Shown here piece by piece: positions 1 through 64,000 of a stretch of DNA of 64,000 bases. A program made the position numbers and the translations under genes. The DNA is taken from assembly GCF_003008575.1 (NCBI RefSeq), contig NZ_CP027667.1, forward strand, positions 1,306,501 to 1,370,500, read 5' to 3'. Under the pieces are notes generated by a model. It saw nothing but the letters and a program-made list of their open reading frames with translations, was not told the origin of the DNA and did no database searches. The DNA is from Melaminivora suipulveris (GTDB lineage: Bacteria > Pseudomonadota > Gammaproteobacteria > Burkholderiales > Burkholderiaceae_C). Numbering within the stretch: the first letter of the stretch is position 1; each line of letters begins with the position of its first letter.

Positions 1-1245
1 GTGTGGTGCCTGATGGTCGAGCAGATGTCGCCGTCGCTCTCGGCGTTCTGGGCCGTCACGTCGCTGGCGGTGCTGATGCTGACGCAAAAACCTTTGACGG
101 CGCTGTTTCGCGGCGCGCCGCAGGCGGGCACCTGGCAGGACGGCGGCACGGCCGTGGTCGAAGGCTTTCACAACGGCGCGCGCAACATGATCGGCATCGG
201 CATCGCCACCGCCACCGCCGGCATCGTGGTCGGCGGCATCACGCTCACGGGCCTGGGCCTGCGCATGACCGAATTCGTCGAGTACGTCAGCCAGGGCAAC
301 GTGATCCTGATGCTGCTGTTCGTCGCCGCCACCTGCCTGATCATCGGCCTGGGCGTGCCGACCACGGCCAACTACATCCTGGTGGCCACCCTGATGGCGC
401 CGGTGGTGGTGGAGCTGGGTGCGCAGGCCGGCATGGTCATCCCGCTGATAGCCGTGCACATGTTCGTTTTCTATTACGGAATCATGGCGGACATCACGCC
501 GCCGGTGGGGCTGGCGACGTTCGCGGCGTCGGCCATTTCGGGCGAGAGCTCTTTGGCCACCGGCATCCAGGGCGCGATCTATGCCTCGCGCACGCTGATC
601 CTGCCCTTCATCTGGATCTTCAATCCGCAACTGCTCCTGATCAACATCGACGACGGCTTCGAGGCCGTGCGCGTGATCGCCGCCAGCATCGCCGCGATGC
701 TGCTCTTCGCCGCGGTGACCATCGGATGGTTTCGCATCAAGAGCCGCTGGTGGGAGGCCGTGCTGCTGCTGCTGGCGGTGGTGCTGCTGTTCCGCCCCGA
801 CATGTTCATGGACCGCATCACACCCGAATACGTCACCGCCCCGGCCTCGCAGGTGTACGACGCGGCGCGCGAGCGGCCCACGGGCGGGCGCCTGGTCATG
901 CGCATCCAGGGCATGACGCTGGAAGGCGACGAGCGCAGCAAGACCGTGGCGGTGGTGTTGGGCGGCAGCCAGGGCGACGACGGGCGCAAGCGCCTGGCCG
1001 ACGCCGGGCTGCAGTTGATGCCGCTGGGCGATGCGCTGCAGGTGGGAGCGGTGCGCTTTGGCTCGCGCGCGGCCAAGAGCGGGTTCGAGCAGGGCTGGGA
1101 TGTGCAGGACATCCAGGTGCGGGCGGATCGGCCGTCTGCACACTGGTTCTATCTGCCGGCCATTGCCCTGGTGCTGCTGGTGTGGTGGGTGCAGGGGCGC
1201 AGGATGCGGCGTTCGGAGAGCTTTGTGGCGGGGGTGGCTGGCTGA
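1..1245 (+). CDS. TRAP transporter fused permease, C-terminal part (partial)
   Basis: The window begins inside this gene, so the N-terminus is missing; 414 residues remain. The protein is the large DctM-type membrane subunit of a tripartite ATP-independent periplasmic importer, which moves organic acids across the inner membrane with a periplasmic receptor. Many hydrophobic segments and the conserved stretches IIGLGVPTTANYIL and YYGIMADITPPVG are typical of the DctM family. A final soluble portion (about residues 280-390), followed by a last membrane segment and a basic tail, resembles the DUF3394 extension found on fused DctQM permeases. The substrate cannot be read from this part. The stop is followed directly by a large inverted-repeat element. 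Confidence 0.85.
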   Translation: MWCLMVEQMSPSLSAFWAVTSLAVLMLTQKPLTALFRGAPQAGTWQDGGTAVVEGFHNGARNMIGIGIATATAGIVVGGITLTGLGLRMTEFVEYVSQGNVILMLLFVAATCLIIGLGVPTTANYILVATLMAPVVVELGAQAGMVIPLIAVHMFVFYYGIMADITPPVGLATFAASAISGESSLATGIQGAIYASRTLILPFIWIFNPQLLLINIDDGFEAVRVIAASIAAMLLFAAVTIGWFRIKSRWWEAVLLLLAVVLLFRPDMFMDRITPEYVTAPASQVYDAARERPTGGRLVMRIQGMTLEGDERSKTVAVVLGGSQGDDGRKRLADAGLQLMPLGDALQVGAVRFGSRAAKSGFEQGWDVQDIQVRADRPSAHWFYLPAIALVLLVWWVQGRRMRRSESFVAGVAG

Positions 1246-1374
1246 TGTTGCTACTTTTTTAGTAGCTCGCTGCGCTTTGTTTTCGCCGGCTTGGGGCTGA
1301 TTTGGCTTGTTTTTTTGTTTTTGGCCCCTGCTGATTGCTGGGTTGGGAGGCCGGGACTCGCCCCGGCGGGCGAC

Positions 1375-1404
1375 CTACTTTCTTGTCGCACGACAAGAAA
1401 GTAG
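1375..1404. repeat. perfect 14-bp-arm palindrome in left arm
   Basis: CTACTTTCTTGTCG is followed by CA and then its exact reverse complement. A related palindrome with altered arms lies at 1693-1724 in the other arm, so the hairpin is kept although its sequence has drifted. There is no T tract after it, so it is not a typical intrinsic terminator, but it could end or process the upstream TRAP transcript. Confidence 0.7.
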
Positions 1405-1692
1405 GCAAAGAAGCGTGCCCCGGCGGGCTGCGCCGCGAGGGCCAGGCCGAGCGCAGCGATGGCCCGGCTCGTCCCCCGTTCCCCCCCCTATGCCCGTACC
1501 GAGGAGCGCAGGGGCCGGGGCGGCGCGCATGAGCCGCAGGCACATGCGCGTTCAATATCTGACTTGCTGCCTCTGTCCGAACGGAGCGCGCAGCGCGCAG
1601 TGAGTTAGGCAGCACCGCCCCGGCCCCGAGCACCGCAGGCTGCCCCTTCGCACAGCGAAGGGGATACGGGCATCGGGGGCGCACTTCTTTTG

Positions 1693-1724
1693 CCTCCTTT
1701 TCTTGTGCGAGCAAGAAAAGGAGG
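1693..1724. repeat. 13-bp-arm palindrome in right arm
   Basis: CCTCCTTTTCTTG and its exact complement flank a 6-base loop. It is the right-arm counterpart of the palindrome at 1375-1404. The paired changes in both strands of each stem suggest that the hairpin itself is conserved. Confidence 0.7.
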
Positions 1725-1850
1725 TCGCCCGCCGGGGCGAGTCCCGGCTCCCCAACCCAGCAAACAGCAGAGGCTAAAAAACCGACCAAAACAACCAAAA
1801 GCCAGCGAAAACAAAGCGCAATCAGCTATTAAAAAAGGAGTACGGCCAGC

Positions 1851-2966
1851 TCACAAGCGATGCGTCCGATCGCCCCGCGCAAAACCCATCGGCTCCCACT
1901 GCCCCGCCCCCACGGCAAGCACCTTGAACAGCTCCCCCATCTCATGCTCCATGACCAGCTTGGCCGCCTGCGCCCGCTCCACAGGTCCCAGCGTCTCCAG
2001 CCGCCCCTGCAACCCGCAATTGATCAAAAAACTCCCCTGGCTGGCATAGCCCAGCACCTCCATCCCCGCCTCCTGCGCCGCCAGCGCCATGGCGGTGAAG
2101 TTCACATGCGCCGTGATGTCCTTGGCGCCCACCTCCACCAACGGATCCGAATCCACCCGGTGCGCGCGGTGGCACACCAGCGTGCCCATGTCCCGCTGCG
2201 GGTGGTAGTACTCGGCCTCGGGAAAGCCGTAGTCGATCAAAAACGCCGCACCGCGCTTCAGGTGCGCGGCCAGGGTGCGCACGAAACCCTCGGCCTGCGG
2301 ATGGATTTCGGTCAGGTAGTCATGGTCGCCGGCGATCTCCACCGGCGGGCGCAGCGGCGTCAAACGGTCGGACCAGACAAAAGCGCCGCCCTCGCCCAAG
2401 GCCACGCCGCGCTCGTGCCACACGCCCGCTACGCGGTGCAGCAGCGTGACCGGCATGGCGTCCAGCACCTCGTTGCCCAGCACCACGCCCTCGATGGCGG
2501 GCGGCAGCCGGTCGGCCCACTGCACACGCTCGCCCCACGCGGCCAGGCGCTCGCGCTGGCGCGCTCGCAGGGCGCCCGAGACATCGACGATGGTGTAGCG
2601 GCGCACGCGCTGGTCCAAGGCGCCCAGCACCTGCGCGGCCAGCGCGCCGCTGCCGGCGCCGAACTCCCAGATTTCATGCGTGCCGGTGGCATCCAGCGCC
2701 TGGCGCACCTGGCGCGCCAGCAGCTCGCCGAAGACGGGCGACAGCTCCGGCGCGGTGATGAAGTCGCTGCCGCTGGCCGGCAGCGCGCCGAACTTGCGCG
2801 AGGCGTTGGCGTAGTAGCCCAGGCCGGGCGCGTACAGCGCCAGGTGCATGAAGCGGTCGAAGGGCAGCCAGCCGCCGGCGTCCGCGATGGCGCGCGCGAT
2901 CAGGGCGTGCAAAAGAGGGTCGGCCGCTACACTCGCGGACCCGTCTGAATGAGTCTTGTGGTTCAC
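1851..2966 (-). CDS. MidA/NDUFAF7-type class I SAM-dependent methyltransferase
   Basis: A 371-residue protein of the PF02636 methyltransferase family, relatives of mitochondrial NDUFAF7. That protein methylates an arginine in a complex I subunit; the bacterial substrate is not established. Visible marks are the N-terminal block FMHLALYAPGLGYYA, the SAM-binding motif IWEFGAGSGALAAQVL (about residues 105-120), the acidic strand end TIVDVS, and the family signature VVLGNEVLDAMPV. The GTG at 2966 (VNHKTHSDG) is chosen because a longer frame would run far into the divergent neighbour. The two genes are then transcribed divergently from about 30 bp. It is probably cytoplasmic. Confidence 0.8.
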   Translation of the reverse strand: MNHKTHSDGSASVAADPLLHALIARAIADAGGWLPFDRFMHLALYAPGLGYYANASRKFGALPASGSDFITAPELSPVFGELLARQVRQALDATGTHEIWEFGAGSGALAAQVLGALDQRVRRYTIVDVSGALRARQRERLAAWGERVQWADRLPPAIEGVVLGNEVLDAMPVTLLHRVAGVWHERGVALGEGGAFVWSDRLTPLRPPVEIAGDHDYLTEIHPQAEGFVRTLAAHLKRGAAFLIDYGFPEAEYYHPQRDMGTLVCHRAHRVDSDPLVEVGAKDITAHVNFTAMALAAQEAGMEVLGYASQGSFLINCGLQGRLETLGPVERAQAAKLVMEHEMGELFKVLAVGAGQWEPMGFARGDRTHRL

Positions 2967-2996
2967 ACGCCGATTGTCCCTGGGTTGCCCGCTCCC

Positions 2997-3788
2997 ATGC
3001 CCGCACCTGCCGCTTCCCACCCCCGCACCGTGCTGGTCACCGGTGGCGCCCGGCGCCTGGGCCGCACCATCGCGCTGGCGCTGGCGCAGGCCGGCTGGCA
3101 GGTGGCCGTGCATTACCGGTCATCGATCGACGAAGCTATTGAAACGGTAGCTGCCTGCGCAGCATTCACGCCGACTGACGGCTATTTTGATGCGGATTTC
3201 GAGAATGAAGCGGCAGTCCGCGCCCTGCTGCCGCGCGTGGTGGCGCACTTCGGCAGCGTGGACGCGGTGGTCAACAGCGCCTCCATGTTCGAGCACGACG
3301 GTTTTGACAGCTTCAGCTACGCGCTGCTGGAGCAGCACCTGCGCAGCAACGCCGGCGCGCCGGTGATCCTGGCCCAGGCGCTGCACGAGCACCTGCAAGC
3401 GCGTGCCGCTGCCGGCGAGGCCGAGTTGCAAGGCTGCGTGGTCAATCTGCTGGACCAAAAGCTCTGGAACCAGAACCCGGATTTCGTCAGCTACACCCTG
3501 TCCAAGGCTGCGCTGGAGGCCGCCGGCACCATGCTGGCGCTGGCGCTGGCGCCGCGCGTGCGCGTGGTCGGCGTGGCGCCGGGGCTGACGCTGACCAGCC
3601 ACATGCTGAGCGACGAGCGCTTCGGGCAGCTGCACGCCATGAGCCCGCTGGGCCGCTCGTCCACGCCCGAGGACGTGGCCGCCGCCGTGCGCTTTGCGCT
3701 GGACAACCGCTCGATCACCGGCACCACGCTGCTGGTCGATGGCGGCCAGCACCTGATGCGCTTCGAGCGCGATTTCTCGCTGATGTGA
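2997..3788 (+). CDS. SDR oxidoreductase, FolM-like pterin reductase candidate
   Basis: A 263-residue short-chain dehydrogenase. The N-terminal TGGARRLGR is the NAD(P)-binding loop, NSAS is the structural motif, and YTLSK carries the catalytic Tyr and Lys. The C-terminal VDGGQHL closes the fold. It lies 46 bp upstream of folB, which suggests a dihydropteridine or dihydrofolate reductase role like FolM; this is inference from context. Residues about 45-70 (ETVAACAAFTPTDGYFD) are encoded by a copy of the interspersed repeat, placed just after beta strand 2 where family members carry a variable helix. An upstream ATG at 2949 would overlap the divergent methyltransferase start, so 2997 is preferred. 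Confidence 0.75.
   Translation: MPAPAASHPRTVLVTGGARRLGRTIALALAQAGWQVAVHYRSSIDEAIETVAACAAFTPTDGYFDADFENEAAVRALLPRVVAHFGSVDAVVNSASMFEHDGFDSFSYALLEQHLRSNAGAPVILAQALHEHLQARAAAGEAELQGCVVNLLDQKLWNQNPDFVSYTLSKAALEAAGTMLALALAPRVRVVGVAPGLTLTSHMLSDERFGQLHAMSPLGRSSTPEDVAAAVRFALDNRSITGTTLLVDGGQHLMRFERDFSLM
3130..3200 (+). repeat. interspersed repeat copy 1 (inside SDR gene, sense)
   Basis: It matches the family pattern GTAGCTGCCTGCGC, CACGCCGACTGA(C/A)GGC, then a TTTTGA-rich tail. It is read in the frame giving TVAACAAFTPTDG. The TGA found in this frame in several intergenic copies is absent here. Confidence 0.7.
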
Positions 3789-3834
3789 TGACTGACGGCG
3801 CGCCAGCGTCATCCCCACCCACCCCCGACGCCCC

Positions 3835-4203
3835 ATGCACACTGCCGGCACCCAGATCCTGACGCTCACCGGGCTGCGCTTCGATGCCAACCTGGGCATC
3901 CTGGCGCATGAAAAAGCCGCGCCCCAGCCCATTCAGGTCGACGCCGAGCTGAACCTGGGCGCGCAGCCCCTGTCGCCGCGCGACGACGACATCCTGCACG
4001 TGCTGGACTACCGCAAGGTGCGCCAGATCATCATCGACGAGTGCCGCTCCGAGCATGTGAACCTGCTGGAGAGCCTGATCGGCAAGCTCAGCGCCCGGCT
4101 GCTGCAGCTGCCCGGCGTGCGCGGCGTGCGCGTGCGCATCGCCAAGCTGGAGATCTTCGACGACTGCGAGGTCGCCATTCGGGTGGAAACGGGCCAGTGG
4201 TGA
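3835..4203 (+). CDS. folB: dihydroneopterin aldolase
   Basis: A 122-residue protein with the FolB fold, the usual length for the family. FolB converts 7,8-dihydroneopterin to 6-hydroxymethyl-dihydropterin and glycolaldehyde in tetrahydrofolate synthesis in the cytoplasm. Visible family features are LTGLRFDANLGILAHEK (with the conserved Glu near residue 26), VLDYRKVRQIII, and the segment EHVNLLESLIGKLSARLL ending in VRVRIAKLE. It follows the SDR gene with a short gap and probably shares its transcript. Confidence 0.9.
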   Translation: MHTAGTQILTLTGLRFDANLGILAHEKAAPQPIQVDAELNLGAQPLSPRDDDILHVLDYRKVRQIIIDECRSEHVNLLESLIGKLSARLLQLPGVRGVRVRIAKLEIFDDCEVAIRVETGQW

Positions 4204-4362
4204 GGCAGCCGGCGCTGCTGCAGAAAAAACCGGGCGCCCGGCCCCGGGCCTGACCCGGAAAAACCCCGCAGCGCCCAGGCGCGCCGCGGTTGCGGGGACA
4301 ATTCCCGCCTCGTCCGCGTCTGCCCGCCAGCAGCGCTGCACCCAGATTTCTTCAGCCCCGCC

Positions 4363-5316
4363 ATGAACGCCGTCACCGAATCCCCCTGGACCGCCGAAGC
4401 CCCGCCCGCTGCCGACGCACCCGCCACCAGCGCCAAGCCAAAAATCGAACGCGAGGCGCACAAGCTGGAAAAGCGCCTGTGCCGCGAGGTCGGCCGCGCC
4501 ATCATGGACTTCAACATGATCGAGGACGGCGATCGCATCATGGTCTGCATGTCCGGCGGCAAGGACAGCTACACCCTGCTGGACATCCTGCGCAAGCTGC
4601 AAAAGCGCGCGCCGGTGAATTTCAGCATCGTCGCCGTGAATCTGGACCAGAAGCAGCCCGGCTTTCCCGAGCACGTGCTGCCCGACTATTTCAAGAGCAT
4701 CGGCGTCGACTTCCACATCGAGAACCAGGACACCTACAGCGTCGTCAAGCGCGTGGTGCCCGAGGGCAAGACCACCTGCAGCCTGTGCTCACGCCTGCGC
4801 CGCGCCATCCTGTACAAGGTGGCCGATGAGCTGGGCGCGACGAAGATCGCGCTGGGCCATCACCGCGACGACATCGTCGCCACGCTGATGCTCAACATGT
4901 TCTACGGCGGGCGCATGAAGGGCATGCCGCCCAAGCTGGTCAGCGATGACGGCAAGCATGTGGTGATCCGCCCGCTGTGCTACGTGCCCGAGAAGGACAC
5001 GGCGCGCTGGGCGCAATACCAGCAGTTCCCCATCATCCCGTGCAACCTTTGCGGCAGCCAGGACGGCCTGCAGCGCGTGGTGGTGAACGAGATGCTGCGC
5101 GAATGGGACAAAAAGTTCCCCGGCCGCATCGAGAGCATGCTGCGCGCCATGAGCCACGTGGTGACCACGCACATGATGGACCCCAAGCTGTTCGACTTTC
5201 AGAACGCCCGCGCCACCGGCGTCGCCAACCCGGAAGGCGACACCGCTTTCGACCACGAGGAATTCTCCGCCGCCATGCCCGGCCTGCCGGGCCTGCAGGT
5301 GGTGCAGATCGGCTGA
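4363..5316 (+). CDS. ttcA: tRNA 2-thiocytidine(32) synthetase TtcA
   Basis: A 317-residue ATP pyrophosphatase-type enzyme that thiolates C32 of several tRNAs using ATP, a sulfur donor and an iron-sulfur cluster. The PP-loop [13 protein letters not shown] lies near residue 62. The two cysteine pairs that bind the cluster are CSLC (about residue 139) and CNLC (about residue 228). The internal motif [20 protein letters not shown] is characteristic of TtcA. The N-terminal 25 residues are Pro/Ala rich and probably disordered. It is a monocistronic-looking gene after folB. Confidence 0.95.
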
Positions 5317-5409
5317 CGGGCTCCTGCCGGCAGACAGGCACGCGGCGCTCCGTCTGGCCCCACGCGGGCCGCGCAGCCGGCTAGCATGCGCACACAAGGA
5401 GCCACCGCC

Positions 5410-6027
5410 ATGCGCCGCCTGCTTTCCTCCGTTCTGGTCCTCACTCTCGCCACGCTGCTGGCCGCCTGCGCCGGCCCGCGCCTGGTCGAGAGCGATGTGC
5501 GCAGCTACTCCACCCTGACCGCGCTGCCCGCCCCGCCCACCTACCGCTTCGAGCGCCTGCCCTCGCAGCAGGCGCACCCGGACGCCTGGGCCGCCATCGA
5601 GGCGCAGGCCGAGCAGGCGCTGGCACGCGTCGGCCTGCGCCGCGACGACTCCAGCCCGCGCCTGGTGGCGCAGATCGGCGCCGAAGGCGGCTACGCCGTG
5701 CCGCGCGACTGGCCGTATTGGTCCAACGATCCGTTCTACGGCCGCTTTGGGCTGGGCCTGGGCTGGGGCGGGCGCGGCGCCTGGGGCGGCCTGGGCATGG
5801 GCTGGATGATGGATGGCCCGCCGACGCTGTACCACCGCCGCGTGTCGCTGGTGCTGCGCGACGCCGCCAGCCAGCAGGTGGTCTACGAGACCTCGGCCCT
5901 CTACGAGGACGTGTGGACCAGCGACCCGATAATCTATGGCGTGCTGTTCGACCAGGCGCTCACCGGCTTTCCGCAGCCGCCAGCCAACGCGCGCCGCGTG
6001 CGCAGCGAAGTGCTGCCGCCGCGCTGA
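5410..6027 (+). CDS. DUF4136-type outer-membrane lipoprotein
   Basis: A 205-residue protein with a lipoprotein signal: a basic start, a hydrophobic stretch and the lipobox LLAACAG, placing the lipidated Cys at about residue 19. The mature part fits the DUF4136 family of small envelope lipoproteins of unknown function. A glycine-rich patch (GRFGLGLGWGG and following) lies in the middle. The ATG at 5410 is chosen because AAGGAG sits just upstream; an in-frame ATG at 5386 would put extra residues before the signal peptide. No partner is evident. Confidence 0.75.
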   Translation: MRRLLSSVLVLTLATLLAACAGPRLVESDVRSYSTLTALPAPPTYRFERLPSQQAHPDAWAAIEAQAEQALARVGLRRDDSSPRLVAQIGAEGGYAVPRDWPYWSNDPFYGRFGLGLGWGGRGAWGGLGMGWMMDGPPTLYHRRVSLVLRDAASQQVVYETSALYEDVWTSDPIIYGVLFDQALTGFPQPPANARRVRSEVLPPR

Positions 6028-6065
6028 ACGAACGCCGCCCGGACAGGCGCGCCGACAATCGACGC

Positions 6066-6719
6066 ATGGAGCAGCAACAACAAGCCACGCGCATCATCGC
6101 CATCCGCCACGGCGAGACGGCATGGAACGTGGACACGCGCATCCAGGGCCACCTGGACATTGCCCTGAACGACACCGGCCTGTGGCAGGCGCGCCGCGTG
6201 GCGCAGGCGCTGGCGGGCGAAGACATCGCCGCCATCTACAGCAGCGACCTGCAGCGCGCCTGGGCGACCGCGCAGGCCATTGCGACCGCCAGCGGCGCGC
6301 CGCTGACGCCCGAGCCCGCGCTGCGCGAGCGCAGCTTCGGCAGCTTCGAGGGCCGCACTTTCGCGCAGATCGAGCAGCAATCGCCCGAACACGCCCTGCT
6401 GTGGCGCAAGCGCGCGCCCGACTTCGCACCCGAGGGTGGCGGTGAATCGCTCACCACGCTGAGCGCGCGTGTGCGGCAGACGGTGCAGCGCCTGGCCGCG
6501 CGCCACGGCGGCGAACAAATCGTGCTGGTGGCGCACGGCGGCGTGCTGGACGCGCTGTACCGCCTGGCCACCGGGCTGGACCTGCAGGCGCCGCGCACCT
6601 GGCAGCTGGCCAACGCGGCCATCAACCGGGTGCTGTGGACGCCCGAGGCGATGACGCTGGTGGGCTGGGCGGATGTGCGGCACCTGGAGGGTGGGGTGCG
6701 GGACGAGTTGCATTCCTGA
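6066..6719 (+). CDS. histidine phosphatase family protein (GpmB/CobC-like)
   Basis: A 217-residue branch-1 histidine phosphatase. The catalytic RHGE motif is in IRHGETAWN near residue 13, IYSSDLQRAWATAQ provides the second arginine, the acid E lies in LRERSFGSFEG, and the second catalytic His is in VAHGGVLDALYR. Annotations in this family range from phosphoglycerate mutase to alpha-ribazole phosphatase and broad phosphatase. Nothing in the neighbourhood fixes the substrate. Confidence 0.85.
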   Translation: MEQQQQATRIIAIRHGETAWNVDTRIQGHLDIALNDTGLWQARRVAQALAGEDIAAIYSSDLQRAWATAQAIATASGAPLTPEPALRERSFGSFEGRTFAQIEQQSPEHALLWRKRAPDFAPEGGGESLTTLSARVRQTVQRLAARHGGEQIVLVAHGGVLDALYRLATGLDLQAPRTWQLANAAINRVLWTPEAMTLVGWADVRHLEGGVRDELHS

Positions 6720-6862
6720 GCGGCGGGCCCTCCGTAGACCGGATTGGGCGCAAAACAAGTACACGACTTGAGGAGGGGAAATGGTCCACCCGGCTCGCCC
6801 ATTTGCTCCCCGCCGGTAGGCGAACCTGCCAAACGCTGGACGCCGTGGCCGGAAGGATTCCC

Positions 6863-7174
6863 TCAGCCTGGATGGAGCCGCATCGGATGCACCGCCATCA
6901 CTGCACTTTGTAGCGACTCGTCCAGCTCAGCCACACGCAGCTCATAGGCAGTTTGCAGGTTCAACCACGACTGCGCGTGGCCCCCGAAGAAGCGGCTCAA
7001 ACGCAGAGCGGTATCGGCCGTGATGCCGCGCCGCTCCAGCACGATGTCATTGATGCGCGAGGCGGGGACGTGCAGCTGCCTGGCCAAGGCGTTGGCGCTC
7101 ATGCTCATGGGCTGCAGATAGTCCTCGCGCAAGACCTCGCCGGGATGAATGGGGCGCATGCCGTTCTTGAACAT
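6863..7174 (-). CDS. higA: HigA-family antitoxin, XRE-type
   Basis: A 103-residue DNA-binding antitoxin. The start MRPIHPGEVLREDYLQP is the HigA/VapI signature, followed by a helix-turn-helix (SANALARQLHVPASRINDIV) and RRGITADTALRLSRFFGG. HigA binds its toxin HigB and represses the operon. AGGAAAAG precedes the ATG at 7174. The toxin gene upstream is shortened, so this antitoxin may be an orphan, acting only as a repressor or against related toxins elsewhere. The C-terminal VAELDESLQSAV is intact. Confidence 0.9.
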   Translation of the reverse strand: MFKNGMRPIHPGEVLREDYLQPMSMSANALARQLHVPASRINDIVLERRGITADTALRLSRFFGGHAQSWLNLQTAYELRVAELDESLQSAVMAVHPMRLHPG

Positions 7175-7228
7175 CTCTTTTCCTCATATTGAGCGGGCGA
7201 TATGGCTGCGGCCGACCGCTGCCAAGGG

Positions 7229-7420
7229 TCAGTGGTAAACCACGATTTCCACGTCGGCCGCGCCCTCTTGCGTCCACACAAAACACACGAGCCACTGATC
7301 GTTGATGCGAACGCTGTGCTGACTCCACCGATCACCGCTGAGCAACTCCAGGCGGCTGCCGGGAGCTGCACAAGAAATCCGACTCCCAACCTTAGCCCAA
7401 GCAAGCCGCAAGCTGCGCAC
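7229..7420 (-). pseudogene. higB: truncated HigB toxin (C-terminal half)
   Basis: Only about 63 residues are open, against roughly 92 for the family. The C-terminal part is clearly HigB-like: PGSRLELLSGDR, QHSVRINDQWLVCFVW, and the end ADVEIVVYH match the RelE-fold toxin core. The first residues (RSLRLAWAKVGSR) do not match the usual N-terminal helices, and no upstream frame restores them, so the N-terminal half seems lost or scrambled. It precedes higA in the normal toxin-antitoxin order. Activity as an mRNase is doubtful because the N-terminal helices pack the ribosome-binding face. Confidence 0.6.
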
Positions 7421-7537
7421 CGCTCGACCCCTCCGGAGGGTGACCTCTTCCAGCCGACGTCCGCACGGGTCCGCGTCCTGCCTCAGCGCGATGAGTAATT
7501 CTTAGGATGGTTCGTCAACCCATCGAAGGAGAAAGAC

Positions 7538-8029
7538 ATGGACAAGGACGAATCCAAAGCTGCGAGCATGGGCGCCGTCCTGGGCGGCGCGGCCGGAGGC
7601 GTTGCGGGCGGCGCGGCTGCAGGGGCGGCAGTGGGCGGCATCACCGGGCCGGTCGGCGCGGCGCTGGGCGCGGCGGCCGGGGCCGTGATGGGCGCGATTG
7701 CGGGCAAAAACCTGTCCGTGGCCGACCATCCGCTGGAGGACGCCTTCTGGCGCGAGAACTACGCCAATCGCCCGTACGCCAGCGGCGCCAGCTACGACGA
7801 CTTCGGGCCGGCCTACAGCCATGGCGTCAACGGCTATGCCAAGTACCAGGGCCAGGGCCGCAACTTCGAGGACGTGGAGCCCGATCTGGCGCGCGACTGG
7901 CCCAGCGCGCGGGGCACATCCACCCTGGACTGGGAGCGCGCCCGCCCGGCCTCGCGCGACGCCTGGCACCGGCTGAGCGAGCGGACCGCGCAGGCGCTGC
8001 TCGACAACCCGGAGCAGCGCAGACTGTAG
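7538..8029 (+). CDS. glycine-zipper hypothetical protein
   Basis: A 163-residue protein of unknown function. Residues about 10-58 are an alternation of Gly and Ala with small hydrophobics (GAVLGGAAGGVAGGAAAG and following), a glycine-zipper pattern able to span or associate with membranes. No signal peptide precedes it; the start is acidic (MDKDESK). The C-terminal half is hydrophilic, with many Asp, Trp and Tyr residues (DDFGPAYSHGVNGYAKYQG, FEDVEPDLARDW). AAGGAG stands well placed before the ATG. Similar proteins in other proteobacteria are stress-induced, but I cannot assign a role. Confidence 0.7.
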   Translation: MDKDESKAASMGAVLGGAAGGVAGGAAAGAAVGGITGPVGAALGAAAGAVMGAIAGKNLSVADHPLEDAFWRENYANRPYASGASYDDFGPAYSHGVNGYAKYQGQGRNFEDVEPDLARDWPSARGTSTLDWERARPASRDAWHRLSERTAQALLDNPEQRRL

Positions 8030-8161
8030 TAGGCACACGCGGGGACGCCGCCCGCATCGCAATTGCGGCCCTGCGCGAGGGGCTGCGGCCGAGCCTCTGC
8101 GCAGGCGCGCTCAGGGTTGCCCTGGTTTTGCGCGCCGCGCCGGCCGCCCACAATCGGGCGC

Positions 8162-9922
8162 ATGTCGCCCGGCCAGACCATCGTTCTCGTCACCCCTGTC
8201 TTCTTTGCGCTGATCGCGCTGGAGTGGGCGGTGGACGCGCGGCGCGGCCGACGCTCCATCGGCCTGGCCGATGCCATCAGCAGCCTGAACCTGGGCGTTC
8301 TCAGCCAGACCAGCGCGGTGTTCACCGTGCTGCTGCGCGTGGGCCTGTACACGCTGGCCTGGCAGCACCTGGCGCTGTGGCGGAACGACGCCTTCTGGAC
8401 CACCTGGTACGGCTGGCTGCTGGCGCTGCTGCTGTACGACTTCTGCTATTACTGGTTGCACCGCATGGGCCACGAGGTGGCCGTGCTGTGGGCGGCGCAT
8501 GCCGTGCACCACCAGAGCCAGCACTACAACCTGTCCACGGCGCTGCGCCAGACCAGCTCGGGCGCGCTGCTGGGCTGGCTGTTCTACCTGCCCATGGCGC
8601 TGGCGGGCGTGCCGCCGCTGGTGTTCGTCGTGGTCGGGCTCATCGACCTGCTCTACCAGTTCTGGGTGCACACCGAGCAGGTGGGGCGCCTGGGCTGGTT
8701 CGACCGCTGGTTTTGCAGCCCGAGCAACCACCGCGTGCACCACGCCGTCAATGACGACTATGTGGACAAGAACTACGGCGGCATCCTGATCGTGTGGGAC
8801 CGATTGTTCGGCACCTTCAGGGACGAGGACCCGGCGCAGCCGTGCGTCTACGGCACGCGCGGGCTGCTCAATAGCTGGGATCCTCTGTGGGCCAACGCCC
8901 AGGTCTATGCCGGCTTGGCGCAGGACAGCTGGCGCACGCGCCGCTTTACCGACAAGCTGCGCGTGTGGCTGAAACCGCCGGGCTGGCGGCCGCAGGATGT
9001 GGCGCGCAGCCATCCCAGGCCGGCGTTCGACATCGGGCAGATGCCGCTGTTCGCGCCGCCCATGGGTGGGGCGCTGCGCGCGTTCGCGCTGGCGCAGTTC
9101 GCGCTGCTGCTGGGCGGTGTGGCGGCTTTCCTGTGGCACGCGGAGAGCCTGCCCGCGCCGCAGGCCGCCCTGTGGTTTGCCGTGCTGCTGGCCTGCCAAT
9201 GGGCGCTGGCCGCGGCCATGCAGGGGCGTATCGGCATGGGACTGGCGCTGATGATCCAGGCCGGCGCCCTGGCGACGGCCACGAGCGCGCTGGGGCTGCT
9301 GCAATGGCACATGCTGTTCAAGCCGGCGGCCATGGTTTTTGCTATTACAAGCGTAGCTAACCACGCAAGAGACACGCCGACTGGCGGCCTTTTTGGCCAA
9401 AAATCGGAGCCAACGCTGCTGCTGGCGGCCCTGGCGGCGTCGCTGGCGGGCGACGTGCTGCTGATGCTGCCGGGGCTGTTCCTGCCCGGCCTGGTGGCTT
9501 TTTTGCTGGCGCACATCGCCTACGTGCTGCTGTTTCGGCGCGGCGCGCCATGGTTTGCCGCGCGCGGGGCGCTGGTGGCGGTGCTGCTGGTCGGCGCGCT
9601 CATGTACGCCTTCCTGTGGCAGGGCGGGCTGCCGGTGGCGCTGCGCCTGCCGGTGGCGGCCTATGTGCTGGTCATCGCGCTGATGGCGGCGCAGGCGCTG
9701 AGCCGGCACCGGACGCTGCGCGCCAGCGTGCCTGCAACCCATCTGGTTGCCCTGGGCGCGCTGCTGTTCATGCTGAGCGATTCGCTGCTGGCCATCAACC
9801 TGTTCGTGCGGGCCCTGCCCTGGGCGCAGGTCTGGGTGCTGGCGAGCTACTACGCGGCGCAGGCGCTGATCGTGCACGGCATGGTGCAGGCCCTGGACAG
9901 TCGCCGAGGCTTGACAGCTTGA
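8162..9922 (+). CDS. fatty acid hydroxylase-type enzyme fused to YhhN/lysoplasmalogenase-like domain
   Basis: A 586-residue multi-pass membrane protein made of two known families. Residues about 1-290 are a sterol desaturase/fatty acid hydroxylase domain with the di-iron histidine clusters HRMGHE, HAVHH and NHRVHH. This superfamily includes alkylglycerol monooxygenase. Residues about 370-580 resemble YhhN/TMEM86 lysoplasmalogenases, with the conserved AASLAGDVLLMLPG, LAHIAYVL and LFMLSDSLLAINLF. A joint action on ether lipids is inferred. Between the first two segments of the second half lies a repeat-encoded loop (VANHARDTPTGGLFGQKS). The ATG at 8162 is chosen because the longer frame adds a non-homologous basic stretch. 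Confidence 0.8.
   Translation: MSPGQTIVLVTPVFFALIALEWAVDARRGRRSIGLADAISSLNLGVLSQTSAVFTVLLRVGLYTLAWQHLALWRNDAFWTTWYGWLLALLLYDFCYYWLHRMGHEVAVLWAAHAVHHQSQHYNLSTALRQTSSGALLGWLFYLPMALAGVPPLVFVVVGLIDLLYQFWVHTEQVGRLGWFDRWFCSPSNHRVHHAVNDDYVDKNYGGILIVWDRLFGTFRDEDPAQPCVYGTRGLLNSWDPLWANAQVYAGLAQDSWRTRRFTDKLRVWLKPPGWRPQDVARSHPRPAFDIGQMPLFAPPMGGALRAFALAQFALLLGGVAAFLWHAESLPAPQAALWFAVLLACQWALAAAMQGRIGMGLALMIQAGALATATSALGLLQWHMLFKPAAMVFAITSVANHARDTPTGGLFGQKSEPTLLLAALAASLAGDVLLMLPGLFLPGLVAFLLAHIAYVLLFRRGAPWFAARGALVAVLLVGALMYAFLWQGGLPVALRLPVAAYVLVIALMAAQALSRHRTLRASVPATHLVALGALLFMLSDSLLAINLFVRALPWAQVWVLASYYAAQALIVHGMVQALDSRRGLTA
9335..9408 (+). repeat. interspersed repeat copy 2 (inside hydroxylase/YhhN fusion, sense)
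   Basis: Pattern: TTTTTGCTATTACAAGCGTA, then CACGCCGACTGGCGGCC, then TTTTTGGCCAAAAAT. It is translated as SVANHARDTPTGGLFGQK and falls in a predicted loop between two membrane helices, where an extra 20 residues could be tolerated. Confidence 0.7.
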
Positions 9923-9939
9923 CGTATTTTTGCAACAAT
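9911..9939 (+). promoter_or_regulatory. candidate sigma-70 promoter
   Basis: A perfect TTGACA at 9911-9916 is followed 17 bp later by AACAAT at 9934-9939. It lies at the very end of the preceding gene and points into a 350-bp region with no long gene. It could drive the short frame at 9968 and the leader before mgtC. Confidence 0.45.
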
Positions 9940-9967
9940 GCGCGCTTCGTCATTTCGGAGTCCCCAC

Positions 9968-10033
9968 GTGGACAGTGCCAGTTCAACCAGCGAAACCAAG
10001 CGCGCCCCGGTGGCAGCGCCGCTGGCCGACTGA
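9968..10033 (+). CDS. possible 21-residue peptide after a strong promoter
   Basis: A GTG preceded by CGGAG opens a 22-codon frame (21 residues, starting VDSASSTSETKRAPVAAP). It sits about 30 bp after the candidate promoter at 9911-9939. It could be a leader peptide, or the remaining N-terminus of a lost gene such as mgtE; I cannot distinguish these. The next 240 bp (10034-10275) hold inverted repeats (for example around 10050-10085) but no clear gene. Confidence 0.25.
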   Translation: MDSASSTSETKRAPVAAPLAD

Positions 10034-10275
10034 CCGACTCCCCTGTCAGCAGCGGGAGGCCCGGCCGGCCCGCCTGCTGCCCGAAAACGGTCCCGCCCAG
10101 TCCGTTTTTCTCGTGATCCACTGATCGTTCGACGCCTGCGGGCCCATCAGGGCTTGAGCCTGGCGTTGGCGCCATGCTTGATTTCGCTGCGCATTTCGCG
10201 TCCTTGCCCGGCGCGGAAGTGTTGTTGATGCGTACCGCCACGTGGCTGTCCCCCTGCCAAGCACAGGAGATCGCC

Positions 10276-10473
10276 ATGCCCGCCTTCTGGAACAACCGCC
10301 TCGTGCGCCGCGCCCTGCCGGCCTTTGCGCAGCCACCAGCCGAGGGGAGCGTGCCGGCCTCGCAGCCGGTGCATACGCTGGAGCTGGACGCCCGCACCGA
10401 GTGGCCCACGCATCGCATCCGCAGCTTTCTGAGCATGCGCGAGGCGCAGCAGCAGGGACACAACGGGCGCTGA
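10276..10473 (+). CDS. small hypothetical protein
   Basis: A 65-residue protein (MPAFWNNRLVRRALPAFAQP and onward) with a good AGGAG site 6 bases before its ATG; the frame is also open upstream but without a better start. It is rich in Arg, Ala and Pro, with a predicted amphipathic C-terminal end (RIRSFLSMREAQQQG). I do not recognise the family. It precedes the structured leader of the next genes. Confidence 0.45.
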   Translation: MPAFWNNRLVRRALPAFAQPPAEGSVPASQPVHTLELDARTEWPTHRIRSFLSMREAQQQGHNGR

Positions 10474-10626
10474 CATCCGCTTGGGCCCGCCGGCCCGGCA
10501 TTCGGCCCTAACCGGCCGCATGCGCACCGCGCGCGGCGGCCATCGTCGTGGGTTCTGGGGCGCCTGCTCGCCGCGCATTGCGCGCGGCCGCCGGGGCGCC
10601 TCGGACCCGGTTTTCTTCGCCATGAC

Positions 10627-10695
10627 GGCCGCACCCTTGCGCGCCGCGTCTTGCCATTGGGGCGGCGCGGCGCGCAGGGTGCGGCCACATTTTTT
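10627..10695 (+). terminator. strong hairpin with T tract in the leader before mgtC operon
   Basis: GGCCGCACCCTTGCGCGCCG pairs with the block ending GCGCAGGGTGCGGCC at 10686, a stem of about 19 bp with one bulge and a loop of about 18 bases. TTTTTT follows at 10690-10695. A further GC-rich stem (GGCGCC repeated around 10558-10595) precedes it. This is a convincing intrinsic terminator lying only about 60 bp before the start at 10759. It may end the transcript of the small gene at 10276, or act as an attenuator for the downstream genes. Confidence 0.6.
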
Positions 10696-10758
10696 GCTTT
10701 GCCTGTTCCTTCGCCTATTCCATTGATTCATTCGCCCCCCCAAGAAGAACCCGCCCGC

Positions 10759-11220
10759 ATGCCGCATCCGGCGGGACAGCGGCGCCCGCCGCGCCAGTCG
10801 GCCGACCACCGCTTTTCCCGCTACTCGCACGCCATTGCCCCGGCCGCGGGCAGCGGCGCGCTGGAGCGCGCCATGCTCGCCGCCCTGCGCCTGCGTCGCC
10901 CACAGGTGCTCGGGCGGCTGGCCGAGCAGATGGGCGCGCAGGCCTTCGCCGAGGCCATGGCGGCCCTGAGCGCCCGGCAGATGGTCGATGCGCTGTCGCT
11001 GCTGCCAGGCCCGCAACGCGCTGCCGTCTGGGCGCACCTGCCGCCTGCGGCGCGCAAGCGCTGGCGGACGCTGGCCGCCGTCGACAGCCAGCGAGGCGAG
11101 TCGCCACAAGGCGGTGGGGAAGCGCCGGCAAAGCGGCGCAGCCTGCTGCCCCGCGCGCCGGCGTGGATCTGGCCCTGGCGCGCTCTGCGTGCTCGCACGG
11201 CTGGCGCAGTGGCGGCCTGA
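10759..11220 (+). CDS. hypothetical helical protein upstream of mgtC
   Basis: A 153-residue mostly helical protein. The middle (about residues 33-100), with short helical units such as LRRPQVLGRLAEQMG and LSLLPGPQRAAVWAHLPPAARKRW, is loosely reminiscent of the superhelical intracellular domain of MgtE magnesium channels; this is a weak resemblance only. The tail is basic and Trp rich (APAWIWPWRALRAR). It lies 43 bp upstream of mgtC on the same strand and after a terminator-like hairpin, so a shared role in magnesium response is possible but unproven. Confidence 0.5.
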   Translation: MPHPAGQRRPPRQSADHRFSRYSHAIAPAAGSGALERAMLAALRLRRPQVLGRLAEQMGAQAFAEAMAALSARQMVDALSLLPGPQRAAVWAHLPPAARKRWRTLAAVDSQRGESPQGGGEAPAKRRSLLPRAPAWIWPWRALRARTAGAVAA

Positions 11221-11263
11221 GCTACGCTGCACGCCCACGCCAACTCTGCCGATCCTGCCGCCC

Positions 11264-11986
11264 ATGCACGCCCTGCAAAACTTCGACGCCGCCGCCACGC
11301 TGAACACGCTGGTCAGCCTGCTCGTGGCCTTTGCTTTCGGCAGCCTGATCGGACTGGAGCGCCAGATCCGCCAGCGCACCGCCGGCCTGCGCACCAATGC
11401 GCTGGTGGCCGTGGGCGCGGCGGTGTTCGTCGACCTGTCCATGCGCATGAACGGCGTGGAGGGCTCGGCGCGCGTGGTCTCCAACGTGATCACCGGCGTG
11501 GGCTTCCTGGGCGCGGGCGCGATCATGAAGGAGGGCATCAACGTCACGGGCCTGAACACGGCGGCCACGCTGTGGGGCTCGGCGGCGGTGGGCGCCTGCG
11601 CCGGTGCCGGCTTCGTCGTCGAGGCGGCGCTGGCCACGCTGTTCGTGCTGGCCAGCAACACGCTCTTGCGCCCGGTGGTCAACCACATCAACCGCAGTCC
11701 CTTGAGCAGCGCCGCGTCCGAGGCGACCTACCACGTCTATGCGCTGTGCCGGCGCAGCGACCAGAACGATGTGCGCGAGCGCATGGTGCAGCTGCTGGAC
11801 GACGCGCACTACCCCGTGCGCGCGGTGCACAAGAACCACCTGGGCTTGCGCGACACGGAGATCGAGGCGGTGCTGTACGCCACCTCGGTCGACGGCCAGG
11901 AGCTGGAAGCCGCCGTGCAGCGCATCGAGCAGCTGCCTGGCGTGCTGCAGGCTTATTGGAACGCCGGCAGCGCGCATACGGCTTGA
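11264..11986 (+). CDS. MgtC/SapB family inner-membrane protein
   Basis: A 240-residue protein. The N-terminal 140 residues carry the MgtC membrane domain: FGSLIGLERQIRQRTAGLRT, the RVVSNVITGVGFLGAGAIM motif, and GLNTAATLWGSAAVG. The C-terminal about 90 residues form the soluble ACT-like domain seen in longer MgtC proteins (VYALCRRSDQNDVRERMVQL and onward). MgtC proteins are induced by low magnesium and modulate F1F0-ATPase or virulence; the exact job here is unknown. It ends 16 bp before the convergent ruvB. Confidence 0.85.
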   Translation: MHALQNFDAAATLNTLVSLLVAFAFGSLIGLERQIRQRTAGLRTNALVAVGAAVFVDLSMRMNGVEGSARVVSNVITGVGFLGAGAIMKEGINVTGLNTAATLWGSAAVGACAGAGFVVEAALATLFVLASNTLLRPVVNHINRSPLSSAASEATYHVYALCRRSDQNDVRERMVQLLDDAHYPVRAVHKNHLGLRDTEIEAVLYATSVDGQELEAAVQRIEQLPGVLQAYWNAGSAHTA

Positions 11987-12002
11987 GCCAGCGCGCCTGG
12001 AT

Positions 12003-13082
<1,080 letters not shown>

Positions 13083-13227
13083 ACAGTGAAATATTGTGCG
13101 TCATAGGCCCTGCTGCAAGGCGCCATGGGCCCTTTGGGTACCATCTTCGGCCTTTTCGCGCACTGATTCTCGTGCGCCGCGCTGCCGGGAACACGCCGCG
13201 CGGCGCATCGACTCCACCGGTTTATTC

Positions 13228-13848
13228 ATGAATTCCCCTTCCCAGCCCCCATCATTTTTCAGCCGCATCGCCCTGGCGATCGGCAGCTTTTTCGCCATCC
13301 TGGGCGACGCCCAACTGGCACAGCGCGTTGCGCGCCTGCGCGGCGGCGAGCAGCTGGCTTCGGACGCGCCGCCGCGCGAAGTGCGCGTCGAGGTGCCGGT
13401 CGAGAAGATCGTCGAGACTCGCATCGAGGTGCCCGTCGAGCGCATCGTCGAAAAGACCATCGAGACACACGCCCCCACCGCCGCGCTGCAATTGCTGGGC
13501 CTGTTGCAGCGCCAGGCGCGCTTCGTCGATTTCGTGCAGGAGGATGTGGCCAGCTACAGCGACGCGGAGATCGGCGCCGCCGCGCGGGTGGTGCACGAAG
13601 GCTGCCGCAAGGTGCTGGCCGAGCACTTTGCGCTGACGCCCGTGCGCAGCGAGGCGGAAGGCACGCGCGTGACGCTGCCGGCGGGCTTTGACGCCAGCGC
13701 CGTGCGCGTGAGCGGCAACGTCGTCGGCCAGCCACCGTTCACCGGCACCCTGGCGCACCGCGGCTGGCAGGTGGCAGGCGTGCATCTGCCCGAGCTGACC
13801 GATCCGCAGGCAGCGCGCGTCCTGGCGCAAGCGGAGGTCGAGCTTTGA
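13228..13848 (+). CDS. DUF2760 protein of an Hsp70-like operon
   Basis: A 206-residue protein of the DUF2760 family, known mainly as the first gene of operons with atypical Hsp70 proteins. Its N-terminus has a hydrophobic stretch (FFSRIALAIGSFFAILGDAQL), then a repeated valine/glutamate segment (EVPVEKIVETRIEVPVERIV), probably a coiled or beta-rich linker. The C-terminal domain has VDFVQEDVASYSDAEIGAAAR and VVGQPPFTGTLAHRGW, both typical. Function is unknown. Its stop overlaps the TTG start of the next gene. Confidence 0.8.
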   Translation: MNSPSQPPSFFSRIALAIGSFFAILGDAQLAQRVARLRGGEQLASDAPPREVRVEVPVEKIVETRIEVPVERIVEKTIETHAPTAALQLLGLLQRQARFVDFVQEDVASYSDAEIGAAARVVHEGCRKVLAEHFALTPVRSEAEGTRVTLPAGFDASAVRVSGNVVGQPPFTGTLAHRGWQVAGVHLPELTDPQAARVLAQAEVEL

Positions 13849-15767
13849 GCAGCACTATCGAAACCATAGCTGACGACGCAATGAAAACGCCGACTGAAGG
13901 CCAAAACGACCTGAAATTCTCCATCGGCATCGACCTGGGCACCACGCACTGCGCGCTGTCCTGGGTGGACGAATCTGCCAGCGACGGCGAGCGCGTGGTG
14001 CAGGGCGTGCTGGACATTCCGCAGCTCACGGCGCCCGCCACCGTGCAGGCGCTGGCGCTGCTGCCGTCGTTTTTGTACCTGCCGCACGAGAGCGAGCTGA
14101 GCGCGGCCGATCGCGCCCTGCCCGGCCAGGACGAGGCCACCAGTTTCGTGCTGGGCGAGTTCGCCCGCACGCGCGGCGCGGCCACGCCGATCCGGCTGGT
14201 CGCCAGCGCCAAGAGCTGGCTGTGCCACCCCGGCGTGGACCGGCGCGCGCCCATCCTGCCGGCCGACGCGCCGCCGGATGAAGTGCAGCGCATCTCGCCG
14301 CTGGCCGCCAGCACCGAATACCTTTTGCACCTGCGCCGCGCCTGGGACCAGGCCCATCCCGATGCGCCGCTGCACGCGCAGCAGGTCACGGTGACCATCC
14401 CCGCCTCGTTCGACCCGGCCGCGCGCGAGCTCACGGCCGAGGCCTGCCGCGCCGCCGGTTTCGAGCACCTGACGCTGCTGGAGGAGCCCCAGGCGGCGCT
14501 GTACAGCTGGCTGCAGGCCAGCGGCGGCGCCTGGCGCAAGCAGGTGGCGCATGGCGACGTGATCCTGGTGGTGGACGTGGGCGGCGGCACGACCGACCTG
14601 TCGCTCATCGCCGTGCAGGAGCGGGAGGGCAACCTGCAGCTGCAGCGCATCGCCGTGGGCGAGCACATATTGCTCGGCGGCGACAACATGGACCTGGCCC
14701 TGGCCTACGGCGTGGCGCGCAAGCTGGCGGCTGGCGGCCGGCAGCTCGATGCCTGGCAGACGCGCGCGCTGGCGTACGGCTGCCGGGCGGCCAAGGAGCA
14801 GCTGCTGAGCGACGATCAACTGACCAGCGTGCCCGTGGTCGTGCCCAGCCGCGGCGCCAGGCTGATCGGCGGCAGCATCCGCACCGAGGTCACCCAGGCC
14901 GAGGTGCAGCAGCTGCTGGTCGAGGGCTTTTTCCCGCGCGTGGCCGTCACCGATCGGCCGCGGACGCGCGCCCGCGCCGCGCTCACGCAGCTGGGCCTGC
15001 CCTACGCGCAGGACGCGGCCATCACGCGCCACCTGGCGGCCTTTCTGTCGCGCCAGGCGGGCGCCACGGCGCAGGTCGAGGGGCTGGACACAGCGCCGCA
15101 GGGCGCGAGCTTTGCGCATCCCACGGCCGTGCTGTTCAACGGCGGCGTGCTCAAGGCGCCGCAGATCGAGGCGCGCATCCTGGAGGTGCTCAGCGGCTGG
15201 CTGGCGGCTGAAGGCGCCGCCCCTGCGCGGCTGCTCGAAGGCGCGCAGCTGGACCTGGCGGTGGCGCGCGGCGCGGCCTACTTCGGCCACGTGGCGCGCT
15301 CGGGGCGCGCGGTGCGCATCCGCGGCGGCACGGCGCAGAGCTACTACGTCGGCGTGGAAAGCAGCATGCCGGCCATCCCCGGCATGGAGCCGCCGATCAG
15401 CGCGCTGTGCCTGGCGCCCTTCGGCATGGAGGAAGGCAGCGAGGCGGCGCTGGCCGAGCAGCAGTTCGGCCTGGTGGTGGGCGAGCCGGTGCGGCTGCGC
15501 TTTTTCGGCTCCAGCGTGCGCCGCCACGATGCGGTGGGCACGCTGCTGGAGTTCTGGGGACCGGAGGAGCTGACCGAGCTGCAGGAGATCGAGCTCGACC
15601 TGCCATCGGAAGGCCGCGCCGCGGGCGAGGTCGTGCCGGTCACGCTGCACGCGCGCGTGACCGACATTGGCACGCTGGAGCTGCACGCCGTGCCCGTGGG
15701 CGGGCATGAGCGCTGGAAGGTGGAGTTCGACGTGCGCACGCCTGCTGCCGCCAGCGCCAGGGGCTGA
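13845..15767 (+). CDS. Hsp70-family protein (DnaK-like), first copy
   Basis: A protein of up to 640 residues. The actin-like ATPase domain shows phosphate 1 (IGIDLGTTHCALSW), phosphate 2 (VVDVGGGTTDLSL) and the adenosine-binding block NGGVLKAPQIEARIL. The remainder is a short beta-rich domain; there is no DnaK-type C-terminal lid. It belongs to the atypical Hsp70 family encoded beside DUF2760. The start is uncertain. TTG at 13845 overlaps the previous stop, and ATG at 13881 is internal. Both lie in an interspersed repeat that encodes IADDAMKTPTEGQ, just ahead of the first conserved strand. Confidence 0.85.
   Translation: MSSTIETIADDAMKTPTEGQNDLKFSIGIDLGTTHCALSWVDESASDGERVVQGVLDIPQLTAPATVQALALLPSFLYLPHESELSAADRALPGQDEATSFVLGEFARTRGAATPIRLVASAKSWLCHPGVDRRAPILPADAPPDEVQRISPLAASTEYLLHLRRAWDQAHPDAPLHAQQVTVTIPASFDPAARELTAEACRAAGFEHLTLLEEPQAALYSWLQASGGAWRKQVAHGDVILVVDVGGGTTDLSLIAVQEREGNLQLQRIAVGEHILLGGDNMDLALAYGVARKLAAGGRQLDAWQTRALAYGCRAAKEQLLSDDQLTSVPVVVPSRGARLIGGSIRTEVTQAEVQQLLVEGFFPRVAVTDRPRTRARAALTQLGLPYAQDAAITRHLAAFLSRQAGATAQVEGLDTAPQGASFAHPTAVLFNGGVLKAPQIEARILEVLSGWLAAEGAAPARLLEGAQLDLAVARGAAYFGHVARSGRAVRIRGGTAQSYYVGVESSMPAIPGMEPPISALCLAPFGMEEGSEAALAEQQFGLVVGEPVRLRFFGSSVRRHDAVGTLLEFWGPEELTELQEIELDLPSEGRAAGEVVPVTLHARVTDIGTLELHAVPVGGHERWKVEFDVRTPAAASARG
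13849..13919 (+). repeat. interspersed repeat copy 3 (at the 5' end of hsp70 gene, sense)
   Basis: Pattern: ATCGAAACCATAGCTGACGA, then ACGCCGACTGAAGGCC, then AAAACGACCTGAAAT. It spans both candidate start regions of the first Hsp70 gene and is translated as TIADDAMKTPTEG. The repeat tail ends right where homology to other Hsp70 proteins begins. Confidence 0.75.
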
Positions 15768-15770
15768 GCC

Positions 15771-16805
15771 ATGGCCGAGCGCCCCGTCTCCTTAACCCCG
15801 CCGCCCGGCGACTATGCCGAGTGGCTGGCCGAGCTGAAAGGCCGCATCCACAGCGCCCAGCAGCGCGCGGCGCTGGCGGTCAATCGTGAACTGGTCTTGC
15901 TGTACTGGCAGATCGGCCAGGACATCCTGCAGCGCCAGGAGCGCGAGGGCTGGGGTGCCAAGGTCATCGAGCGGCTGGCGCATGACTTGCGGGCGGCGTT
16001 TCCGCGGATGAAGGGGTTTTCGCGCGCCAACCTGATGTACATGCGCGCTTTTGCCCAGGCCTGGCCGCAGGAGGCAATCGTCCAACAGGCCGTTGGACAA
16101 TTGCCCTGGGGCCACAATTTGGTGCTGCTGGCCAAGGCCAAGGATGGACGCCTTCGACTGGCTTATGCCGAGCGTGCCGTCACGCATGGCTGGTCGCGCA
16201 CCGTGCTGGAGATGCACATCGAGGCCCGGCTGCTGGAGCGCGAAGGCAAGGCCCTCACCAATTTCCAGCAGCGCCTGCCCGGACCAGGGACCGACCTGGC
16301 GCGCCAGTCGCTCAAGGACCCTTATCTGTTCGACTTCCTGGGCATGGGCCAGGAAGCGGGCGAGCGCGCCATCGAAACGGCGCTGGTCCAGCACATCACC
16401 CAGTTCCTGCTCGAACTGGGTGCAGGCTTCGCGTTCGTCGGCCGCCAGGTGCACGTGGAAGTGGGCGGGGACGACTTCTTCCTGGACGTGCTGTTCTACC
16501 ACCTCAAGCTGCGCTGCTACGTGGTGATCGAACTCAAGGCGGACAAGTTCAAGCCCGAGCACCTGGGCCAACTGGGCTTTTACCTGACGGCCGTGGACGC
16601 GCAGGTCAAGAGCGAACACGACAACCCCACCATCGGCTTGCTGCTGTGCAAAAGCAAGAACCAGGTCGTCGCGGAATACGCACTGCGCGACCAGGCGCAG
16701 CCTTTGGGCGTTGCCGAGTACCGCATGCTGGAGTCGCTGCCCGCAGAGTTGCAAACTGAGCTGCCCAGTACCGAGCAGATCGAAAGCGAGCTGGGCGAGC
16801 TGTGA
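15771..16805 (+). CDS. DUF1016/YhcG-type PD-(D/E)XK nuclease protein
   Basis: A 344-residue protein. The N-terminal half is the DUF1016 domain (ELVLLYWQIGQDILQRQ, WGAKVIERLAHDLRAAFP, GFSRANLMYMRAFAQ, QLPWGHNLVLL). The C-terminal half is a PD-(D/E)XK fold with FLDVLFYHLKLRCYVVIELK, which holds the catalytic D and ExK. Relatives are accessory or mobile genes linked with restriction islands and are proposed nucleases. Here it sits between two Hsp70 genes: 3 bp after the first stop and overlapping the second start by 4 bases. Such tight fitting suggests co-transcription, although functional relation to the chaperones is unknown. Confidence 0.85.
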   Translation: MAERPVSLTPPPGDYAEWLAELKGRIHSAQQRAALAVNRELVLLYWQIGQDILQRQEREGWGAKVIERLAHDLRAAFPRMKGFSRANLMYMRAFAQAWPQEAIVQQAVGQLPWGHNLVLLAKAKDGRLRLAYAERAVTHGWSRTVLEMHIEARLLEREGKALTNFQQRLPGPGTDLARQSLKDPYLFDFLGMGQEAGERAIETALVQHITQFLLELGAGFAFVGRQVHVEVGGDDFFLDVLFYHLKLRCYVVIELKADKFKPEHLGQLGFYLTAVDAQVKSEHDNPTIGLLLCKSKNQVVAEYALRDQAQPLGVAEYRMLESLPAELQTELPSTEQIESELGEL

Positions 16806-19663
16806 CCGCATCCGCAGCCCGCTACGCCATCGGCATCGACCTAGGCACCAGCCATAGCGCCCTGGCCTGGGCGCCGCTGGCCGGCGATGCCGCGCACATC
16901 GCGCTGCTGCCCATCCCGCAGCGCGCCTCGCCCGCCGAAGTTCAGGCCGACGTGCTGCTGCCGTCGGCGCGCTACCAGGCGGCTGCTGGCGAGCTGGGCG
17001 ACGCCTGGCGCACGCCCTGGCCACCGCTGGCCGCGCAGGACGAGGCCCCCGCCGTCGTCGGCCGCTGGGCGCGTGCCCTGGGCGCCGCCACGCCGCAGCG
17101 CCTGGTGGCCAGCGCCAAGAGCTGGCTGTCGCACGCCGGCGTGGACCGCACCGCGCCCATCCTGCCCTGGGGCGCGGGGGGTGAGGTCGAGAAAATTTCC
17201 CCGCTCCAGGCCTGCGCCAGCTACCTGGCGCACCTGCGCGCCGCATGGGACGCGGCGCACCCGGATGCGCCGCTGTCCCAGCAGACCGTCGTGCTCACCG
17301 TGCCGGCCTCGTTCGACGAAGGCGCGCGCGCGCTGACCTTGCAGGCGGCGGAGCTCGCCGGCCTGCCGCCCGTGCAGCTGCTGGAGGAGCCCAAGGCCGC
17401 CTTCCTCGACTGGCTGAACCTGCAAGGCAGCGCCCTGGCGAGGCAACTGGCGGACAGCCGCCTGGTGCTGGTGGTGGACGTGGGCGGCGGCACCACCGAC
17501 CTGACACTGATCCGCGTGCAGCCGGGCGAGGACGGCGCCGACCTGCCCATCCTGACCCGCACCGCCGTGGGCGAGCACCTGATGCTGGGCGGCGACAACA
17601 TGGACCTGGCGCTGGCCCACCGGCTGGAGCCGCAGCTGGCCGGCGGCGAAGGGCAGCGCCTGCCGCCGGCGCGCTTTGCCGAGCTGGTGCAGCGCTGCCG
17701 CGCCGCCAAGGAGCAGCTGCTGGCGGGCGACGCGCCGCCGGCCATGCCCATCACCCTGCTGGGCGCGGGCTCGCGCCTGATGGCGCAGGCGCGCACCGCG
17801 CAGCTCACGCGCGAGCAGGTGCGCGAGTGGGTGGTCGAGGCCTTTTTGCCCGACGCGCAACTGCACGACGTGCCCGCGCGGCGCCAGGGCGCGCTGCGCA
17901 CCCTGAGCCTGCCCTACCCGCCGGATGCCGCCATCTCGCGGCATCTGGCGCAGTTCCTGGCGCTGCACGCGGGGGGCGGCGACGCGCTGCCGGACACGGT
18001 GCTGCTCAACGGCGGCGTGTTCCACGCGCACGCCCTGGCCAGCCGGCTGACCGCGCTGCTGGGCCGCTGGCGCGGTGCGCCGGTGCGCGTGCTGCACAAC
18101 CCGCACCCGGACTGGGCGGTGGCGCGCGGCGCGGCGGCACACGCGCTGGCGGGTCACCAGGCAAAATTTCAGTCAAAAAGGCCGTCAGCCGGCGTGGATC
18201 AAGCGCCGACAGCTATCAAAAGCATAGTTCCACGCATCGGCGGCGGCTCGGCGCGCAGCTACTGGCTGGTGCTGCCGGCACGAGCAGGCGCGGCGCCGCA
18301 GGGCCTGTGCCTGCTGCCGCGCGGCACCGAGGAAGGCGCTCGCGTGGTGCTGGCCGGGCGGCGCTTCGCCCTCACGCTGGGCCAGCCGGTGCGCTTCGAC
18401 CTGGCCGCGCGCAGCCAGGGCCAGGCGCAGGCCGGCCAGCTCGCGCCGCTTGCGGGCGAAGGCTGGACCGAGCTGCCGCCGCTGGCCACCGTGCTGCCCG
18501 CCCCGCCCGGCCGCGCCAGCGCGCGCGTCGAGGTGCAGCTGCAAGCCAGCATGAGCGAGGTCGGCACGCTGGAGGTGCGCTGCGTGGCGCAGGACGACTC
18601 GGACCAATCCTGGCTGTTGCCCTTTGCCGTACGCGGCGCAGCGCACCGCGACGTCACTCCTGAAAACATAGCTGCTGGCGCAGACAACACGCCGACTGAA
18701 GGCCAAAAAGGTCTCGAATCTCTCGATGCGCGCCTGCCGGACGCCATCGCCCTGCTGGAGCGCATCTTCGGCCAGCAGGCGCAGGACGTGCCGCCGCGCG
18801 AGGTACGCCAGCTGCGCCAGTCGCTGCAAAAGCTGCTGGGCCCGCGCGAGGACTGGCCGCTGCCGCTGTTGCGCGCCTTGTTCGACGCGCTGCTGGCGCG
18901 CGCGCGCCGGCGCCGGCGCAGTCCCGAGCACGAGCGCGCCTGGCTGAACCTGGCCGGTTGGTGCCTGCGCCCCGGATTGGGGGCGCAGCTGGACGCCTGG
19001 CGCGTGGCGGAAGTCTGGCAGCTGTACCCCCAGGGCCTGGCGCATCCGCAAGAGGCGGCCAACTGGACCGAGTGGTGGGTCTTCTGGCGCCGCGTGGCCG
19101 CGGGACTCGATGAAGCCCAGCAGATGCAGCTGCTGGAGGACGTCGCCGGCTGCATGCAAAAGGCGGTGCAGCGCAGCGGCAGCGCGCGCGCGCGCTGGGG
19201 CAGCTACGACGACATGCTGCGCCTGTTCGCCGCCATGGAGGCCGTGCCCTGGCAGTACCGGCAGGAGATGGGCCAGTGGATGCTGGCGCGCCTGGCCAAG
19301 CCCGACGAGCCGCAGCAGACCTGGTGGGCCATCGGCCGCCTGGCCGCGCGCACGGCGCTGGCGGCCAACGCGCACCGCGTCATGCCGCCCGAAGCGGCGC
19401 GCGAGTTCTTGCAGGCCACCCTGGCGCAGGACTGGCGCAGAAACGAGCACGCCATGTTCGCCGCCGTGCAGATCGCCCGCATGACGGGCGAGCGCGCGCT
19501 GGACCTGCCGCAGGAGCTGCGGGCGCAGGTGCTGGACAAGCTGGCCGCCAGCGGCGCGCCCGAGCGCTGGATGGGGCAGTTGCGCGAGGTGGTCGAGCTG
19601 GACGAGCAGGACCGCCAGCGCAGCCTGGGCGACAGCCTGCCGCCGGGGCTCGTCTTGCTCTGA
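16802..19663 (+). CDS. Hsp70-family protein with long C-terminal extension (DUF3731-like)
   Basis: A 953-residue protein. Residues 1-450 are an Hsp70 ATPase domain (IGIDLGTSHSALAW, VVDVGGGTTDLTL, NGGVFHAHALASRL) closely related to the first copy, for example both contain ASAKSWL.H.GVDR. Residues about 640-950 are a helical domain (EHERAWLNLAGWCLRPG, WTEWWVFWRRVAAGL, QTWWAIGRLAARTAL), matching the DUF3731 region of such proteins. GTG start overlaps the nuclease stop. Two interspersed repeats lie within the gene: one antisense (about residues 454-477), one sense (about residues 618-640, ENIAAGADNTPTEGQKG). Both keep the frame and sit at domain linkers. Confidence 0.85.
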   Translation: MTASAARYAIGIDLGTSHSALAWAPLAGDAAHIALLPIPQRASPAEVQADVLLPSARYQAAAGELGDAWRTPWPPLAAQDEAPAVVGRWARALGAATPQRLVASAKSWLSHAGVDRTAPILPWGAGGEVEKISPLQACASYLAHLRAAWDAAHPDAPLSQQTVVLTVPASFDEGARALTLQAAELAGLPPVQLLEEPKAAFLDWLNLQGSALARQLADSRLVLVVDVGGGTTDLTLIRVQPGEDGADLPILTRTAVGEHLMLGGDNMDLALAHRLEPQLAGGEGQRLPPARFAELVQRCRAAKEQLLAGDAPPAMPITLLGAGSRLMAQARTAQLTREQVREWVVEAFLPDAQLHDVPARRQGALRTLSLPYPPDAAISRHLAQFLALHAGGGDALPDTVLLNGGVFHAHALASRLTALLGRWRGAPVRVLHNPHPDWAVARGAAAHALAGHQAKFQSKRPSAGVDQAPTAIKSIVPRIGGGSARSYWLVLPARAGAAPQGLCLLPRGTEEGARVVLAGRRFALTLGQPVRFDLAARSQGQAQAGQLAPLAGEGWTELPPLATVLPAPPGRASARVEVQLQASMSEVGTLEVRCVAQDDSDQSWLLPFAVRGAAHRDVTPENIAAGADNTPTEGQKGLESLDARLPDAIALLERIFGQQAQDVPPREVRQLRQSLQKLLGPREDWPLPLLRALFDALLARARRRRRSPEHERAWLNLAGWCLRPGLGAQLDAWRVAEVWQLYPQGLAHPQEAANWTEWWVFWRRVAAGLDEAQQMQLLEDVAGCMQKAVQRSGSARARWGSYDDMLRLFAAMEAVPWQYRQEMGQWMLARLAKPDEPQQTWWAIGRLAARTALAANAHRVMPPEAAREFLQATLAQDWRRNEHAMFAAVQIARMTGERALDLPQELRAQVLDKLAASGAPERWMGQLREVVELDEQDRQRSLGDSLPPGLVLL
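18162..18230 (-). repeat. interspersed repeat copy 4 (inside second hsp70, antisense)
   Basis: Reverse-complement form: AAAATTTCAGTCAAAAAGGC, then GCCGGCGTGGATCAAGCGCC, then AGCTATCAAAAGCATAG. On the gene strand it is read as QAKFQSKRPSAGVDQAPTAI. It is the only intragenic copy in antisense orientation and preserves the reading frame. Confidence 0.75.
18655..18721 (+). repeat. interspersed repeat copy 5 (inside second hsp70, sense)
   Basis: Pattern: CCTGAAAACATAGCTGCTGG, then ACACGCCGACTGAAGGCC, then AAAAAGGTCT. It is translated as ENIAAGADNTPTEGQKG and lies at the junction between the beta-rich domain and the helical C-terminal domain. Confidence 0.75.
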
Positions 19664-19677
19664 AGGAGGCTGGCGCG

Positions 19678-20724
19678 TCAGCTGCCTGCCGGCACCACCG
19701 ACACGCCGCGCCCGCCCAGCGTCAGCCCCGCCCGCGCGCCCGGCGCGAGCGCCCCCGCCACGTCGCCCGAGACGACGAACACCGGCCCCAGCGGCGTGTC
19801 GAAGGTGTATTCGTACCCGCTCCCCAGATAGGCGCGCTTGGCCACCGTGGCGGCCAGGCCCTGGCCGGGCGGGCCGATCTGCCAGGCCTCGGGCCGCACG
19901 GCGACCTGCACGCTGCCCGGTGCGACCGGCTGGCGCGGCGTGATCGCCAGCGGCCCCAGCGCCACCTGGCCGTGCGCATCGGCCGTGGCGGAAAACAGCA
20001 GCGCCTCGCCCATGAAGCCGGCCACGAAGGCGCTCGCGGGCGCCTCGTACAGCTCTTGCGGCGTGCCGCTTTGCGCGATGCGGCCCACGTCCATGACGAT
20101 GATCTGGTCGCTCACCGCCAGCGCCTCGCCCTGGTCGTGCGTCACGTAGGCCACGGTGAGGCCCAGGCGCTGCTGCAAGGCGCGGATCTCCTCGCGCATC
20201 TCGCGGCGCAGGCGGGCATCGAGGTTGGACAGCGGCTCGTCGAACAGCAGCACCGCAGGCTCCAGCACCAGCGCTCGCGCCAGCGCCACGCGCTGTTGCT
20301 GCCCGCCCGACAGCTCGCTGGGCAGGCGGTCGCCCAAACCCTCCAGGCCCACGCCGCGCAGGGCCTGCGCCGCCCGCGCCAGGCCCTCGGCCCGCGCCAC
20401 GCCCGACATGCGCAGGCCGTAGCGCACGTTCTCCAGCACCGTGAGGTGGGGAAACAGCGCGTAGCTCTGGAACATCATGCTCACGTTGCGCTGCGCCGGC
20501 CCGAGCGTGGTCACGTCCTGCCCGTCGATCCAGATGCGCCCGCTGCTGGCCGTCTCCAGCCCGGCGATCAGCCGCAGCGTGGTGGTCTTGCCGCAGCCCG
20601 ATGGCCCGAGGATGGTGGTCAGCGTGCCGCGCGGCACCTCGAAGCTGATGTCCCGCACGGCGTAGGGCGCATCCGCCGCCTGCCCGTAGCGCTTGCCAAC
20701 CGCCTCGAAAACGATGCCTGTCAT
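19678..20724 (-). CDS. ABC transporter ATP-binding protein (iron/AEP type)
   Basis: A 348-residue ATPase. Walker A GPSGCGKTTT lies near residue 41, the Q-loop MMFQSYALFPHLTV near 88, signature LSGGQQQR near 141, Walker B VLLFDEPLSNLDA near 162, and the switch His in VTHDQGEA. The C-terminal TOBE-like domain (about 250-348) includes VRPEAWQIG. The type is that of CUT1/FbpC/PotA importers energising periplasmic uptake. It is the last gene of a three-gene operon and begins 11 bp after the permease. In this family the substrate is most often Fe3+, polyamine or 2-aminoethylphosphonate. Confidence 0.85.
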   Translation of the reverse strand: MTGIVFEAVGKRYGQAADAPYAVRDISFEVPRGTLTTILGPSGCGKTTTLRLIAGLETASSGRIWIDGQDVTTLGPAQRNVSMMFQSYALFPHLTVLENVRYGLRMSGVARAEGLARAAQALRGVGLEGLGDRLPSELSGGQQQRVALARALVLEPAVLLFDEPLSNLDARLRREMREEIRALQQRLGLTVAYVTHDQGEALAVSDQIIVMDVGRIAQSGTPQELYEAPASAFVAGFMGEALLFSATADAHGQVALGPLAITPRQPVAPGSVQVAVRPEAWQIGPPGQGLAATVAKRAYLGSGYEYTFDTPLGPVFVVSGDVAGALAPGARAGLTLGGRGVSVVPAGS

Positions 20725-20735
20725 GTCCAGCTCTT

Positions 20736-23009
20736 TCAACCCGCCTTGCGTTGTGCCTGCCCTGCCGCCGCGCGGCGCCCCAGCCGGCGCTCGCCCACCA
20801 GCGCCTGGATGGCCGCCGTGGCCAGCCCCATGAGCACGATCAGCACCGTGCAGTAGGCCAGCGCCACGCCGTAGTCGCCATTGCCCACGCGGCCGATGAT
20901 GTAGGCGGTGGCCAGCTCGTTCTCGGCGGTGACCAGGAAGATCACCGCGCTCAGGGTGGTGATGGAGCGCACGAAGCTGTAGACCAGCGCCGTGACCAGC
21001 GCCGGGCGCAAGAGCGGCAGCACCACGTGGCGCAGCGTCTGCAGGCTGCCCGCGCGCAGCATGAGCGAGGCCTCGTCCAGCGAGCGGTCGAGCTGCTGGA
21101 AGGCCGCGGTGCCGGCGCGCACGCCCACCGGCAGGTTGCGAAACAAAAAGCACAGCACGATGATCAGCGCCGTGCCCGTGAGCTCCAGCGGCGGCACGTT
21201 GAAGGCCAGGATGTAGCTCACGCCCAGCACCGTGCCGGGGATGGCAAACGCCAGCAGCGCGGAAAACTCAAAGGCGCCCTGGCCCTTGAACTGCGTGCGC
21301 GCCAGCAGCCAGGCGATGAGCAGGCCCAGGCCGGCCGTGAGCGGCGCCGAGATCGCCGCCAGCTTGAAGGTGGTGAAAAACGAGTTCCACGCCGTGCCCG
21401 CCCAGACGATGCCCCACTCGCCCCACTGCAGGTCGAACGCCGAGCGGAAATGCGCGAGCGTCGGCGTCCAGTCGCGCCCCCAGACCTGCACGAAACCGCC
21501 GGCAAACGCCAGCGCGTAGATCACCAGCGTGAACGCCATCCACGGCACGGCGATGCCGTGCGCCCAGCGCGACAGCCCCGGCGGCAGCGCGAGCGGCACG
21601 CCCGCGTCGCCCTTGCCCGAGACGGTGGTGAAGCGGGCGCGCGCCAGCAGCCGGCGCTGCAGCGCAAAGGCGGCCAGCGCGAACAGCATGAGCAGCCAGG
21701 CCAGCGCCGCCGCGCGTCCCTGGTCGTATTGCGCGCCGACGATGGAAAAGAAGATCTCGGTGGACAGCACGGAAAACTGCCCGCCCACGACGATGGGGTT
21801 GCCGAAGTCGGCCATGCTCTCGATGAAGCCGACGAGAAACGCGTTGGCCAGGCCCGGCTTGAGTAGCGGCAGCGTCACCGTGCGCCAGGTCTGCGCCGGG
21901 CTGGCGCGCAGGGTCTGCGCGGCTTCCTCCATGCTGGGCGCCACGCCCTGCACCACGCCGCGCATGATCATGAAGGCGACGGGCGTGAAGGCGAACGTCT
22001 GCGCCATCCAGATACCCAGCCAGCCGTAGAACCAGCGCGTCGGCTCGACGCCCCACCACGCCTCCAGCCAGGCGTTGACCACGCCGGCGCGGCCGAACAG
22101 CAGGATCAATCCCAGGCCCACCACGAACGGCGGCGTGACGATGGGCGCCAGCGCCAGCAGCTGCAGCGCGCGGCTGCCGCGCAGGCGTTGCGAGCGCTCG
22201 GCCAGCAGCGCCAGCAGCGTGCCCAGCAGCGTGGTGCTCGCGGCCGTGAGCACGCCGATGAACAGCGTGTTCCACGCCACGCCGCAGCGCCGGCCGCCCG
22301 ACAGGCACGACAGGCCGAAGTTGCGCTCGCTCAAGAGCCGCCCGGTGAGCGCCTGCCAGGCAAAGCGCTCGTCCTCGGTGAAGAACGCCGCCGACAGCGC
22401 CTTGGCGACCGGGAAGACGATGAACAGCGCCAGCAGGCTGGCACTGACCAGCACCGCAGCGGCGACGAACAGATCGCCGCGAAAAAAACCGCGCCGCGCC
22501 AGGCCAAAGGCGGTGAGCATCAGCAGGCTGGCCAGCACGCCGAACGCGCCCCAACCCAGTCCCCACTGGCGCACGGACAGCTCGCCCCAGGCCACGTTCA
22601 GCCATTCGAACGCCCAGCCGCGCGCGCCGATGGCGAAGCCGCTGGCCAGCAGCGCGAGCAGCGCCAGGCCTGGGCCGGCCAGCAGCAGCGCGCCCTGGCG
22701 CCTGCCGGGCGCCAGGGCGCAAGCCACCAGCGCCGCGAGCAGCCCCGCCGGCGCCGCCAGCAGCCACACGCGCTGCCAGCGCAGCGCCTGCATGAGGCCG
22801 CTGCCCAAGCGCTCGTCGCTGCCCCACACCTGCGCCAGGCGCGTCAGGCCGTTGGCCTCCTGCACGGCGAACCACGGCAGCAGCACGAAGGCCGCCAGCC
22901 CCGCCAGCGCCCAGGCCCACAGCGCACGGCTGGCGCCGTGCGCGCCCGAAGCGGCGCGCCGCGGCAGCGGTGCGCGCGGCGGCGCCGTCAGCGAAGGGTT
23001 TGCCTGCAT
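20736..23009 (-). CDS. ABC transporter permease, fused double-unit (FbpB type)
   Basis: A 757-residue inner-membrane protein with two binding-protein-dependent permease domains in one chain. The EAA loops that contact the ATPase are EEAAQTLRASPAQTWRTVTLPLLKPG (first unit, about 366-391) and DEASLMLRAGSLQTLRHVVLPLLRP (second, about 650-675); the two are clearly homologous. An additional group of hydrophobic segments (about 30-200) precedes the first unit. The arrangement fits the FbpB/AfuB and PhnV-type permeases. It lies between the receptor gene and the ATPase gene. Confidence 0.85.
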   Translation of the reverse strand: MQANPSLTAPPRAPLPRRAASGAHGASRALWAWALAGLAAFVLLPWFAVQEANGLTRLAQVWGSDERLGSGLMQALRWQRVWLLAAPAGLLAALVACALAPGRRQGALLLAGPGLALLALLASGFAIGARGWAFEWLNVAWGELSVRQWGLGWGAFGVLASLLMLTAFGLARRGFFRGDLFVAAAVLVSASLLALFIVFPVAKALSAAFFTEDERFAWQALTGRLLSERNFGLSCLSGGRRCGVAWNTLFIGVLTAASTTLLGTLLALLAERSQRLRGSRALQLLALAPIVTPPFVVGLGLILLFGRAGVVNAWLEAWWGVEPTRWFYGWLGIWMAQTFAFTPVAFMIMRGVVQGVAPSMEEAAQTLRASPAQTWRTVTLPLLKPGLANAFLVGFIESMADFGNPIVVGGQFSVLSTEIFFSIVGAQYDQGRAAALAWLLMLFALAAFALQRRLLARARFTTVSGKGDAGVPLALPPGLSRWAHGIAVPWMAFTLVIYALAFAGGFVQVWGRDWTPTLAHFRSAFDLQWGEWGIVWAGTAWNSFFTTFKLAAISAPLTAGLGLLIAWLLARTQFKGQGAFEFSALLAFAIPGTVLGVSYILAFNVPPLELTGTALIIVLCFLFRNLPVGVRAGTAAFQQLDRSLDEASLMLRAGSLQTLRHVVLPLLRPALVTALVYSFVRSITTLSAVIFLVTAENELATAYIIGRVGNGDYGVALAYCTVLIVLMGLATAAIQALVGERRLGRRAAAGQAQRKAG

Positions 23010-23040
23010 CGGGAAAAGTGCGAGGGTGGGGCCCCGGCGT

Positions 23041-23078
23041 CAGCCGCGCGCGGGCGTGCCAGGCAGTCCGCGCGGCTG
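23041..23078. promoter_or_regulatory. intercistronic stem-loop between receptor and permease genes
   Basis: CAGCCGCGCG at 23041 and its exact complement CGCGCGGCTG at 23069-23078 enclose an 18-base loop. There is no T tract. Such stems after the receptor gene of an ABC operon commonly protect the receptor mRNA and so keep receptor levels above membrane components. Confidence 0.4.
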
Positions 23079-23107
23079 CACGCGTGTGGCGGCGGGCCGG
23101 GCGGCGC

Positions 23108-24118
23108 TCAACGCGCGTCCTGCACTTCCTTTTCCCACTTGGAGATCAGGCGGCGGCGCTCGGCGCTGGCGCCGTATTTGGCGTAGTCGTAGTTGATGAG
23201 CTTGATCCTGGCCGGATCGACCACGCGCGGGTCCTTGGCCACGTTCTTGTTGCTGGGCAGCTGGAACTGCTTGGCCGCCAGGCCGAACTGCTGGCCGCCA
23301 GGGGTCAGCGCCCACTCGTAGAACTTCTTCGCGTTGTCGCCATTGGGGCCGAATTTGACGATGCTCATCGAGCCGATCTCGGCGCCCGTGCCTTCCGACG
23401 GCGTGCTCGAATCGACCGGGAAGCCCTGCACGGCCTCGGTCGTCACGTCGTGCACGAAGCTGATCGAGACCATGGTCTCGCCGCGCGCCACGGCCTTGAC
23501 CGGCGCCGTGCCCGAGCGCGTGTAGGTGCTGACGTTCTTGTTCATGGCGCGCAGGTAGTCGAAGGCCTTGTCCTCGCCCATGATCTGCACCAGCGTGGCG
23601 ATCACGGTGTAGGCGGTGCCGCTGGAGGCCGGGTTGGCCATCTGGATCTCGCCCTTGAATTCAGGCTTGAGCAGATCCGCCCACGACATCGGCGCGGCGG
23701 CCTTCTTCTTGGCCAGCAATTCCTTGTTGAAGCCGAAACCGAGCGGGCCGAGGTACACGCCCACGGTGCGGTACTTGGCGTCCTCGGCCTGGCGCACGGC
23801 CCAGGGGTGCAGGTCCTTGAGCTGGGGCGACTTGTACTCCTGCGTCAGGCCCATCTCGGCGGCCTGCAGGTGCGTGTCGCCCGTGCCGCCAAACCACAGG
23901 TCGGTCTTGGGGTTGGCCTTTTCGGCGTTGAGCTGCGCCAGCGCCTCGCCCGAGCCTTTTTGTGTGATGTTCACCTTCACGCCCGTGGTCTTGCTGTAGA
24001 CCGTGGCCATGGTGTTGCACCACTCGGCCTGCACCGAGCAGATGACGTTCACCTGGCCTTGCGCCTGCGCCGTGAACGCGGCTCCCGCCAGCGCGGCGCC
24101 AATCACCCAGCGTTGCAT
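23108..24118 (-). CDS. ABC transporter periplasmic substrate-binding protein (Fe3+/AfuA type)
   Basis: A 336-residue secreted receptor with a signal peptide (MQRWVIGAALAGAAFTAQAQ, probable cleavage after AQA). The mature protein begins QVNVICSVQAEWCNTMATVY and follows the class of iron-type binding proteins: TDLWFGGTGDTHLQAAEMGL, the mid-domain VYLGPLGFGFNKELL, and VKFGPNGDNAKKFYEWAL. It is first in the operon with the fused permease and ATPase. GAGGAGACATACG precedes the ATG at 24118. Ligand might be iron, phosphonate or a sugar-phosphate; the sequence alone does not settle it. Confidence 0.85.
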   Translation of the reverse strand: MQRWVIGAALAGAAFTAQAQGQVNVICSVQAEWCNTMATVYSKTTGVKVNITQKGSGEALAQLNAEKANPKTDLWFGGTGDTHLQAAEMGLTQEYKSPQLKDLHPWAVRQAEDAKYRTVGVYLGPLGFGFNKELLAKKKAAAPMSWADLLKPEFKGEIQMANPASSGTAYTVIATLVQIMGEDKAFDYLRAMNKNVSTYTRSGTAPVKAVARGETMVSISFVHDVTTEAVQGFPVDSSTPSEGTGAEIGSMSIVKFGPNGDNAKKFYEWALTPGGQQFGLAAKQFQLPSNKNVAKDPRVVDPARIKLINYDYAKYGASAERRRLISKWEKEVQDAR

Positions 24119-24222
24119 CGTATGTCTCCTCAAAAATTGTTCGTCTTGCGGCAAGTGCGCGATCGTAGCGGAGCCCCACCCGCCTTTGGGGGCGGTGTCC
24201 CACCGGGACAAACCCGGCAGCG

Positions 24223-24798
24223 CTACTTGGCCAGCGCCTTCAGCGCCAGCTTGATGCCCTCGCTCACCCCCACCTCCTGCGGCAAGGCCTTGAGCGCGGC
24301 GGCCGCCTCCTTGTCGCTGTAGCCCAGCGCCAGCAGCGCCTGCAGGATGTCGGCCTGGGCGTCGCTGGCCGCATGGGCGCGCACGCCGGGCAGCTCCGCG
24401 CCCAGCTTGCCCTTCAATTCCAGCAGCAGCCGCTCGGCGGTCTTCTTGCCGATGCCGGGCACCTTCAGCAGACGCGCGCCCTCCTGCAGCGACACGGCCT
24501 GCGCCAGGTCGTGCACGCCCATGCCCGACAGCACCGCCAGCGCCGTGCGCGGGCCCACGCCGGCGACCTTGATCAGCTCGCGAAACGCCTGGCGCTCGGG
24601 CTGCGTGGCAAAGCCGTACAGCAGCTGGGCGTCCTCGCGCACGATGAACTGCGTGAGCAGCGCAATCTGCTGGCCCGGCGCCGGCAGGTTGTAGAAGGTG
24701 CTCATGGGCACCAGCACCTCGTAGCCCACGCCGTGGCAGTCCAGCAGCACCTCGGGCGGGTTCTTCTCCAGCAGCGTGCCGGTGAGTTTGCCTATCAT
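24223..24798 (-). CDS. ruvA: Holliday junction DNA-binding protein RuvA
   Basis: A 191-residue protein, the standard RuvA length. Domain I starts [28 protein letters not shown], domain II carries the two helix-hairpin-helix motifs ([18 protein letters not shown] and [20 protein letters not shown]), and the flexible linker leads to domain III ([20 protein letters not shown]). It tetramerises on four-way junctions and loads RuvB. It is oriented away from phoH with about 60 bp between starts. Confidence 0.95.
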
Positions 24799-24858
24799 GG
24801 ATGTCCTTGCCCGGCGCCGCGCCGGGCCGTTTCGATACGGAAAACAGAAATTATCAGC

Positions 24859-25815
24859 GTGATCCTGCGCCACACCTTCACCCCCCACAACAACACGCGC
24901 CTGTCGCACCTGTGCGGCCCGGCCGATGCGCATTTGCGCACCATCGAGGCGGCGCTGCAGGTGAAAATCGCGCACCGCCACGAGCAGTTCAAGATCGAAG
25001 GCCCCAAGGCCGCCGCCGCGCAGGCGCTGGAGCTGTTGCAGGCGCTGTACGAGATGGCCGAGCGGCCGATCCGCGACGAGCAGATCCAGCTCATGCTGGC
25101 GGGCGACCCGGAGATGCAAGGCAGCGACACGCAGGCCCCACTGCTGACCACGCGCCGCGCCGACCTGCGCGCGCGCACGGCCGGGCAGGACCAGTACCTG
25201 GCCAACATTGCCACGCACGACATCACCTTCGGCATCGGCCCGGCCGGCACCGGCAAGACCTACCTGGCCGTGGCCAGCGCCGTCGATGCGCTGGAGAGGA
25301 GCAGCGTGCAGCGTATCGTGCTCACGCGCCCGGCGGTCGAAGCCGGCGAGCGCCTGGGGTTCCTGCCCGGCGACATCACGCAAAAAGTCGACCCCTACCT
25401 GCGCCCGCTCTACGACGCGCTGTACGACCTGATGGGCTACGACCGCGTGCAAAAGGCCTTCGAGCGCAACGCGCTGGAGATCGCGCCGCTGGCCTTCATG
25501 CGCGGCAGGACGCTGAACAACGCCTTCGTCATCCTTGACGAGGCGCAGAACACCACGCCCGAGCAGATGAAGATGTTCCTCACGCGCATCGGCTTTGGCT
25601 CGCGCGCCGTGGTGACGGGCGACGTGAGCCAGATCGACCTGCCCAAGGGCTCCATGAGCGGGCTGATCGACGCCGAGCGCGTGCTCAAGCGCGTACAAGG
25701 CATCGCCTTCTCGCGCTTCACCAGCGCCGACGTGGTGCGCCACCCGCTGGTGGCGCGCATCGTCGACGCCTACGACGCGCGCAGCGGCGGCGGCAGGCGC
25801 ACTGTGGCCGAGTGA
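24859..25815 (+). CDS. phoH: PhoH-like ATPase (YbeZ)
   Basis: A 318-residue PhoH-family NTPase of the YbeZ type that works with YbeY in ribosome quality control and rRNA processing. Walker [19 protein letters not shown] lies near residue 130, Walker [22 protein letters not shown] near 222, and the conserved [19 protein letters not shown] near 252. The N-terminal about 60 residues resemble a KH-like region seen in YbeZ. The start used is GTG at 24859 because the upstream frame lies opposite ruvA. It is followed by ybeY after one interspersed repeat. Confidence 0.9.
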
Positions 25816-25823
25816 GCGGTTTA

Positions 25824-25887
25824 TTACTGTTTTGATAGCACCCTACGCTTGATCCACGACGACTGAAGCCCAAAAAGACCTGAAATG
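25824..25887 (+). repeat. interspersed repeat copy 6 (between phoH and ybeY)
   Basis: Pattern: TTTTGATAGCACCCTACGCT, then TGATCCACGACGACTGAAGC, then CCAAAAAGACCTGAAAT. The final ATG of the repeat is the ybeY start codon, so the repeat forms the whole intercistronic spacer and no Shine-Dalgarno sequence is visible in it. Confidence 0.75.
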
Positions 25888-26343
25888 GCCTTGCAACACC
25901 TGAGCCTGTCGCTGCAATTCGCGCGCGACGCCGAAGCCGGCGCGCACCGCGCCGTGCTGCCGCGCCACAAGGTCGCGCGCTGGATCCGCCACGCGCTCAG
26001 CGTGGACGGCGAGATCACCGTGCGCATCGTCGGCACCGAAGAAGGCCGGCGCCTGAACCGCGAATTCCGCCAGCGCGACTACGCCACCAACGTGCTGACT
26101 TTCGACTACCAGCAAGAGCCCACGGTGCTCGCCGACCTGGTGCTGTGCGCCCCGGTGGTCGAGCGCGAGGCGCGCGAGCAGAACAAGACGCTCGAGGAGC
26201 ACTACGCCCACCTTCTGGTGCACGGCACGCTGCACGCCCAAGGCTGGGACCACGAGACCAGCGACGAGGATGCCCAGGAGATGGAGGCGTACGAGACCGC
26301 CATCCTGCAGGAACTGGGCTTTGCCGACCCCTACGGCACCTGA
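25885..26343 (+). CDS. ybeY: endoribonuclease YbeY
   Basis: A 152-residue zinc endoribonuclease for 16S rRNA 3' end maturation and ribosome quality control. The zinc motif [17 protein letters not shown] (HxxxHxxxxxH) lies near residue 112, and the preceding core [23 protein letters not shown] is conserved. [18 protein letters not shown] block follows. Pairing with phoH matches the common phoH-ybeY operon. The start codon coincides with the end of an interspersed repeat, which may influence its translation. Confidence 0.93.
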
Positions 26344-26441
26344 GCCGTAAAAGCACTGCACCTCCCAACAGGCCCAATGGCGTGCGCGGCGCTGCCTAAG
26401 ATCAAGCACCTGCCGCCCGCGCGCCATTTTCTGATCCGCCG

Positions 26442-27194
26442 ATGTTCGATCTCGCCCTGCTCCTCGTTGCCGCCTTCGTCGCTGGCGCCCTCAATTCCGT
26501 GGCCGGCGGCGGCAGCTTCCTCACGCTGCCGGCGCTGGTGTTCACTGGCGTGCCGCCGGTCGTGGCCAATGCCACCGGCACGGTGGCTCTGCTGCCCGGC
26601 TACATGGCCGGCGCCTGGGGCTTTCGCGAGGACATGCAATCGCCGCCGGGCCTGTCGATGCGCTCCACTGTGGCGCTGTCGCTGATCGGCGGCTCGGCCG
26701 GCGCGGCGCTGCTGCTGGTCACCTCGGACGCCGCCTTCAACAAGATCGTGCCGTGGCTGCTGCTGGTGGCCACCGCGCTGTTCGCCTTCGGCCCGCAATT
26801 GCGCCAATGGGCGGGATCGGGCGGCCACGGCGCCGGCGCCTCGCCACTCAAGGCCGGCCTGGGCATGCTGGCCGTGGCCATCTACGGCGGCTATTTCAAC
26901 GGCGGGCTGGGCATCCTGCTGCTGGCGCTGTTCGGCCTGCTGGGACAGACGCAGCTCAACGCCATGAACGGCATGAAGAACCTGGTCTCCGCGCTGCTCA
27001 CCGCCATCGCGGTGGTCATCTACGCGGCCGGCGGCAAGGTGTTCTGGTACCAGGCGCTGGTCATGATGGTGGCGGCCACCGCCGGCGGCTACGGCGGCGC
27101 GCGCCTGGCGCGCAAGCTGCCGCCAGCCGTGCTGCGCTGGGGCATCGTCGCCACGGGGCTGGTCATGACGGCGCTGTTCTTCTGGAAGCAGTGA
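26442..27194 (+). CDS. TSUP (TauE/SafE) family membrane permease
   Basis: A 250-residue integral membrane protein with about eight hydrophobic segments. The two family repeats are visible: FVAGALNSVAGGGSFLTLPAL at the N-terminus and AIYGGYFNGGLGILLLALFG in the middle. TSUP proteins export or import sulfite, sulfoacetate or other sulfur and organic anions. Neighbours (ybeY, dtd) do not indicate the cargo. Confidence 0.85.
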   Translation: MFDLALLLVAAFVAGALNSVAGGGSFLTLPALVFTGVPPVVANATGTVALLPGYMAGAWGFREDMQSPPGLSMRSTVALSLIGGSAGAALLLVTSDAAFNKIVPWLLLVATALFAFGPQLRQWAGSGGHGAGASPLKAGLGMLAVAIYGGYFNGGLGILLLALFGLLGQTQLNAMNGMKNLVSALLTAIAVVIYAAGGKVFWYQALVMMVAATAGGYGGARLARKLPPAVLRWGIVATGLVMTALFFWKQ

Positions 27195-27203
27195 ATTGCG
27201 CGT

Positions 27204-27262
27204 CTTGAAGGGTTTTCGGCCCTGAGCCGGCGTGATACAGGCGCAGGCAGCTATCTTTTTTG
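27204..27262 (-). repeat. interspersed repeat copy 7 (antisense, overlapping the dtd stop)
   Basis: Read on the minus strand: AAAAAAGATAGCTGCCTGCG, then TATCACGCCGGCTCAGGGCC, then GAAAACCC. The TAG of the conserved ATAGCT is the dtd stop codon; the last dtd residues (QKR) come from the repeat's A-rich edge. Confidence 0.7.
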
Positions 27263-27715
27263 CAGCAGCGCAGCCGGCTCGATGCGCAGCGGGATGGTCA
27301 CCGGCCCGTCGTTGACCAGGTGTACCTGCATGTCGGCGGCGAACTCGCCGGTCTGCACCTGCGGGTGCTGCGCGCGGGCGCGCTGCACGAAGTGGTCGTA
27401 CAGGCGCCGCCCCTCGGCCGGTGCGGCGGCCTGGCTGAAGCCCGGCCGGTTGCCGCCGCGCGTGTCGGCCGCCAGCGTGAACTGGCTGACCAGCAGCAGG
27501 CCGCCGCCCACGTCCTGCACGCTCAGGTTCATCTTGCCCGCCGGATCGTTGAAGATGCGCAGCTTGAGCAGTTTGGCCAGCAGCCGGTCGGCCTCGGCCT
27601 CGGTGTCGCCCTGCTCGGCGCACACCAGCACCAACAGGCCCTGGTCGATGCGGCCAATGGTCTGGCCGGCGACTTCCACGTGCGCCTGGCGCACGCGCTG
27701 CAAAACGCTGATCAT
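27251..27715 (-). CDS. dtd: D-aminoacyl-tRNA deacylase
   Basis: A 154-residue enzyme that hydrolyses D-amino acids mis-attached to tRNA. Family signatures are [15 protein letters not shown] at the start, the active-site motif [21 protein letters not shown] near residue 75 (SQFTL), and the Gly-cis-Pro motif region in [13 protein letters not shown] (NxGPVT). Its ATG overlaps the stop of the upstream cation-efflux gene (ATGA), indicating translational coupling. The C-terminus ends inside an interspersed repeat. Confidence 0.95.
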
Positions 27716-28692
27716 GCGATGCCCTCCCCGCTGCCTTGTCGCTGCTCGCCCTGCTCGCGGCGCGCCTCCAGCACCTCGAACACGGTGGCGTGGTCGCGCG
27801 GCAGCAGCTCGATGGTGGCGCGCAGGCCGGGCACGGCGTGCAGGAGCGCCTGCTCGACGGCGCGGCGCTCGCGCGCGGCCTGGCCCAGCGTCCAGTCGTG
27901 CGGCAGGTGCATGTGCAGCTCCAGGTGGCTGCGCGCGCCGGCGCGGCGCGACACCAGGCCGTCGAACTGCACGGCGCCTTCGCTGGCCGCGGCATGCTCG
28001 TCCAGCACGGCCTGCACGCGCGCCAGCTGCTCGGGCGCCATGGCCTCGTCCATCAGGCCCTGCGAGGCGTCCCACAGCAGCCGCGCGCCCTCGCGCAGGA
28101 TGTTCAGCGCCACGCCGATGGCCACCAGCGGATCCAGCCACAGCCAGCCGGTGGCGCGCACCGCCAGCAGGCCGACGACCACGCCGATGGACGTCCACAC
28201 GTCGGTGATCAGGTGGCGCGCATCGCCCTCCAGCGCCGCCGACTGGTGCACGCGCGCCGCGCGCAACAAGACCCAGGCCAGCGCGCCGTTGAAGGCGGTG
28301 CTGAGCAGCGCCAGGCCCATGCCCCAGCTCAGCTCCTCCACGGGCTGCGGGTGCAGCAGGCGCAGCCCCGCGGCCCAAAGAATGGCCACGGCCGCGCCCA
28401 GGATCAGGATGCCTTCGAAGCCCGATGAGAAATATTCGGCCTTGTGGTGCCCGTAGGGGTGGCAATCATCGGCAGGGCGCCGCGCCACGGTGACCATGGT
28501 CAGCGCGAACATGGCGCCGGCCAGGTTGACGAACGACTCCATGGCGTCGGACAGCAGGCCCACCGAGCCGCTGATCCACCAGGCCAGCGTCTTCAGCGCG
28601 ATGGTCAGCAGCGCCACGCCGACCGACACGCGCAGCAGGTTGACCGGGGTCATCCAGGCGGGCAGGGGTTTGGCGGGCGGGATCTCGGACAT
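27712..28692 (-). CDS. cation diffusion facilitator transporter
   Basis: A 326-residue CDF efflux protein with six predicted membrane segments. Metal-site residues are visible in [14 protein letters not shown] (site A, helix 2) and in [19 protein letters not shown] (site A, helix 5; HxxxD). [13 protein letters not shown] is the conserved loop after helix 2. The cytoplasmic C-terminal domain includes [18 protein letters not shown]. The substrate is probably Zn2+, Fe2+, Co2+ or a related ion. The stop overlaps dtd by ATGA. Confidence 0.85.
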
Positions 28693-28748
28693 GCGCAGGA
28701 TTATGGGATGGCCGCCGCGCCACGCGCGTTCTCGTCAAAGCGCGAAAG

Positions 28749-30887
28749 ATGGGCTATAAGTTTCCATACGACCGCCGCATGGACACTCTCGCCCCTCCCC
28801 CCTCGCCCACGGACGCAGACACCTGCGCCAGCTCCGAGGTGCGCGTGCATCCGGACCTGCTGCCGGGCGCCATGCCGGCGCTGCTGGCCCACTTCGATCC
28901 GCAATCGCTGCGCTGCCGCTTCGCCAGCCCCGACTACGCGCGCCAGGCCGGCCACACCCCGGCCAGCATTCTGGGTCGCCCGCTGCGTGAATTGGTGGAT
29001 GACGCGCAGTGGCGCGTGCTGGCGCCGGCGCTGCGCCAGGCGCAGGCCGGGCGCGCCGCGCAGTGCCGCTGCGAGCGCGCGCCAGCCGGCGGCGAGCCGC
29101 GCGTACTGTTGATCGATGTACTGCCCCAGTTTGCGGCGCCCGCGCCCGAGGGCGGCCCGGCGCAGGTGGTGGGCCTGTTCCTCGTGGCGCAGGACGCCAG
29201 CCGGCAGCTGCGCGCCGAGCGCGCGGTGCAGGAGAGCGAAGAGCGCATGCGCAAGTTCTCTGCTGCGACCGAGGAGGGCATCGCCTTCCACACCGATGGC
29301 TTCATCACCGACTGCAACGAGGCGCTGCTGCACCTGACGGGCTACCGGCGCGCCGAGGTGCTGGGCCGCTCCCTGCTGGAATTCATCCACCCGCAGGACC
29401 ACGAGTCCGTGCGCAGCTACGTCGGGCAGGGCCGCGAGGATCCTTACGAGGTCGCCGTCTTTCACAAGGACGGCAGCCTGGTGACCCTGGAAGTGGTGGG
29501 CAAGACCATGCCGCGCGCGGCCGGCGGCTACCGCGTGGTGGTGGTGCGCGATGCCACGGCGCGGCACCAGGCGCAGCAGCGCGCCGAGTTCCTGACCTGG
29601 CACGACCCGCTGACGCAGCTGCCCAACCGGCGCCACCTGATGCGCCAGCTGGAACGGCTGCAGCAGCAGGCGCAGGAACGCCCGGTGCAGGCGGCGCTGC
29701 TGTTTCTGGACCTGGACCACTTTCGTACCGTCAACGAGTCGCTGGGCCACGCCGCGGGCGATCAATTGCTGTGCGAGGTGGCGCGGCGCCTGCAGGCCGT
29801 TGCCGGCGCCGGGCGCCACTTCATCGCCCGCGTCGGCGGCGACCAGTTCGTCATGCTGCTTTCCGACGTGGACGGTCACGATGCCGCCGCGCGCGAGGCC
29901 GATGCGCTGCTGGCGCATGTACGCGCGCCGTACGCCATCGACGGCACGCCGGTGTCGATCTCGCCCTCGCTGGGCATCAGCCTGTTCCCGGGCGACGGTC
30001 ACGTCGCCGACGAGCTGCTGCGCCGCGCCGCCAGCGCCATGCAGCAGGCCAAGGACAGCGGGCGCGGCACGCGCCTGTTCTACGCGCCGGGCATGGAGGG
30101 CCAGCCGGCGCTGCTGCTGCGCCAGGAGCACCTGCTGCGCGAGGCCGTCGAGCAGCAATCCTTCGAGCTGCACTACCAGCCGCAGGTGGAGGTCGCCAGC
30201 GGCCGGCTGCGCGGACTGGAGGCGCTGGTGCGCTGGCAGCATCCCGAGCAGGGCCTGGTCGGGCCGGACGCCTTCATCGGCCTGGCCGAATCGCGCGGCC
30301 TGATCACGCACATCGGCCGCTGGGTGTTGCGCCGCGCCTGCCGCCAGATGCGCACCTGGCACGACGCCGGCCTGCCGCGCGTGCCGGTGGCGGTGAACCT
30401 GTCGGCCATCGAGTTCCGCCAGCGCGACGTGGTCGGCGACATCGCCCAGGTGCTGCGCGAGAGTGGCCTGGCGCCGCAATTCCTGGAGGTGGAGATCACC
30501 GAATCGGTGCTGATGCACGACGTCGAGGGCACGCGCGCCACCCTGGCCGCGCTGCAGACGCTGGGCGTGGCGGTGACGGTGGACGACTTCGGCACCGGCT
30601 ACTCCTCGCTGGCCTACCTGAAGCGCTACCCGCTGGACAAGATCAAGGTCGACCGCTCCTTCGTCATGGACACGCCGAATGACGCGGGCGACGTGGCCAT
30701 CGTGACCGCCGTGGTGCAGCTGGCGCGCGGCCTGCAGCTCAGGTCGGTCGCCGAGGGCGTGGAGACCGACGAGCAAATGGCACTGCTGCGCCGCCTGGGC
30801 TGCGATCTGGCGCAGGGCTTCGGCGTCTCGCGCCCGCTGCCCGCGGTGCAGATACAGGCCTGGATGCAGTCCCTGCCAGCCTCCTGA
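28749..30887 (+). CDS. PAS-PAS-GGDEF-EAL cyclic-di-GMP protein
   Basis: A 712-residue signalling protein. Residues about 40-150 and 165-280 are PAS sensor domains (second: GFITDCNEALLHLTGYRRAEVLG). The GGDEF domain (about 285-445) has VGGDQF in place of the GG(D/E)EF active site, so cyclase activity is doubtful. The EAL domain (460-705) keeps the phosphodiesterase residues: EALVRW, VNLSAIEF, EITES, DDFGTGYSS, KIKVDRSFV and AEGVET. It is therefore predicted to hydrolyse c-di-GMP. No membrane segment is seen. ATG at 28779 is an alternative start; neither has a strong ribosome site. Confidence 0.85.
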   Translation: MGYKFPYDRRMDTLAPPPSPTDADTCASSEVRVHPDLLPGAMPALLAHFDPQSLRCRFASPDYARQAGHTPASILGRPLRELVDDAQWRVLAPALRQAQAGRAAQCRCERAPAGGEPRVLLIDVLPQFAAPAPEGGPAQVVGLFLVAQDASRQLRAERAVQESEERMRKFSAATEEGIAFHTDGFITDCNEALLHLTGYRRAEVLGRSLLEFIHPQDHESVRSYVGQGREDPYEVAVFHKDGSLVTLEVVGKTMPRAAGGYRVVVVRDATARHQAQQRAEFLTWHDPLTQLPNRRHLMRQLERLQQQAQERPVQAALLFLDLDHFRTVNESLGHAAGDQLLCEVARRLQAVAGAGRHFIARVGGDQFVMLLSDVDGHDAAAREADALLAHVRAPYAIDGTPVSISPSLGISLFPGDGHVADELLRRAASAMQQAKDSGRGTRLFYAPGMEGQPALLLRQEHLLREAVEQQSFELHYQPQVEVASGRLRGLEALVRWQHPEQGLVGPDAFIGLAESRGLITHIGRWVLRRACRQMRTWHDAGLPRVPVAVNLSAIEFRQRDVVGDIAQVLRESGLAPQFLEVEITESVLMHDVEGTRATLAALQTLGVAVTVDDFGTGYSSLAYLKRYPLDKIKVDRSFVMDTPNDAGDVAIVTAVVQLARGLQLRSVAEGVETDEQMALLRRLGCDLAQGFGVSRPLPAVQIQAWMQSLPAS

Positions 30888-30921
30888 AAGCAGGCCTGCG
30901 CCGCGTGGACAATAGCCCACC

Positions 30922-32403
30922 ATGGCGCAGTTACCCGATCTCCCCGAACCCACCCTGCACAGCGATCCGGCCGAGGCTCTGGCCCAGGTGCAGCACCTGT
31001 ACCAGCAGCAGATCGAGCACTTGCGGCGCGCCATGCAGGGCTTTGTCGCTGGCGAAACCCCGGACGCACCAGTGCGGGCCTTCTACCCTTACGTGCGCAT
31101 GCAGATCGCCACCGTGGCTCGCGCGCCCACGCACCTGGCCTACGGCTTCGTCGAGGGCCCTGGGCGCTACGAGACCACGCTGACGCGTCCCGACCTGTTC
31201 GCGCGCTACTACCTGGAGCAGTTCACGCTCCTGCGTGCCAGCCACGGCGTGGACCTGGAGGTGGGCCTGTCCGAGCAGCCCATCCCCATCCATTTCTCGT
31301 TCGCCGAGCACGACCACATCGAGGGCAGCTTGAGCGCCGAGCGGCGCCTGCTGATGCGCGACGTGTTCGACCTGCCCGACCTGTCTGCCATGGACGACGG
31401 CATCGCCAACGGCGCGCACGCCGCGCGGCCCGGCGAGGCGCAGCCGCTGGCGCTGTTCACCGCCCCGCGCGTGGATTACTCGCTGCACCGCCTGCGCCAC
31501 TACACCGGCACGCAACCCGAGTGGTTCCAGAACTTCGTGCTGTTCACCAACTACCAGTTCTACATCGACGAGTTCGTGCGCTTGGGCCGCGCCGAGATGG
31601 CCAACCCGGCCAGCGAATACACCGCCTTCATCGAGCCGGGCAATGTCGTCACGCGCCGCGCGGGCCTCGCGCCCGAGGACGCCGACGCGCTCGGCAGCCC
31701 CCCGCCGCGCCTGCCGCAAATGCCCGCCTACCACCTGGTGCGCGAGGGGCGCAGCGGCATCACCATGGTCAACATCGGCGTCGGCCCGGCCAACGCCAAG
31801 ACCATCACCGATCACATCGCCGTGCTGCGCCCGCACGCCTGGATGATGCTGGGCCACTGCGCCGGCCTGCGCAACAGCCAGCAGCTGGGCGACTATGTGC
31901 TGGCGCACGCCTACGTGCGCGAGGACCACGTGCTGGATGAAGAATTGCCGCTGTGGGTGCCGATTCCCGCGCTGGCCGAGATCCAGGTGGCCCTGCAGCA
32001 GGCCGTGGCCGAGGTGACGCAGATGCCCGGCGACCAGCTCAAGCGCATCATGCGCACCGGCTCGGTGGCCAGCACCGACAACCGCAATTGGGAGCTGCTG
32101 CCCGACAACCTGCCGCAGCGGCGCTTCAGCCAGAGCCGCGCCATCGCCCTGGACATGGAAAGCGCGACCATCGCCGCCAACGGCTTTCGCTTCCGCGTGC
32201 CCTACGGCACCTTGCTGTGCGTGAGTGACAAGCCGCTGCACGGCGAGATCAAGCTGCCCGGCATGGCGAATCACTTTTATCGCGAGCGCGTCGACCAGCA
32301 CCTGCGCATCGGCATGCGCGCCATCGACATCCTGCGCGCCGGCGGCACGCACCGGCTGCACAGCCGCAAGCTGCGCAGCTTTGCCGAGGTGGCGTTTCAG
32401 TAA
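30922..32403 (+). CDS. amn: AMP nucleosidase
   Basis: A 493-residue enzyme that cleaves AMP to adenine and ribose-5-phosphate. The N-terminal Amn-specific domain (about 1-190) includes FAEHDHIEGSL. The C-terminal nucleoside-phosphorylase-like domain holds ITMVNIGVGPANAKTITDHI, LMLGHCAGLR-type block MMLGHCAGLRNSQQLGDYV, and DMESATIAANGFRFRVPYG. The length is as expected. The last about 80 codons (32160-32403) exist a second time at 34757-35000, beyond the restriction-modification cassette, at roughly 90-95 percent identity. Confidence 0.95.
   Translation: MAQLPDLPEPTLHSDPAEALAQVQHLYQQQIEHLRRAMQGFVAGETPDAPVRAFYPYVRMQIATVARAPTHLAYGFVEGPGRYETTLTRPDLFARYYLEQFTLLRASHGVDLEVGLSEQPIPIHFSFAEHDHIEGSLSAERRLLMRDVFDLPDLSAMDDGIANGAHAARPGEAQPLALFTAPRVDYSLHRLRHYTGTQPEWFQNFVLFTNYQFYIDEFVRLGRAEMANPASEYTAFIEPGNVVTRRAGLAPEDADALGSPPPRLPQMPAYHLVREGRSGITMVNIGVGPANAKTITDHIAVLRPHAWMMLGHCAGLRNSQQLGDYVLAHAYVREDHVLDEELPLWVPIPALAEIQVALQQAVAEVTQMPGDQLKRIMRTGSVASTDNRNWELLPDNLPQRRFSQSRAIALDMESATIAANGFRFRVPYGTLLCVSDKPLHGEIKLPGMANHFYRERVDQHLRIGMRAIDILRAGGTHRLHSRKLRSFAEVAFQ
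32160..32403 (+). repeat. long direct repeat, copy 1 (amn 3' end)
   Basis: About 243 bp covering ATIAANGFRFRVP to the stop codon of amn. The second copy is at 34757-35000. The two copies border the vsr/methyltransferase/endonuclease cassette and differ at scattered, mainly third-codon, positions. Confidence 0.9.
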
Positions 32404-32424
32404 GCAGCAGCGCTCCATGCGACC

Positions 32425-32832
32425 ATGGACACATTGAATCCCGAAGAGCGCAGCGAGCGCATGCGCCGTATCCGCGCGAAAAATACCGTCCCCGAAATGG
32501 TGGTTCGCGGCTTCGTGCACGCGCTGGGCTTTCGCTACCGCCTGCATGACAAGAACCTGCCAGGTTGTCCCGATCTCGTCTTTCCCGCGCGCCACAAGGT
32601 CATCTTGGTCCATGGCTGTTTTTGGCATCGGCACAATCGCTGCCCGCTGGCGCGACTGCCAAAATCCCGACTAGATTTCTGGTTGCCAAAGCTTGAGGGG
32701 AACAAGCGGCGAGACGCACTCAAACTCCGTCAACTCTCGCGATTGGGCTGGAAATCGCTCGTGATCTGGGAGTGCGAACTGCGCGACCCAATGCGGGTCA
32801 TGTTCAAGACACTGATGTTTCTGGAGGATTAG
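32425..32832 (+). CDS. vsr: very short patch repair endonuclease
   Basis: A 135-residue Vsr protein, which nicks next to T:G mismatches arising from deamination of 5-methylcytosine. Family blocks are RSERMRRIRAKNTVPEMVVR, LPGCPDLVFPARHKVILVHG with the catalytic Asp, CFWHRHNRCPLARLPKSR, and RLGWKSLVIWECEL. It lies 21 bp after amn and directly precedes the cytosine methyltransferase, the usual vsr-dcm pairing. The gene is visibly less GC-rich than its surroundings, consistent with acquisition. Confidence 0.93.
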   Translation: MDTLNPEERSERMRRIRAKNTVPEMVVRGFVHALGFRYRLHDKNLPGCPDLVFPARHKVILVHGCFWHRHNRCPLARLPKSRLDFWLPKLEGNKRRDALKLRQLSRLGWKSLVIWECELRDPMRVMFKTLMFLED

Positions 32833-32834
32833 CG

Positions 32835-34067
32835 ATGTCCCTGCATTCCATCGAACTATTCGCGGGCGCGGGTGGCTTGGCCCTTGGCGTTGCACTGGCC
32901 GGGTTCAAGACGCGCGCGGTGGTCGAATGGGACCAGTGGGCCTGCGACACGATCCGCGAAAACCAACGGCGTGGACACCCCCTCGTCGCGGGATGGCCTG
33001 TCATCCAGGGTGACGTGCGCGATTGGGTTCGCGACACCGGCACCGACGCACTCTCGCCCGATCTCGACTTGATCGCGGGCGGCCCGCCGTGCCAACCTTT
33101 CTCCATGGGGGGTAAGCACAAGGCACACCAGGACAGTCGCGACATGTTCCCCGTGACGGTGCAGGCCATTCGCCGCCTGCGCCCGAGGGCATTCATCATC
33201 GAGAACGTCAAGGGGCTGACCCGCTCGGCGTTTCACGACTACTACCAGTACATCCTGCTGCAGCTCCAGTTCCCCGAAATCGCACTCAAACCCGATGAAA
33301 GCTGGAGCGATCACAACCGCCGCCTTCAACGGCATCACACCGCCAAGGGTTCGCGCGCCAACGAACTGCGCTACCGAGTGACAGCGACACTGGTCAACGC
33401 CGCCAATCTTGGGGTGCCACAACGGCGAGAAAGAGTATTCATCGTCGGATTTCGGCACGACGTGGACGCGAACTGGTGTTTTCCGCGCCAGACCCATTCG
33501 CTGGATTCGCTTTTGCACGACCAGTGGGTCACAGGCCACTATTGGGATCGACACGAAGTAGCACGTCAGCACCGTCCCGCCCCGCCGCAGAGCTTGGCCG
33601 CCACCTTGAATCGTCTGCGGGGGCTGGGCCTTGGCCCCATGCACGCGCCATGGCAAACCGTGCGCGACGCGCTGCGCGGATTGCCCGAACCCACCACATC
33701 CGGTTGCCACATCCTGAACCACCGCCTGCAAGTCGGCGCGCGCTCGTATCCCGGCCACACCGGCAGCCCTCTTGATTTGCCCGCCAAGACACTCAAGGCA
33801 GGTGACCACGGAGTGCCGGGCGGCGAAAATATGCTATTGCGCCCTGATGGCTCGGTGCGGTACTTCACCGTTCGCGAATCGGCGCGCTTGCAAACTTTCC
33901 CGGACGGCTACGAACTGCACGGATCCTGGTCCGAAGCCATGCGCCAGTTGGGCAACGCCGTTCCCATGCTGCTGGGCCGCGCGGTGGCGGCCAGCGTGGC
34001 GGAACACCTGCTGCTGTCCTCGACACAGGGCATGTCTAAATATCCAGTGGCCGCGAGCCTCGCTTGA
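32835..34067 (+). CDS. DNA (cytosine-5-)-methyltransferase
   Basis: A 410-residue C5 methyltransferase. Motif I is ELFAGAGGLALG, motif IV GGPPCQPFS with the catalytic Cys, motif VI ENVKGL, motif VIII QRRERVFIVGF, motif IX RESARLQTFP and motif X QLGNAVP. The variable target-recognition region is about 240-345. It starts 2 bp after vsr, with GGAGG preceding the ATG, and ends just before the endonuclease gene. By association with an Eco29kI-like enzyme the target is probably CCGCGG; that is inference. Confidence 0.93.
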   Translation: MSLHSIELFAGAGGLALGVALAGFKTRAVVEWDQWACDTIRENQRRGHPLVAGWPVIQGDVRDWVRDTGTDALSPDLDLIAGGPPCQPFSMGGKHKAHQDSRDMFPVTVQAIRRLRPRAFIIENVKGLTRSAFHDYYQYILLQLQFPEIALKPDESWSDHNRRLQRHHTAKGSRANELRYRVTATLVNAANLGVPQRRERVFIVGFRHDVDANWCFPRQTHSLDSLLHDQWVTGHYWDRHEVARQHRPAPPQSLAATLNRLRGLGLGPMHAPWQTVRDALRGLPEPTTSGCHILNHRLQVGARSYPGHTGSPLDLPAKTLKAGDHGVPGGENMLLRPDGSVRYFTVRESARLQTFPDGYELHGSWSEAMRQLGNAVPMLLGRAVAASVAEHLLLSSTQGMSKYPVAASLA

Positions 34068-34072
34068 TCGAC

Positions 34073-35020
34073 ATGAGCGAACCAACACCCTTCAATCCAT
34101 TGGACAAGTTCAACCTCGGCCGCAGCGTGGCCGAGGCCCTGCTTGGGCGCAAGCCTGTCGCACTCGATGGCTTGGCGCGCTTTCAGGGTGCTGGCATCTA
34201 CGCCTTGTACTACACGGGCTCGTTTCCGGCATATCAAGCATTGAGCTCGCGCAATACGGGCACCGAAGGCTTGATTGATCCGATTTATGTGGGAAAGGCC
34301 ACCCCTGCCGGAGGCCGCAAGGGCGCTTCGCTCGACACAACGCCCAAGACCTGGGCGTTGTGCAAGCGCCTGGGAGAACATGCCGACAGCATCCGCGCCG
34401 CGCCGAATCTGCGCATCGACGACTTTCGCTGCCGCTATCTCGTCGTCGATGACATCTGGATTCCGTTGGGCGAGTCCTTGTTGATCGCCAAGTTCTCGCC
34501 GCTCTGGAACAGCCTGATCGACGGTTTCGGCAACCACGATCCGGGCAAGGGCCGCTACCAAGGCATGCGCACGCGCTGGGACGTGCTGCACGCGGGGCGC
34601 GCTTGGGCCGACCGCTGCGCCGCGCGGCCCGAGACCGCCGGCGATGTGGAACGCGAGGTTCGAGCCCATCTGGATCGCGTTATCCCACCGCCATCTCCTC
34701 ACTTTCTCGTCGAGGAAAAAAGGCGAGCTACCGCGTCATGCCGCCCGGCAAACAGTGAAAGCGACGATCGCCGCCAACGGCTTTCGCTTCCGCGTGCCCC
34801 ACGGCACGCTCTTGTGCGTCTCCGACAAGCCGCTGCACGGCGAGATCAAGCTGCCCGGCATGGCCAACCACTTCTACCGCGAGCGCGTTCAACAACACCT
34901 GCTCATCGGCATGCGCGCCATCGACATCCTGCGCGCCGGTGGCACGCACCGGCTGCACAGCCGCAAGCTGCGCAGCTTTGCCGAGGTGGCGTTTCAGTAA
35001 TTTCGCTACTAATTCTGTAG
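34073..35020 (+). CDS. Eco29kI-type GIY-YIG restriction endonuclease with read-through tail
   Basis: A 315-residue frame. Residues 1 to about 225 match the Eco29kI family: RFQGAGIYALYYTG (GIY-type core), DPIYVGKATPAG (YVG), EHADSIRAAPNLRIDDFRCR, SPLWNSLIDGFGNHDPGKGR, and WDVLHAGRAWADRC. Eco29kI itself is near 214 residues and cuts CCGCGG. From about residue 229 the frame runs into the second amn 3' copy out of frame, giving an Arg/His/Pro-rich tail of about 87 residues with no natural homology. The native stop appears lost at the junction. It begins 5 bp after the methyltransferase stop. Whether the fused enzyme is active is unknown. Confidence 0.85.
   Translation: MSEPTPFNPLDKFNLGRSVAEALLGRKPVALDGLARFQGAGIYALYYTGSFPAYQALSSRNTGTEGLIDPIYVGKATPAGGRKGASLDTTPKTWALCKRLGEHADSIRAAPNLRIDDFRCRYLVVDDIWIPLGESLLIAKFSPLWNSLIDGFGNHDPGKGRYQGMRTRWDVLHAGRAWADRCAARPETAGDVEREVRAHLDRVIPPPSPHFLVEEKRRATASCRPANSESDDRRQRLSLPRAPRHALVRLRQAAARRDQAARHGQPLLPRARSTTPAHRHARHRHPARRWHAPAAQPQAAQLCRGGVSVISLLIL
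34757..35000 (+). pseudogene. second copy of amn 3' end (direct repeat, copy 2)
   Basis: This stretch encodes ATIAANGFRFRVPHGTLLCV through SFAEVAFQ and a stop, in a frame different from the endonuclease frame that crosses it. It matches the last about 80 codons of amn with substitutions (for example Tyr to His, Asp to Gln) and a 2-base loss near its start. It has no start region of its own. It is followed within 3 bp by an interspersed repeat and then ackA, so this copy probably marks the original downstream border of amn. Confidence 0.85.
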
Positions 35021-35075
35021 CTGCTCGCGATTACTCCACGCCGGCTCAAGGCGGTTTTGACCCGAAAACAGGCGT
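35003..35075 (+). repeat. interspersed repeat copy 8 (after amn 3' copy)
   Basis: Pattern: TTCTGTAGCTGCTCGCGATT, then CTCCACGCCGGCTCAAGGC, then GGTTTTGACCCGAAAACAGG. It fills the gap between the duplicated amn end and the convergent ackA stop. Confidence 0.7.
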
Positions 35076-35081
35076 TTTTGG

Positions 35082-36308
35082 CTAGCCACCCGCCGCCGGC
35101 GCGTCTCGCAGCAGCGCCGCCGCTTCGCGCGCGGCCACGCGGCCCTCGTCGGTGGGCACCACCCAGACTTCGATGCGACTGTCCGGAGTGTGGATGGCGC
35201 AGGCCTGCCGCCCTGGGTCCCGGTTGCGCTCCAGGTCGATGTGCAGGCCCAGCCAGTGCAGTTGCTCGCACACATCCTGGCGCAGCTGGGCGTCGTTCTC
35301 GCCGATGCCGCCGCTGAAGGCCAGCACGTCCAGCCCCTGCAGGCAGGCGGCAAGCGCCCCGCTCTGGCGCACCACGCGCTGCGTGAACAAACGGATGGCG
35401 CGGTCCGCGTCCTGGCTGCCTAGAGCAGCGGCGGCGCGCAGGCGGCGCATGTCGGCCGAGACGCCCGACACGCCCAGCAGGCCCGACTGCTTGTACAGCA
35501 GCGCCTCCAGCCGGTCGTGTGTCCAGCCCTGCTCCAGCAGGTACAGCAGCACGCCAGGGTCCAACGCGCCGGCGCGCGTGCCCATCATCAACCCGTCCAG
35601 CGCGGAAAACCCCATGGTGGTGGCCACGCTCTGGCCCGCCTGCGCGGCGCACAGGCTGGCGCCGTTGCCCAGGTGCGCCATGAGCACGCGGCCCGCGCCG
35701 CGCGCGCTGCGCGCCAGCAGCTCGCCCATGATGTATTGGTAGGACAGGCCGTGGAAGCCGTAGCGGCGCACGCCCTGCGCCGTGACCTCGGGCGGCAGGG
35801 CAAAGGCGTAGTTCACCTCGGGCATGGTGGCGTGAAACGCCGTGTCGAAGCAGGCGATCTGCGGCAGCTCGGGGAACGCCGCGCGAAAGCGCCGTATGCC
35901 CTCCAGGTTGTGCGGCTGATGCAGCGGCGCCAGCGACTCGTAGCGCGCCAGGCGCGCCAATACGTCGTCGTCCACACGCACGCTGGCCGTGAACTCGCCG
36001 CCGCCGTGCACCACGCGGTGCGCCACGGCAGCGAACGGCGGCACGTCCGGCAGCTCGCGCAGCAGCGTGCGCAGCGCGTCCAGCGCAGCGGCGAAGCTGC
36101 TCGCGCCTTCGGGCACGTCCAGCGCGCCCTGATGCTTGCCCCCCGATTGCTGTTGCCAGCCCATCTGCGGGCTGCCGCCGGGCTCCAGCCCTTGAAAGTT
36201 GCCCGACAGCACGTGTGGCTGCACCTGCCCGTCCGCCAGAGGGTGCAGCGAGAACTTGAGCGACGATGAGCCGGCGTTGACGGCCAGGATGGTCAGGTTC
36301 TGCGCCAT
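35082..36308 (-). CDS. ackA: acetate/propionate kinase family protein
   Basis: A 408-residue acetokinase. Signatures are ILAVNAGSSSLKFSL at the N-terminus, RVVHGGG and QPHNL near residues 105-140, CFDTAFHATMP, the GASLCA and MGFSALDGLMMGTRAGALDPG block, and FSGGIGEND near 330. It transfers phosphate between ATP and acetate (or propionate/butyrate). It lies 4 bp after the MaoC-PTA gene and is read in the same direction, forming an acyl-CoA to acyl-phosphate to acid pathway that yields ATP. It can also run toward acetate activation. Confidence 0.93.
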   Translation of the reverse strand: MAQNLTILAVNAGSSSLKFSLHPLADGQVQPHVLSGNFQGLEPGGSPQMGWQQQSGGKHQGALDVPEGASSFAAALDALRTLLRELPDVPPFAAVAHRVVHGGGEFTASVRVDDDVLARLARYESLAPLHQPHNLEGIRRFRAAFPELPQIACFDTAFHATMPEVNYAFALPPEVTAQGVRRYGFHGLSYQYIMGELLARSARGAGRVLMAHLGNGASLCAAQAGQSVATTMGFSALDGLMMGTRAGALDPGVLLYLLEQGWTHDRLEALLYKQSGLLGVSGVSADMRRLRAAAALGSQDADRAIRLFTQRVVRQSGALAACLQGLDVLAFSGGIGENDAQLRQDVCEQLHWLGLHIDLERNRDPGRQACAIHTPDSRIEVWVVPTDEGRVAAREAAALLRDAPAAGG

Positions 36309-36312
36309 GGCG

Positions 36313-37749
36313 TCAGCCCTGCTTCCAGGCGTTGTCGGCCTGCTTCTTGCGCTCATGCGCGGCGGCCAGCACCGCCAGCACGGCCGAGGCCACGCGCGCT
36401 TGCGGGCCGTCGGCGCGGCTGGTCAGGGCAATCGGCACGCGCGCGCCCAGCACCAGGCCCGAGCCGCTGGCGCCGGCCAGGTATTCCAGCTGTTTGGCGA
36501 CCATGTTGCCGCTCTCCAGATCGGGCACGGCCAGGATGTCGGCCTGGCCCGCCACCTGCGAGGCGATGCCCTTGATGCGCGCCGCGTCCATGGAGATCGC
36601 GTTGTCGAAGGCCAGCGGCCCGTCCAGCAGGCCGCCGGTGATCTGGCCGCGCTCGGCCATCTTGCACAGCGCGGCGGCGTCCAGCGTCGACGGAATGCTG
36701 GCCGTCACCGTCTCCACCGCCGACAGGATGGCCACGCGCGGCTGCTGTGTGCCCAGCACCTGCGCGAAGTCGATGGCGTTCTGGATGATGTCGGCCTTCT
36801 CAGCCAGCGTCGGCCGGATGTTGATGGCCGCATCGGTGATGAGCAGCGGCTTGGGGTACAGCGGCACGTCGAAGCGGAACACGTGCGACAGGCGTCGCCC
36901 GGTGCGCAAGAGCGGCTGCGCCAGCAGGGCCTTGAGCAGCTCGTCGGTGTGCAGGCTGCCCTTCATGAGCACCTCGACCTCGCGCCGCGCCGCCAGGTCG
37001 GCGGCCATCTCGGCGGCGGCGTGGCTGTGCTCCACCGCGATGATGGCCGCGCCATGCAGGCTGATGCCGGCCTCCTCGGCGGTGCGGCGGATGCGGCCCT
37101 CGGGGCCGATCAGCACCGGCTGGATCAGGCCGTGGCTGGCCGCGTCCATGGCGCCGGCCAGCGAGCCGGCGTCCACCGGGTGCACCACCGCGCAGCGCAC
37201 GATGGGCAGGCCCTGCACCTTGTCCAGCAGCGCGTTGAAGCGCGCCTCCGGGTCGAACAGCTGGATGCGCGGCGCATCCACGCGTGGCACGCGCACCTTG
37301 GTCGCCGGTGCCAGCAGGCGCGCCTGGCCTTCCAGCACCGCCTGGCCATGCTGATTGCTCACCAGGCAGTCCATCACCACGTGTTTTTGCTGCTCGTCCC
37401 TGGCCGCCACCGTGGCCAGCACGGTCAGCGTGTCGCCGATGCGCACCGGGCGGATGAAACGCAGCTCCTGGCCCAGGTAGACCGTGCCAGGGCCGGGGAA
37501 CTGGGTGCCGAACAGCGCCGAGATCAGCGCCGCGCCCAGCATGCCGTGTGCCACCACGCCGTTGAACAGCGTGGCGTCGGCATAGGCCGGGTTCAGGTGC
37601 GTGGGGTTCAAGTCGCCCGAGACGGCGGCGAAGGCCTGGATGTCGGCCAGCGTCACGGTGCGCACCAGGCGCGCGCACTGGCCGACGGTCAGCTCATCGA
37701 AAGTCAGGTTTTCCATCCACAGGGGATCGATCTCAGCAGGTAGGTTCAT
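36313..37749 (-). CDS. bifunctional MaoC-like hydratase / phosphate acyltransferase
   Basis: A 478-residue two-domain protein. Residues about 1-150 are a MaoC hot-dog domain (the region FAAVSGDLNPTHLNPAYA carries the (R)-hydratase Asp/His motif, followed by GVVAHGMLGAALIS). Residues about 170-475 are a phosphotransacetylase/phosphotransbutyrylase domain (VLIGPEGRIRR, EVLMKGSLHTDELLKALL, VETVTASIPSTLDAAAL, GLLDGPLAFDNAIS, and SGLVLGARVPIALTSRAD). It probably converts acyl-CoA to acyl phosphate. It is directly upstream of ackA, and the pair is often linked to polyhydroxyalkanoate or butyrate turnover in Burkholderiales. Confidence 0.88.
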   Translation of the reverse strand: MNLPAEIDPLWMENLTFDELTVGQCARLVRTVTLADIQAFAAVSGDLNPTHLNPAYADATLFNGVVAHGMLGAALISALFGTQFPGPGTVYLGQELRFIRPVRIGDTLTVLATVAARDEQQKHVVMDCLVSNQHGQAVLEGQARLLAPATKVRVPRVDAPRIQLFDPEARFNALLDKVQGLPIVRCAVVHPVDAGSLAGAMDAASHGLIQPVLIGPEGRIRRTAEEAGISLHGAAIIAVEHSHAAAEMAADLAARREVEVLMKGSLHTDELLKALLAQPLLRTGRRLSHVFRFDVPLYPKPLLITDAAINIRPTLAEKADIIQNAIDFAQVLGTQQPRVAILSAVETVTASIPSTLDAAALCKMAERGQITGGLLDGPLAFDNAISMDAARIKGIASQVAGQADILAVPDLESGNMVAKQLEYLAGASGSGLVLGARVPIALTSRADGPQARVASAVLAVLAAAHERKKQADNAWKQG

Positions 37750-37770
37750 GCGGCCGATTGTCCGCTGGCG

Positions 37771-39363
37771 TCAGGCCGCCTGGCGGATCAGGTCTGCGGC
37801 GCGCTCGGCGATCATCACCGTGGGCGCGTTGGTGTTGCCGCTGACGATGCGCGGCATGATGGACGCGTCCACCACGCGCAGGCCCCGCACGCCGCGCACG
37901 CGCAGCTGGTCGTCCACCACGTCGCGCTCATCCGGGCCCATGCGGCAGCTGCCCACGGGGTGGTAGATGGTGTCGGCGCGGCGGCGGATGAAATCGGCCA
38001 CCTCGTCGTCGCTTTGCGCGTCGCGTGAATCGGCCACCTCGCGCGCACCGTGACGCGCCAGCGCCGGCTGGGCGAGGATGGCGCGCGTCAGGCGCACGCC
38101 GCGCACCAGGCGCGCCAGGTCGCCCTCGTCGGCCAGGAAGGCCGGATCGACCAGCGGCGCGGCCTGCGGGTCACCGCTGGCCAGGCGCACGCTGCCGCGG
38201 CTTTTGGGCTGCAGCAGGCACACGTGGCACGAGTAGCCGTGGCCCCAGCTGGGCGTGCGGCCGTGGTTGACCAGCTTGCCGATCACGAAGTGCAGCTGCA
38301 GGTCGGGCGCAGCCTCTTGAGGCTGGCTCTTGATGAAGCCGCCGGCCTCGGCAAAGTTGGTGGTCATCATGCCGGTGCGCCGGCTGCGCCACTCGCGCAC
38401 GCCCTGCACTGCGCGCCAGGCGCCGGTGGCCGACAGGCCGAACAGGTCGGTCAGCTTGGGTGCATCCAGCACCAGCACCACGTCCACGTGGTCGTGCAGC
38501 TGCTCGCCCACGCCCGGCTGGTCGTGCAGCACCTCGATGCCAAAGCGCTGCAGCTCCGCGCCGGCGCCGATGCCCGAGAGCATCAGCAGCTGGGGCGACA
38601 GCAGCGATCCAGCCGACAGCAGCACCTCGCGCGCCGCCTGCACGGTGTGCAGCTGGCCGTCCTTGCGGTACTCGACGCCATTGGCGCGCCGGCTTTCGCC
38701 GAAAGTGATGCGCGTGGCGTGCGCGCCGGTGATGACGTGCAGGTTGGGCCGCGACAGGTGCGGCGTCAGGTAGCCCTTGGCGACGCTGAAGCGCTCGCCG
38801 CCCTTGTGCGTGACCTGGTACAGCCCCACGCCTTCGAGCTGCGCGCCGTTGAAATCCTCGTTGTGCGCGTGGCCGGCCTGCACGCCGGCCTGCACGAAGT
38901 CGCGGCTGATGCGGTGCGGCGAGAGCAGGTCCATCACGTTCAGCGGCCCGCCCGTGCCGTGCCAGTCACCCGCGCCGCGCTCGTTGTGCTCGGCGCGCTT
39001 GAAGTAGGGCAGCACGTCCTGCCAGCCCCAGCCGGCATTGCCCTGCTCGCGCCAGTGCTCGTAGTCGGCCGCGTGGCCGCGCGCGTAGATCATGGCGTTG
39101 ACCGAGCTGGAGCCGCCCAGCACCTTGCCGCGCGGCTGGTAGCCCCGCCGCCCGCCCAGGCCCGGCTGCGGCGTGGTGTTGATGCGCCAGTTGTGCGCGC
39201 CGGTAGCCGCCATGGCCGCCAGGCCGGCCGGGCAGTGGATGAGGACGCTGGCGTCCTGGCCGCCCGCCTCCAGCAGGCACACGCGCACGGCGGGGTCCTC
39301 GCTCAGGCGCGAGGCCAGCACGCAGCCGGCCGAGCCGCCGCCGATCACGACGTAGTCATACAT
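37771..39363 (-). CDS. GMC-family FAD-dependent oxidoreductase (choline dehydrogenase-like)
   Basis: A 530-residue flavoenzyme. The FAD-binding start YDYVVIGGGSAGCVLASRLSE, the GMC signature 1 region GKVLGGSSSVNAMIYARGH, signature 2 region GSLLSPQLLMLSGIG, and the C-terminal active-site block YHPVGSCRMG with NTNAPTVMIAERAADLI are all present. The family oxidises alcohols, including choline and long-chain or polyethylene glycol alcohols. Context with acyl-CoA genes suggests an aliphatic alcohol, but that is a guess. It lies 21 bp upstream of the MaoC-PTA gene on the same strand, probably one transcript. Confidence 0.85.
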   Translation of the reverse strand: MYDYVVIGGGSAGCVLASRLSEDPAVRVCLLEAGGQDASVLIHCPAGLAAMAATGAHNWRINTTPQPGLGGRRGYQPRGKVLGGSSSVNAMIYARGHAADYEHWREQGNAGWGWQDVLPYFKRAEHNERGAGDWHGTGGPLNVMDLLSPHRISRDFVQAGVQAGHAHNEDFNGAQLEGVGLYQVTHKGGERFSVAKGYLTPHLSRPNLHVITGAHATRITFGESRRANGVEYRKDGQLHTVQAAREVLLSAGSLLSPQLLMLSGIGAGAELQRFGIEVLHDQPGVGEQLHDHVDVVLVLDAPKLTDLFGLSATGAWRAVQGVREWRSRRTGMMTTNFAEAGGFIKSQPQEAAPDLQLHFVIGKLVNHGRTPSWGHGYSCHVCLLQPKSRGSVRLASGDPQAAPLVDPAFLADEGDLARLVRGVRLTRAILAQPALARHGAREVADSRDAQSDDEVADFIRRRADTIYHPVGSCRMGPDERDVVDDQLRVRGVRGLRVVDASIMPRIVSGNTNAPTVMIAERAADLIRQAA

Positions 39364-39484
39364 GGTGGTTGTCTCCTGGGTGGATGCGACTGCTGCGGCG
39401 TGTCCCGTCCGCGCCCGGTGCGCCGGGGGAATGCAGATACGATCGCAAGGTTTGTCTGTCTTTGTTCTTCCAGAGGATCTTTAT

Positions 39485-40333
39485 ATGACGATTTCGACCG
39501 TAGGCATCATCGGCGCCGGCACCATGGGCAACGGCATCGCGCAGGCCTGCGCCGTGTCAGGACTGGACGTGGTGATGGTGGACGTCTCGGATGCGGCCGT
39601 GCAAAAAGGCGTCGCCACCGTCTCGGGCAGCCTGGACCGGCTGATCAAGAAGGACAGGATGACCGCCGCCGACAAGGAAGCGGCACTGGCGCGCATCCAG
39701 GGCTCGACCAGCTACGACGACCTGAAGCGCGCGCAGGTCGTCATCGAGGCCGCCACCGAAAATTACGAGCTGAAGCTGAAGATCCTCAAGCAGATCGACG
39801 CGCTGGTCGGCCCGGAAGTGCTCATCGCCTCCAACACCTCGTCGATCTCGATCACCAAGCTGGCCGCCGCCACCTCGCGGCCGGAAAAATTCATCGGCAT
39901 GCACTTCTTCAACCCGGTGCCGCTGATGGCGCTGGTGGAGCTGATCCGCGGCCTGCAGACCTCCGACGAGACGCACGATGCCGTCAAGGCCCTCGCCGAG
40001 CGCCTGGGCAAAAGCCCCATCACTGTCAAGAACGCGCCGGGCTTCGTCGTCAACCGCATCCTGGTGTCCATGATCAACGAAGCCTTCTTCGTGCTGGCCG
40101 AAGGGCTGGCGACGCCCGAGGACATCGACGCCGGCATGAAGCTGGGCACCAATCAGCCCATCGGCCCGCTGGCGCTGGCCGACATGATCGGCCTGGACGT
40201 GTGCCTGGCGGTGATGGACGTGTACCTGACCGAGTTCGGCGACAGCAAGTACCGCCCCTGCCCGCTGCTCAAGGAATACGTGGCCGCTGGCCGCCTGGGC
40301 CGCAAGAGCGGGCGCGGCGTGTACAGCTACTGA
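39485..40333 (+). CDS. 3-hydroxybutyryl-CoA dehydrogenase
   Basis: A 282-residue NAD(P)-dependent enzyme that interconverts acetoacetyl-CoA and (S)-3-hydroxybutyryl-CoA. The nucleotide fold starts VGIIGAGTMGNGIAQACA; ASNTSSISITKLAAAT and GMHFFNPVPLMALVELIRG hold the catalytic residues. NAPGFVVNRILVSMINEAFF and GPLALADMIGLDVCL form the C-terminal dimerisation domain. The ATG at 39485 has GAGGA upstream. It is divergent from the GMC oxidoreductase and followed by a crotonase gene. Confidence 0.93.
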   Translation: MTISTVGIIGAGTMGNGIAQACAVSGLDVVMVDVSDAAVQKGVATVSGSLDRLIKKDRMTAADKEAALARIQGSTSYDDLKRAQVVIEAATENYELKLKILKQIDALVGPEVLIASNTSSISITKLAAATSRPEKFIGMHFFNPVPLMALVELIRGLQTSDETHDAVKALAERLGKSPITVKNAPGFVVNRILVSMINEAFFVLAEGLATPEDIDAGMKLGTNQPIGPLALADMIGLDVCLAVMDVYLTEFGDSKYRPCPLLKEYVAAGRLGRKSGRGVYSY

Positions 40334-40407
40334 AGCGCCGCGCCGCCAGTCACCGTCCAGCACAGCCGCGAGGCTGTCGGCCCCTTCCCGATCAAGGAAT
40401 CCGAGTC

Positions 40408-41238
40408 ATGAGCTCTGCTTTGACCGTCGCCCCGCCCAGCACCCCGCCCGCCGAGGGCTGCATCGATACCCAGGTGCTGGGCTCCGTCCTGCTGATCGGG
40501 ATCAACCGCCCGGCCAAGCGCAACGGCTGGACGGCGCCCATGTTCCGCCAGCTGGCCGAGGCCTATACGCGCCTGGACGACGACCCGCAGCTGCGCGTCG
40601 GCGTGCTGCACGCGGCAGGCGACCATTTCACGGCCGGCCTGGATCTGCCGGCCATCAGCGCCTACCTGAAGAGCGGCGAGCGCATCATCCCCGAGGGCCT
40701 GGTGGAGCCCTACGACTTCGGCCGGCCCGGCTACCGCCGCCGCGCCAAGCCCATGGTGCTGGCGGTCAAGGGCATCTGCTTCACGGTGGGCATAGAGCTC
40801 ATGCTGGGCGCCGACATCGTGGTCGCCGCGGATGATTGCCGCTTCTCGCAGATGGAAGTGCAGCGCGGCATCATGGCCACGGGCGGCGCCACGCTGCGCA
40901 TGGCCGAGCGCGCCGGCACCGGCAACGCGCTGCTGCACCTGCTGACCGCCGACGAGTTCGGCAGCGCCGAGGCCCTGCGCCTGAACTTCGTGCAAAAAGT
41001 GGTGCCCGCCGGGCGCGAGCTGGACGAGGCCATCGCCATCGCCCAGCGCATCGCCGCCCAGGCGCCCCTGGCCGTCGTGGCCACGCGGCTCAATGTGCTC
41101 AAGGCGATCGAACAGGGACAGGCGGCCGCAGTGGCGGATTTCGTTCCCGTCCAGCAGCGGCTGGCCAACAGCGAGGACGCTGCCGAAGGGGTGCGCGCCT
41201 TCGTCGAGCGGCGGCCAGCGCAGTTCAGCGGCCGCTGA
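40408..41238 (+). CDS. enoyl-CoA hydratase/isomerase family protein
   Basis: A 276-residue crotonase-fold protein. The oxyanion-hole blocks are visible as HAAGDHFTAGLDLPAI and VKGICFTVGIELMLGADIVVAA. The usual second Glu of hydratases lies in the region EVQRGIMATGGATLRMAERAG and looks replaced by non-acidic residues around GIMATGG, so an isomerase or another crotonase activity is also possible. It follows the hydroxybutyryl-CoA dehydrogenase by 74 bp with its own AAGGAAT site. Confidence 0.85.
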   Translation: MSSALTVAPPSTPPAEGCIDTQVLGSVLLIGINRPAKRNGWTAPMFRQLAEAYTRLDDDPQLRVGVLHAAGDHFTAGLDLPAISAYLKSGERIIPEGLVEPYDFGRPGYRRRAKPMVLAVKGICFTVGIELMLGADIVVAADDCRFSQMEVQRGIMATGGATLRMAERAGTGNALLHLLTADEFGSAEALRLNFVQKVVPAGRELDEAIAIAQRIAAQAPLAVVATRLNVLKAIEQGQAAAVADFVPVQQRLANSEDAAEGVRAFVERRPAQFSGR

Positions 41239-41316
41239 GCGCTCGGCAGGCCGCGCAGCGCACCCGCGCCGGGGCTGGCCAGCGCATCCACACATCAGAA
41301 GCGACGGGGTTGCTGC

Positions 41317-41381
41317 TAGTATTTCAATAGCAACAACCCTATGAAACACGCCGACTGAGGGCTAAAAAGACCCAATTTCTA
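41317..41381 (+). repeat. interspersed repeat copy 9 (intergenic)
   Basis: Pattern: TATTTCAATAGCAACAACCC, then ATGAAACACGCCGACTGAGG, then GCTAAAAAGACCCAATTTCT. It lies between the crotonase gene and the phosphoesterase gene. The rest of this 224-bp gap shows no clear signal. Confidence 0.7.
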
Positions 41382-41462
41382 CCATTTCTGTCGGTCTGCA
41401 GGCCTCAGGCGCTGCCATGATGGCACCCGCGCGCCGCCCGCCCACCCGCCCATCCACCGTTC

Positions 41463-42221
41463 ATGAAGCTCGCCCTGCTGTCCGACATCCACGCCAACCT
41501 GCCCGCGCTGCAGGCCGTGCTGGCGCACGCCCGCGCGCAGGGAGCCGGGCAGTTCGCACTGCTGGGCGACCTGGTGGGCTACGGCGCCGAGCCCGGCCCG
41601 GTGCTGGAGCGCTGCATGGCATTGGTGGCGGACGGCGCGCTGGCCGTACGCGGCAACCACGACCAGGCCAGCGCCAACCCGCCCGCCAGCGCGCAAAACC
41701 TGGGCGAGCAAAGCGCGCAGTGGACGGCCCCGCTCCTGAGCCAGCGGCAGCGCGACTTCCTGGCCAGCCTGCCGCTCACCGCCCGCGCCGGCCCGGATGT
41801 GCTGCTGGTGCACGCCAGCGCCGACGCCCCCGAGCGCTGGCACTACGTGACCGACAGCAACGCCGCCGAACGCAGCATGGCCGCCGCCACGCAGCAGGAC
41901 CCGGCGATTCGCTACGTCTTCAGCGGCCATGTGCACGAGCAGGCGCTGTACTTCCTCACGCCCACCGCCAAGCTGATGCGTTTTTCGCCCAGGCCCGGCG
42001 TTCCGGTGCCGGTGCCGCCGCACCGCCAGTGGCTGGCCATCGTCGGCTCCTGCGGCCAGCCGCGCGACGGCGACGTGCGTGCCGCCTACGCCCTGTTCGA
42101 CCACGAGGGCGCCACCCTGACCTTCCACCGCGTGGCCTACGACCACCTGGCCGAGGTGGCGGCGGTGCGCGCCAGCGGCCTGCCGGGGTTTTTTGCCGAG
42201 CGGCTGGAAAAGGGCCGCTAA
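41463..42221 (+). CDS. calcineurin-like metallophosphoesterase
   Basis: A 252-residue protein of the YfcE/diadenosine phosphatase-like class. Metal ligands appear as LLSDIHANLPALQAVL (DxH), LLGDLVGYGAEP (GD), VRGNHDQ (GNHD), LLVHAS and VFSGHVHEQAL (GHxH). These fit a di-metal phosphodiesterase; substrate cannot be assigned. Its stop codon overlaps the stop of the convergent urea transporter gene by 2 bp. Confidence 0.87.
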   Translation: MKLALLSDIHANLPALQAVLAHARAQGAGQFALLGDLVGYGAEPGPVLERCMALVADGALAVRGNHDQASANPPASAQNLGEQSAQWTAPLLSQRQRDFLASLPLTARAGPDVLLVHASADAPERWHYVTDSNAAERSMAAATQQDPAIRYVFSGHVHEQALYFLTPTAKLMRFSPRPGVPVPVPPHRQWLAIVGSCGQPRDGDVRAAYALFDHEGATLTFHRVAYDHLAEVAAVRASGLPGFFAERLEKGR

Positions 42222-42799
42222 GCGCGCTGCGGCGCGCGCAGCAATAAAAACACCCACGTCGCCAGCACGAAAGGCAGCGTCAGCACCGGTATGCCAAGCG
42301 GCAGCACGGCCGTGGCGATGGCGGCCTGCAGCAGCACCGCCAGCAGCATCAGCCAGGTACTGACGATGAAGGGCAGCGTCAGGCCGGGCAGATCCCAGTC
42401 GCGCAATACGCGCTGCAGCGCCAGCGCTAGCACCGACGACAGCGCCGCCGCCAGCAGCGCCAGCGTCCACATCGCTGCCGAAGGTGCAATAAAGGTGGCC
42501 ACGCCCGCGCCCACCAGTAGGCCGTTGAAGCCGTACAGCCCGCTGTGCAGGGCATCGCGCGGCGCACCCAATGCGCGGCCGACCGCCGTCGAGGCCGCCG
42601 CGCCGGACAACGCCGCCAGCACCACGGCCCAGGTCGTGCCGCCCGCCCACGCACCCCACAGCAGTGCGAACAGAAACAGCGCGCCCGTGCGGGAGCTGTC
42701 CATGAAGACGACCTGCCCCGCGCCGCGCAGCAGCGCGTCGGCGCCGCGAGCCCAGGGCGCGAGGCGCGGCAGCGCGGGCCACAGCGGGCGCGCCGTCAT
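42218..42799 (-). CDS. urea transporter-like protein, half length
   Basis: A 193-residue membrane protein of the urea transporter family. Bacterial members are about 290-340 residues and built from two homologous halves. The first half is complete here: GAGQVVFMDSSRTGALFLFAL, SGLYGFNGLLVGAGVATFI and GLTLPFIVSTWLML. Only the end of the second half follows (GIPVLTLPFVLATWVFLLL). About 100 or more residues, including the second glutamine-containing helix, are missing. This looks like an internal deletion by recombination between the two half-repeats. No urease genes are nearby. Confidence 0.7.
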   Translation of the reverse strand: MTARPLWPALPRLAPWARGADALLRGAGQVVFMDSSRTGALFLFALLWGAWAGGTTWAVVLAALSGAAASTAVGRALGAPRDALHSGLYGFNGLLVGAGVATFIAPSAAMWTLALLAAALSSVLALALQRVLRDWDLPGLTLPFIVSTWLMLLAVLLQAAIATAVLPLGIPVLTLPFVLATWVFLLLRAPQRA

Positions 42800-42894
42800 G
42801 GCAGGCGGGCCTCGACCTTGCGGCCAGGCGGGCGCGCGGCGCAGGCTGTCAGCAGATCGCGCTCGCTGCGGTACAGCGGCAGGAACAGGGGCAT
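42796..42894 (-). CDS. possible 32-residue frame overlapping the urea transporter start
   Basis: A short ATG frame (MPLFLPLYRSERDLLTACAA and onward) ends with TGA overlapping the urea transporter ATG (ATGA). The overlap suggests translational coupling, but no ribosome site is evident and no family is recognised. The remaining 140 bp up to 43032 contain GC-rich inverted repeats and no gene that I can support. Confidence 0.25.
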   Translation of the reverse strand: MPLFLPLYRSERDLLTACAARPPGRKVEARLP

Positions 42895-43032
42895 GGAGGG
42901 CTTTTTTCCGGCAGGTCGTGCCGGTCGGCCCGGCCAGGCGGCGCGAGTGTGCGGGCTGCCGCGCCGGTACCGCGCACCGGCCCGGCGCTGCGGCGCCGGT
43001 CAGTTTTTTGATTTCTGCCGCTGCCCCAGCAT

Positions 43033-43788
43033 TCAGGCGATGACGTCGGGCGTCTCCGGCAGGATCTGCCCGCCGTCGATCACCAGCGCCTGGCCGGTGA
43101 TGTATTTGGCCTCACTGGACGCGAAGAAGCACACCGCCGCGCCCACGTCCTCAGGCTCGCCCAGGCGCTTCATGGGCACGGCCTTGGCGCCCTTTTCGCT
43201 CAGCACGCCCAGCTGCTTTTTCAGCCCCTCGGTGGCGATCATGCCGGGCTGGATGGCGTTCACGGTGACGCCGTGCCGGGCGTATTCCAGCGCCGCGCTG
43301 CGCATGAAGCCCAGGATGGCCGCCTTGGTCGCGCCGTAGAAGGCGCCGCCGGGGTAGCCGGTGATGTCGCCGGTGATGGACGAGGTGAGGATGACGCGCC
43401 CATAGCCCTGGCGCTTCATGGCGGCCAGCGCCGGCTTGGCGATGAAGAAGATGCCCTTCAGGTTGATGCCCTGCACCTTGTCCCAGTCGTCCTCGGTCAT
43501 GTCCTCGATGGTCACTTCCGGGTAGATGCCGGTGTTGGCGGCCAGGATGTCGATGCGGCCGTGCTGCTGCACGATGGTCTCGATCACGCGCTCGGCGGCG
43601 GAGCGGTCGGTCACATCGAGCTGGTGGAACTCGCCGCCGATCTTGCTGGCGGTCTTCTTGCCCTGATCCTCGTCGATGTCGCAGACCATGACGCGCGCGC
43701 CCGCCTTGGCGAGCATCCCGGCGATGCCCTGGCCGATGCCGCTGGCGCCGCCGGTCACCACGGCGATGTTGTCTTTCAGGTCGAACAT
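43033..43788 (-). CDS. SDR-family oxidoreductase (FabG-like)
   Basis: A 251-residue classical short-chain dehydrogenase. The cofactor loop TGGASGIGQGIAGML, AANTGIYPEV (structural NAG-equivalent), the catalytic Ser in ILTSSITGDITG, and FYGATKAAILGF with catalytic Tyr and Lys are all present; the C-terminus has GQALVIDGGQILPE. A preceding Asp (VMVCDID) after beta strand 2 points to NAD rather than NADP. The substrate is unknown. It is flanked by degraded DNA on its upstream side. Confidence 0.85.
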   Translation of the reverse strand: MFDLKDNIAVVTGGASGIGQGIAGMLAKAGARVMVCDIDEDQGKKTASKIGGEFHQLDVTDRSAAERVIETIVQQHGRIDILAANTGIYPEVTIEDMTEDDWDKVQGINLKGIFFIAKPALAAMKRQGYGRVILTSSITGDITGYPGGAFYGATKAAILGFMRSAALEYARHGVTVNAIQPGMIATEGLKKQLGVLSEKGAKAVPMKRLGEPEDVGAAVCFFASSEAKYITGQALVIDGGQILPETPDVIA

Positions 43789-43884
43789 GGGATCAGCCCC
43801 TCCTCATGGAAAAAGCCCGGCGCGGGCCGGGCCGGTGGGTGGAGCGGGTCAAGCTAGCACGGCCCCGGCGCGGGCCGTGGCCGC

Positions 43885-44038
43885 TTGCGACGGGCGGCGG
43901 TGTAGGAGGCTTACCGGCGCTAGCGTAGGACCAGCAGCCAGTCGAGCTCGGCAGGGCGGGTGGCATGGTCAGCGGGTTGTACAGCGTGCTGCCGGGGAAT
44001 TGGGCGCGGGCGCCAAGCACGGATTGCGCTTCTTTTTC
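43885..44038 (-). pseudogene. fossil of an N6-adenine-type DNA methyltransferase C-terminus
   Basis: The minus strand reads EAQSVLGARAQFPGSTLYNPLTMPPAL, very like the C-terminal block of large class I DNA methyltransferases of restriction systems (typically ...ARxxFPxxxLADLYDPLTMPPxLxKAHxxLDRAVD). The LAD before LYN is missing, and after PPAL the match continues only in another frame (AELD). Stops follow at once. It starts exactly at the edge of interspersed repeat copy 10. The rest of the 343-bp gap (43789-44131) has no gene. Confidence 0.4.
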
Positions 44039-44095
44039 GATAGCTGCTCGCGCTTGATTCACGCCGACCAAGGCCGGATTCGACTGCAAAATGAG
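44030..44095 (+). repeat. interspersed repeat copy 10 (intergenic)
   Basis: Pattern: TTTTTCGATAGCTGCTCGCG, then CTTGATTCACGCCGACCAAG, then GCCGGATTCGACTGCAAAAT. This copy is among the closest to the consensus and has the TGA (GCTTGATTC) in the frame that the coding copies use. It abuts the methyltransferase fossil. Confidence 0.75.
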
Positions 44096-44131
44096 GTTGT
44101 GGACTGCTGCCGTTCCTCGCCTACATCCCAC

Positions 44132-44926
44132 TCAGACCTGGCGCCGGATCAGCGCGCCCTTGAACAGCACCGGCCCGGTCGGTCCGGCGTCGCCGGGCAC
44201 TCCGCCCAGCGGCTCCAGGCTGATGGCCAGCGCCACGGCTGCGTGCAGCGGTGCTGGCGCGGCCGGCAGGCGCAGTACGCGCTCGCGCCCCAGCACGCCC
44301 AGCGATTGCGGCGCGCCCTGCGCCGGCAGCGCCCACAGTTGCAGCGAGCGGTCCGCCGGCTCGGGCGCGCCGCCCACGCGCTGCAGCACCAGCGCCTGGC
44401 TGTGCGCGTCGTAGGCGACGAGCACCGAGGCGCCGGCCTGCTCGCCCGCCAGCACCGCCACATAGGGCATTTGCGCCAGCGCCTGCATGGCGCCCTCGGC
44501 GCTCTCTGCGCGCGCGCGCAGGGCCGCCAGTTGCGTGTCGGCGCCGCGCTGCAGCTGCTGGTGCGACCACAGCCCCACGGCGACGGCCGCCACCGTGGCG
44601 CAGGCGCCCAGCACGGCGCCCGCGCGCCACCACGAAAGCGCGGCGCGGCGCGGCGGGGCAGAGCGGGCACGCTGCATGGCGGCGGCGTCGGCATCGGCCT
44701 GCAGCTGATTGGCGATGCGCGCCCATACGGCGGCGTCGGGCTGCACGGCGGGCTGCAATTCGGTCAGCGCCGACCAGCGCTCGTGCCACAGCAGCGCGGC
44801 GGCGCGCACCTGGGGCGAGCGCCGCGCCAGGGTCTCGAAACGCCGGCGGGCGCCGCCGCGCAGCGTGCCCAGCGCATGGGCGGCGGCCAGGCGGTCCAGC
44901 AGTTCGGGGTGGCGGGCGATGTCCAT
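44132..44926 (-). CDS. RskA-type anti-sigma factor
   Basis: A 264-residue single-pass membrane protein. The cytoplasmic N-terminus (HPELLDRLAAAHALGTLRGG, then WHERWSALTELQPAVQPDAAVW) matches the anti-sigma K family. One membrane segment (AGAVLGACATVAAVAVGLW) lies near residue 105. The periplasmic RskA domain contains LQLWALPAQGAPQSLGVLGR and AVALAISLEPLGGVPG. It holds its sigma factor inactive until an envelope signal, probably redox related, causes release or proteolysis. It follows the sigma gene after about 19 bp. Confidence 0.88.
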   Translation of the reverse strand: MDIARHPELLDRLAAAHALGTLRGGARRRFETLARRSPQVRAAALLWHERWSALTELQPAVQPDAAVWARIANQLQADADAAAMQRARSAPPRRAALSWWRAGAVLGACATVAAVAVGLWSHQQLQRGADTQLAALRARAESAEGAMQALAQMPYVAVLAGEQAGASVLVAYDAHSQALVLQRVGGAPEPADRSLQLWALPAQGAPQSLGVLGRERVLRLPAAPAPLHAAVALAISLEPLGGVPGDAGPTGPVLFKGALIRRQV

Positions 44927-44945
44927 GGCGTGGCGCTTGCGGCGT

Positions 44946-45515
44946 TCAGACGTGGGGGGCCAGGCAGCGGCGCAACTGCTCCAGCCCGCGGCGCACCCAG
45001 GTCTTGACGGTGCCCAGCGGGATCTGCAACTGGCGCGCCAGGTCGGCGTGGCTCAGGTCGCGCAAATAGGCCAGGCTGACGACCTGACGCTGGCGCTGCT
45101 CCAGCCGCTCCAGGCACCGGTGCAGCGCCGCGGCCTGCTCGCTGGCCTCGGCCAGCTGCGAAGGGCCGTGGCCGGCGTCGTCCGCGGGCGACTGGCCCTC
45201 GTTGAGTTCCTCGTTCAGGTGCAGCCGCTCGGCGCGGCGGCGGCGCAGGAAGTCCAGCGCCCGGCTGCGCACCACCAGGCCCATCCAGGCCAGCGGCGGG
45301 CTGAGGGCGCTGCGGTACTGGGGCGCGTTGCGCCAGATGTTCAGGTAGCTGTCCTGCAGCACGTCCTCGGCCCAGTCCTTGTGGCCCAGGATGCGCAGCG
45401 CCAGGCCGTACAACCGGGCGCAGGTGCACTCGTACAGGCGGCGCAGGGCAGGTTCGTCGCGCAGGGCGACGCGGTCCAGCAGTTCCATCAGTTCCTGGTC
45501 GGTGGGCGCGTGCAT
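44946..45515 (-). CDS. ECF RNA polymerase sigma factor (SigK-like)
   Basis: A 189-residue sigma factor. Region 2 is LRRLYECTCARLYGLALRIL and AEDVLQDSYLNIWRNAPQY, with the DNA-melting segment AWMGLVVRSRALDFLRRRR. Region 4 is LERLEQRQRQVVSLAYLRDLSHADLARQLQIPLGTVKTWVRRGLEQLR, including the helix-turn-helix. Paired with RskA, it should control an envelope or oxidative stress regulon. A promoter of matching shape lies upstream on both strands, suggesting autoregulation and control of the ferritin-like gene. Confidence 0.92.
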   Translation of the reverse strand: MHAPTDQELMELLDRVALRDEPALRRLYECTCARLYGLALRILGHKDWAEDVLQDSYLNIWRNAPQYRSALSPPLAWMGLVVRSRALDFLRRRRAERLHLNEELNEGQSPADDAGHGPSQLAEASEQAAALHRCLERLEQRQRQVVSLAYLRDLSHADLARQLQIPLGTVKTWVRRGLEQLRRCLAPHV

Positions 45516-45575
45516 GGGGCCATTGTGGGGGTTGCGGGCGGCGGCCGCGAGGTGCGGCGGGTGCGGTGGTTTCCC

Positions 45576-45603
45576 TATACGCAGCCGTGGGGCCAATGGA
45601 TGC
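45576..45603 (-). promoter_or_regulatory. candidate ECF promoter for the sigma/anti-sigma operon
   Basis: On the minus strand GCATCC (45598-45603) is followed after 16 bp by CGTATA (45576-45581). The same shape (GAATCC, 16 bp, CGTATC) occurs in the opposite direction at 45628-45655. The pairing of near-identical boxes and equal spacing supports a common sigma factor, most simply the one encoded here. Confidence 0.5.
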
Positions 45604-45627
45604 GGCGCGAGAAATTTTCCAAAAAAT

Positions 45628-45655
45628 GAATCCGGCCTGGCCGGCGGTGCGTATC
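45628..45655 (+). promoter_or_regulatory. candidate ECF promoter for the ferritin-like gene
   Basis: GAATCC (45628-45633), a 16-bp spacer and CGTATC (45650-45655) lie 64 bp before the start codon. It mirrors the candidate promoter on the other strand. The xATCC -35 resembles the -35 box remembered for mycobacterial SigK, the sigma partner of RskA. Confidence 0.5.
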
Positions 45656-45718
45656 CCGGATGCAGCCCGCCGCAGTGGCGCGGCGCACCCCACCGAACCC
45701 TCTCCAAGGAGCCTTCTC

Positions 45719-46312
45719 ATGCACACCCTCATCAGCGCACCCAGCATCCTGCCCGCCGCCTCGCGCCGCGGCTTTCTGGCCCGCACCGGCTCGCTGTCGG
45801 CCGTGGCCGTGGCCATGCTGGCCGGCCAGGAAGCCCTGGCGCAAGGCATGGCGGCCGATCCGTCCAAGGACGTGTCCATCCTCAACGTCGCCCTGGGGCT
45901 GGAGCACGAGGCCATCAACGCCTACCAGCTCGGCGCCGCCAGCGGCCTGCTGCAAAAGCCGGTGCTGGACGTGGCGGTGCTGTTCCAGAGCCAGCACAAG
46001 GCACACCGCGACGCGCTGATCGCCACCATCCAGAAGCTGGGCGGCAGGCCGGTGGCCGAGCAGTCGCTGGAGCAGTACGCGCAGGCGCTGCAGGCGTCCA
46101 CGCTCAAGAGCCAGGCCGACGTGCTGGCACTGGCCGCGCGGCTGGAGCTGGGCGCGACCAACGCCTACCTGGGCGTCATCCCGGCCTTTGCCAGCCGCGA
46201 GCTGGCGGGCGTCGCCGGGCGCATCGCCGCCGATGAGACCATGCACTACACGGCCCTGCTCAACGCCCTGGGCCGGCCATTGCCAACCGCCGCGTTGAGT
46301 TTCGGCGCCTGA
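45719..46312 (+). CDS. Tat-exported ferritin-like domain protein
   Basis: A 197-residue protein. A twin-arginine signal is visible (SRRGFLARTGSLSAVAVAML), so the folded protein is exported by Tat, consistent with a bound metal. The mature domain is a four-helix bundle with ferritin-like ligands: LEHEAINAYQL, FQSQHKAHRDALI, RLELGATNAYLGVI and ADETMHYTALLNAL. These give two ExxH-type sites spaced as in DUF4439/ferritin-like proteins. AAGGAG precedes the ATG. It is divergent from the ECF sigma operon and probably a target of it. Confidence 0.85.
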   Translation: MHTLISAPSILPAASRRGFLARTGSLSAVAVAMLAGQEALAQGMAADPSKDVSILNVALGLEHEAINAYQLGAASGLLQKPVLDVAVLFQSQHKAHRDALIATIQKLGGRPVAEQSLEQYAQALQASTLKSQADVLALAARLELGATNAYLGVIPAFASRELAGVAGRIAADETMHYTALLNALGRPLPTAALSFGA

Positions 46313-46428
46313 GCGGCGGCCGCCGCGCCGGGTGGCTGGCGGGCGCGGCGCGGGGCCGCAGCGGGCATGGCACGTCCTCTATGCTTGCCCGTCATTCATC
46401 CACCCCTTCACGCGCGCGCCGCTCCGCC

Positions 46429-47922
46429 ATGCAACTGCTCGCCCCCGGCACCGAACTCGACGGCTTTACCGTGCACGAGTGCATTCACTCGGGCGGCATG
46501 GCGCACATCTACCGGGTGGGCTGGCCGGGCGCCACGTGCGATCCGGGCTTTGCCCTGGCGATGAAGGTGCCGCGCATGACGGTGCGCGACGGCGCGGAGA
46601 ACATCGTCAGCTTCGAGGTCGAGCTGACCATCCTGCCCATGCTCACCGGCGCGCACGTGCCGCGCTTCGTCGCCGCCGGCGACCTGCTGCACCTGCCCTA
46701 CCTGGTCATGGAATACATCGAGGGCCAGACGCTGCAGCACTGGCTGGACGAGCACCCGGCGCGCGACCACGCGGCGCGCGCGCCCGAAGCAATAGCCCGC
46801 ATCGGCGCGGCCATGGCGATCGCCGCGCACAGCATCCACGAGCAGGACGTGTGCCACCTGGACCTGAAGCCGGCCAACGTGCTGCTGCGCCCGGACGGCA
46901 GCGCCGTGCTGCTGGACTTCGGCCTGTCGTGCCATGCGCACTACCCCGATCTGCTGGCCGAGGAGATGAGAAAAGCCGTCGGCTCGCCCGCCTGGATCGC
47001 GCCCGAGCAGGTGGTGGGCGTGCGCGGCGACCTGAGGAGCGACATCTTCGCCATCGGCGTGATGCTCTACGAGATGGCCACGGGCGAGCTGCCCTTTGGC
47101 GCGCCGGCCACTGCCGGCGGCATGCGCCAGCGCCTGTGGATGACGCCCGCGCCGCCGCGCGAGCACCGCCCCGATCTGCCCGAGTGGTTGCAGGAGATCA
47201 TCCTGCGCTGCCTGGAGCCGGCCGCCGCCTACCGCTACCCCTCGGCGGCGCAACTGGCCTTCGACCTGGCCAACCCCGAGCAGGTCGCCGTCACCGAACG
47301 CGGGCGGCGCCTGCGCGGGCCAGGGCTGCGCCGCCACCTCAAGCGCTGGATCCGCGCCGCCGGCATGCACTATGAGCCCAGCCCGCTGCCGCACGATCTG
47401 ATCGAGCGCTCGCCCATCGTCATGGTGGCCGTTCCGCACGAGGACGTGAGCGACGCCACGCTGTACTCGCTGCGGGAAGCCGTGGCGCGTTCGCTGGGCC
47501 TGCGCCCGGGCGCGCGGCTGGCGTGCGTCACCGTGATCTCGCCCACGGCCGCCAGCAGCTCGGATGCCGAGCGCAGCGAGACCGCGCTGCGCCGCCTGCA
47601 CCTGGCGCGCCTGAAAACATGGGCGCAGCCGCTGCCGCTGGCGCAGCACGGCGTGAGCTTTCACGTGCTGGAGGCCGGCGACGTGGCGCAGGCGCTGTTG
47701 CGCTACGCCGAGGGCAACCGCGTGGGCCTGATGATCCTGGGCGCGGCCACGCACGGCTTGCAGTTGCAGCGCTTCATCGACACCGTGCCCATCCGGGTGG
47801 CGCGCGACGCGCCATGCACCGTCATCCTGGTCAAGCAGCAGCTGCCGTTCGATCTGCTGGGCAGTGGCGGCCATGGCGACAATGCCGGGCATGACGCTCC
47901 CGCCCACGACCCAGCCGCCTGA
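46429..47922 (+). CDS. serine/threonine protein kinase fused to universal stress protein domain
   Basis: A 497-residue protein. Residues about 8-285 are a Hanks-type kinase: glycine loop IHSGGMAHIYRV, ATP lysine in LAMKVP, HLDLKPANVLL (the usual RD arginine is Leu), DFGLSCH, and SPAWIAPEQ. Residues about 325-478 form a UspA domain (IVMVAVPHEDVSDATLYSLREAV, and VGLMILGAATHGL before APCTVILVK). No membrane segment is evident, so it appears cytoplasmic. Its last 41 bases overlap the next kinase gene, indicating coupled expression. The ATG at 46429 is favoured because homology starts at once. Confidence 0.87.
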   Translation: MQLLAPGTELDGFTVHECIHSGGMAHIYRVGWPGATCDPGFALAMKVPRMTVRDGAENIVSFEVELTILPMLTGAHVPRFVAAGDLLHLPYLVMEYIEGQTLQHWLDEHPARDHAARAPEAIARIGAAMAIAAHSIHEQDVCHLDLKPANVLLRPDGSAVLLDFGLSCHAHYPDLLAEEMRKAVGSPAWIAPEQVVGVRGDLRSDIFAIGVMLYEMATGELPFGAPATAGGMRQRLWMTPAPPREHRPDLPEWLQEIILRCLEPAAAYRYPSAAQLAFDLANPEQVAVTERGRRLRGPGLRRHLKRWIRAAGMHYEPSPLPHDLIERSPIVMVAVPHEDVSDATLYSLREAVARSLGLRPGARLACVTVISPTAASSSDAERSETALRRLHLARLKTWAQPLPLAQHGVSFHVLEAGDVAQALLRYAEGNRVGLMILGAATHGLQLQRFIDTVPIRVARDAPCTVILVKQQLPFDLLGSGGHGDNAGHDAPAHDPAA

Positions 47923-48943
47923 CGCCGGCCACCCCTATTCGCTTCTGACTCCCGACGTGGTGCTGGACGCCCTGGCCAGCGTCGGCCTGCACGGCGATGG
48001 GCGCCTGATGGCGCTGGCCTCGTACGAAAACCGCGTCTATCAGGCGGTACTGGAGGATGGCAGCCGGGTGGTCGCCAAGTTCTACCGGCCAGGGCGCTGG
48101 AGCCGCGCGCAGATCCTGGAGGAGCACGCCTTCGCGCTGGAGCTGGCGCATGCCGAGGTGCCGGCGGTGGCGCCGTTGGTGCTGGCCGGCAGCAGCCTGC
48201 ACGCGCACGCGGGCTTCGACTTCTCCGTCAGTCCCTGGCGTGGGGGGCGCCAGCCGGAGCTGGACGACTTGGAGACGCTGGAGTGGATCGGCCGCTTTCT
48301 GGCGCGGCTGCACAACGTCGGCGCGGCGCGGCCGTTTCAGCACCGCCCGGCGCTGGACTTGGCCACCTTCGGGCGCGAGCCGCGCGAGTGGCTGCTGACC
48401 CATGGCGCCATCGCCCCGGAGCACGCCGGCGCGTGGCGGCAGGCGTGCGATGACGCTCTCGAATCGATAGCTGCCTGCGCTTCATTCATGCCGACTGAGG
48501 GTCGATTTGACCCAAAATCCGTGGCGCTGCTGCGCCTGCACGGCGACTGCCACCCCGGCAACATCCTGTGGACGCCGGTGGACGCGCCCGCCGGCGGCGG
48601 CCCGCACTTCGTCGACCTGGACGACGCGCGCACCGGGCCGGCAGTGCAGGATGTGTGGATGCTGCTGTCGGGCGATCGGCGCCAGCGCACCCTGCAGCTG
48701 TCGGCGCTGCTCGATGGCTACGAGCAGCTGCGCGCGTTCGACCGGCGCGAGCTCGCCCTGATCGAGCCGCTGCGCACCCTGCGGCTGATTCACTACAGCG
48801 CCTGGCTGGCGCGGCGCTTCGCCGGCGATCCGATCTTTGCCATCAACTTTCCGTGGTTCGGCACGCCGGACTACTGGCGCGGGCAGGTCGACGTGTTGCG
48901 CGAGCAGATCGAGGCCATGCGCGAGGAGCCTCTGCACGCCTGA
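47882..48943 (+). CDS. srkA: stress response kinase SrkA (RdoA/YihE family)
   Basis: A 353-residue APH-fold Ser/Thr kinase. Blocks are LTPDVVLDALASVGLHGDGR, LASYENRVYQAVLEDGSRVVAKFYRPGRW, the catalytic LHGDCHPGNILW, and HFVDLDDARTGPAVQDVWMLLSGD (metal Asp). In E. coli SrkA counters the MazF toxin and damage-induced death. Residues about 194-214 (LESIAACASFMPTEGRFDPKS) come from an interspersed repeat just before the catalytic loop. E. coli SrkA has a shorter connection there. The start is uncertain among ATGs at 47864, 47882 and 47891. Confidence 0.85.
   Translation: MPGMTLPPTTQPPDAGHPYSLLTPDVVLDALASVGLHGDGRLMALASYENRVYQAVLEDGSRVVAKFYRPGRWSRAQILEEHAFALELAHAEVPAVAPLVLAGSSLHAHAGFDFSVSPWRGGRQPELDDLETLEWIGRFLARLHNVGAARPFQHRPALDLATFGREPREWLLTHGAIAPEHAGAWRQACDDALESIAACASFMPTEGRFDPKSVALLRLHGDCHPGNILWTPVDAPAGGGPHFVDLDDARTGPAVQDVWMLLSGDRRQRTLQLSALLDGYEQLRAFDRRELALIEPLRTLRLIHYSAWLARRFAGDPIFAINFPWFGTPDYWRGQVDVLREQIEAMREEPLHA
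48456..48521 (+). repeat. interspersed repeat copy 11 (inside srkA, sense)
   Basis: Pattern: CTCTCGAATCGATAGCTGCC, then CTTCATTCATGCCGACTGAG, then GGTCGATTTGACCCAAAAT. It is translated as LESIAACASFMPTEGRFDPK. Where other copies have GCTTGATTC this one has GCTTCATTC, so one base removes the stop codon. Confidence 0.8.
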
Positions 48944-48972
48944 CGCGCGCCGCGGCCGCCCCTGTCATTCAC

Positions 48973-49974
48973 TCACTCCTGCTTGGCGCCGGAGATCTTC
49001 ACCAGCTTCTGGATGATGGGATCGACGGCGTCGAAATCCTTGTGGAACTGCTCCGCGCCGCCCTTGACCGGGTCGAGACCGAAGACTTGCAGCCGGGCCT
49101 TGAAGGGGGCGGATTGCATGACCTCGATGGTCTCGCGCTCCAGCCGCTGCACGATGGCCTTGGGCGTGCCCTTGGGCGCCAGCAGCGTGAACCAGGCGAC
49201 GGTGTTGAACTCGGGGTCGGGAAAACCTGCCTCGGCCATGGTCGGCACGTCCGGCAGCTCGGGCAGGCGCTTGGGTCCGAAGATGGCGATGGGGCGCACC
49301 CGCTGGTCCTTGAGCACGCCCTGCGCCGCGGCGATGGTGCCCAGCCCCCAGGGGACGACGCCGGCGGACAGATCGACGATGTGCGGCGCCTCGCTCTTGT
49401 AGGCGACGTGCGTCATGTCCAGCTTGCGCGAATGGCTCAGGTAGGCGCTCATCAGGTGCCCGGCCGAGCCCTGGCCGTACGAGCCGTAGTTGACCTTGCC
49501 CTTGTTCTGCTGCGCCCAGGCCATGAATTCCTTCATGTTCTTCACGGGCAGGTCCTTGTTGACCAGCAGCACCAGGCTGGTGGCGGCGATCTCGGTGATG
49601 AACTCGAAATCCTTGCGGATGTCGTAGGGCACCTTGGCGAACATGTGGTGCACGTAGAAGACCGGGGTCGAGTACGCCATCAGCAGCGTGTAGCCGTCCG
49701 GCGCGGCGCGCGCCACGGCCTGCGCGCCCAGCATGCCGGAGGCGCCGGTCTTGTTGTCCACCACCACGGGTTGACCCAGGCGCTTGCCCAGCTCCTGCCC
49801 CAGCACGCGGCCGAGCACGTCGGTCGCGCCGCCGGCGCCCGCCGGGATGACCATGGTGACCGGGTGGTTAGGGTAGTCGGATGCGGCGCCCTTGCCCTGG
49901 GCCTGCGCCTGGGCGGCGCCCAGCGCCAGCCCGGCCAGGGCCGTGCAAGCGACCCACTTCTTGAAAAAACCCAT
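48973..49974 (-). CDS. Bug-family tripartite tricarboxylate receptor
   Basis: A 333-residue periplasmic receptor with a signal peptide (MGFFKKWVACTALAGLALGA, cleavage near AQAQA). The mature start YPNHPVTMVIPAGAGGATDVLGR and the sections VVVDNKTGASGMLGAQAVARAAPDGYTLL, VNYGSYGQGSAGHLM and LPELPDVPTMAEAGFPD are typical of Bug (TctC-like) receptors, which are highly expanded in Burkholderiales. AAGGAG precedes the ATG. No TctA/B permease is adjacent, which is normal for orphan Bug genes. Confidence 0.92.
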   Translation of the reverse strand: MGFFKKWVACTALAGLALGAAQAQAQGKGAASDYPNHPVTMVIPAGAGGATDVLGRVLGQELGKRLGQPVVVDNKTGASGMLGAQAVARAAPDGYTLLMAYSTPVFYVHHMFAKVPYDIRKDFEFITEIAATSLVLLVNKDLPVKNMKEFMAWAQQNKGKVNYGSYGQGSAGHLMSAYLSHSRKLDMTHVAYKSEAPHIVDLSAGVVPWGLGTIAAAQGVLKDQRVRPIAIFGPKRLPELPDVPTMAEAGFPDPEFNTVAWFTLLAPKGTPKAIVQRLERETIEVMQSAPFKARLQVFGLDPVKGGAEQFHKDFDAVDPIIQKLVKISGAKQE

Positions 49975-50121
49975 GCCTGCTCCTTTGCGTGCTCGTGAAT
50001 GACGAAGCGGCGATCTTGACGCGGGCAGGTTTTTTGGACAGTGGGGATAGCCAGTAAGCGCTGTCGCATTGGCGCCAGCGCCGGCGCCGCAATCGGGCAC
50101 CGGCGCTGCGCCGAAGGGGCG

Positions 50122-52086
50122 TCAGGCCAGCAGCGCGTTCACCCGGCGCACGTAGGCGGCCGGGTCTTGCGGCAGGCCGCCTTCGGCCAGCAGGGCCTGG
50201 TCGAACAGGATGTGCGCCAGGTCGTTGAAGTGCACGCTGCCGTCGAGCTTTTTCACCAGCGGGTGCTCGAGGTTGACTTCCAGCACCGGCTTGGTCTCGG
50301 GCGCGCTCTGACCGGCCTGCTTGAGCAGGCGCGCCAGTTGCGTGCTCATGCCGTGGTCCTGCACCACCAGGCAGGCGGGCGAATCCACCAGGCGCGTGGT
50401 GGCGCGCACGTCCTCGGCCTTGTCTTTCAGCGCCTCTTTCAGCTTGGCCAGCAGCGGCTTGAAGGCTTCGGCGGCGTCTTCCGCGGCCTTCTTCTCGGCC
50501 TCGTCCTGGAGCTTGCCCAGATCGACGGCGCCCTTGGCCACCGACTGCAGCGGCGTGCCGTCGAAGTCGTTCAGGTAGCCCAGCGCCCACTCGTCGACCC
50601 GGTCGGTCATGAGCAGCACCTCGATGCCCTTTTTCTTGAAGATCTCGAGTTGCGGACTGTTCCTGGCGGCGGCCAGGGTGTCGGCGGTGATGTAGTAGAT
50701 GGCCTCCTGGCCCTCCTTCATGCGCGCCTTGTAGTCCTGCAGGCTGACGCTGGCCGTGTCGCTGCTGGTCGAGGCAAAGCGCAGCAGCTTGGCGATGCGC
50801 TCGCGGTTGGAGAAGTCCTCGCCCAGGCCTTCCTTGAGCACCGCGCCGAACTCGGCCCAGAACTGGCTGTACTTGCCCTCCTTGGCCTTGTCCTCCTCGC
50901 TGACCACGTCCTGCACGTCGGCGTCCTGGGTGCCGGCTTCGTGCTTGTCATGGCGTGCCAGGTCTTCCAGCATCGACAAAACACGCTTCGTCGAGCCGTC
51001 ACGGATCAGGCGCACGTCGCGCGACTCCTGCAGCAGCTCGCGGCTGACGTTCAGCGGCAGGTCGCTGGAGTCGATCACGCCCTTGACGAAGCGCAGATAG
51101 CCGGGCATCAGCGCCTCGGCGTCGTCCATGATGAACACGCGCTTGACGTACAGCTTCACGCCGGCGGCCTTGTCGCGGTTCCACAGGTCGAACGGCGCCT
51201 TGGCGGGGATGTACAGCAGCTGCGTGTACTCGGTGTTGCCCTCGACGCGGTTGTGGCTCCAGGCAAGCGGGTTCTCGTGGTCGTGGGAGATGGTCTTGTA
51301 GAAGTCCTGGTACTGCTCGTCGGTGATGTCTTTCTTGGGCCGCGTCCACAAGGCGCTGGCCTTGTTCACGGTTTCCCACTCACCGGTCTTGACCATCTCG
51401 CCGGGTTCGCCTTCCTTCTCGGATTCCTTCCACTCCTCCTTTTCCATCAGGATGGGCAGGCTGATGTGGTCGGAGTATTTGCCGATGATCTGCTTGATCT
51501 TCCAGGCGTTGAGGAACTCCTCGGCGTCCTCCCTCAGGTGCAGGATGACGCTGGTGCCGCGTTGCTCGCGCTGAATCTGCTCGACCTCGAACTCGCCGGC
51601 GCCGCTGCTTGCCCAGCGCACACCCTCGGAGGCCGGCAGACCGGCGCGGCGCGACTCGACCGTGATGCGGTCGGCGACGATGAAGCCCGAATAAAAGCCC
51701 ACGCCGAACTGGCCGATCAGCTGGCCCTGCTCGGTGGCGCTGGCCTTCTGGTCGCCGGACAGGCGGCTCATGAAGTCCTTGGTGCCGCTCTTGGCGATGG
51801 TGCCGAGGTGCTCGATGGCCTCCTGCTGGCTCATGCCGATGCCGTTGTCGGTGATGGTCAGGGTGCGCGCAGCCTTGTCGAAGGACACGCGCACTTCCAG
51901 GTTCGGCTGGTCCTCGTACAAAGCCGGGTCGTTCAGCGCCTCGAAGCGCAGCTTGTCGCAGGCGTCGGAGGCGTTGGAGATCAGCTCGCGCAGGAAGATT
52001 TCCTTGTTGGAGTACAGCGAGTGCGTGACCAGGTGCAGCAGTTGCGCGACCTCGGCCTGGAAGGAATGCTGGTGCTTGTTGCTCAT
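50122..52086 (-). CDS. htpG: molecular chaperone HtpG (Hsp90)
   Basis: A 654-residue Hsp90 homologue. The GHKL ATP site shows [19 protein letters not shown] (N-box), [15 protein letters not shown] (D-box), and [16 protein letters not shown]. The middle domain contains [15 protein letters not shown] with the catalytic Arg region, and the C-terminal domain [20 protein letters not shown]. It acts in cytoplasmic protein folding under stress. A heat-shock-like promoter lies upstream at 52148-52176. A small stem (CCGGC TTC GCCGG) in the leader could affect translation. Confidence 0.97.
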
Positions 52087-52147
52087 GCGTGAAAACAAAA
52101 CGGAGGTTGGACAAAACACGAAAGCCGGCGAAGCCGGAACGGCAGCC

Positions 52148-52176
52148 ATATGGGGACGCGAGGCGCAGGTTCCAAG
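52148..52176 (-). promoter_or_regulatory. sigma-32-like heat shock promoter of htpG
   Basis: On the minus strand CTTGGAA (52170-52176) is followed by 14 bp and CCCCATAT (52148-52155). This is close to the heat shock consensus CTTGAA ... CCCCATnT, with one extra G in the -35 box. It lies about 60 bp before the htpG ATG, as expected for a chaperone gene. Confidence 0.7.
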
Positions 52177-52205
52177 GACCGGGCACGTGATGCACACTCG
52201 GGCGC

Positions 52206-53510
52206 ATGACACACGACAGCAGCACCCGGCGCACCGAGCGCGCCCTGGCCGCGATTGAGGCGGCCGGCGACGAAGGCCGGCGGATTTTCACCCGTGTTTA
52301 CCAACAGGCCGCCCTGCAGGCTGCCCGCGCGGCCGATGAGCGCGCCGCCAGCGGCATCACTCTGGGCCCGCTGGACGGGCGCATCGTCTCCATCAAGGAT
52401 TTGTTGGACGTGGCGGGCGAGCCGACCACCGCCGGCTCCGTCGCCCTGAAGGACGCCCCGCCCGCCGCGCAGGACGCCGTCGTGGTGCAGCGCCTGCGCG
52501 CGGCCGGCTGCGTGATCATCGGCAAGACCAACATGACCGAGTTCGCCTTCTCCGGCATCGGCATCAATCCGCACTACGGAACGCCAGGCAACGCGCACGA
52601 CGCCAGCCGCATCCCCGGCGGCTCGTCCAGCGGCGCGGGCGTGAGCGTGGTGCGCGGCATGGCCGAGATCGCCATCGGCACCGACACGGGCGGCTCCATC
52701 CGCATCCCGGCGGCGCTGGCAGGCATCGCCGGCTTCAAGCCCACGCAGGCGCGTGTGCCTCGAAGCGGCGCGCTGCCCCTGTCATACACGCTGGACACCA
52801 TCGGCCCGCTGGCCGCGAGCGCCCTGGACTGCGCGCGTACCGATGCCGTGCTGGCCGGCAAGCCGTGGCAGCCGCTGCCGGCGCGCCAGGCGAGCGGCCT
52901 GCGCATAGGAGTGCCGCGCGGCTGGCTGCTCTCCGACGCGGACGCCGAAGTGCTGGCCGCTTTCGAGCGGGTACTCGGCACCCTGTCGCGCGCCGGTGCG
53001 CGCCTGGCCGATCTGCAACTGGACGAATGGCTGATGGCGCCGGCGCGCGTGCAGCAAGGCGGCTCGCTGGCGTCGGCCGAGGCGGCGCACGTCCATCGCG
53101 AACTGCTGGCCCGCTCGCCCGAACTGCTGGATCCGCGCGTGCTGGCGCGCATCCAGCCGGGCCTGAGCGTGCCCGCGCCGCACTACGTCGGCGTGCTGCA
53201 GGCGCGCGCGCAGTTGCAGCGCGAGCTCGACGCGCAGCTGCTGGACGTGGACCTGCTGGCCCTGCCCACCGTGCCCATCCTGCCGCCGCGCATCGACGAG
53301 CTGACGAAGGACGACGCAGCCTTCATGCGCGCCAATGCGCTGGTGCTGCGCAACCCGTCGGTGTTCAACTTCTATGACCTGCCGGCGCTGTCGCTGCCCG
53401 CCGGCCGCGCAGGCAGCCTGCCGTTCGGCCTGATGCTGGTCGCGCAGCGCGGGCGCGACCGCGAATTGCTGGCGCTCGCCGCCGCGCTGCAAAAGCTGGA
53501 CTGGCGCTGA
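52206..53510 (+). CDS. amidase signature family protein
   Basis: A 434-residue amidase. The Ser-cisSer-Lys triad is visible: Lys in [15 protein letters not shown], cis-Ser in [11 protein letters not shown], and the nucleophile Ser in [15 protein letters not shown]. The C-terminal [20 protein letters not shown] closes the family fold. The activity might be on amides, allophanate or glutaminyl-type substrates; not assignable here. It is divergent from htpG, with about 120 bp shared upstream DNA. Confidence 0.9.
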
Positions 53511-53514
53511 GGCT

Positions 53515-54087
53515 TCAGGCCTTCTCGCGCATGGGCTGGAGTGCCCTAGCCCAGCGCAGCATTTCGTCCAGCATGGTCTTGGCGGACGCGTCGATCAGCT
53601 CGTTGGACTCGAATGCCGCGCCGTGCTTGACGTGGTTGGATACCGAGGGGATGGCCACCGACTCCACCATGGGCATCATCTTCAGCGTGGTCGTGTGCAG
53701 CCGCGCCATCTGCACCGCGCGCAGGCCGCCCGAGACGCCGCCATAACTCACGAAACCGCAGGGCTTGTAGTTCCACTCGTTGTAGACGTAGTCCAGCGCG
53801 TTGACCAGCGAGGGCGGCGGCATGTAGTTGTACTCCGGCGTGACGAACACATAGGCGTCGGCCGCGGCGACGCTCTCGCTCCAGCGCTTGGTGTGCGCGT
53901 GCTGGTATTGCTGCATGCGCGGGTGCTTGGGTTCGTCGTACAGGGGCAGGCCGAAGTCGGCCAGATCGACGAGCTGCACGTCGAAGCCGGCGTGCTCCTT
54001 TGCGTATTGTTGGAACCACTGCGCCACCGGCAGGCCGACGCGGCCGGGACGGGTGCTGCAAACGATGACCTGGAGCTTGAGTGCCAT
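53515..54087 (-). CDS. NADPH-dependent FMN reductase family protein
   Basis: A 190-residue flavodoxin-like reductase. The phosphate-binding start VIVCSTRPGRVGLPVAQWF, the isoalloxazine-contact motif FVTPEYNYMPPPSLVNALDYV and GFVSYGGVSGGLRAVQ are the family marks. It probably reduces flavin, quinone or azo compounds with NAD(P)H. It is the last gene of a three-gene minus-strand run after two pirin genes, 56 bp from the nearer one. Confidence 0.88.
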   Translation of the reverse strand: MALKLQVIVCSTRPGRVGLPVAQWFQQYAKEHAGFDVQLVDLADFGLPLYDEPKHPRMQQYQHAHTKRWSESVAAADAYVFVTPEYNYMPPPSLVNALDYVYNEWNYKPCGFVSYGGVSGGLRAVQMARLHTTTLKMMPMVESVAIPSVSNHVKHGAAFESNELIDASAKTMLDEMLRWARALQPMREKA

Positions 54088-54143
54088 GAGTTTTCCTATT
54101 TTTGGTCGTTGAAAGGGAGGGGGGAATGGTTCGCCGGCGGCGC

Positions 54144-55043
54144 TCAGGACATGGCCGGCGCGCTGGGCCGGGGGCCATCCGGCAGCGGGATGAATTCCTG
54201 GTCGTCGGCGTCGGGCAGCTTCATGCGGCCGGCCTCCCAGTCGGCGGCGGCCTGCGCCAGGCGCTCCTTGGACGAGGAGACGAAATTCCAGTAGATGTGG
54301 CGCTCGCCGATGGGCTCGCCGCCCAGCACCATCACGCTCGACGGCTCCACGGCGCGCAGCCTGGAGGCATCGGCGCCCAGCACCAGCATCCGGCCGGCCT
54401 GGTAGCGCTGGCCGCCGAGCTCCACCGCGCCGGTCGCGATGTACAGCGCGCGCTCGGCGTGGCCGCTCGGGATCTCGGCCGTCGCGCCCGCCTGCACGTC
54501 CAGGTGCGCATAGAAAAGCGGCGAATGCGTGGCCGCGCCTGCCGTCAGGCCATAGGCGCTGCCGGCGATCAGGCGGCCCTCCACGCCGCCCTCGCTCCAC
54601 TGCGGCAGGTCGCTGCCCTCGTGGTGCGAAAACGATGGGTCGGATTCCTCGAACTCCCTGGGCAGCGCAACCCAGGCCTGGATGCCGTGCAGGTGGTCGC
54701 CCACGGCGCGGGCTTTCTCAAAGCGCTCGCTGTGCGTGACGCCGCTGCCGGCGGTCATCCAGTTGACCTCGCGCGGGCGGATGGCCTGCTGGTAGCCGAT
54801 GCTGTCGCGGTGCATCATCTCGCCGGCGAACAGGTAGGTCACGGTGGACAGGCCGATGTGCGGGTGCGGGCGCACGTCCACGCTGCGGTCCACACCGGCG
54901 GCCAGATCGAGCGGCCCCATGTGGTCGAAGAAGATGAAGGGGCCGACCATGCGCCGCTTGGCAAAGGGCAGCACGCGCCCAACCTCGAAGCCGCCGCCCA
55001 GGCTGCGGCGGCGCTGCTCGATCACCATGTCCACTGTGCTCAT
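54144..55043 (-). CDS. pirin family protein, first
   Basis: A 299-residue bicupin. The pirin metal site His residues lie in VRPHPHIGLSTVTYLFAGEMMHRD, followed by VNWMTAGSGVTHSE. The C-terminal cupin has HAERALYIATGAVELGG and MVLGGEPIGERHIYWNFVSSS. Some bacterial pirins act as quercetinases or regulators; the role here is not known. It belongs to the pirin-pirin-flavin reductase run controlled perhaps by the divergent LysR. Confidence 0.88.
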   Translation of the reverse strand: MSTVDMVIEQRRRSLGGGFEVGRVLPFAKRRMVGPFIFFDHMGPLDLAAGVDRSVDVRPHPHIGLSTVTYLFAGEMMHRDSIGYQQAIRPREVNWMTAGSGVTHSERFEKARAVGDHLHGIQAWVALPREFEESDPSFSHHEGSDLPQWSEGGVEGRLIAGSAYGLTAGAATHSPLFYAHLDVQAGATAEIPSGHAERALYIATGAVELGGQRYQAGRMLVLGADASRLRAVEPSSVMVLGGEPIGERHIYWNFVSSSKERLAQAAADWEAGRMKLPDADDQEFIPLPDGPRPSAPAMS

Positions 55044-55114
55044 GTCGTCTCTCCTTGGGTTGCCCGTCGTGGCCGGGCTTGACACCGACCGCGCCGACCT
55101 GCGCTTGCCGCGCT

Positions 55115-55996
55115 TCAGACCGCAGCCACCGGCGCCGCCTTGGCGAAGCGGCCGCTGTTGAAGTCCTCGATCGCCTGGCGGATCTCGGCCTGGCTGTTCA
55201 TCACGAACGGACCATAGCCGACGATGGGCTCCTCGATCGGCTCGCCGGTCAGCACCAGCAGACGGGACGCGCCGTCGGCGTGGATCGCCACGTCGCTGCC
55301 ATCGCGGCTGAGCAGCACCATCTGCGCCTCGCCCGCCGGCTGCGTGCCGCCCACCGTCACATGGCCGGTCAGCACGACGACCATGCTGGTGTGGCCCTCG
55401 GGCAGCTCCAGCGTCAGCTCGGCGTCGGCCGCCAGAGCCACGTCCCAGACGTTCACGGGCGTGAAGGTCCTGGCCGGCCCCCTGGCGCTGCCATATTCGC
55501 CCGCGATGACCCGCGCCGTGCCCGCGCCGTCCGGCAGATCGACGACCGGGATGTCGGCGTTCGTGATGGCCTGGTAGCCCGCCGGCTCGCCCTTGTCCCT
55601 GGCTGGCAGATTGACCCAGAGCTGGACCATGCGAAACGGCCCGCCCGCCCTGGCGAAGGCTGGCGAGTGGTATTCCTCGTGCACGATGCCGCCGGCAGCC
55701 GTCATCCACTGCACGTCGCCGGGGCCGATCACGCCGCCATTGCCGGCGCTGTCGCGGTGCTCGACCTCGCCGTCGTAGACGATGGTCACGGTCTCGAAAC
55801 CGCGGTGCGGGTGCTGGCCCACGCCGCGCCGGGCCTGGGTCGGCTCGAAGGTGTGCGGCCCGGCGTAGTCGAGCAGCAAAAACGGGCTGATGCGCGAGCC
55901 CATGTCGTGATAGGAAAACAGCGAGCGCACCGGAAACCCGTCGCCCACCCAGTGGCCGCGCTCGTTGCCAAAGCGGCCGAGAACTCTCTTGGTCAT
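55115..55996 (-). CDS. pirin family protein, second
   Basis: A 293-residue bicupin with the pirin blocks GVGQHPHRGFETVTIVYDGEVEHRD and VQWMTAAGGIVHEEYHS, carrying the His ligands and the distal Glu. C-terminal features are TSMVVVLTGHVTVGG and GEPIEEPIVGYGPFVMNS. It differs considerably from the neighbouring pirin, so the pair is not a recent duplication. It is the first gene of the minus-strand operon, 120 bp from the LysR start. Confidence 0.88.
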   Translation of the reverse strand: MTKRVLGRFGNERGHWVGDGFPVRSLFSYHDMGSRISPFLLLDYAGPHTFEPTQARRGVGQHPHRGFETVTIVYDGEVEHRDSAGNGGVIGPGDVQWMTAAGGIVHEEYHSPAFARAGGPFRMVQLWVNLPARDKGEPAGYQAITNADIPVVDLPDGAGTARVIAGEYGSARGPARTFTPVNVWDVALAADAELTLELPEGHTSMVVVLTGHVTVGGTQPAGEAQMVLLSRDGSDVAIHADGASRLLVLTGEPIEEPIVGYGPFVMNSQAEIRQAIEDFNSGRFAKAAPVAAV

Positions 55997-56098
55997 CGCC
56001 TTTCCTCCTTGTTGCGCCCAGGATGCCCCAGGCTTGGTTTGATGATTGGAAGATAGTGGCGCAACGATGCGTTTGAAGCAGGCAAAATTTCGACGCTA

Positions 56099-56116
56099 CG
56101 TCCTATCATCAGGACG
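56099..56116. promoter_or_regulatory. short palindrome at the LysR start
   Basis: CGTCCT ATCATC AGGACG is a perfect 6-bp dyad immediately before the LysR ATG. It could be an autoregulatory or operator half of the divergent pirin-LysR control region. The spacing is atypical for a LysR T-N11-A box, so the assignment is weak. Confidence 0.3.
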
Positions 56117-57055
56117 ATGCAGGACTTGAACGACCTCCAATACTTCGCCGCCGTGGTCGAGCACGGGGGTTTTGCCGCCGCCGGGCGGGCGCTGGGCGTG
56201 CAAAAGTCCCGCCTCAGCCGGCGCGTGCTGGCGCTGGAGGAACGCCTGGGCGTGCGGCTGCTCAACCGCTCGTCGCGGCGCTTTTCGGTCACCGAGGTTG
56301 GGCGCGAGGTCCATGAGCGCTGCCGCGCCATGCTGATCGAGGCCGAAGCCGCCGAGCAGGCCGCCCTGCAAATGCACGCCGAGCCGCGCGGCGTGGTGCG
56401 CATGAGCTGCCCCAGCGGCCTGCTGACCTTTGGCTACGGCGAGATGCTGGCGCGCTTCATGGCGCAGCACCCGCAGGTCGAAGTGCATCTGGAGAGCACC
56501 GGCCGGCGCGTGGACGTGATCGCCGAGGGTGTCGACGTGGCGATCCGCGTGCGCTTTCCGCCGCTGGAATCGACCGAGCTGGTCATGCGGCGGCTGGACG
56601 AGAGCACGCAGTGCCTGGTCGCCAGCCCCTCGCTGGTGGCAGCGCCCCTGCAATCCCCCACCGACCTGGAGAACCTGCCCAGCCTGGACTTGGCGCCGCC
56701 TCGTGGCCGGCACGCCTGGCAGCTGCACCATGCGGACGGGCGGGTCGCCACCATCGCCCACCAGCCCCGGCTGGTCACGGGTGACATGTCGGTGCTGCGC
56801 GCTGCGGCCATCGCCGGGGTGGGCGTGGTGCAGCTGCCGACCATCTTCATCTGGGACGACGTGCAGGCCGGCCGCCTGTTGCACGTGCTGCCGACATGGC
56901 GGCCGCGTGCGGGCATCGTGCACGCGGTGTTTGCCTCGCGCCGCGGGCTGCTGCCGGCGGTGCGGGCGCTGGTGGATTTCCTTGCGGCCGAGTGCGCCGC
57001 GCGCCGCAGCAGCGTCGAGCGCGGCTTGGTGGAGGGTGGCGCGCAGCGGGAATGA
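56117..57055 (+). CDS. LysR-family transcriptional regulator
   Basis: A 312-residue LysR regulator. The winged helix (DLQYFAAVVEHGGFAAAGRALGVQKSRLSRRVLALEERLGVRLL) is at the N-terminus, and the effector domain extends from about residue 92 (RGVVRMSCPSGLLTFGYG) to the C-terminus. The diagnostic block RVDVIAEGVDVAIRVRFPPLE is that of the DsdC/AaeR-like group that controls small redox enzymes. Divergent placement from the pirin/flavin reductase operon points to these genes as targets. Confidence 0.92.
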   Translation: MQDLNDLQYFAAVVEHGGFAAAGRALGVQKSRLSRRVLALEERLGVRLLNRSSRRFSVTEVGREVHERCRAMLIEAEAAEQAALQMHAEPRGVVRMSCPSGLLTFGYGEMLARFMAQHPQVEVHLESTGRRVDVIAEGVDVAIRVRFPPLESTELVMRRLDESTQCLVASPSLVAAPLQSPTDLENLPSLDLAPPRGRHAWQLHHADGRVATIAHQPRLVTGDMSVLRAAAIAGVGVVQLPTIFIWDDVQAGRLLHVLPTWRPRAGIVHAVFASRRGLLPAVRALVDFLAAECAARRSSVERGLVEGGAQRE

Positions 57056-57152
57056 CAGGGGCAGTGCGGCCTGCCCGCTGCAGCCCCGGCATGCGACACA
57101 AGCTGTCGGACCCCCGGCCCATCATGCGTCCCCTGTTGATACAGGAGATGCC

Positions 57153-59252
57153 ATGCCCCGTCACGTCCCCCGCTCCTCGCGCAGCGCGATGCCCGCCGAC
57201 CGGTCCGACGCCATCACCCGCCTGTGGCTGCTGCGCATGCTGCAGGACCTGGGCGGCTACAAGCAGTGGATCCGCCCGCACGACTTCGGCAACGACAAGC
57301 TGGCCCGTGCGCTGGGCCTGGAGCATTGGCTCGAAGACGAGGGCGGCCGCATTTTCGACGCCAAGGCCGTGCGCCAGGAGTTGCGCCAGATGCACGCCCA
57401 GGCGCAGCGCCGCGCGCGCGGCACCCAGGTGGCGCCGGCGCTGCGCCGCAACGTCGCCCAGCTTGCCGCGCTGGCGCATCTGAGCGAGGCCGACTGCCGC
57501 ATCCTGGAGTTCGCCTGCTGCGTGCACGCCGACTCGCTGCTGGAAGACGCCACCGACATGTTCGGCGACCTGACGGCGGCGCAGGTGGCGGCCTGCCTGG
57601 CCAGCATCCTGGACCTGCCCGCCGACACGGTGCGCGCGGCGCTGGCGCCCCAGTCGGTGCTGGCGCGCACCGGCCTGCTGACGCTGGACCGCAGCGGCCG
57701 CGGCTGGCTGCGCAGCCGGCTCGATCTGCTGTCGGGCAACTTTGCCGAACTGATGCAGACCGAAGCCGCCGACGTGCTGCACTTGCTGCGCGGCAAGGTC
57801 AGCGTGGCCGGGCCGGCGCGGCTGGCGCTGGACGACTACGGCCATATCCAGCCGCAGCTGGATATCGCCCTGCCCTACCTGCGCCAGACCCTGGACGCGC
57901 GCGGGCGCGGCGTCAACCTGTTCATCCACGGCACGCCCGGCACCGGCAAGACCGAGCTGGCGCGCACCCTGGCGCGGCAACTGGACTGCGAACTGTTCGA
58001 AGTCGCCAGCGAGGACGACGACGGCGACCCCACCAGCGCCGAGCGCCGTCTGCGCGCCTTCCGCGCGGCGCAGAGTTTTTTCGCCAGCCGCCGCGCCCTG
58101 CTGGTGTTCGACGAGGCCGAGGACGTGTTCAACGACAGCAGCAGCCCTTTCGGCGGCAAGAGCACGGCGCAGCTGCACAAGGCCTGGATCAACCGCATGC
58201 TGGAGGACAACCCGGTGCCGGTGCTATGGCTGTCCAACAGCGGGGCGCTGGACGCCGCCTTCATCCGGCGCTTCGACATGGTGTTCGAGCTGCCCGTGCC
58301 GCCGCAGCGCCAGCGCCAGCGCATCGTGCGCCAGCAGTGCGCCGGGCTGCTGGACGACGTGGCGGTCGAGCGCATGAGCGCCATCGAAGCGCTGGCCCCG
58401 GCCGTGGTGGCCCGCGCCGCGCAGGTGGTGCGCCGCATCGGGGACGCGCAGCCGGCGCAGCAGGCCTCGCAGGCGCTGGAGCGGCTGGTGGACAACACCT
58501 TGCAGGCCCAGGGGCACAGGGGGTTGGCGCAGCACGGCGCGGCGCGCCTGCCCGAGATCTACGACCCGGCCTTCCTCCACGCCGACGCGGACCTGGCCGC
58601 CATCGCCCGCGGCATCGCCGCGCAGCGCAGCGCCCGCCTGTGCCTGTACGGCCCGCCGGGCACCGGCAAGACGGCCTACGGACGCTGGCTGGCGCAGGAG
58701 CTGGACGCGCCGCTGCTGGTGCGGCGCGCGTCGGACCTGCAGTCCAAGTGGGTCGGCGAGTGCGAGAAGAACATCGCCCGTGCCTTCGAGGAAGCGCGCC
58801 ACGGCGGCGCCGTGCTGCTGATCGACGAGGTGGACGGCTTCCTGCAGGACCGCTGCGGCGCGCAGCGCAGCTGGGAGGTCAGCCAGGTCAATGAAATGCT
58901 GACGCAGATGGAGGCTTTCGAAGGCGTCTTCATCGCCTCGACCAACCTCATGCAGGGGCTGGACCAGGCGGCGCTGCGGCGCTTCGACTTGAAGGTGAAG
59001 CTGGACTGGCTGCGGCCGGCGCAGGCGTGGGAGCTGCTGGTCCGCCATTGCCGGCAGCTGGGGCTGGCAGCGCCCGAGGCCGACGAACAGGCCCGGCTGG
59101 CGCGTCTGGCGCAACTGGCCCCCGGCGATTTCGCCGCGGTCGTGCGGCAAAGCCGCTTCAAGCCGCTGCCTGATGCCGCGACACTGGTGACGGCGCTGGC
59201 AGCCGAGTGCGCGCTCAAGGAGGGCAGCCATGCCAGCATCGGGTTCGTGTAA
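57153..59252 (+). CDS. tandem AAA ATPase
   Basis: A 699-residue protein with two AAA modules. The N-terminal about 230 residues are helical (for example LRRNVAQLAALAHLSEADCR) and unlike the ATPase part. Module 1 has Walker A GTPGTGKTELAR (about 260) and Walker B LLVFDEAEDVF (about 315). Module 2 has GPPGTGKTAYGR (about 500), the LQSKWVGECEKNIARAF pore-loop-like region and Walker B LLIDEVDGFL (about 555), followed by FIASTNLMQGLDQAALRRFDLKV with sensor 1 and arginine finger. It resembles unfolding or remodelling ATPases, but I know no assigned function. CAGGAG precedes the ATG. Confidence 0.8.
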   Translation: MPRHVPRSSRSAMPADRSDAITRLWLLRMLQDLGGYKQWIRPHDFGNDKLARALGLEHWLEDEGGRIFDAKAVRQELRQMHAQAQRRARGTQVAPALRRNVAQLAALAHLSEADCRILEFACCVHADSLLEDATDMFGDLTAAQVAACLASILDLPADTVRAALAPQSVLARTGLLTLDRSGRGWLRSRLDLLSGNFAELMQTEAADVLHLLRGKVSVAGPARLALDDYGHIQPQLDIALPYLRQTLDARGRGVNLFIHGTPGTGKTELARTLARQLDCELFEVASEDDDGDPTSAERRLRAFRAAQSFFASRRALLVFDEAEDVFNDSSSPFGGKSTAQLHKAWINRMLEDNPVPVLWLSNSGALDAAFIRRFDMVFELPVPPQRQRQRIVRQQCAGLLDDVAVERMSAIEALAPAVVARAAQVVRRIGDAQPAQQASQALERLVDNTLQAQGHRGLAQHGAARLPEIYDPAFLHADADLAAIARGIAAQRSARLCLYGPPGTGKTAYGRWLAQELDAPLLVRRASDLQSKWVGECEKNIARAFEEARHGGAVLLIDEVDGFLQDRCGAQRSWEVSQVNEMLTQMEAFEGVFIASTNLMQGLDQAALRRFDLKVKLDWLRPAQAWELLVRHCRQLGLAAPEADEQARLARLAQLAPGDFAAVVRQSRFKPLPDAATLVTALAAECALKEGSHASIGFV

Positions 59253-59263
59253 GCAAGAACGGT

Positions 59264-59330
59264 CGCTTTTTTTTGGTCAAAATGGCCTTCAGTCGGCGTC
59301 AATCAATCGCCTGCAGCTATCAAAACAGGA
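59264..59330 (-). repeat. interspersed repeat copy 12 (intergenic, antisense)
   Basis: Minus-strand form: TTTTGATAGCTGCAGGCGAT, then TGATTGACGCCGACTGAAGG, then CCATTTTGACCAAAAAAAAG. It carries the in-frame TGA of the intergenic type. It separates the AAA gene from the DUF262 gene; the T-rich end following the AAA stop might also help end transcription. Confidence 0.75.
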
Positions 59331-59375
59331 GGAAACCCGCCTCCTTTCGCAACCGCTCGGCAGCACCCACCAGCC

Positions 59376-61649
59376 ATGACCCAAGCTGAAGACACCCACG
59401 TCCTGCGTCTGCGCGACATCGCCGCCTGGCAGTTCCCGCAGCTCGCAGAGGGCGGGCGCCCCATCGTGGCGGCCATCCCTTCCCTGCAGCGCGGCGCGGT
59501 CTGGAAGCCGCAGCAAGTCGAGCTGCTGTGGGATTCGATACTGCGCGGTTTTCCGGTCGGGTCGCTGGTCGTGAGCCCGGTGCTCGTCGGGCAGGAGCCC
59601 CGCTCCGGCAGGCACGGCCCGGGCTGGTCGAAAGATCGCATCACCCACCATCTGCTCGACGGCCAGCAGCGCTGCAACGCCATCGCGCTGGGCTTTCAGG
59701 ACCATCTGGCAGACGCCGAGGCCGACCCGGACAGCACGCTGTGGCTGGACCTGGCGCCGCAGGCCCACTTTGCGCCCAACAGCAGCCGCGCCTTTTTGGT
59801 GCGCCTGTGCAGCAGCGCCCATCCCTGGGGCTATGGCACCCAGGACCCGCCAGATGTCTGCATCCTGAAAGCCCACCAGATACGCGAGGCGCTGCGCGAC
59901 GACTACCGGCTGCCCCTGCAGCCCCAGGACCTCGACTACCAGCGCCCTCGCCCAAAGGACACCTGGCCTCACAAAGCGGGCGTGCCGGTGCCGCTGTCGT
60001 GGCTGCTGCAGTGCGCCGCCGAGAGCCAGAGCGAAAGTGCGCTGTGGCTGGCGCTGCAGGCACGGCTGGAGCGGCGCTTCATGATCGGTGCATTGGACGA
60101 GCGCCACTGGGCCAGCAAGGCGCATCGCTTTCTGCAGCAAGCCGACCGGGCGGCCTTGCAGGACCTGGCCGAGGCATTGCACGCGGTGGCGAGCGCGCGG
60201 ATCGTCGCCCTGGCGGTGAGTCCACGCGCGCTCTCGCGCAGCACGCGCCAGGAGGACGCCAGCGACGCCGCCGCGCCAGAAGCCGGCCAGCGCATCGCCA
60301 ACGTCGAGCACCTGTTTCAGCGCCTGAACGCGGGCGGCACCGAACTGCGCGGGGACGAGCTGCTGTATTCCATGATCAAGGCCTACTGGCCAGGCATCGA
60401 GACCACGATCGACGCCCTGCCCTCCAGGCCACCTGCCACGCAGGTGGCGCTGCTGGGCACGCGCGTCGCCCTGTCCGATGCCGGCGAGGGCGGTCCTCGC
60501 GGAGCGCTGAGCGTCACCCAGCTGCGCGCCATGGCCCACCCGGCGCAGACCCGCAAGCCCGAGCTGCACGCACGCGAGCGTCAGCGCATCGAGGACATGT
60601 TCGACCTGCGCCGCTCCTGTGCCGGCGACCCGGCGCACATCGCCCGGATATTGAAGGTGGTCGATGGCTGGCTGCTCTACGACGCCCAGCACAACCCCTG
60701 GGGCTTGCCGCCGGCGCTGCGCTCGCAAATGGCCGAGAAGTGCCCCGAGGTGTTTTTCTTCCTGATGCTGGTGGCGCGCGAAGCCCTGTCACAGCCGGAC
60801 GATCTGCAGCCCGGCGAGACCGTGCGCCGCCGCCTGGTCGGGCTCGCCAGCGCCATCCACTGGTTCGGCCTGGACACCCCCGCCGCCGTGCGGGAGCTGT
60901 GGAAGATGGGATCGCCAAGAGACTGGCTGCAGCCGCGCACTTTCGAAGGCGCGTTGGCGCGGCTCAAGAATCTGGGCGAAGCCCGCAGCGGCGTCGCACC
61001 CCTGCTTTCCCCCGCGCAGCTGGCGGAGGTCATCGAAGCGCCCAGCGCGCAGACGCTGAAGGACTGGGACTGGTGGCACACATTGATCGCCAGCCCCACT
61101 GCCGACCAGAAAGAGCAGGGCGAGCGCCAGGCGCGCTATTGGCCGCTGCTGAAGAAGCTGCCCTACTGCCAGCCGCTGCTGATGTATGCCCAACGGGCCT
61201 GGATGGCGCGGCGCTTCGCCTACGACCCGCACGTCAACGCTTTCTGGGACGAGCACAACCGGCCCTGGGACTTCGATCACATCCTGCCGCAGTCCTATTT
61301 CACCGACAAGCGCGGCACCGAGTACATGGCCGTGTGCCAGCGCTGGGGGCACACCATCGGCAACCTGCATATCGTGCGCTTCGAGGAAAACCGCAGCCGC
61401 CAGGACCGCGCGGCATCGGAAAGCATCGCCTGCGACCATCTGGAGCTGGCCTGGCTGCGCGATGGCGAGGGGCGGGATCTGCGCCCGGCCTTTTCCCTCG
61501 ACCATGGCGACGTGCGCGGCAATGGCCGGGATAGGCCGATGGACGAGCAACGCGACAGGGTGCTGGGCTTCGTGCATGCTGCCCGCACGCGCCTGCTGCG
61601 CGTCTACTCGGAGTGGTATGCGCAACTGGACATCGAGGTCATGCTGTAG
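59376..61649 (+). CDS. DUF262 protein with C-terminal HNH-like domain (GmrSD-like)
   Basis: A 757-residue protein. The N-terminal DUF262 domain, a ParB/Srx-like NTPase fold, shows VAAIPSLQRGAVWKPQQVELLWDSILRGFPVGSL and ITHHLLDGQQRCNAIALGF (the DGQQR motif), then the block LFQRLNAGGTELRGDELLYSMIK. The C-terminal region has WDFDHILPQSYF followed by GHTIGNLHIVRFEENRSRQD, an HNH or DUF1524-like nuclease site (DHI...GNL..N). This domain pairing is typical of GmrSD/type IV restriction and other phage defence proteins. The start is the ATG at 59376. It follows the AAA gene by 123 bp. Confidence 0.8.
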   Translation: MTQAEDTHVLRLRDIAAWQFPQLAEGGRPIVAAIPSLQRGAVWKPQQVELLWDSILRGFPVGSLVVSPVLVGQEPRSGRHGPGWSKDRITHHLLDGQQRCNAIALGFQDHLADAEADPDSTLWLDLAPQAHFAPNSSRAFLVRLCSSAHPWGYGTQDPPDVCILKAHQIREALRDDYRLPLQPQDLDYQRPRPKDTWPHKAGVPVPLSWLLQCAAESQSESALWLALQARLERRFMIGALDERHWASKAHRFLQQADRAALQDLAEALHAVASARIVALAVSPRALSRSTRQEDASDAAAPEAGQRIANVEHLFQRLNAGGTELRGDELLYSMIKAYWPGIETTIDALPSRPPATQVALLGTRVALSDAGEGGPRGALSVTQLRAMAHPAQTRKPELHARERQRIEDMFDLRRSCAGDPAHIARILKVVDGWLLYDAQHNPWGLPPALRSQMAEKCPEVFFFLMLVAREALSQPDDLQPGETVRRRLVGLASAIHWFGLDTPAAVRELWKMGSPRDWLQPRTFEGALARLKNLGEARSGVAPLLSPAQLAEVIEAPSAQTLKDWDWWHTLIASPTADQKEQGERQARYWPLLKKLPYCQPLLMYAQRAWMARRFAYDPHVNAFWDEHNRPWDFDHILPQSYFTDKRGTEYMAVCQRWGHTIGNLHIVRFEENRSRQDRAASESIACDHLELAWLRDGEGRDLRPAFSLDHGDVRGNGRDRPMDEQRDRVLGFVHAARTRLLRVYSEWYAQLDIEVML

Positions 61650-61683
61650 GGCCTGTTAACGCCGTGGAGAAAGAGCACGAGAC

Positions 61684-62277
61684 ATGGACGACATCGTCAA
61701 ACAAGCCATGGCCAAGTGGCCGCGGGTGCCGCATTGCAGCGGCTGGCTGGGGCTGGATGCGCGCGGCCGGTGGTGGCTGCGCGACGACGCCGCGCAGGCG
61801 TTGGGCTCTTTCACCAGCGGCGTGCCTGGCGCGCGCGGCAGTCTGCTGGAGCATGACGGGCTGATTGCCTTCATCGGGCGCAACTACGAGGCCGACGCGC
61901 AGGGGCAGTGGTTCTTCCAAAACGGCCCGCAGCGGGTCTACGTCGAGCTGGAGGCCACTCCCTGGATATGGCGCCTGCAGGGCGACGGCCGCGTGCTCTC
62001 GCACACCGGGCGCAACGCGCAGCCGACCGGGCTGTGGCTGGACGAGGTGGGCCGCGCCTACCTGCTCACCGACCTGGGCTTCGGACTGGTGCACAGCCAG
62101 GATGTGGTCCTGATGGCGCAAGCCGTCGAACAGGGGCGCTGGGTGCCCGAGGAGATCGCCGCGGCCGCCATGCCCGCACGCTTCGGCTTCATCGCCAGCC
62201 CGCAGCAGCAGGCGGGCGGCGCAAGCGACTCCACGGCCACCGCGACGGATCAGAATCGCTCGCCCGGCCCCAGGTAG
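61684..62277 (+). CDS. DUF2946-like conserved hypothetical protein
   Basis: A 197-residue cytoplasmic protein found in Burkholderiales and relatives. Recognisable segments are MDDIVKQAMAKWPRVPHCSG, LGLDARGRWWLRDD, FIGRNYEADAQGQWFFQNGPQRVYVELEATPWIWRL, and LLTDLGFGLVHSQDVVLMAQ. Function is unknown. It follows the DUF262 gene by 34 bp. Its last 28 bases overlap the convergent rluF gene; the Ser/Thr/Ala-rich tail (GGASDSTATATDQNRS) lies in this overlap. Confidence 0.75.
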   Translation: MDDIVKQAMAKWPRVPHCSGWLGLDARGRWWLRDDAAQALGSFTSGVPGARGSLLEHDGLIAFIGRNYEADAQGQWFFQNGPQRVYVELEATPWIWRLQGDGRVLSHTGRNAQPTGLWLDEVGRAYLLTDLGFGLVHSQDVVLMAQAVEQGRWVPEEIAAAAMPARFGFIASPQQQAGGASDSTATATDQNRSPGPR

Positions 62278-63206
62278 CGCCACTGCCCTACCGGCAGCTG
62301 CCCCAGCAGCACGCGGCCGATGCGGATGCGCTTGAGGCCCACCACCTTCAGGCCTACCTGTTCGCACATGCGGCGGATCTGGCGCTTCTTGCCCTCGGTC
62401 AGCACGAAGCGCAGCTGCTCGGCGTTCTGCCATTCGACCTGCGCGGGCTTCAAAGGCTGGCCGTCCAGGCTGAGGCCGTGGCGCAGCCGCTCCAGTTGCT
62501 GCGCCGGAAAGGCCGTGCGCACTTCCTGCGCCACGTCGCCGTATTGCACGCGCACCAGGTATTCCTTGTCGATGGTCGAGTCCTCGCCGATCAACTGGCG
62601 CGCCACGCGGCCGTCCTGCGTCAGCACCAGCAGGCCGACAGAGTCGATGTCGAGCCGCCCGCATGGCGCCAGGCCTCGCAACTGCGCCGGCGAAAAGCGT
62701 GTGCGGCTGGCGTCGCCCGCCCAGTGCGTGCGCGGGCCGATCAAGGCGACCGCCGGCGTGTGCCCGTCCTCGGCCTGGCCGCTGACGTAGCCCATGGGCT
62801 TGTGCAGCACGATGGTCACCTGCTCGCGCTGCTGGCCCTGCGCGGCGCGGTCGATGTCGATGTGGGCGTGGGCGGCGACCTGCTGGCCCATGACGGCGAC
62901 CTGGCCGTCGACGCGCACCCAGCCGCGCTCGATCCACGCATCAGCCTCGCGGCGCGAGCACAGGCCCAGCTCGGCCATGCGCTTGTTCAGCCGCTGCAAG
63001 GCCTGCGGCGTATCCGGGCGCGCTGCCGGAGCCTGCCTGGGAGCGTCAGCCCGCGCCACATTGGGTCGCGGCGCAGGCGGGCGCGGCGGCGCAGGGCGGG
63101 CCGCAGGACGAGGAGCGGGCGCGGCGGGGCCGCCCGGATGGCGCAGGGTCAGGCGCGGACGGGCCGCGTCGGGCGCGGACGGGGAGCGTGGGGGCCGGTC
63201 GGACAT
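62250..63206 (-). CDS. rluF: 23S rRNA pseudouridine synthase F-like
   Basis: A 318-residue RsuA/RluB/E/F-type synthase. An S4 RNA-binding domain (LNKRMAELGLCSRREADAWIERGWVRVDG) follows a Pro/Ala/Arg-rich N-terminal extension of about 65 residues. The catalytic Asp is in APCGRLDIDSVGLLVLTQDG, and KEYLVRVQYG and EGKKRQIRRMCEQVGLKVVGLKRIRIG are the usual core blocks. The S4 form with GKKRQIRRMC is most like RluF, which modifies U2604 of 23S rRNA. Its stop overlaps the convergent DUF2946 gene. Confidence 0.85.
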   Translation of the reverse strand: MSDRPPRSPSAPDAARPRLTLRHPGGPAAPAPRPAARPAPPRPPAPRPNVARADAPRQAPAARPDTPQALQRLNKRMAELGLCSRREADAWIERGWVRVDGQVAVMGQQVAAHAHIDIDRAAQGQQREQVTIVLHKPMGYVSGQAEDGHTPAVALIGPRTHWAGDASRTRFSPAQLRGLAPCGRLDIDSVGLLVLTQDGRVARQLIGEDSTIDKEYLVRVQYGDVAQEVRTAFPAQQLERLRHGLSLDGQPLKPAQVEWQNAEQLRFVLTEGKKRQIRRMCEQVGLKVVGLKRIRIGRVLLGQLPVGQWRYLGPGERF

Positions 63207-63235
63207 GGTGGCGCCATTGTCGCGCGCCCGGCTGG

Positions 63236-64000
63236 TCAGCCCGTGGCGGCTGCGTGCCCGCGGATGCCGCGCGCATGTCCGCGCGCGGGCGGCTGCGCTG
63301 GCTCGTCGAACCGGCCGCTGCGCAGCGCCGCCAGGTCCAGCACGCGCAGGCCGCCGTATTCCACGCGGATCACGCCGCGGGCTTCCAGAAAGGCCAGCGC
63401 CTCGTTCACGCGCTGGCGCGACAGGCCCACCAGGTAGGCCATCTCCTGCTGCGTGATGCGCAGCACGTCGCCCACGCCGGGGTACAGCACCGGGTTGAAC
63501 AGCGCCGCCAGGCTGCGCGCCACGCGCAGGTCGGGGCGGTTCATGCGGTCGATCTCGCGCGCGGAGATGAACTGGGCCAGCCGCTCGTTGAGCTGGTTCA
63601 TGATGAAGCGGTTGAAGCCGATGGAGTGGTCCAGCAGCCAGTGGAAGGTCTCCATGGGCAGGCCGGCGACCACGCTTGTCCTGAGCGCCTGGATGTTGTA
63701 GCGGTAGGGCTCGCGCTTGACGGCCGTGCCCTCGCCGAACCAGCCGCCGGGCGGCACACCGGTGAACGTCATGGTCAGGCCGTCGGCGTTGTCCGCGCTC
63801 ATCTTCAGCAGGCCTTCGACCACGCCGAACCAGTAGGTCACCGGCCGCCCTACGCGGCAGACGTAGTCGCCGGCGCGCGCGTCGCCCACGACGATGGACG
63901 CCACGGCGCGCTCGCGCTCGCTGGGCAGCAGGCGGTCCAGCCAGGGAATGCCGCCAAGTTCGTCCGCCGTGGGCGGGCGTCGGCGCTGGTGCAGGGAGGC
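63236..64000 (-). CDS. Crp/Fnr-family transcriptional regulator (5' end outside window)
   Basis: The reading frame is open to the right edge (254 residues seen), so the start is beyond the window; the first seen part reads ELGGIPWLDRLLPSERERAV. A cyclic-nucleotide-binding fold follows (GDYVCRVGRPVTYWFGVVEG, and PPGGWFGEGTAVKREPYRYN), then the winged helix (ITQQEMAYLVGLSRQRVNEALAFLEARGVIRVEYGGLRVLD). The ligand is not evident; no Fnr cysteine cluster is visible in this part. A GTG at 63904 is an internal alternative start but would cut the cupin domain. Confidence 0.85.
   Translation of the reverse strand, partial: ASLHQRRRPPTADELGGIPWLDRLLPSERERAVASIVVGDARAGDYVCRVGRPVTYWFGVVEGLLKMSADNADGLTMTFTGVPPGGWFGEGTAVKREPYRYNIQALRTSVVAGLPMETFHWLLDHSIGFNRFIMNQLNERLAQFISAREIDRMNRPDLRVARSLAALFNPVLYPGVGDVLRITQQEMAYLVGLSRQRVNEALAFLEARGVIRVEYGGLRVLDLAALRSGRFDEPAQPPARGHARGIRGHAAATG

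Follow-up and report, generated by a model that had tools for sequence, protein, structure and literature searches.

A search of the whole 64,000-nt stretch of DNA analysed here (the window) with a 36-nt core reveals a motif of about 68 bp both within and between genes; one extra weak hit, at 38446, was discarded as a chance match. Plus-strand copies lying in the sense direction inside genes are found in the SDR gene (2949-3788; copy 3131..3199, core 3148), in the gene for a hydroxylase-YhhN fusion (8063-9922; copy 9337..9405, core 9354), in the gene for the first Hsp70, Hsp70-1 (13845-15767; copy 13850..13918 in its N-terminal part, core 13867), in the linker of the Hsp70-DUF3731 protein (16802-19663; copy 18652..18720, core 18669) and in srkA (47864-48943; copy 48451..48519, core 48468). 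The Hsp70-DUF3731 gene also carries an antisense copy, on the minus strand at 18164..18232 (core 18180).

Between genes, plus-strand copies lie at 25819..25887 (core 25836), where a called gene start is overlapped by about one base, at 35001..35069 (core 35018), where the TAG of the motif terminates an Eco29kI-type endonuclease ORF, at 41311..41379 (core 41328) and at 44024..44092 (core 44041). Minus-strand copies are located in an intergenic position at 59268..59336 (core 59284) and at the 3' end of a called gene at 27202..27270 (core 27218). Two divergent copies, at 1246..1314 (core 1263, plus strand) and 1777..1845 (core 1793, minus strand), form the opposite ends of an inverted-repeat structure of around 590 nt.

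Reading frames of the in-gene copies

The original prediction was that the five sense copies inside genes of the window are all translated in one frame, as a TPTEG-like peptide. The core search, followed by translation, bears this out, placing all five inside ORFs in the frame xTA GCT. The resulting peptides are TVAACAAFTPTDG, SVANHARDTPTGG, NIAAGADNTPTEG and SIAACASFMPTEG and, provided that translation starts at the TTG at 13845, TIADDAMKTPTEG in the N-terminal region of Hsp70-1. As was also predicted, TGA interrupts the xTA frame in the intergenic copies at 25836, 44041 and 59284 and is absent from all five sense in-gene copies, the srkA copy differing at the stop site by a single base (CTTCAT instead of CTTGAT), while a second sense frame is closed by TAG. 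The third is closed by GAC-TGA, so that the consensus has all three sense frames closed. The claim that in-gene copies occupy open frames lacking the intergenic stop is thus confirmed, and this open frame in coding copies is shared with the Rickettsia palindromic elements, repeats that occur within genes in open frames.

The restriction to one frame holds in the window but not genome-wide. In a scan of 864 kb of the chromosome, with in-gene status assigned by our own codon-usage gene caller, the frames split 12/6/2 among 20 sense copies and 10/1/1 among 12 antisense copies; for the 23 of these 32 that score at least 40 bits the figures are 8/4/2 and 7/1/1, respectively. Frame use is uneven, and the even spread that had been named as evidence against the prediction is not seen. 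The openness of intergenic copies alone does not predict this bias: among 82 of them the stop-free share, in the same frame order, is 34/1/16% in sense and 35/12/45% in antisense.

Abundance, architecture and dialects

In 864 kb of the chromosome, 145 copies score at least 12 bits and none is found in first-order simulated sequence, so the motif is not a product of chance. Extrapolation gives a total of about 630 copies per genome at a density of approximately one per 6 kb, and in G019 and G062 the density reaches about one per 2.4 kb. The strands carry 78 and 67 copies; the GC skew of the stretches appeared too flat for placing origin and terminus. Genes contain 32 of the 145 copies, against 129 expected, and convergent gaps are enriched, holding 26 of the 82 intergenic copies on 16% of gap bases. 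With GC below 0.66 as a proxy for acquired DNA, three copies lie in the five stretches of this kind and 128 in the remaining 35. In these 35 stretches the copies are mostly singlets (one copy in 93 of 96 occupied gaps) and, under a null of at most one copy per gap, close pairs are depleted, with 13 observed below 1.5 kb (23.8 +- 3.8 expected, P 0.005) and 28 below 2.5 kb (40.4 +- 4.2, P 0.001); pairs below 500 nt are not depleted under the one-copy null (5 vs 5.1). G003 likewise has 22 pairs below 1.5 kb vs 31.2 under uniform placement (P 0.007). The dispersion of counts per stretch is significant for the stretches of GC at least 0.66 only (P 0.016), being non-significant over all 40 (0.86, P 0.29) and in G003 (0.60, P 0.09).

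Information in the motif extends from -17 to +51 and amounts to 66 bits over 66 columns, far above the roughly 13.5 bits that, by our arithmetic, would mark some 630 sites. The same figure exceeds the need of a simple receptor, an observation that counts against the uptake reading discussed below. The motif is AT-rich relative to its genome. Its columns 38-40 read AAA in 19 copies (0.8 expected) and TTT in 95 (63.6), and are mixed in six (55.8); given this coherence of the A-tracts, it is probably as DNA that the motif is read. A fold of 12 aligned copies yielded three RNA pairs, none with two-sided change and hence no support for an RNA structure, and the motif has no Rfam match at gathering thresholds.

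The copies behave almost as if each had been drawn independently from a motif, with a slight excess of likeness. Among the 133 of 145 scoring at least 30 bits, no pair is more than 0.818 identical and nearest neighbours show an identity of 0.735, compared with 0.702 after column shuffling. Most of the linkage joins columns separated by 1-4 nt; excess mutual information is about 0.02 bits at a distance of 3 nt and 0.0025 past 12 nt. Simulation with a Markov-PWM gives a maximum identity of 0.809 and a nearest-neighbour identity of 0.722, the real copies being slightly more alike (P 0.01 for nearest neighbours, P 0.005 for the longest shared run). At the same threshold, G003 (103 of 105 copies) and G051 (20 of 22) were also tested: in G003 nearest-neighbour and maximum identity (0.848 vs 0.774) lie above all 200 simulations, with a shared run of 36 nt.

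The consensus differs by genome, in what we call dialects. The dyad score is 9 bits in this genome's own dialect vs 52 in that of other genera, the latter comprising 48 copies after removal of loci L076, L078 and L087 and of matches below 35 bits. At 13 orthologous in-gene sites with a copy at the same codon (five in srkA, four in SDR and four in YhhN, from the five genomes with the locus at hand) the matrix of the genome itself fits best in 11; copies of at least 30 bits from G008 (24 of 26) and G045 (19 of 19) were additionally used in this test. The srkA copy occupies the same codon in all five genomes compared and the own dialect fits best in four. The antisense copy of Hsp70-DUF3731 has a position and orientation common to several Comamonadaceae genera, and the linker copy is found at the same position in other genera, in different dialects.

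Insertion or overwriting

The in-gene copies had been interpreted as in-frame insertions of a unit, in the manner of Rickettsia palindromic elements, and here the original prediction mostly fails: the motif is length-neutral in three enzymes, SDR, PurK and a carboxyltransferase, and no gain of 21 residues is found in the comparisons made. In SDR, 17 of 19 sequences with the motif and 10 of 11 without it have a segment of the same length; these orthologues came from the best 30 loci per search, and motif-bearing here means A/G-TAGC in frame, so that the motif-like L267 (CTAGC) and L183 (GCAGC) count as motif-free. Its motif segment aligns without gaps to the structure 4e3z, and PurK and the carboxyltransferase are similarly gapless at the motif when compared with solved homologues; eight further in-gene proteins were compared with the PDB, which together with SDR and SrkA makes 10 of the 32 in-gene copies. 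In the YhhN fusion it is the segment of the motif-free L186 that is longer, by one residue.

Length is gained at other sites, by 2 to about 19 residues. At several of them the net gain amounts to 8 residues or more, with up to about 19 at some linker and end sites. In Hsp70-1, with translation starts assigned by us, 24 residues precede FSIGID vs 5 to 13 in the motif-free L098, L095 and L085. The gain of a whole unit (21 residues) was never seen in the comparisons made, the range being 0 to about +19. Presence of the same peptide in motif-free orthologues, which would speak against insertion, is seen in part: the segment is there by homology but its residues differ. It is likely that the motif was built in place rather than inserted, a judgement that we softened slightly because of a recount of the gains of up to about 19 residues at linker sites. 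We infer that base changes built it.

Possible origins of the motif

We give about even chances to a reading in which this in-place motif of about 68 bp is subject to molecular drive, by analogy with DNA uptake sequences. The motif would arise at many chromosomal sites via base changes and small length changes, each copy being held near the dialect of its genome. Within genes, it would arise where native codons already partly fit, using those frames that can be opened with residues tolerated by the protein, and the five window copies would share a TPTEG-like peptide because of this limitation. The drive would come from a receptor that prefers motif-bearing DNA, with recombination then fixing motif-improving variants. 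More tentatively, and we consider this possible but doubtful, the Comamonadaceae motif may be self-propagating without copying or insertion, overwriting native sequence even in conserved enzymes and with genome-wide turnover of dialects both between and within genera, through a recognition system other than the known uptake receptors.

Uptake sequences are represented by the DUS of Neisseriaceae and the USS of Pasteurellaceae. The descriptions cited here attribute to them many copies and an uneven use of orientation in genes (PMC7811141, PMC2397512, PMC2346458), lineage dialects (PMC3630211) and, in the account of PMC7811141, an origin by point mutation, a fairly regular spacing and a low frequency in coding sequence and in acquired DNA. 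The present motif resembles them in its consensus, common to hundreds of copies, its lineage dialects, its length-neutrality in SDR, PurK and carboxyltransferase, its relatively even spacing, its scarcity in low-GC stretches and coding sequence and its uneven orientation in genes. It differs in belonging to another family, in its density of about one copy per 6 kb (per 2.4 kb in G019 and G062), in the length gains at some sites and in not being compact (about 10-31 bp), since Neisseria DUS have 10-12 bp (PMC2346458) and full-length USS 31 bp in the model of PMC7811141; its own role in uptake is putative.

Among the alternatives, the one that survives best, though unlikely, is that a chromosome-organising or recombination protein, rather than an uptake receptor, recognises the motif, whose sites are maintained or driven by that system. 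A long site bounded by A-tracts and dyad-symmetric in other genera, the spacing of copies and their independence of ComEC would all suit such a protein. By itself it does not explain why dialects turn over or why conserved enzymes such as SDR are rewritten. Somewhat less probable is an ancient dispersed repeat whose copies have been kept alike, genome by genome, through ectopic gene conversion among them. The concerted change of dialect at orthologous sites and the slight surplus of shared runs, more pronounced in G003, are consistent with conversion, but the mutual information decays over distances short for conversion tracts, and length-neutral overwriting of codons, spacing and A-tract coherence are left unexplained.

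It is improbable that the motif is a mobile palindromic element of the Rickettsia kind, which would have entered genes in frame and persisted where the frame was open. Such an element could account for the larger length gains (8 to about 19 residues), the dyad symmetry of the other-genera dialect and the location of most copies between genes. Against it stand the length-neutral copies in three enzymes, the SDR alignments largely refuting it, the failure to find a RAYT family match and the same site and orientation across genera despite different dialects; unlike the Rickettsia elements, the motif shows, in the comparisons made, neither whole-unit gains nor close copies, near-identical pairs being absent and the copies spaced out. 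REP/REPIN are described as short, dispersed extragenic repeats with a RAYT transposase (PMC3116915), and the present motif is similarly short, dispersed and extragenic, with symmetry in some dialects. It differs in being mostly in singlets and in lacking the transposase family: RAYT (PF01797) has no match in this genome, the same search being positive for 5 of the 14 genomes used as controls. BRE, as described in PMC3110155, are betaproteobacterial repeats of about 90 bp, averaging 69% GC, sometimes tandem, with 1-29 copies per genome, present in Comamonadaceae and with some copies within coding sequences. Comamonadaceae and partial location in coding sequence are common to both, but, judging by composition and arrangement, we rejected BRE as the identity of the motif, which is AT-rich for its genome and mostly single.

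It is very improbable that the motif acts as RNA, in the form of a terminator or regulatory hairpin, or through a functional peptide, for despite the enrichment in convergent gaps and an other-genera dialect symmetric enough for a hairpin, the dyad is largely lost in the own dialect, in-gene copies occur in both orientations and several frames, Rfam gives no match and A- and T-tracts interchange.

As to the reading of the motif as an uptake sequence under drive, our literature search found no report of an uptake-type motif for Comamonadaceae. We know of no uptake motif as long. If of uptake type, it would, to our knowledge, extend such motifs to a third bacterial family, with a length at least double that of known ones and several clearly distinct dialects within one family. 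The origin of such motifs, dialect switching and the dragging along of protein sequence would then be directly testable at orthologous codons, and repeat-like peptides in proteins can be by-products of selection or drive on DNA.

Competence genes were considered as correlates of the motif, and neither ComEC nor DprA separates motif-bearing from motif-free genomes among those sampled. DprA is present in 80 of 80 genomes. ComEC is intact in eight of ten motif-bearing genomes and in three of four motif-free ones, two of these four having 1-3 weak motif matches. ComEC is present in G022 and G053, which lack any motif match; G062, without a ComEC match, carries 4.2 copies per 10 kb, and G007, in which ComEC is spread over three frames, carries 1.44.

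Motif copies within genes

The repeat is a long DNA motif that comes in dialects and, within genes, is written over the coding sequence already there; it is more unusual than the original prediction supposed. Its 36-nt core was found at the places predicted. A position-weight matrix seeded with 12 window copies was used to scan 40 stretches of 20 kb, together with the window, at a cut-off of 12 bits. This gave 145 copies, against none in first-order simulated sequence, and extrapolates to some 630 in the 3.75 Mb, single-contig genome. Counted from the TAG, the columns that carry information extend from -17 to +51. With a codon-usage gene caller built for the analysis, 82 copies are intergenic, 31 lie across a gene end and 32 fall within genes; the coding fraction would predict about 129 within genes. 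The Hsp70-1 copy is classed as a gene-end overlap, since the caller picked a later start.

As predicted, the five sense in-gene copies of the window (SDR, hydroxylase-YhhN fusion, Hsp70-1, Hsp70-DUF3731 and srkA) share one frame. The consensus closes all three sense frames, one through TAG and the other two through the TGA triplets within CTTGAT and GACTGA. Sense in-gene copies (n = 20) divide 12/6/2 among frames, the 12 being in the frame of these five and the six having a sense codon in place of TAG; antisense copies (n = 12) divide 10/1/1. At 40 bits or more (n = 23) the counts are 8/4/2 and 7/1/1. For the same frames, the 82 intergenic copies are open in 34/1/16% (sense) and 35/12/45% (antisense). 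Since the most often open antisense frame is used once in genes and the nearly always closed sense frame six times, openness alone does not predict frame use; the residues encoded seem to matter too.

The copies had been read as in-frame insertions selected for openness, like Rickettsia palindromic elements. This mostly fails: a whole-unit gain (21 residues) was seen in none of the protein comparisons made, and in three enzymes the motif occupies native codons with length unchanged. Among 30 SDR sequences (own included), the segment has the same length in 17 of the 19 that bear the motif and in 10 of the 11 that lack it. Against the solved SDR 4e3z there is no gap at the motif; alignments to the two best hits, 5tgd and 5bt9, have single-residue gaps over the motif that offset one another, and a gap of two residues behind it. 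PurK and the beta subunit of a carboxyltransferase, in which the copies are antisense, align gaplessly with solved homologues.

Other proteins do gain residues at the motif: LpxK two, Fmt four, Tmk and an HI0933-type flavoprotein eight each, SrkA 10, a nucleosidase 15 (around a gapless core of 17) and YfiH 16. Compared with Delftia, Hsp70-DUF3731 has about 14 extra residues in the linker with the sense copy and about two at the antisense site, where the excess reaches up to about 19 compared with locus L094; the length of these linkers also varies among motif-free orthologues. Hsp70-1 has 24 residues ahead of FSIGID, compared with 13, 7 and 5 in the motif-free loci L085, L095 and L098. In the AT-rich genome G051, an SDR orthologue (L279) bears that genome's own dialect plus 14 extra residues at the otherwise length-neutral site, so insertions can accompany the motif.

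The hydroxylase-YhhN fusion (window 8063-9922) is a single ORF with fatty-acid hydroxylase and YhhN domains; its best match spans the YhhN part only in three genomes (G008, G018, G081) and the hydroxylase part only in several others.

Dialects and relationships among copies

Distinct consensuses were found in stretches of G003 (same genus), G045, G051 and G008, and further ones in G014, G019, G062 and G084 (the last from seven copies), all Comamonadaceae-family genomes. The model of own copies has matches at E <= 1e-6 in nine of 40 genomes searched, own included. Among 13 same-codon copies in srkA, SDR and YhhN, 11 are scored best by their own genome's leave-one-out matrix; both misses are G008 copies that the G003 matrix scores best, and only 10 of the 24 G008 copies are recognised by their own matrix. 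The sense and antisense Hsp70-DUF3731 sites have a position and orientation common to Comamonas, Diaphorobacter and Acidovorax species and others, which bear family-type sequence there; that sequence is absent in Delftia and some Comamonas and Diaphorobacter. Together, the shared sites and the own-dialect fit of orthologous copies indicate that a site stays in place and its sequence tracks the dialect of its genome. Dyad symmetry is strong in the other genera's dialect (52 bits, centre +18), but little of it is left in the own dialect (9 bits).

Sites appear to evolve mostly separately toward the consensus, and do not look like products of recent transposition. The highest pairwise identity among 133 own copies is 82%, and nearest-neighbour identity is 0.735, against 0.702 after independent column shuffling. 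Excess mutual information between columns drops from 0.118 bits at distance 1 to 0.021 at 3 and to 0.0025 beyond 12 nt. Most of the similarity is recovered when the matrix is given a Markov form (nearest-neighbour 0.722; maximum 0.809 simulated, 0.818 observed). The small excess that remains, with P 0.01 for nearest-neighbour identity and P 0.005 for the longest shared run, is clearer in G003 (maximum identity 0.848 against 0.774 simulated, and a shared run of 36 nt), and may reflect a little copying between sites. The main source of neighbouring-column linkage is the A-tracts; these consist of AAA or TTT, with mixtures rare, and suggest that the motif is recognised as double-stranded DNA.

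Chromosomal distribution and likeness to uptake sequences

Three copies fall in the five stretches whose GC content is below 0.66, and 128 in the remaining 35. Of the two copy-free stretches, one carries RTX/VWA/DUF4214 proteins, the other copper-resistance genes. In the 35 stretches, allowing at most one copy per gap, close pairs are depleted under 1.5 kb (13 against 23.8 ± 3.8) and under 2.5 kb (28 against 40.4 ± 4.2), with no depletion under 500 nt (5 against 5.1). G003 tends the same way (22 pairs under 1.5 kb, 31.2 under uniform placement). Counts in the 35 stretches show low dispersion (0.55, P 0.016); neither the full set of 40 nor G003 has significantly low dispersion. Convergent gaps are over-used and divergent gaps avoided.

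PMC7811141 describes uptake signal sequences as arising by point mutation rather than insertion, scarce in acquired and coding DNA, and relatively evenly spaced, as molecular drive predicts. For Neisseria DNA uptake sequences, PMC2397512 reports that many arise via recombination, with a core-genome bias and a spacing matching conversion fragments; PMC2346458 notes orientation bias within reading frames. The motif resembles these sequences in most such respects, though its length is far greater. Our best guess is that biased DNA uptake may drive it. The uptake step is unsupported by a test with ComEC, which 75 of 80 family genomes have: it was not found in motif-rich G062, its matches in motif-bearing G007 (G007:C1:1836740-1837544) are split over three neighbouring pieces that differ in frame, and G022 and G053, which gave no motif hit, do have it. 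Searches of open-licence PMC papers for its sequence strings, dispersed repeats or uptake sequences in the family found no report of the motif.

Stretches of G019 (L307-L312) and G062 (L296-L300) hold more than four copies per 10 kb, over twice the density in the window's genome.

Other repeats in the window

A 259-nt direct repeat (89%; window 32145-32403 and 34742-35000) flanks a group of ORFs (32425-35020), an Eco29kI-type endonuclease among them. The repeated sequence is that of the 3' end of another ORF (30922-32403), a pattern as in insertion with long target duplication, and its second copy abuts the start of a motif copy. At window 1251-1840 lies a long imperfect inverted repeat, its arms 80% complementary and the inner arms separated by 279 nt, each end of which bears a divergent motif copy.
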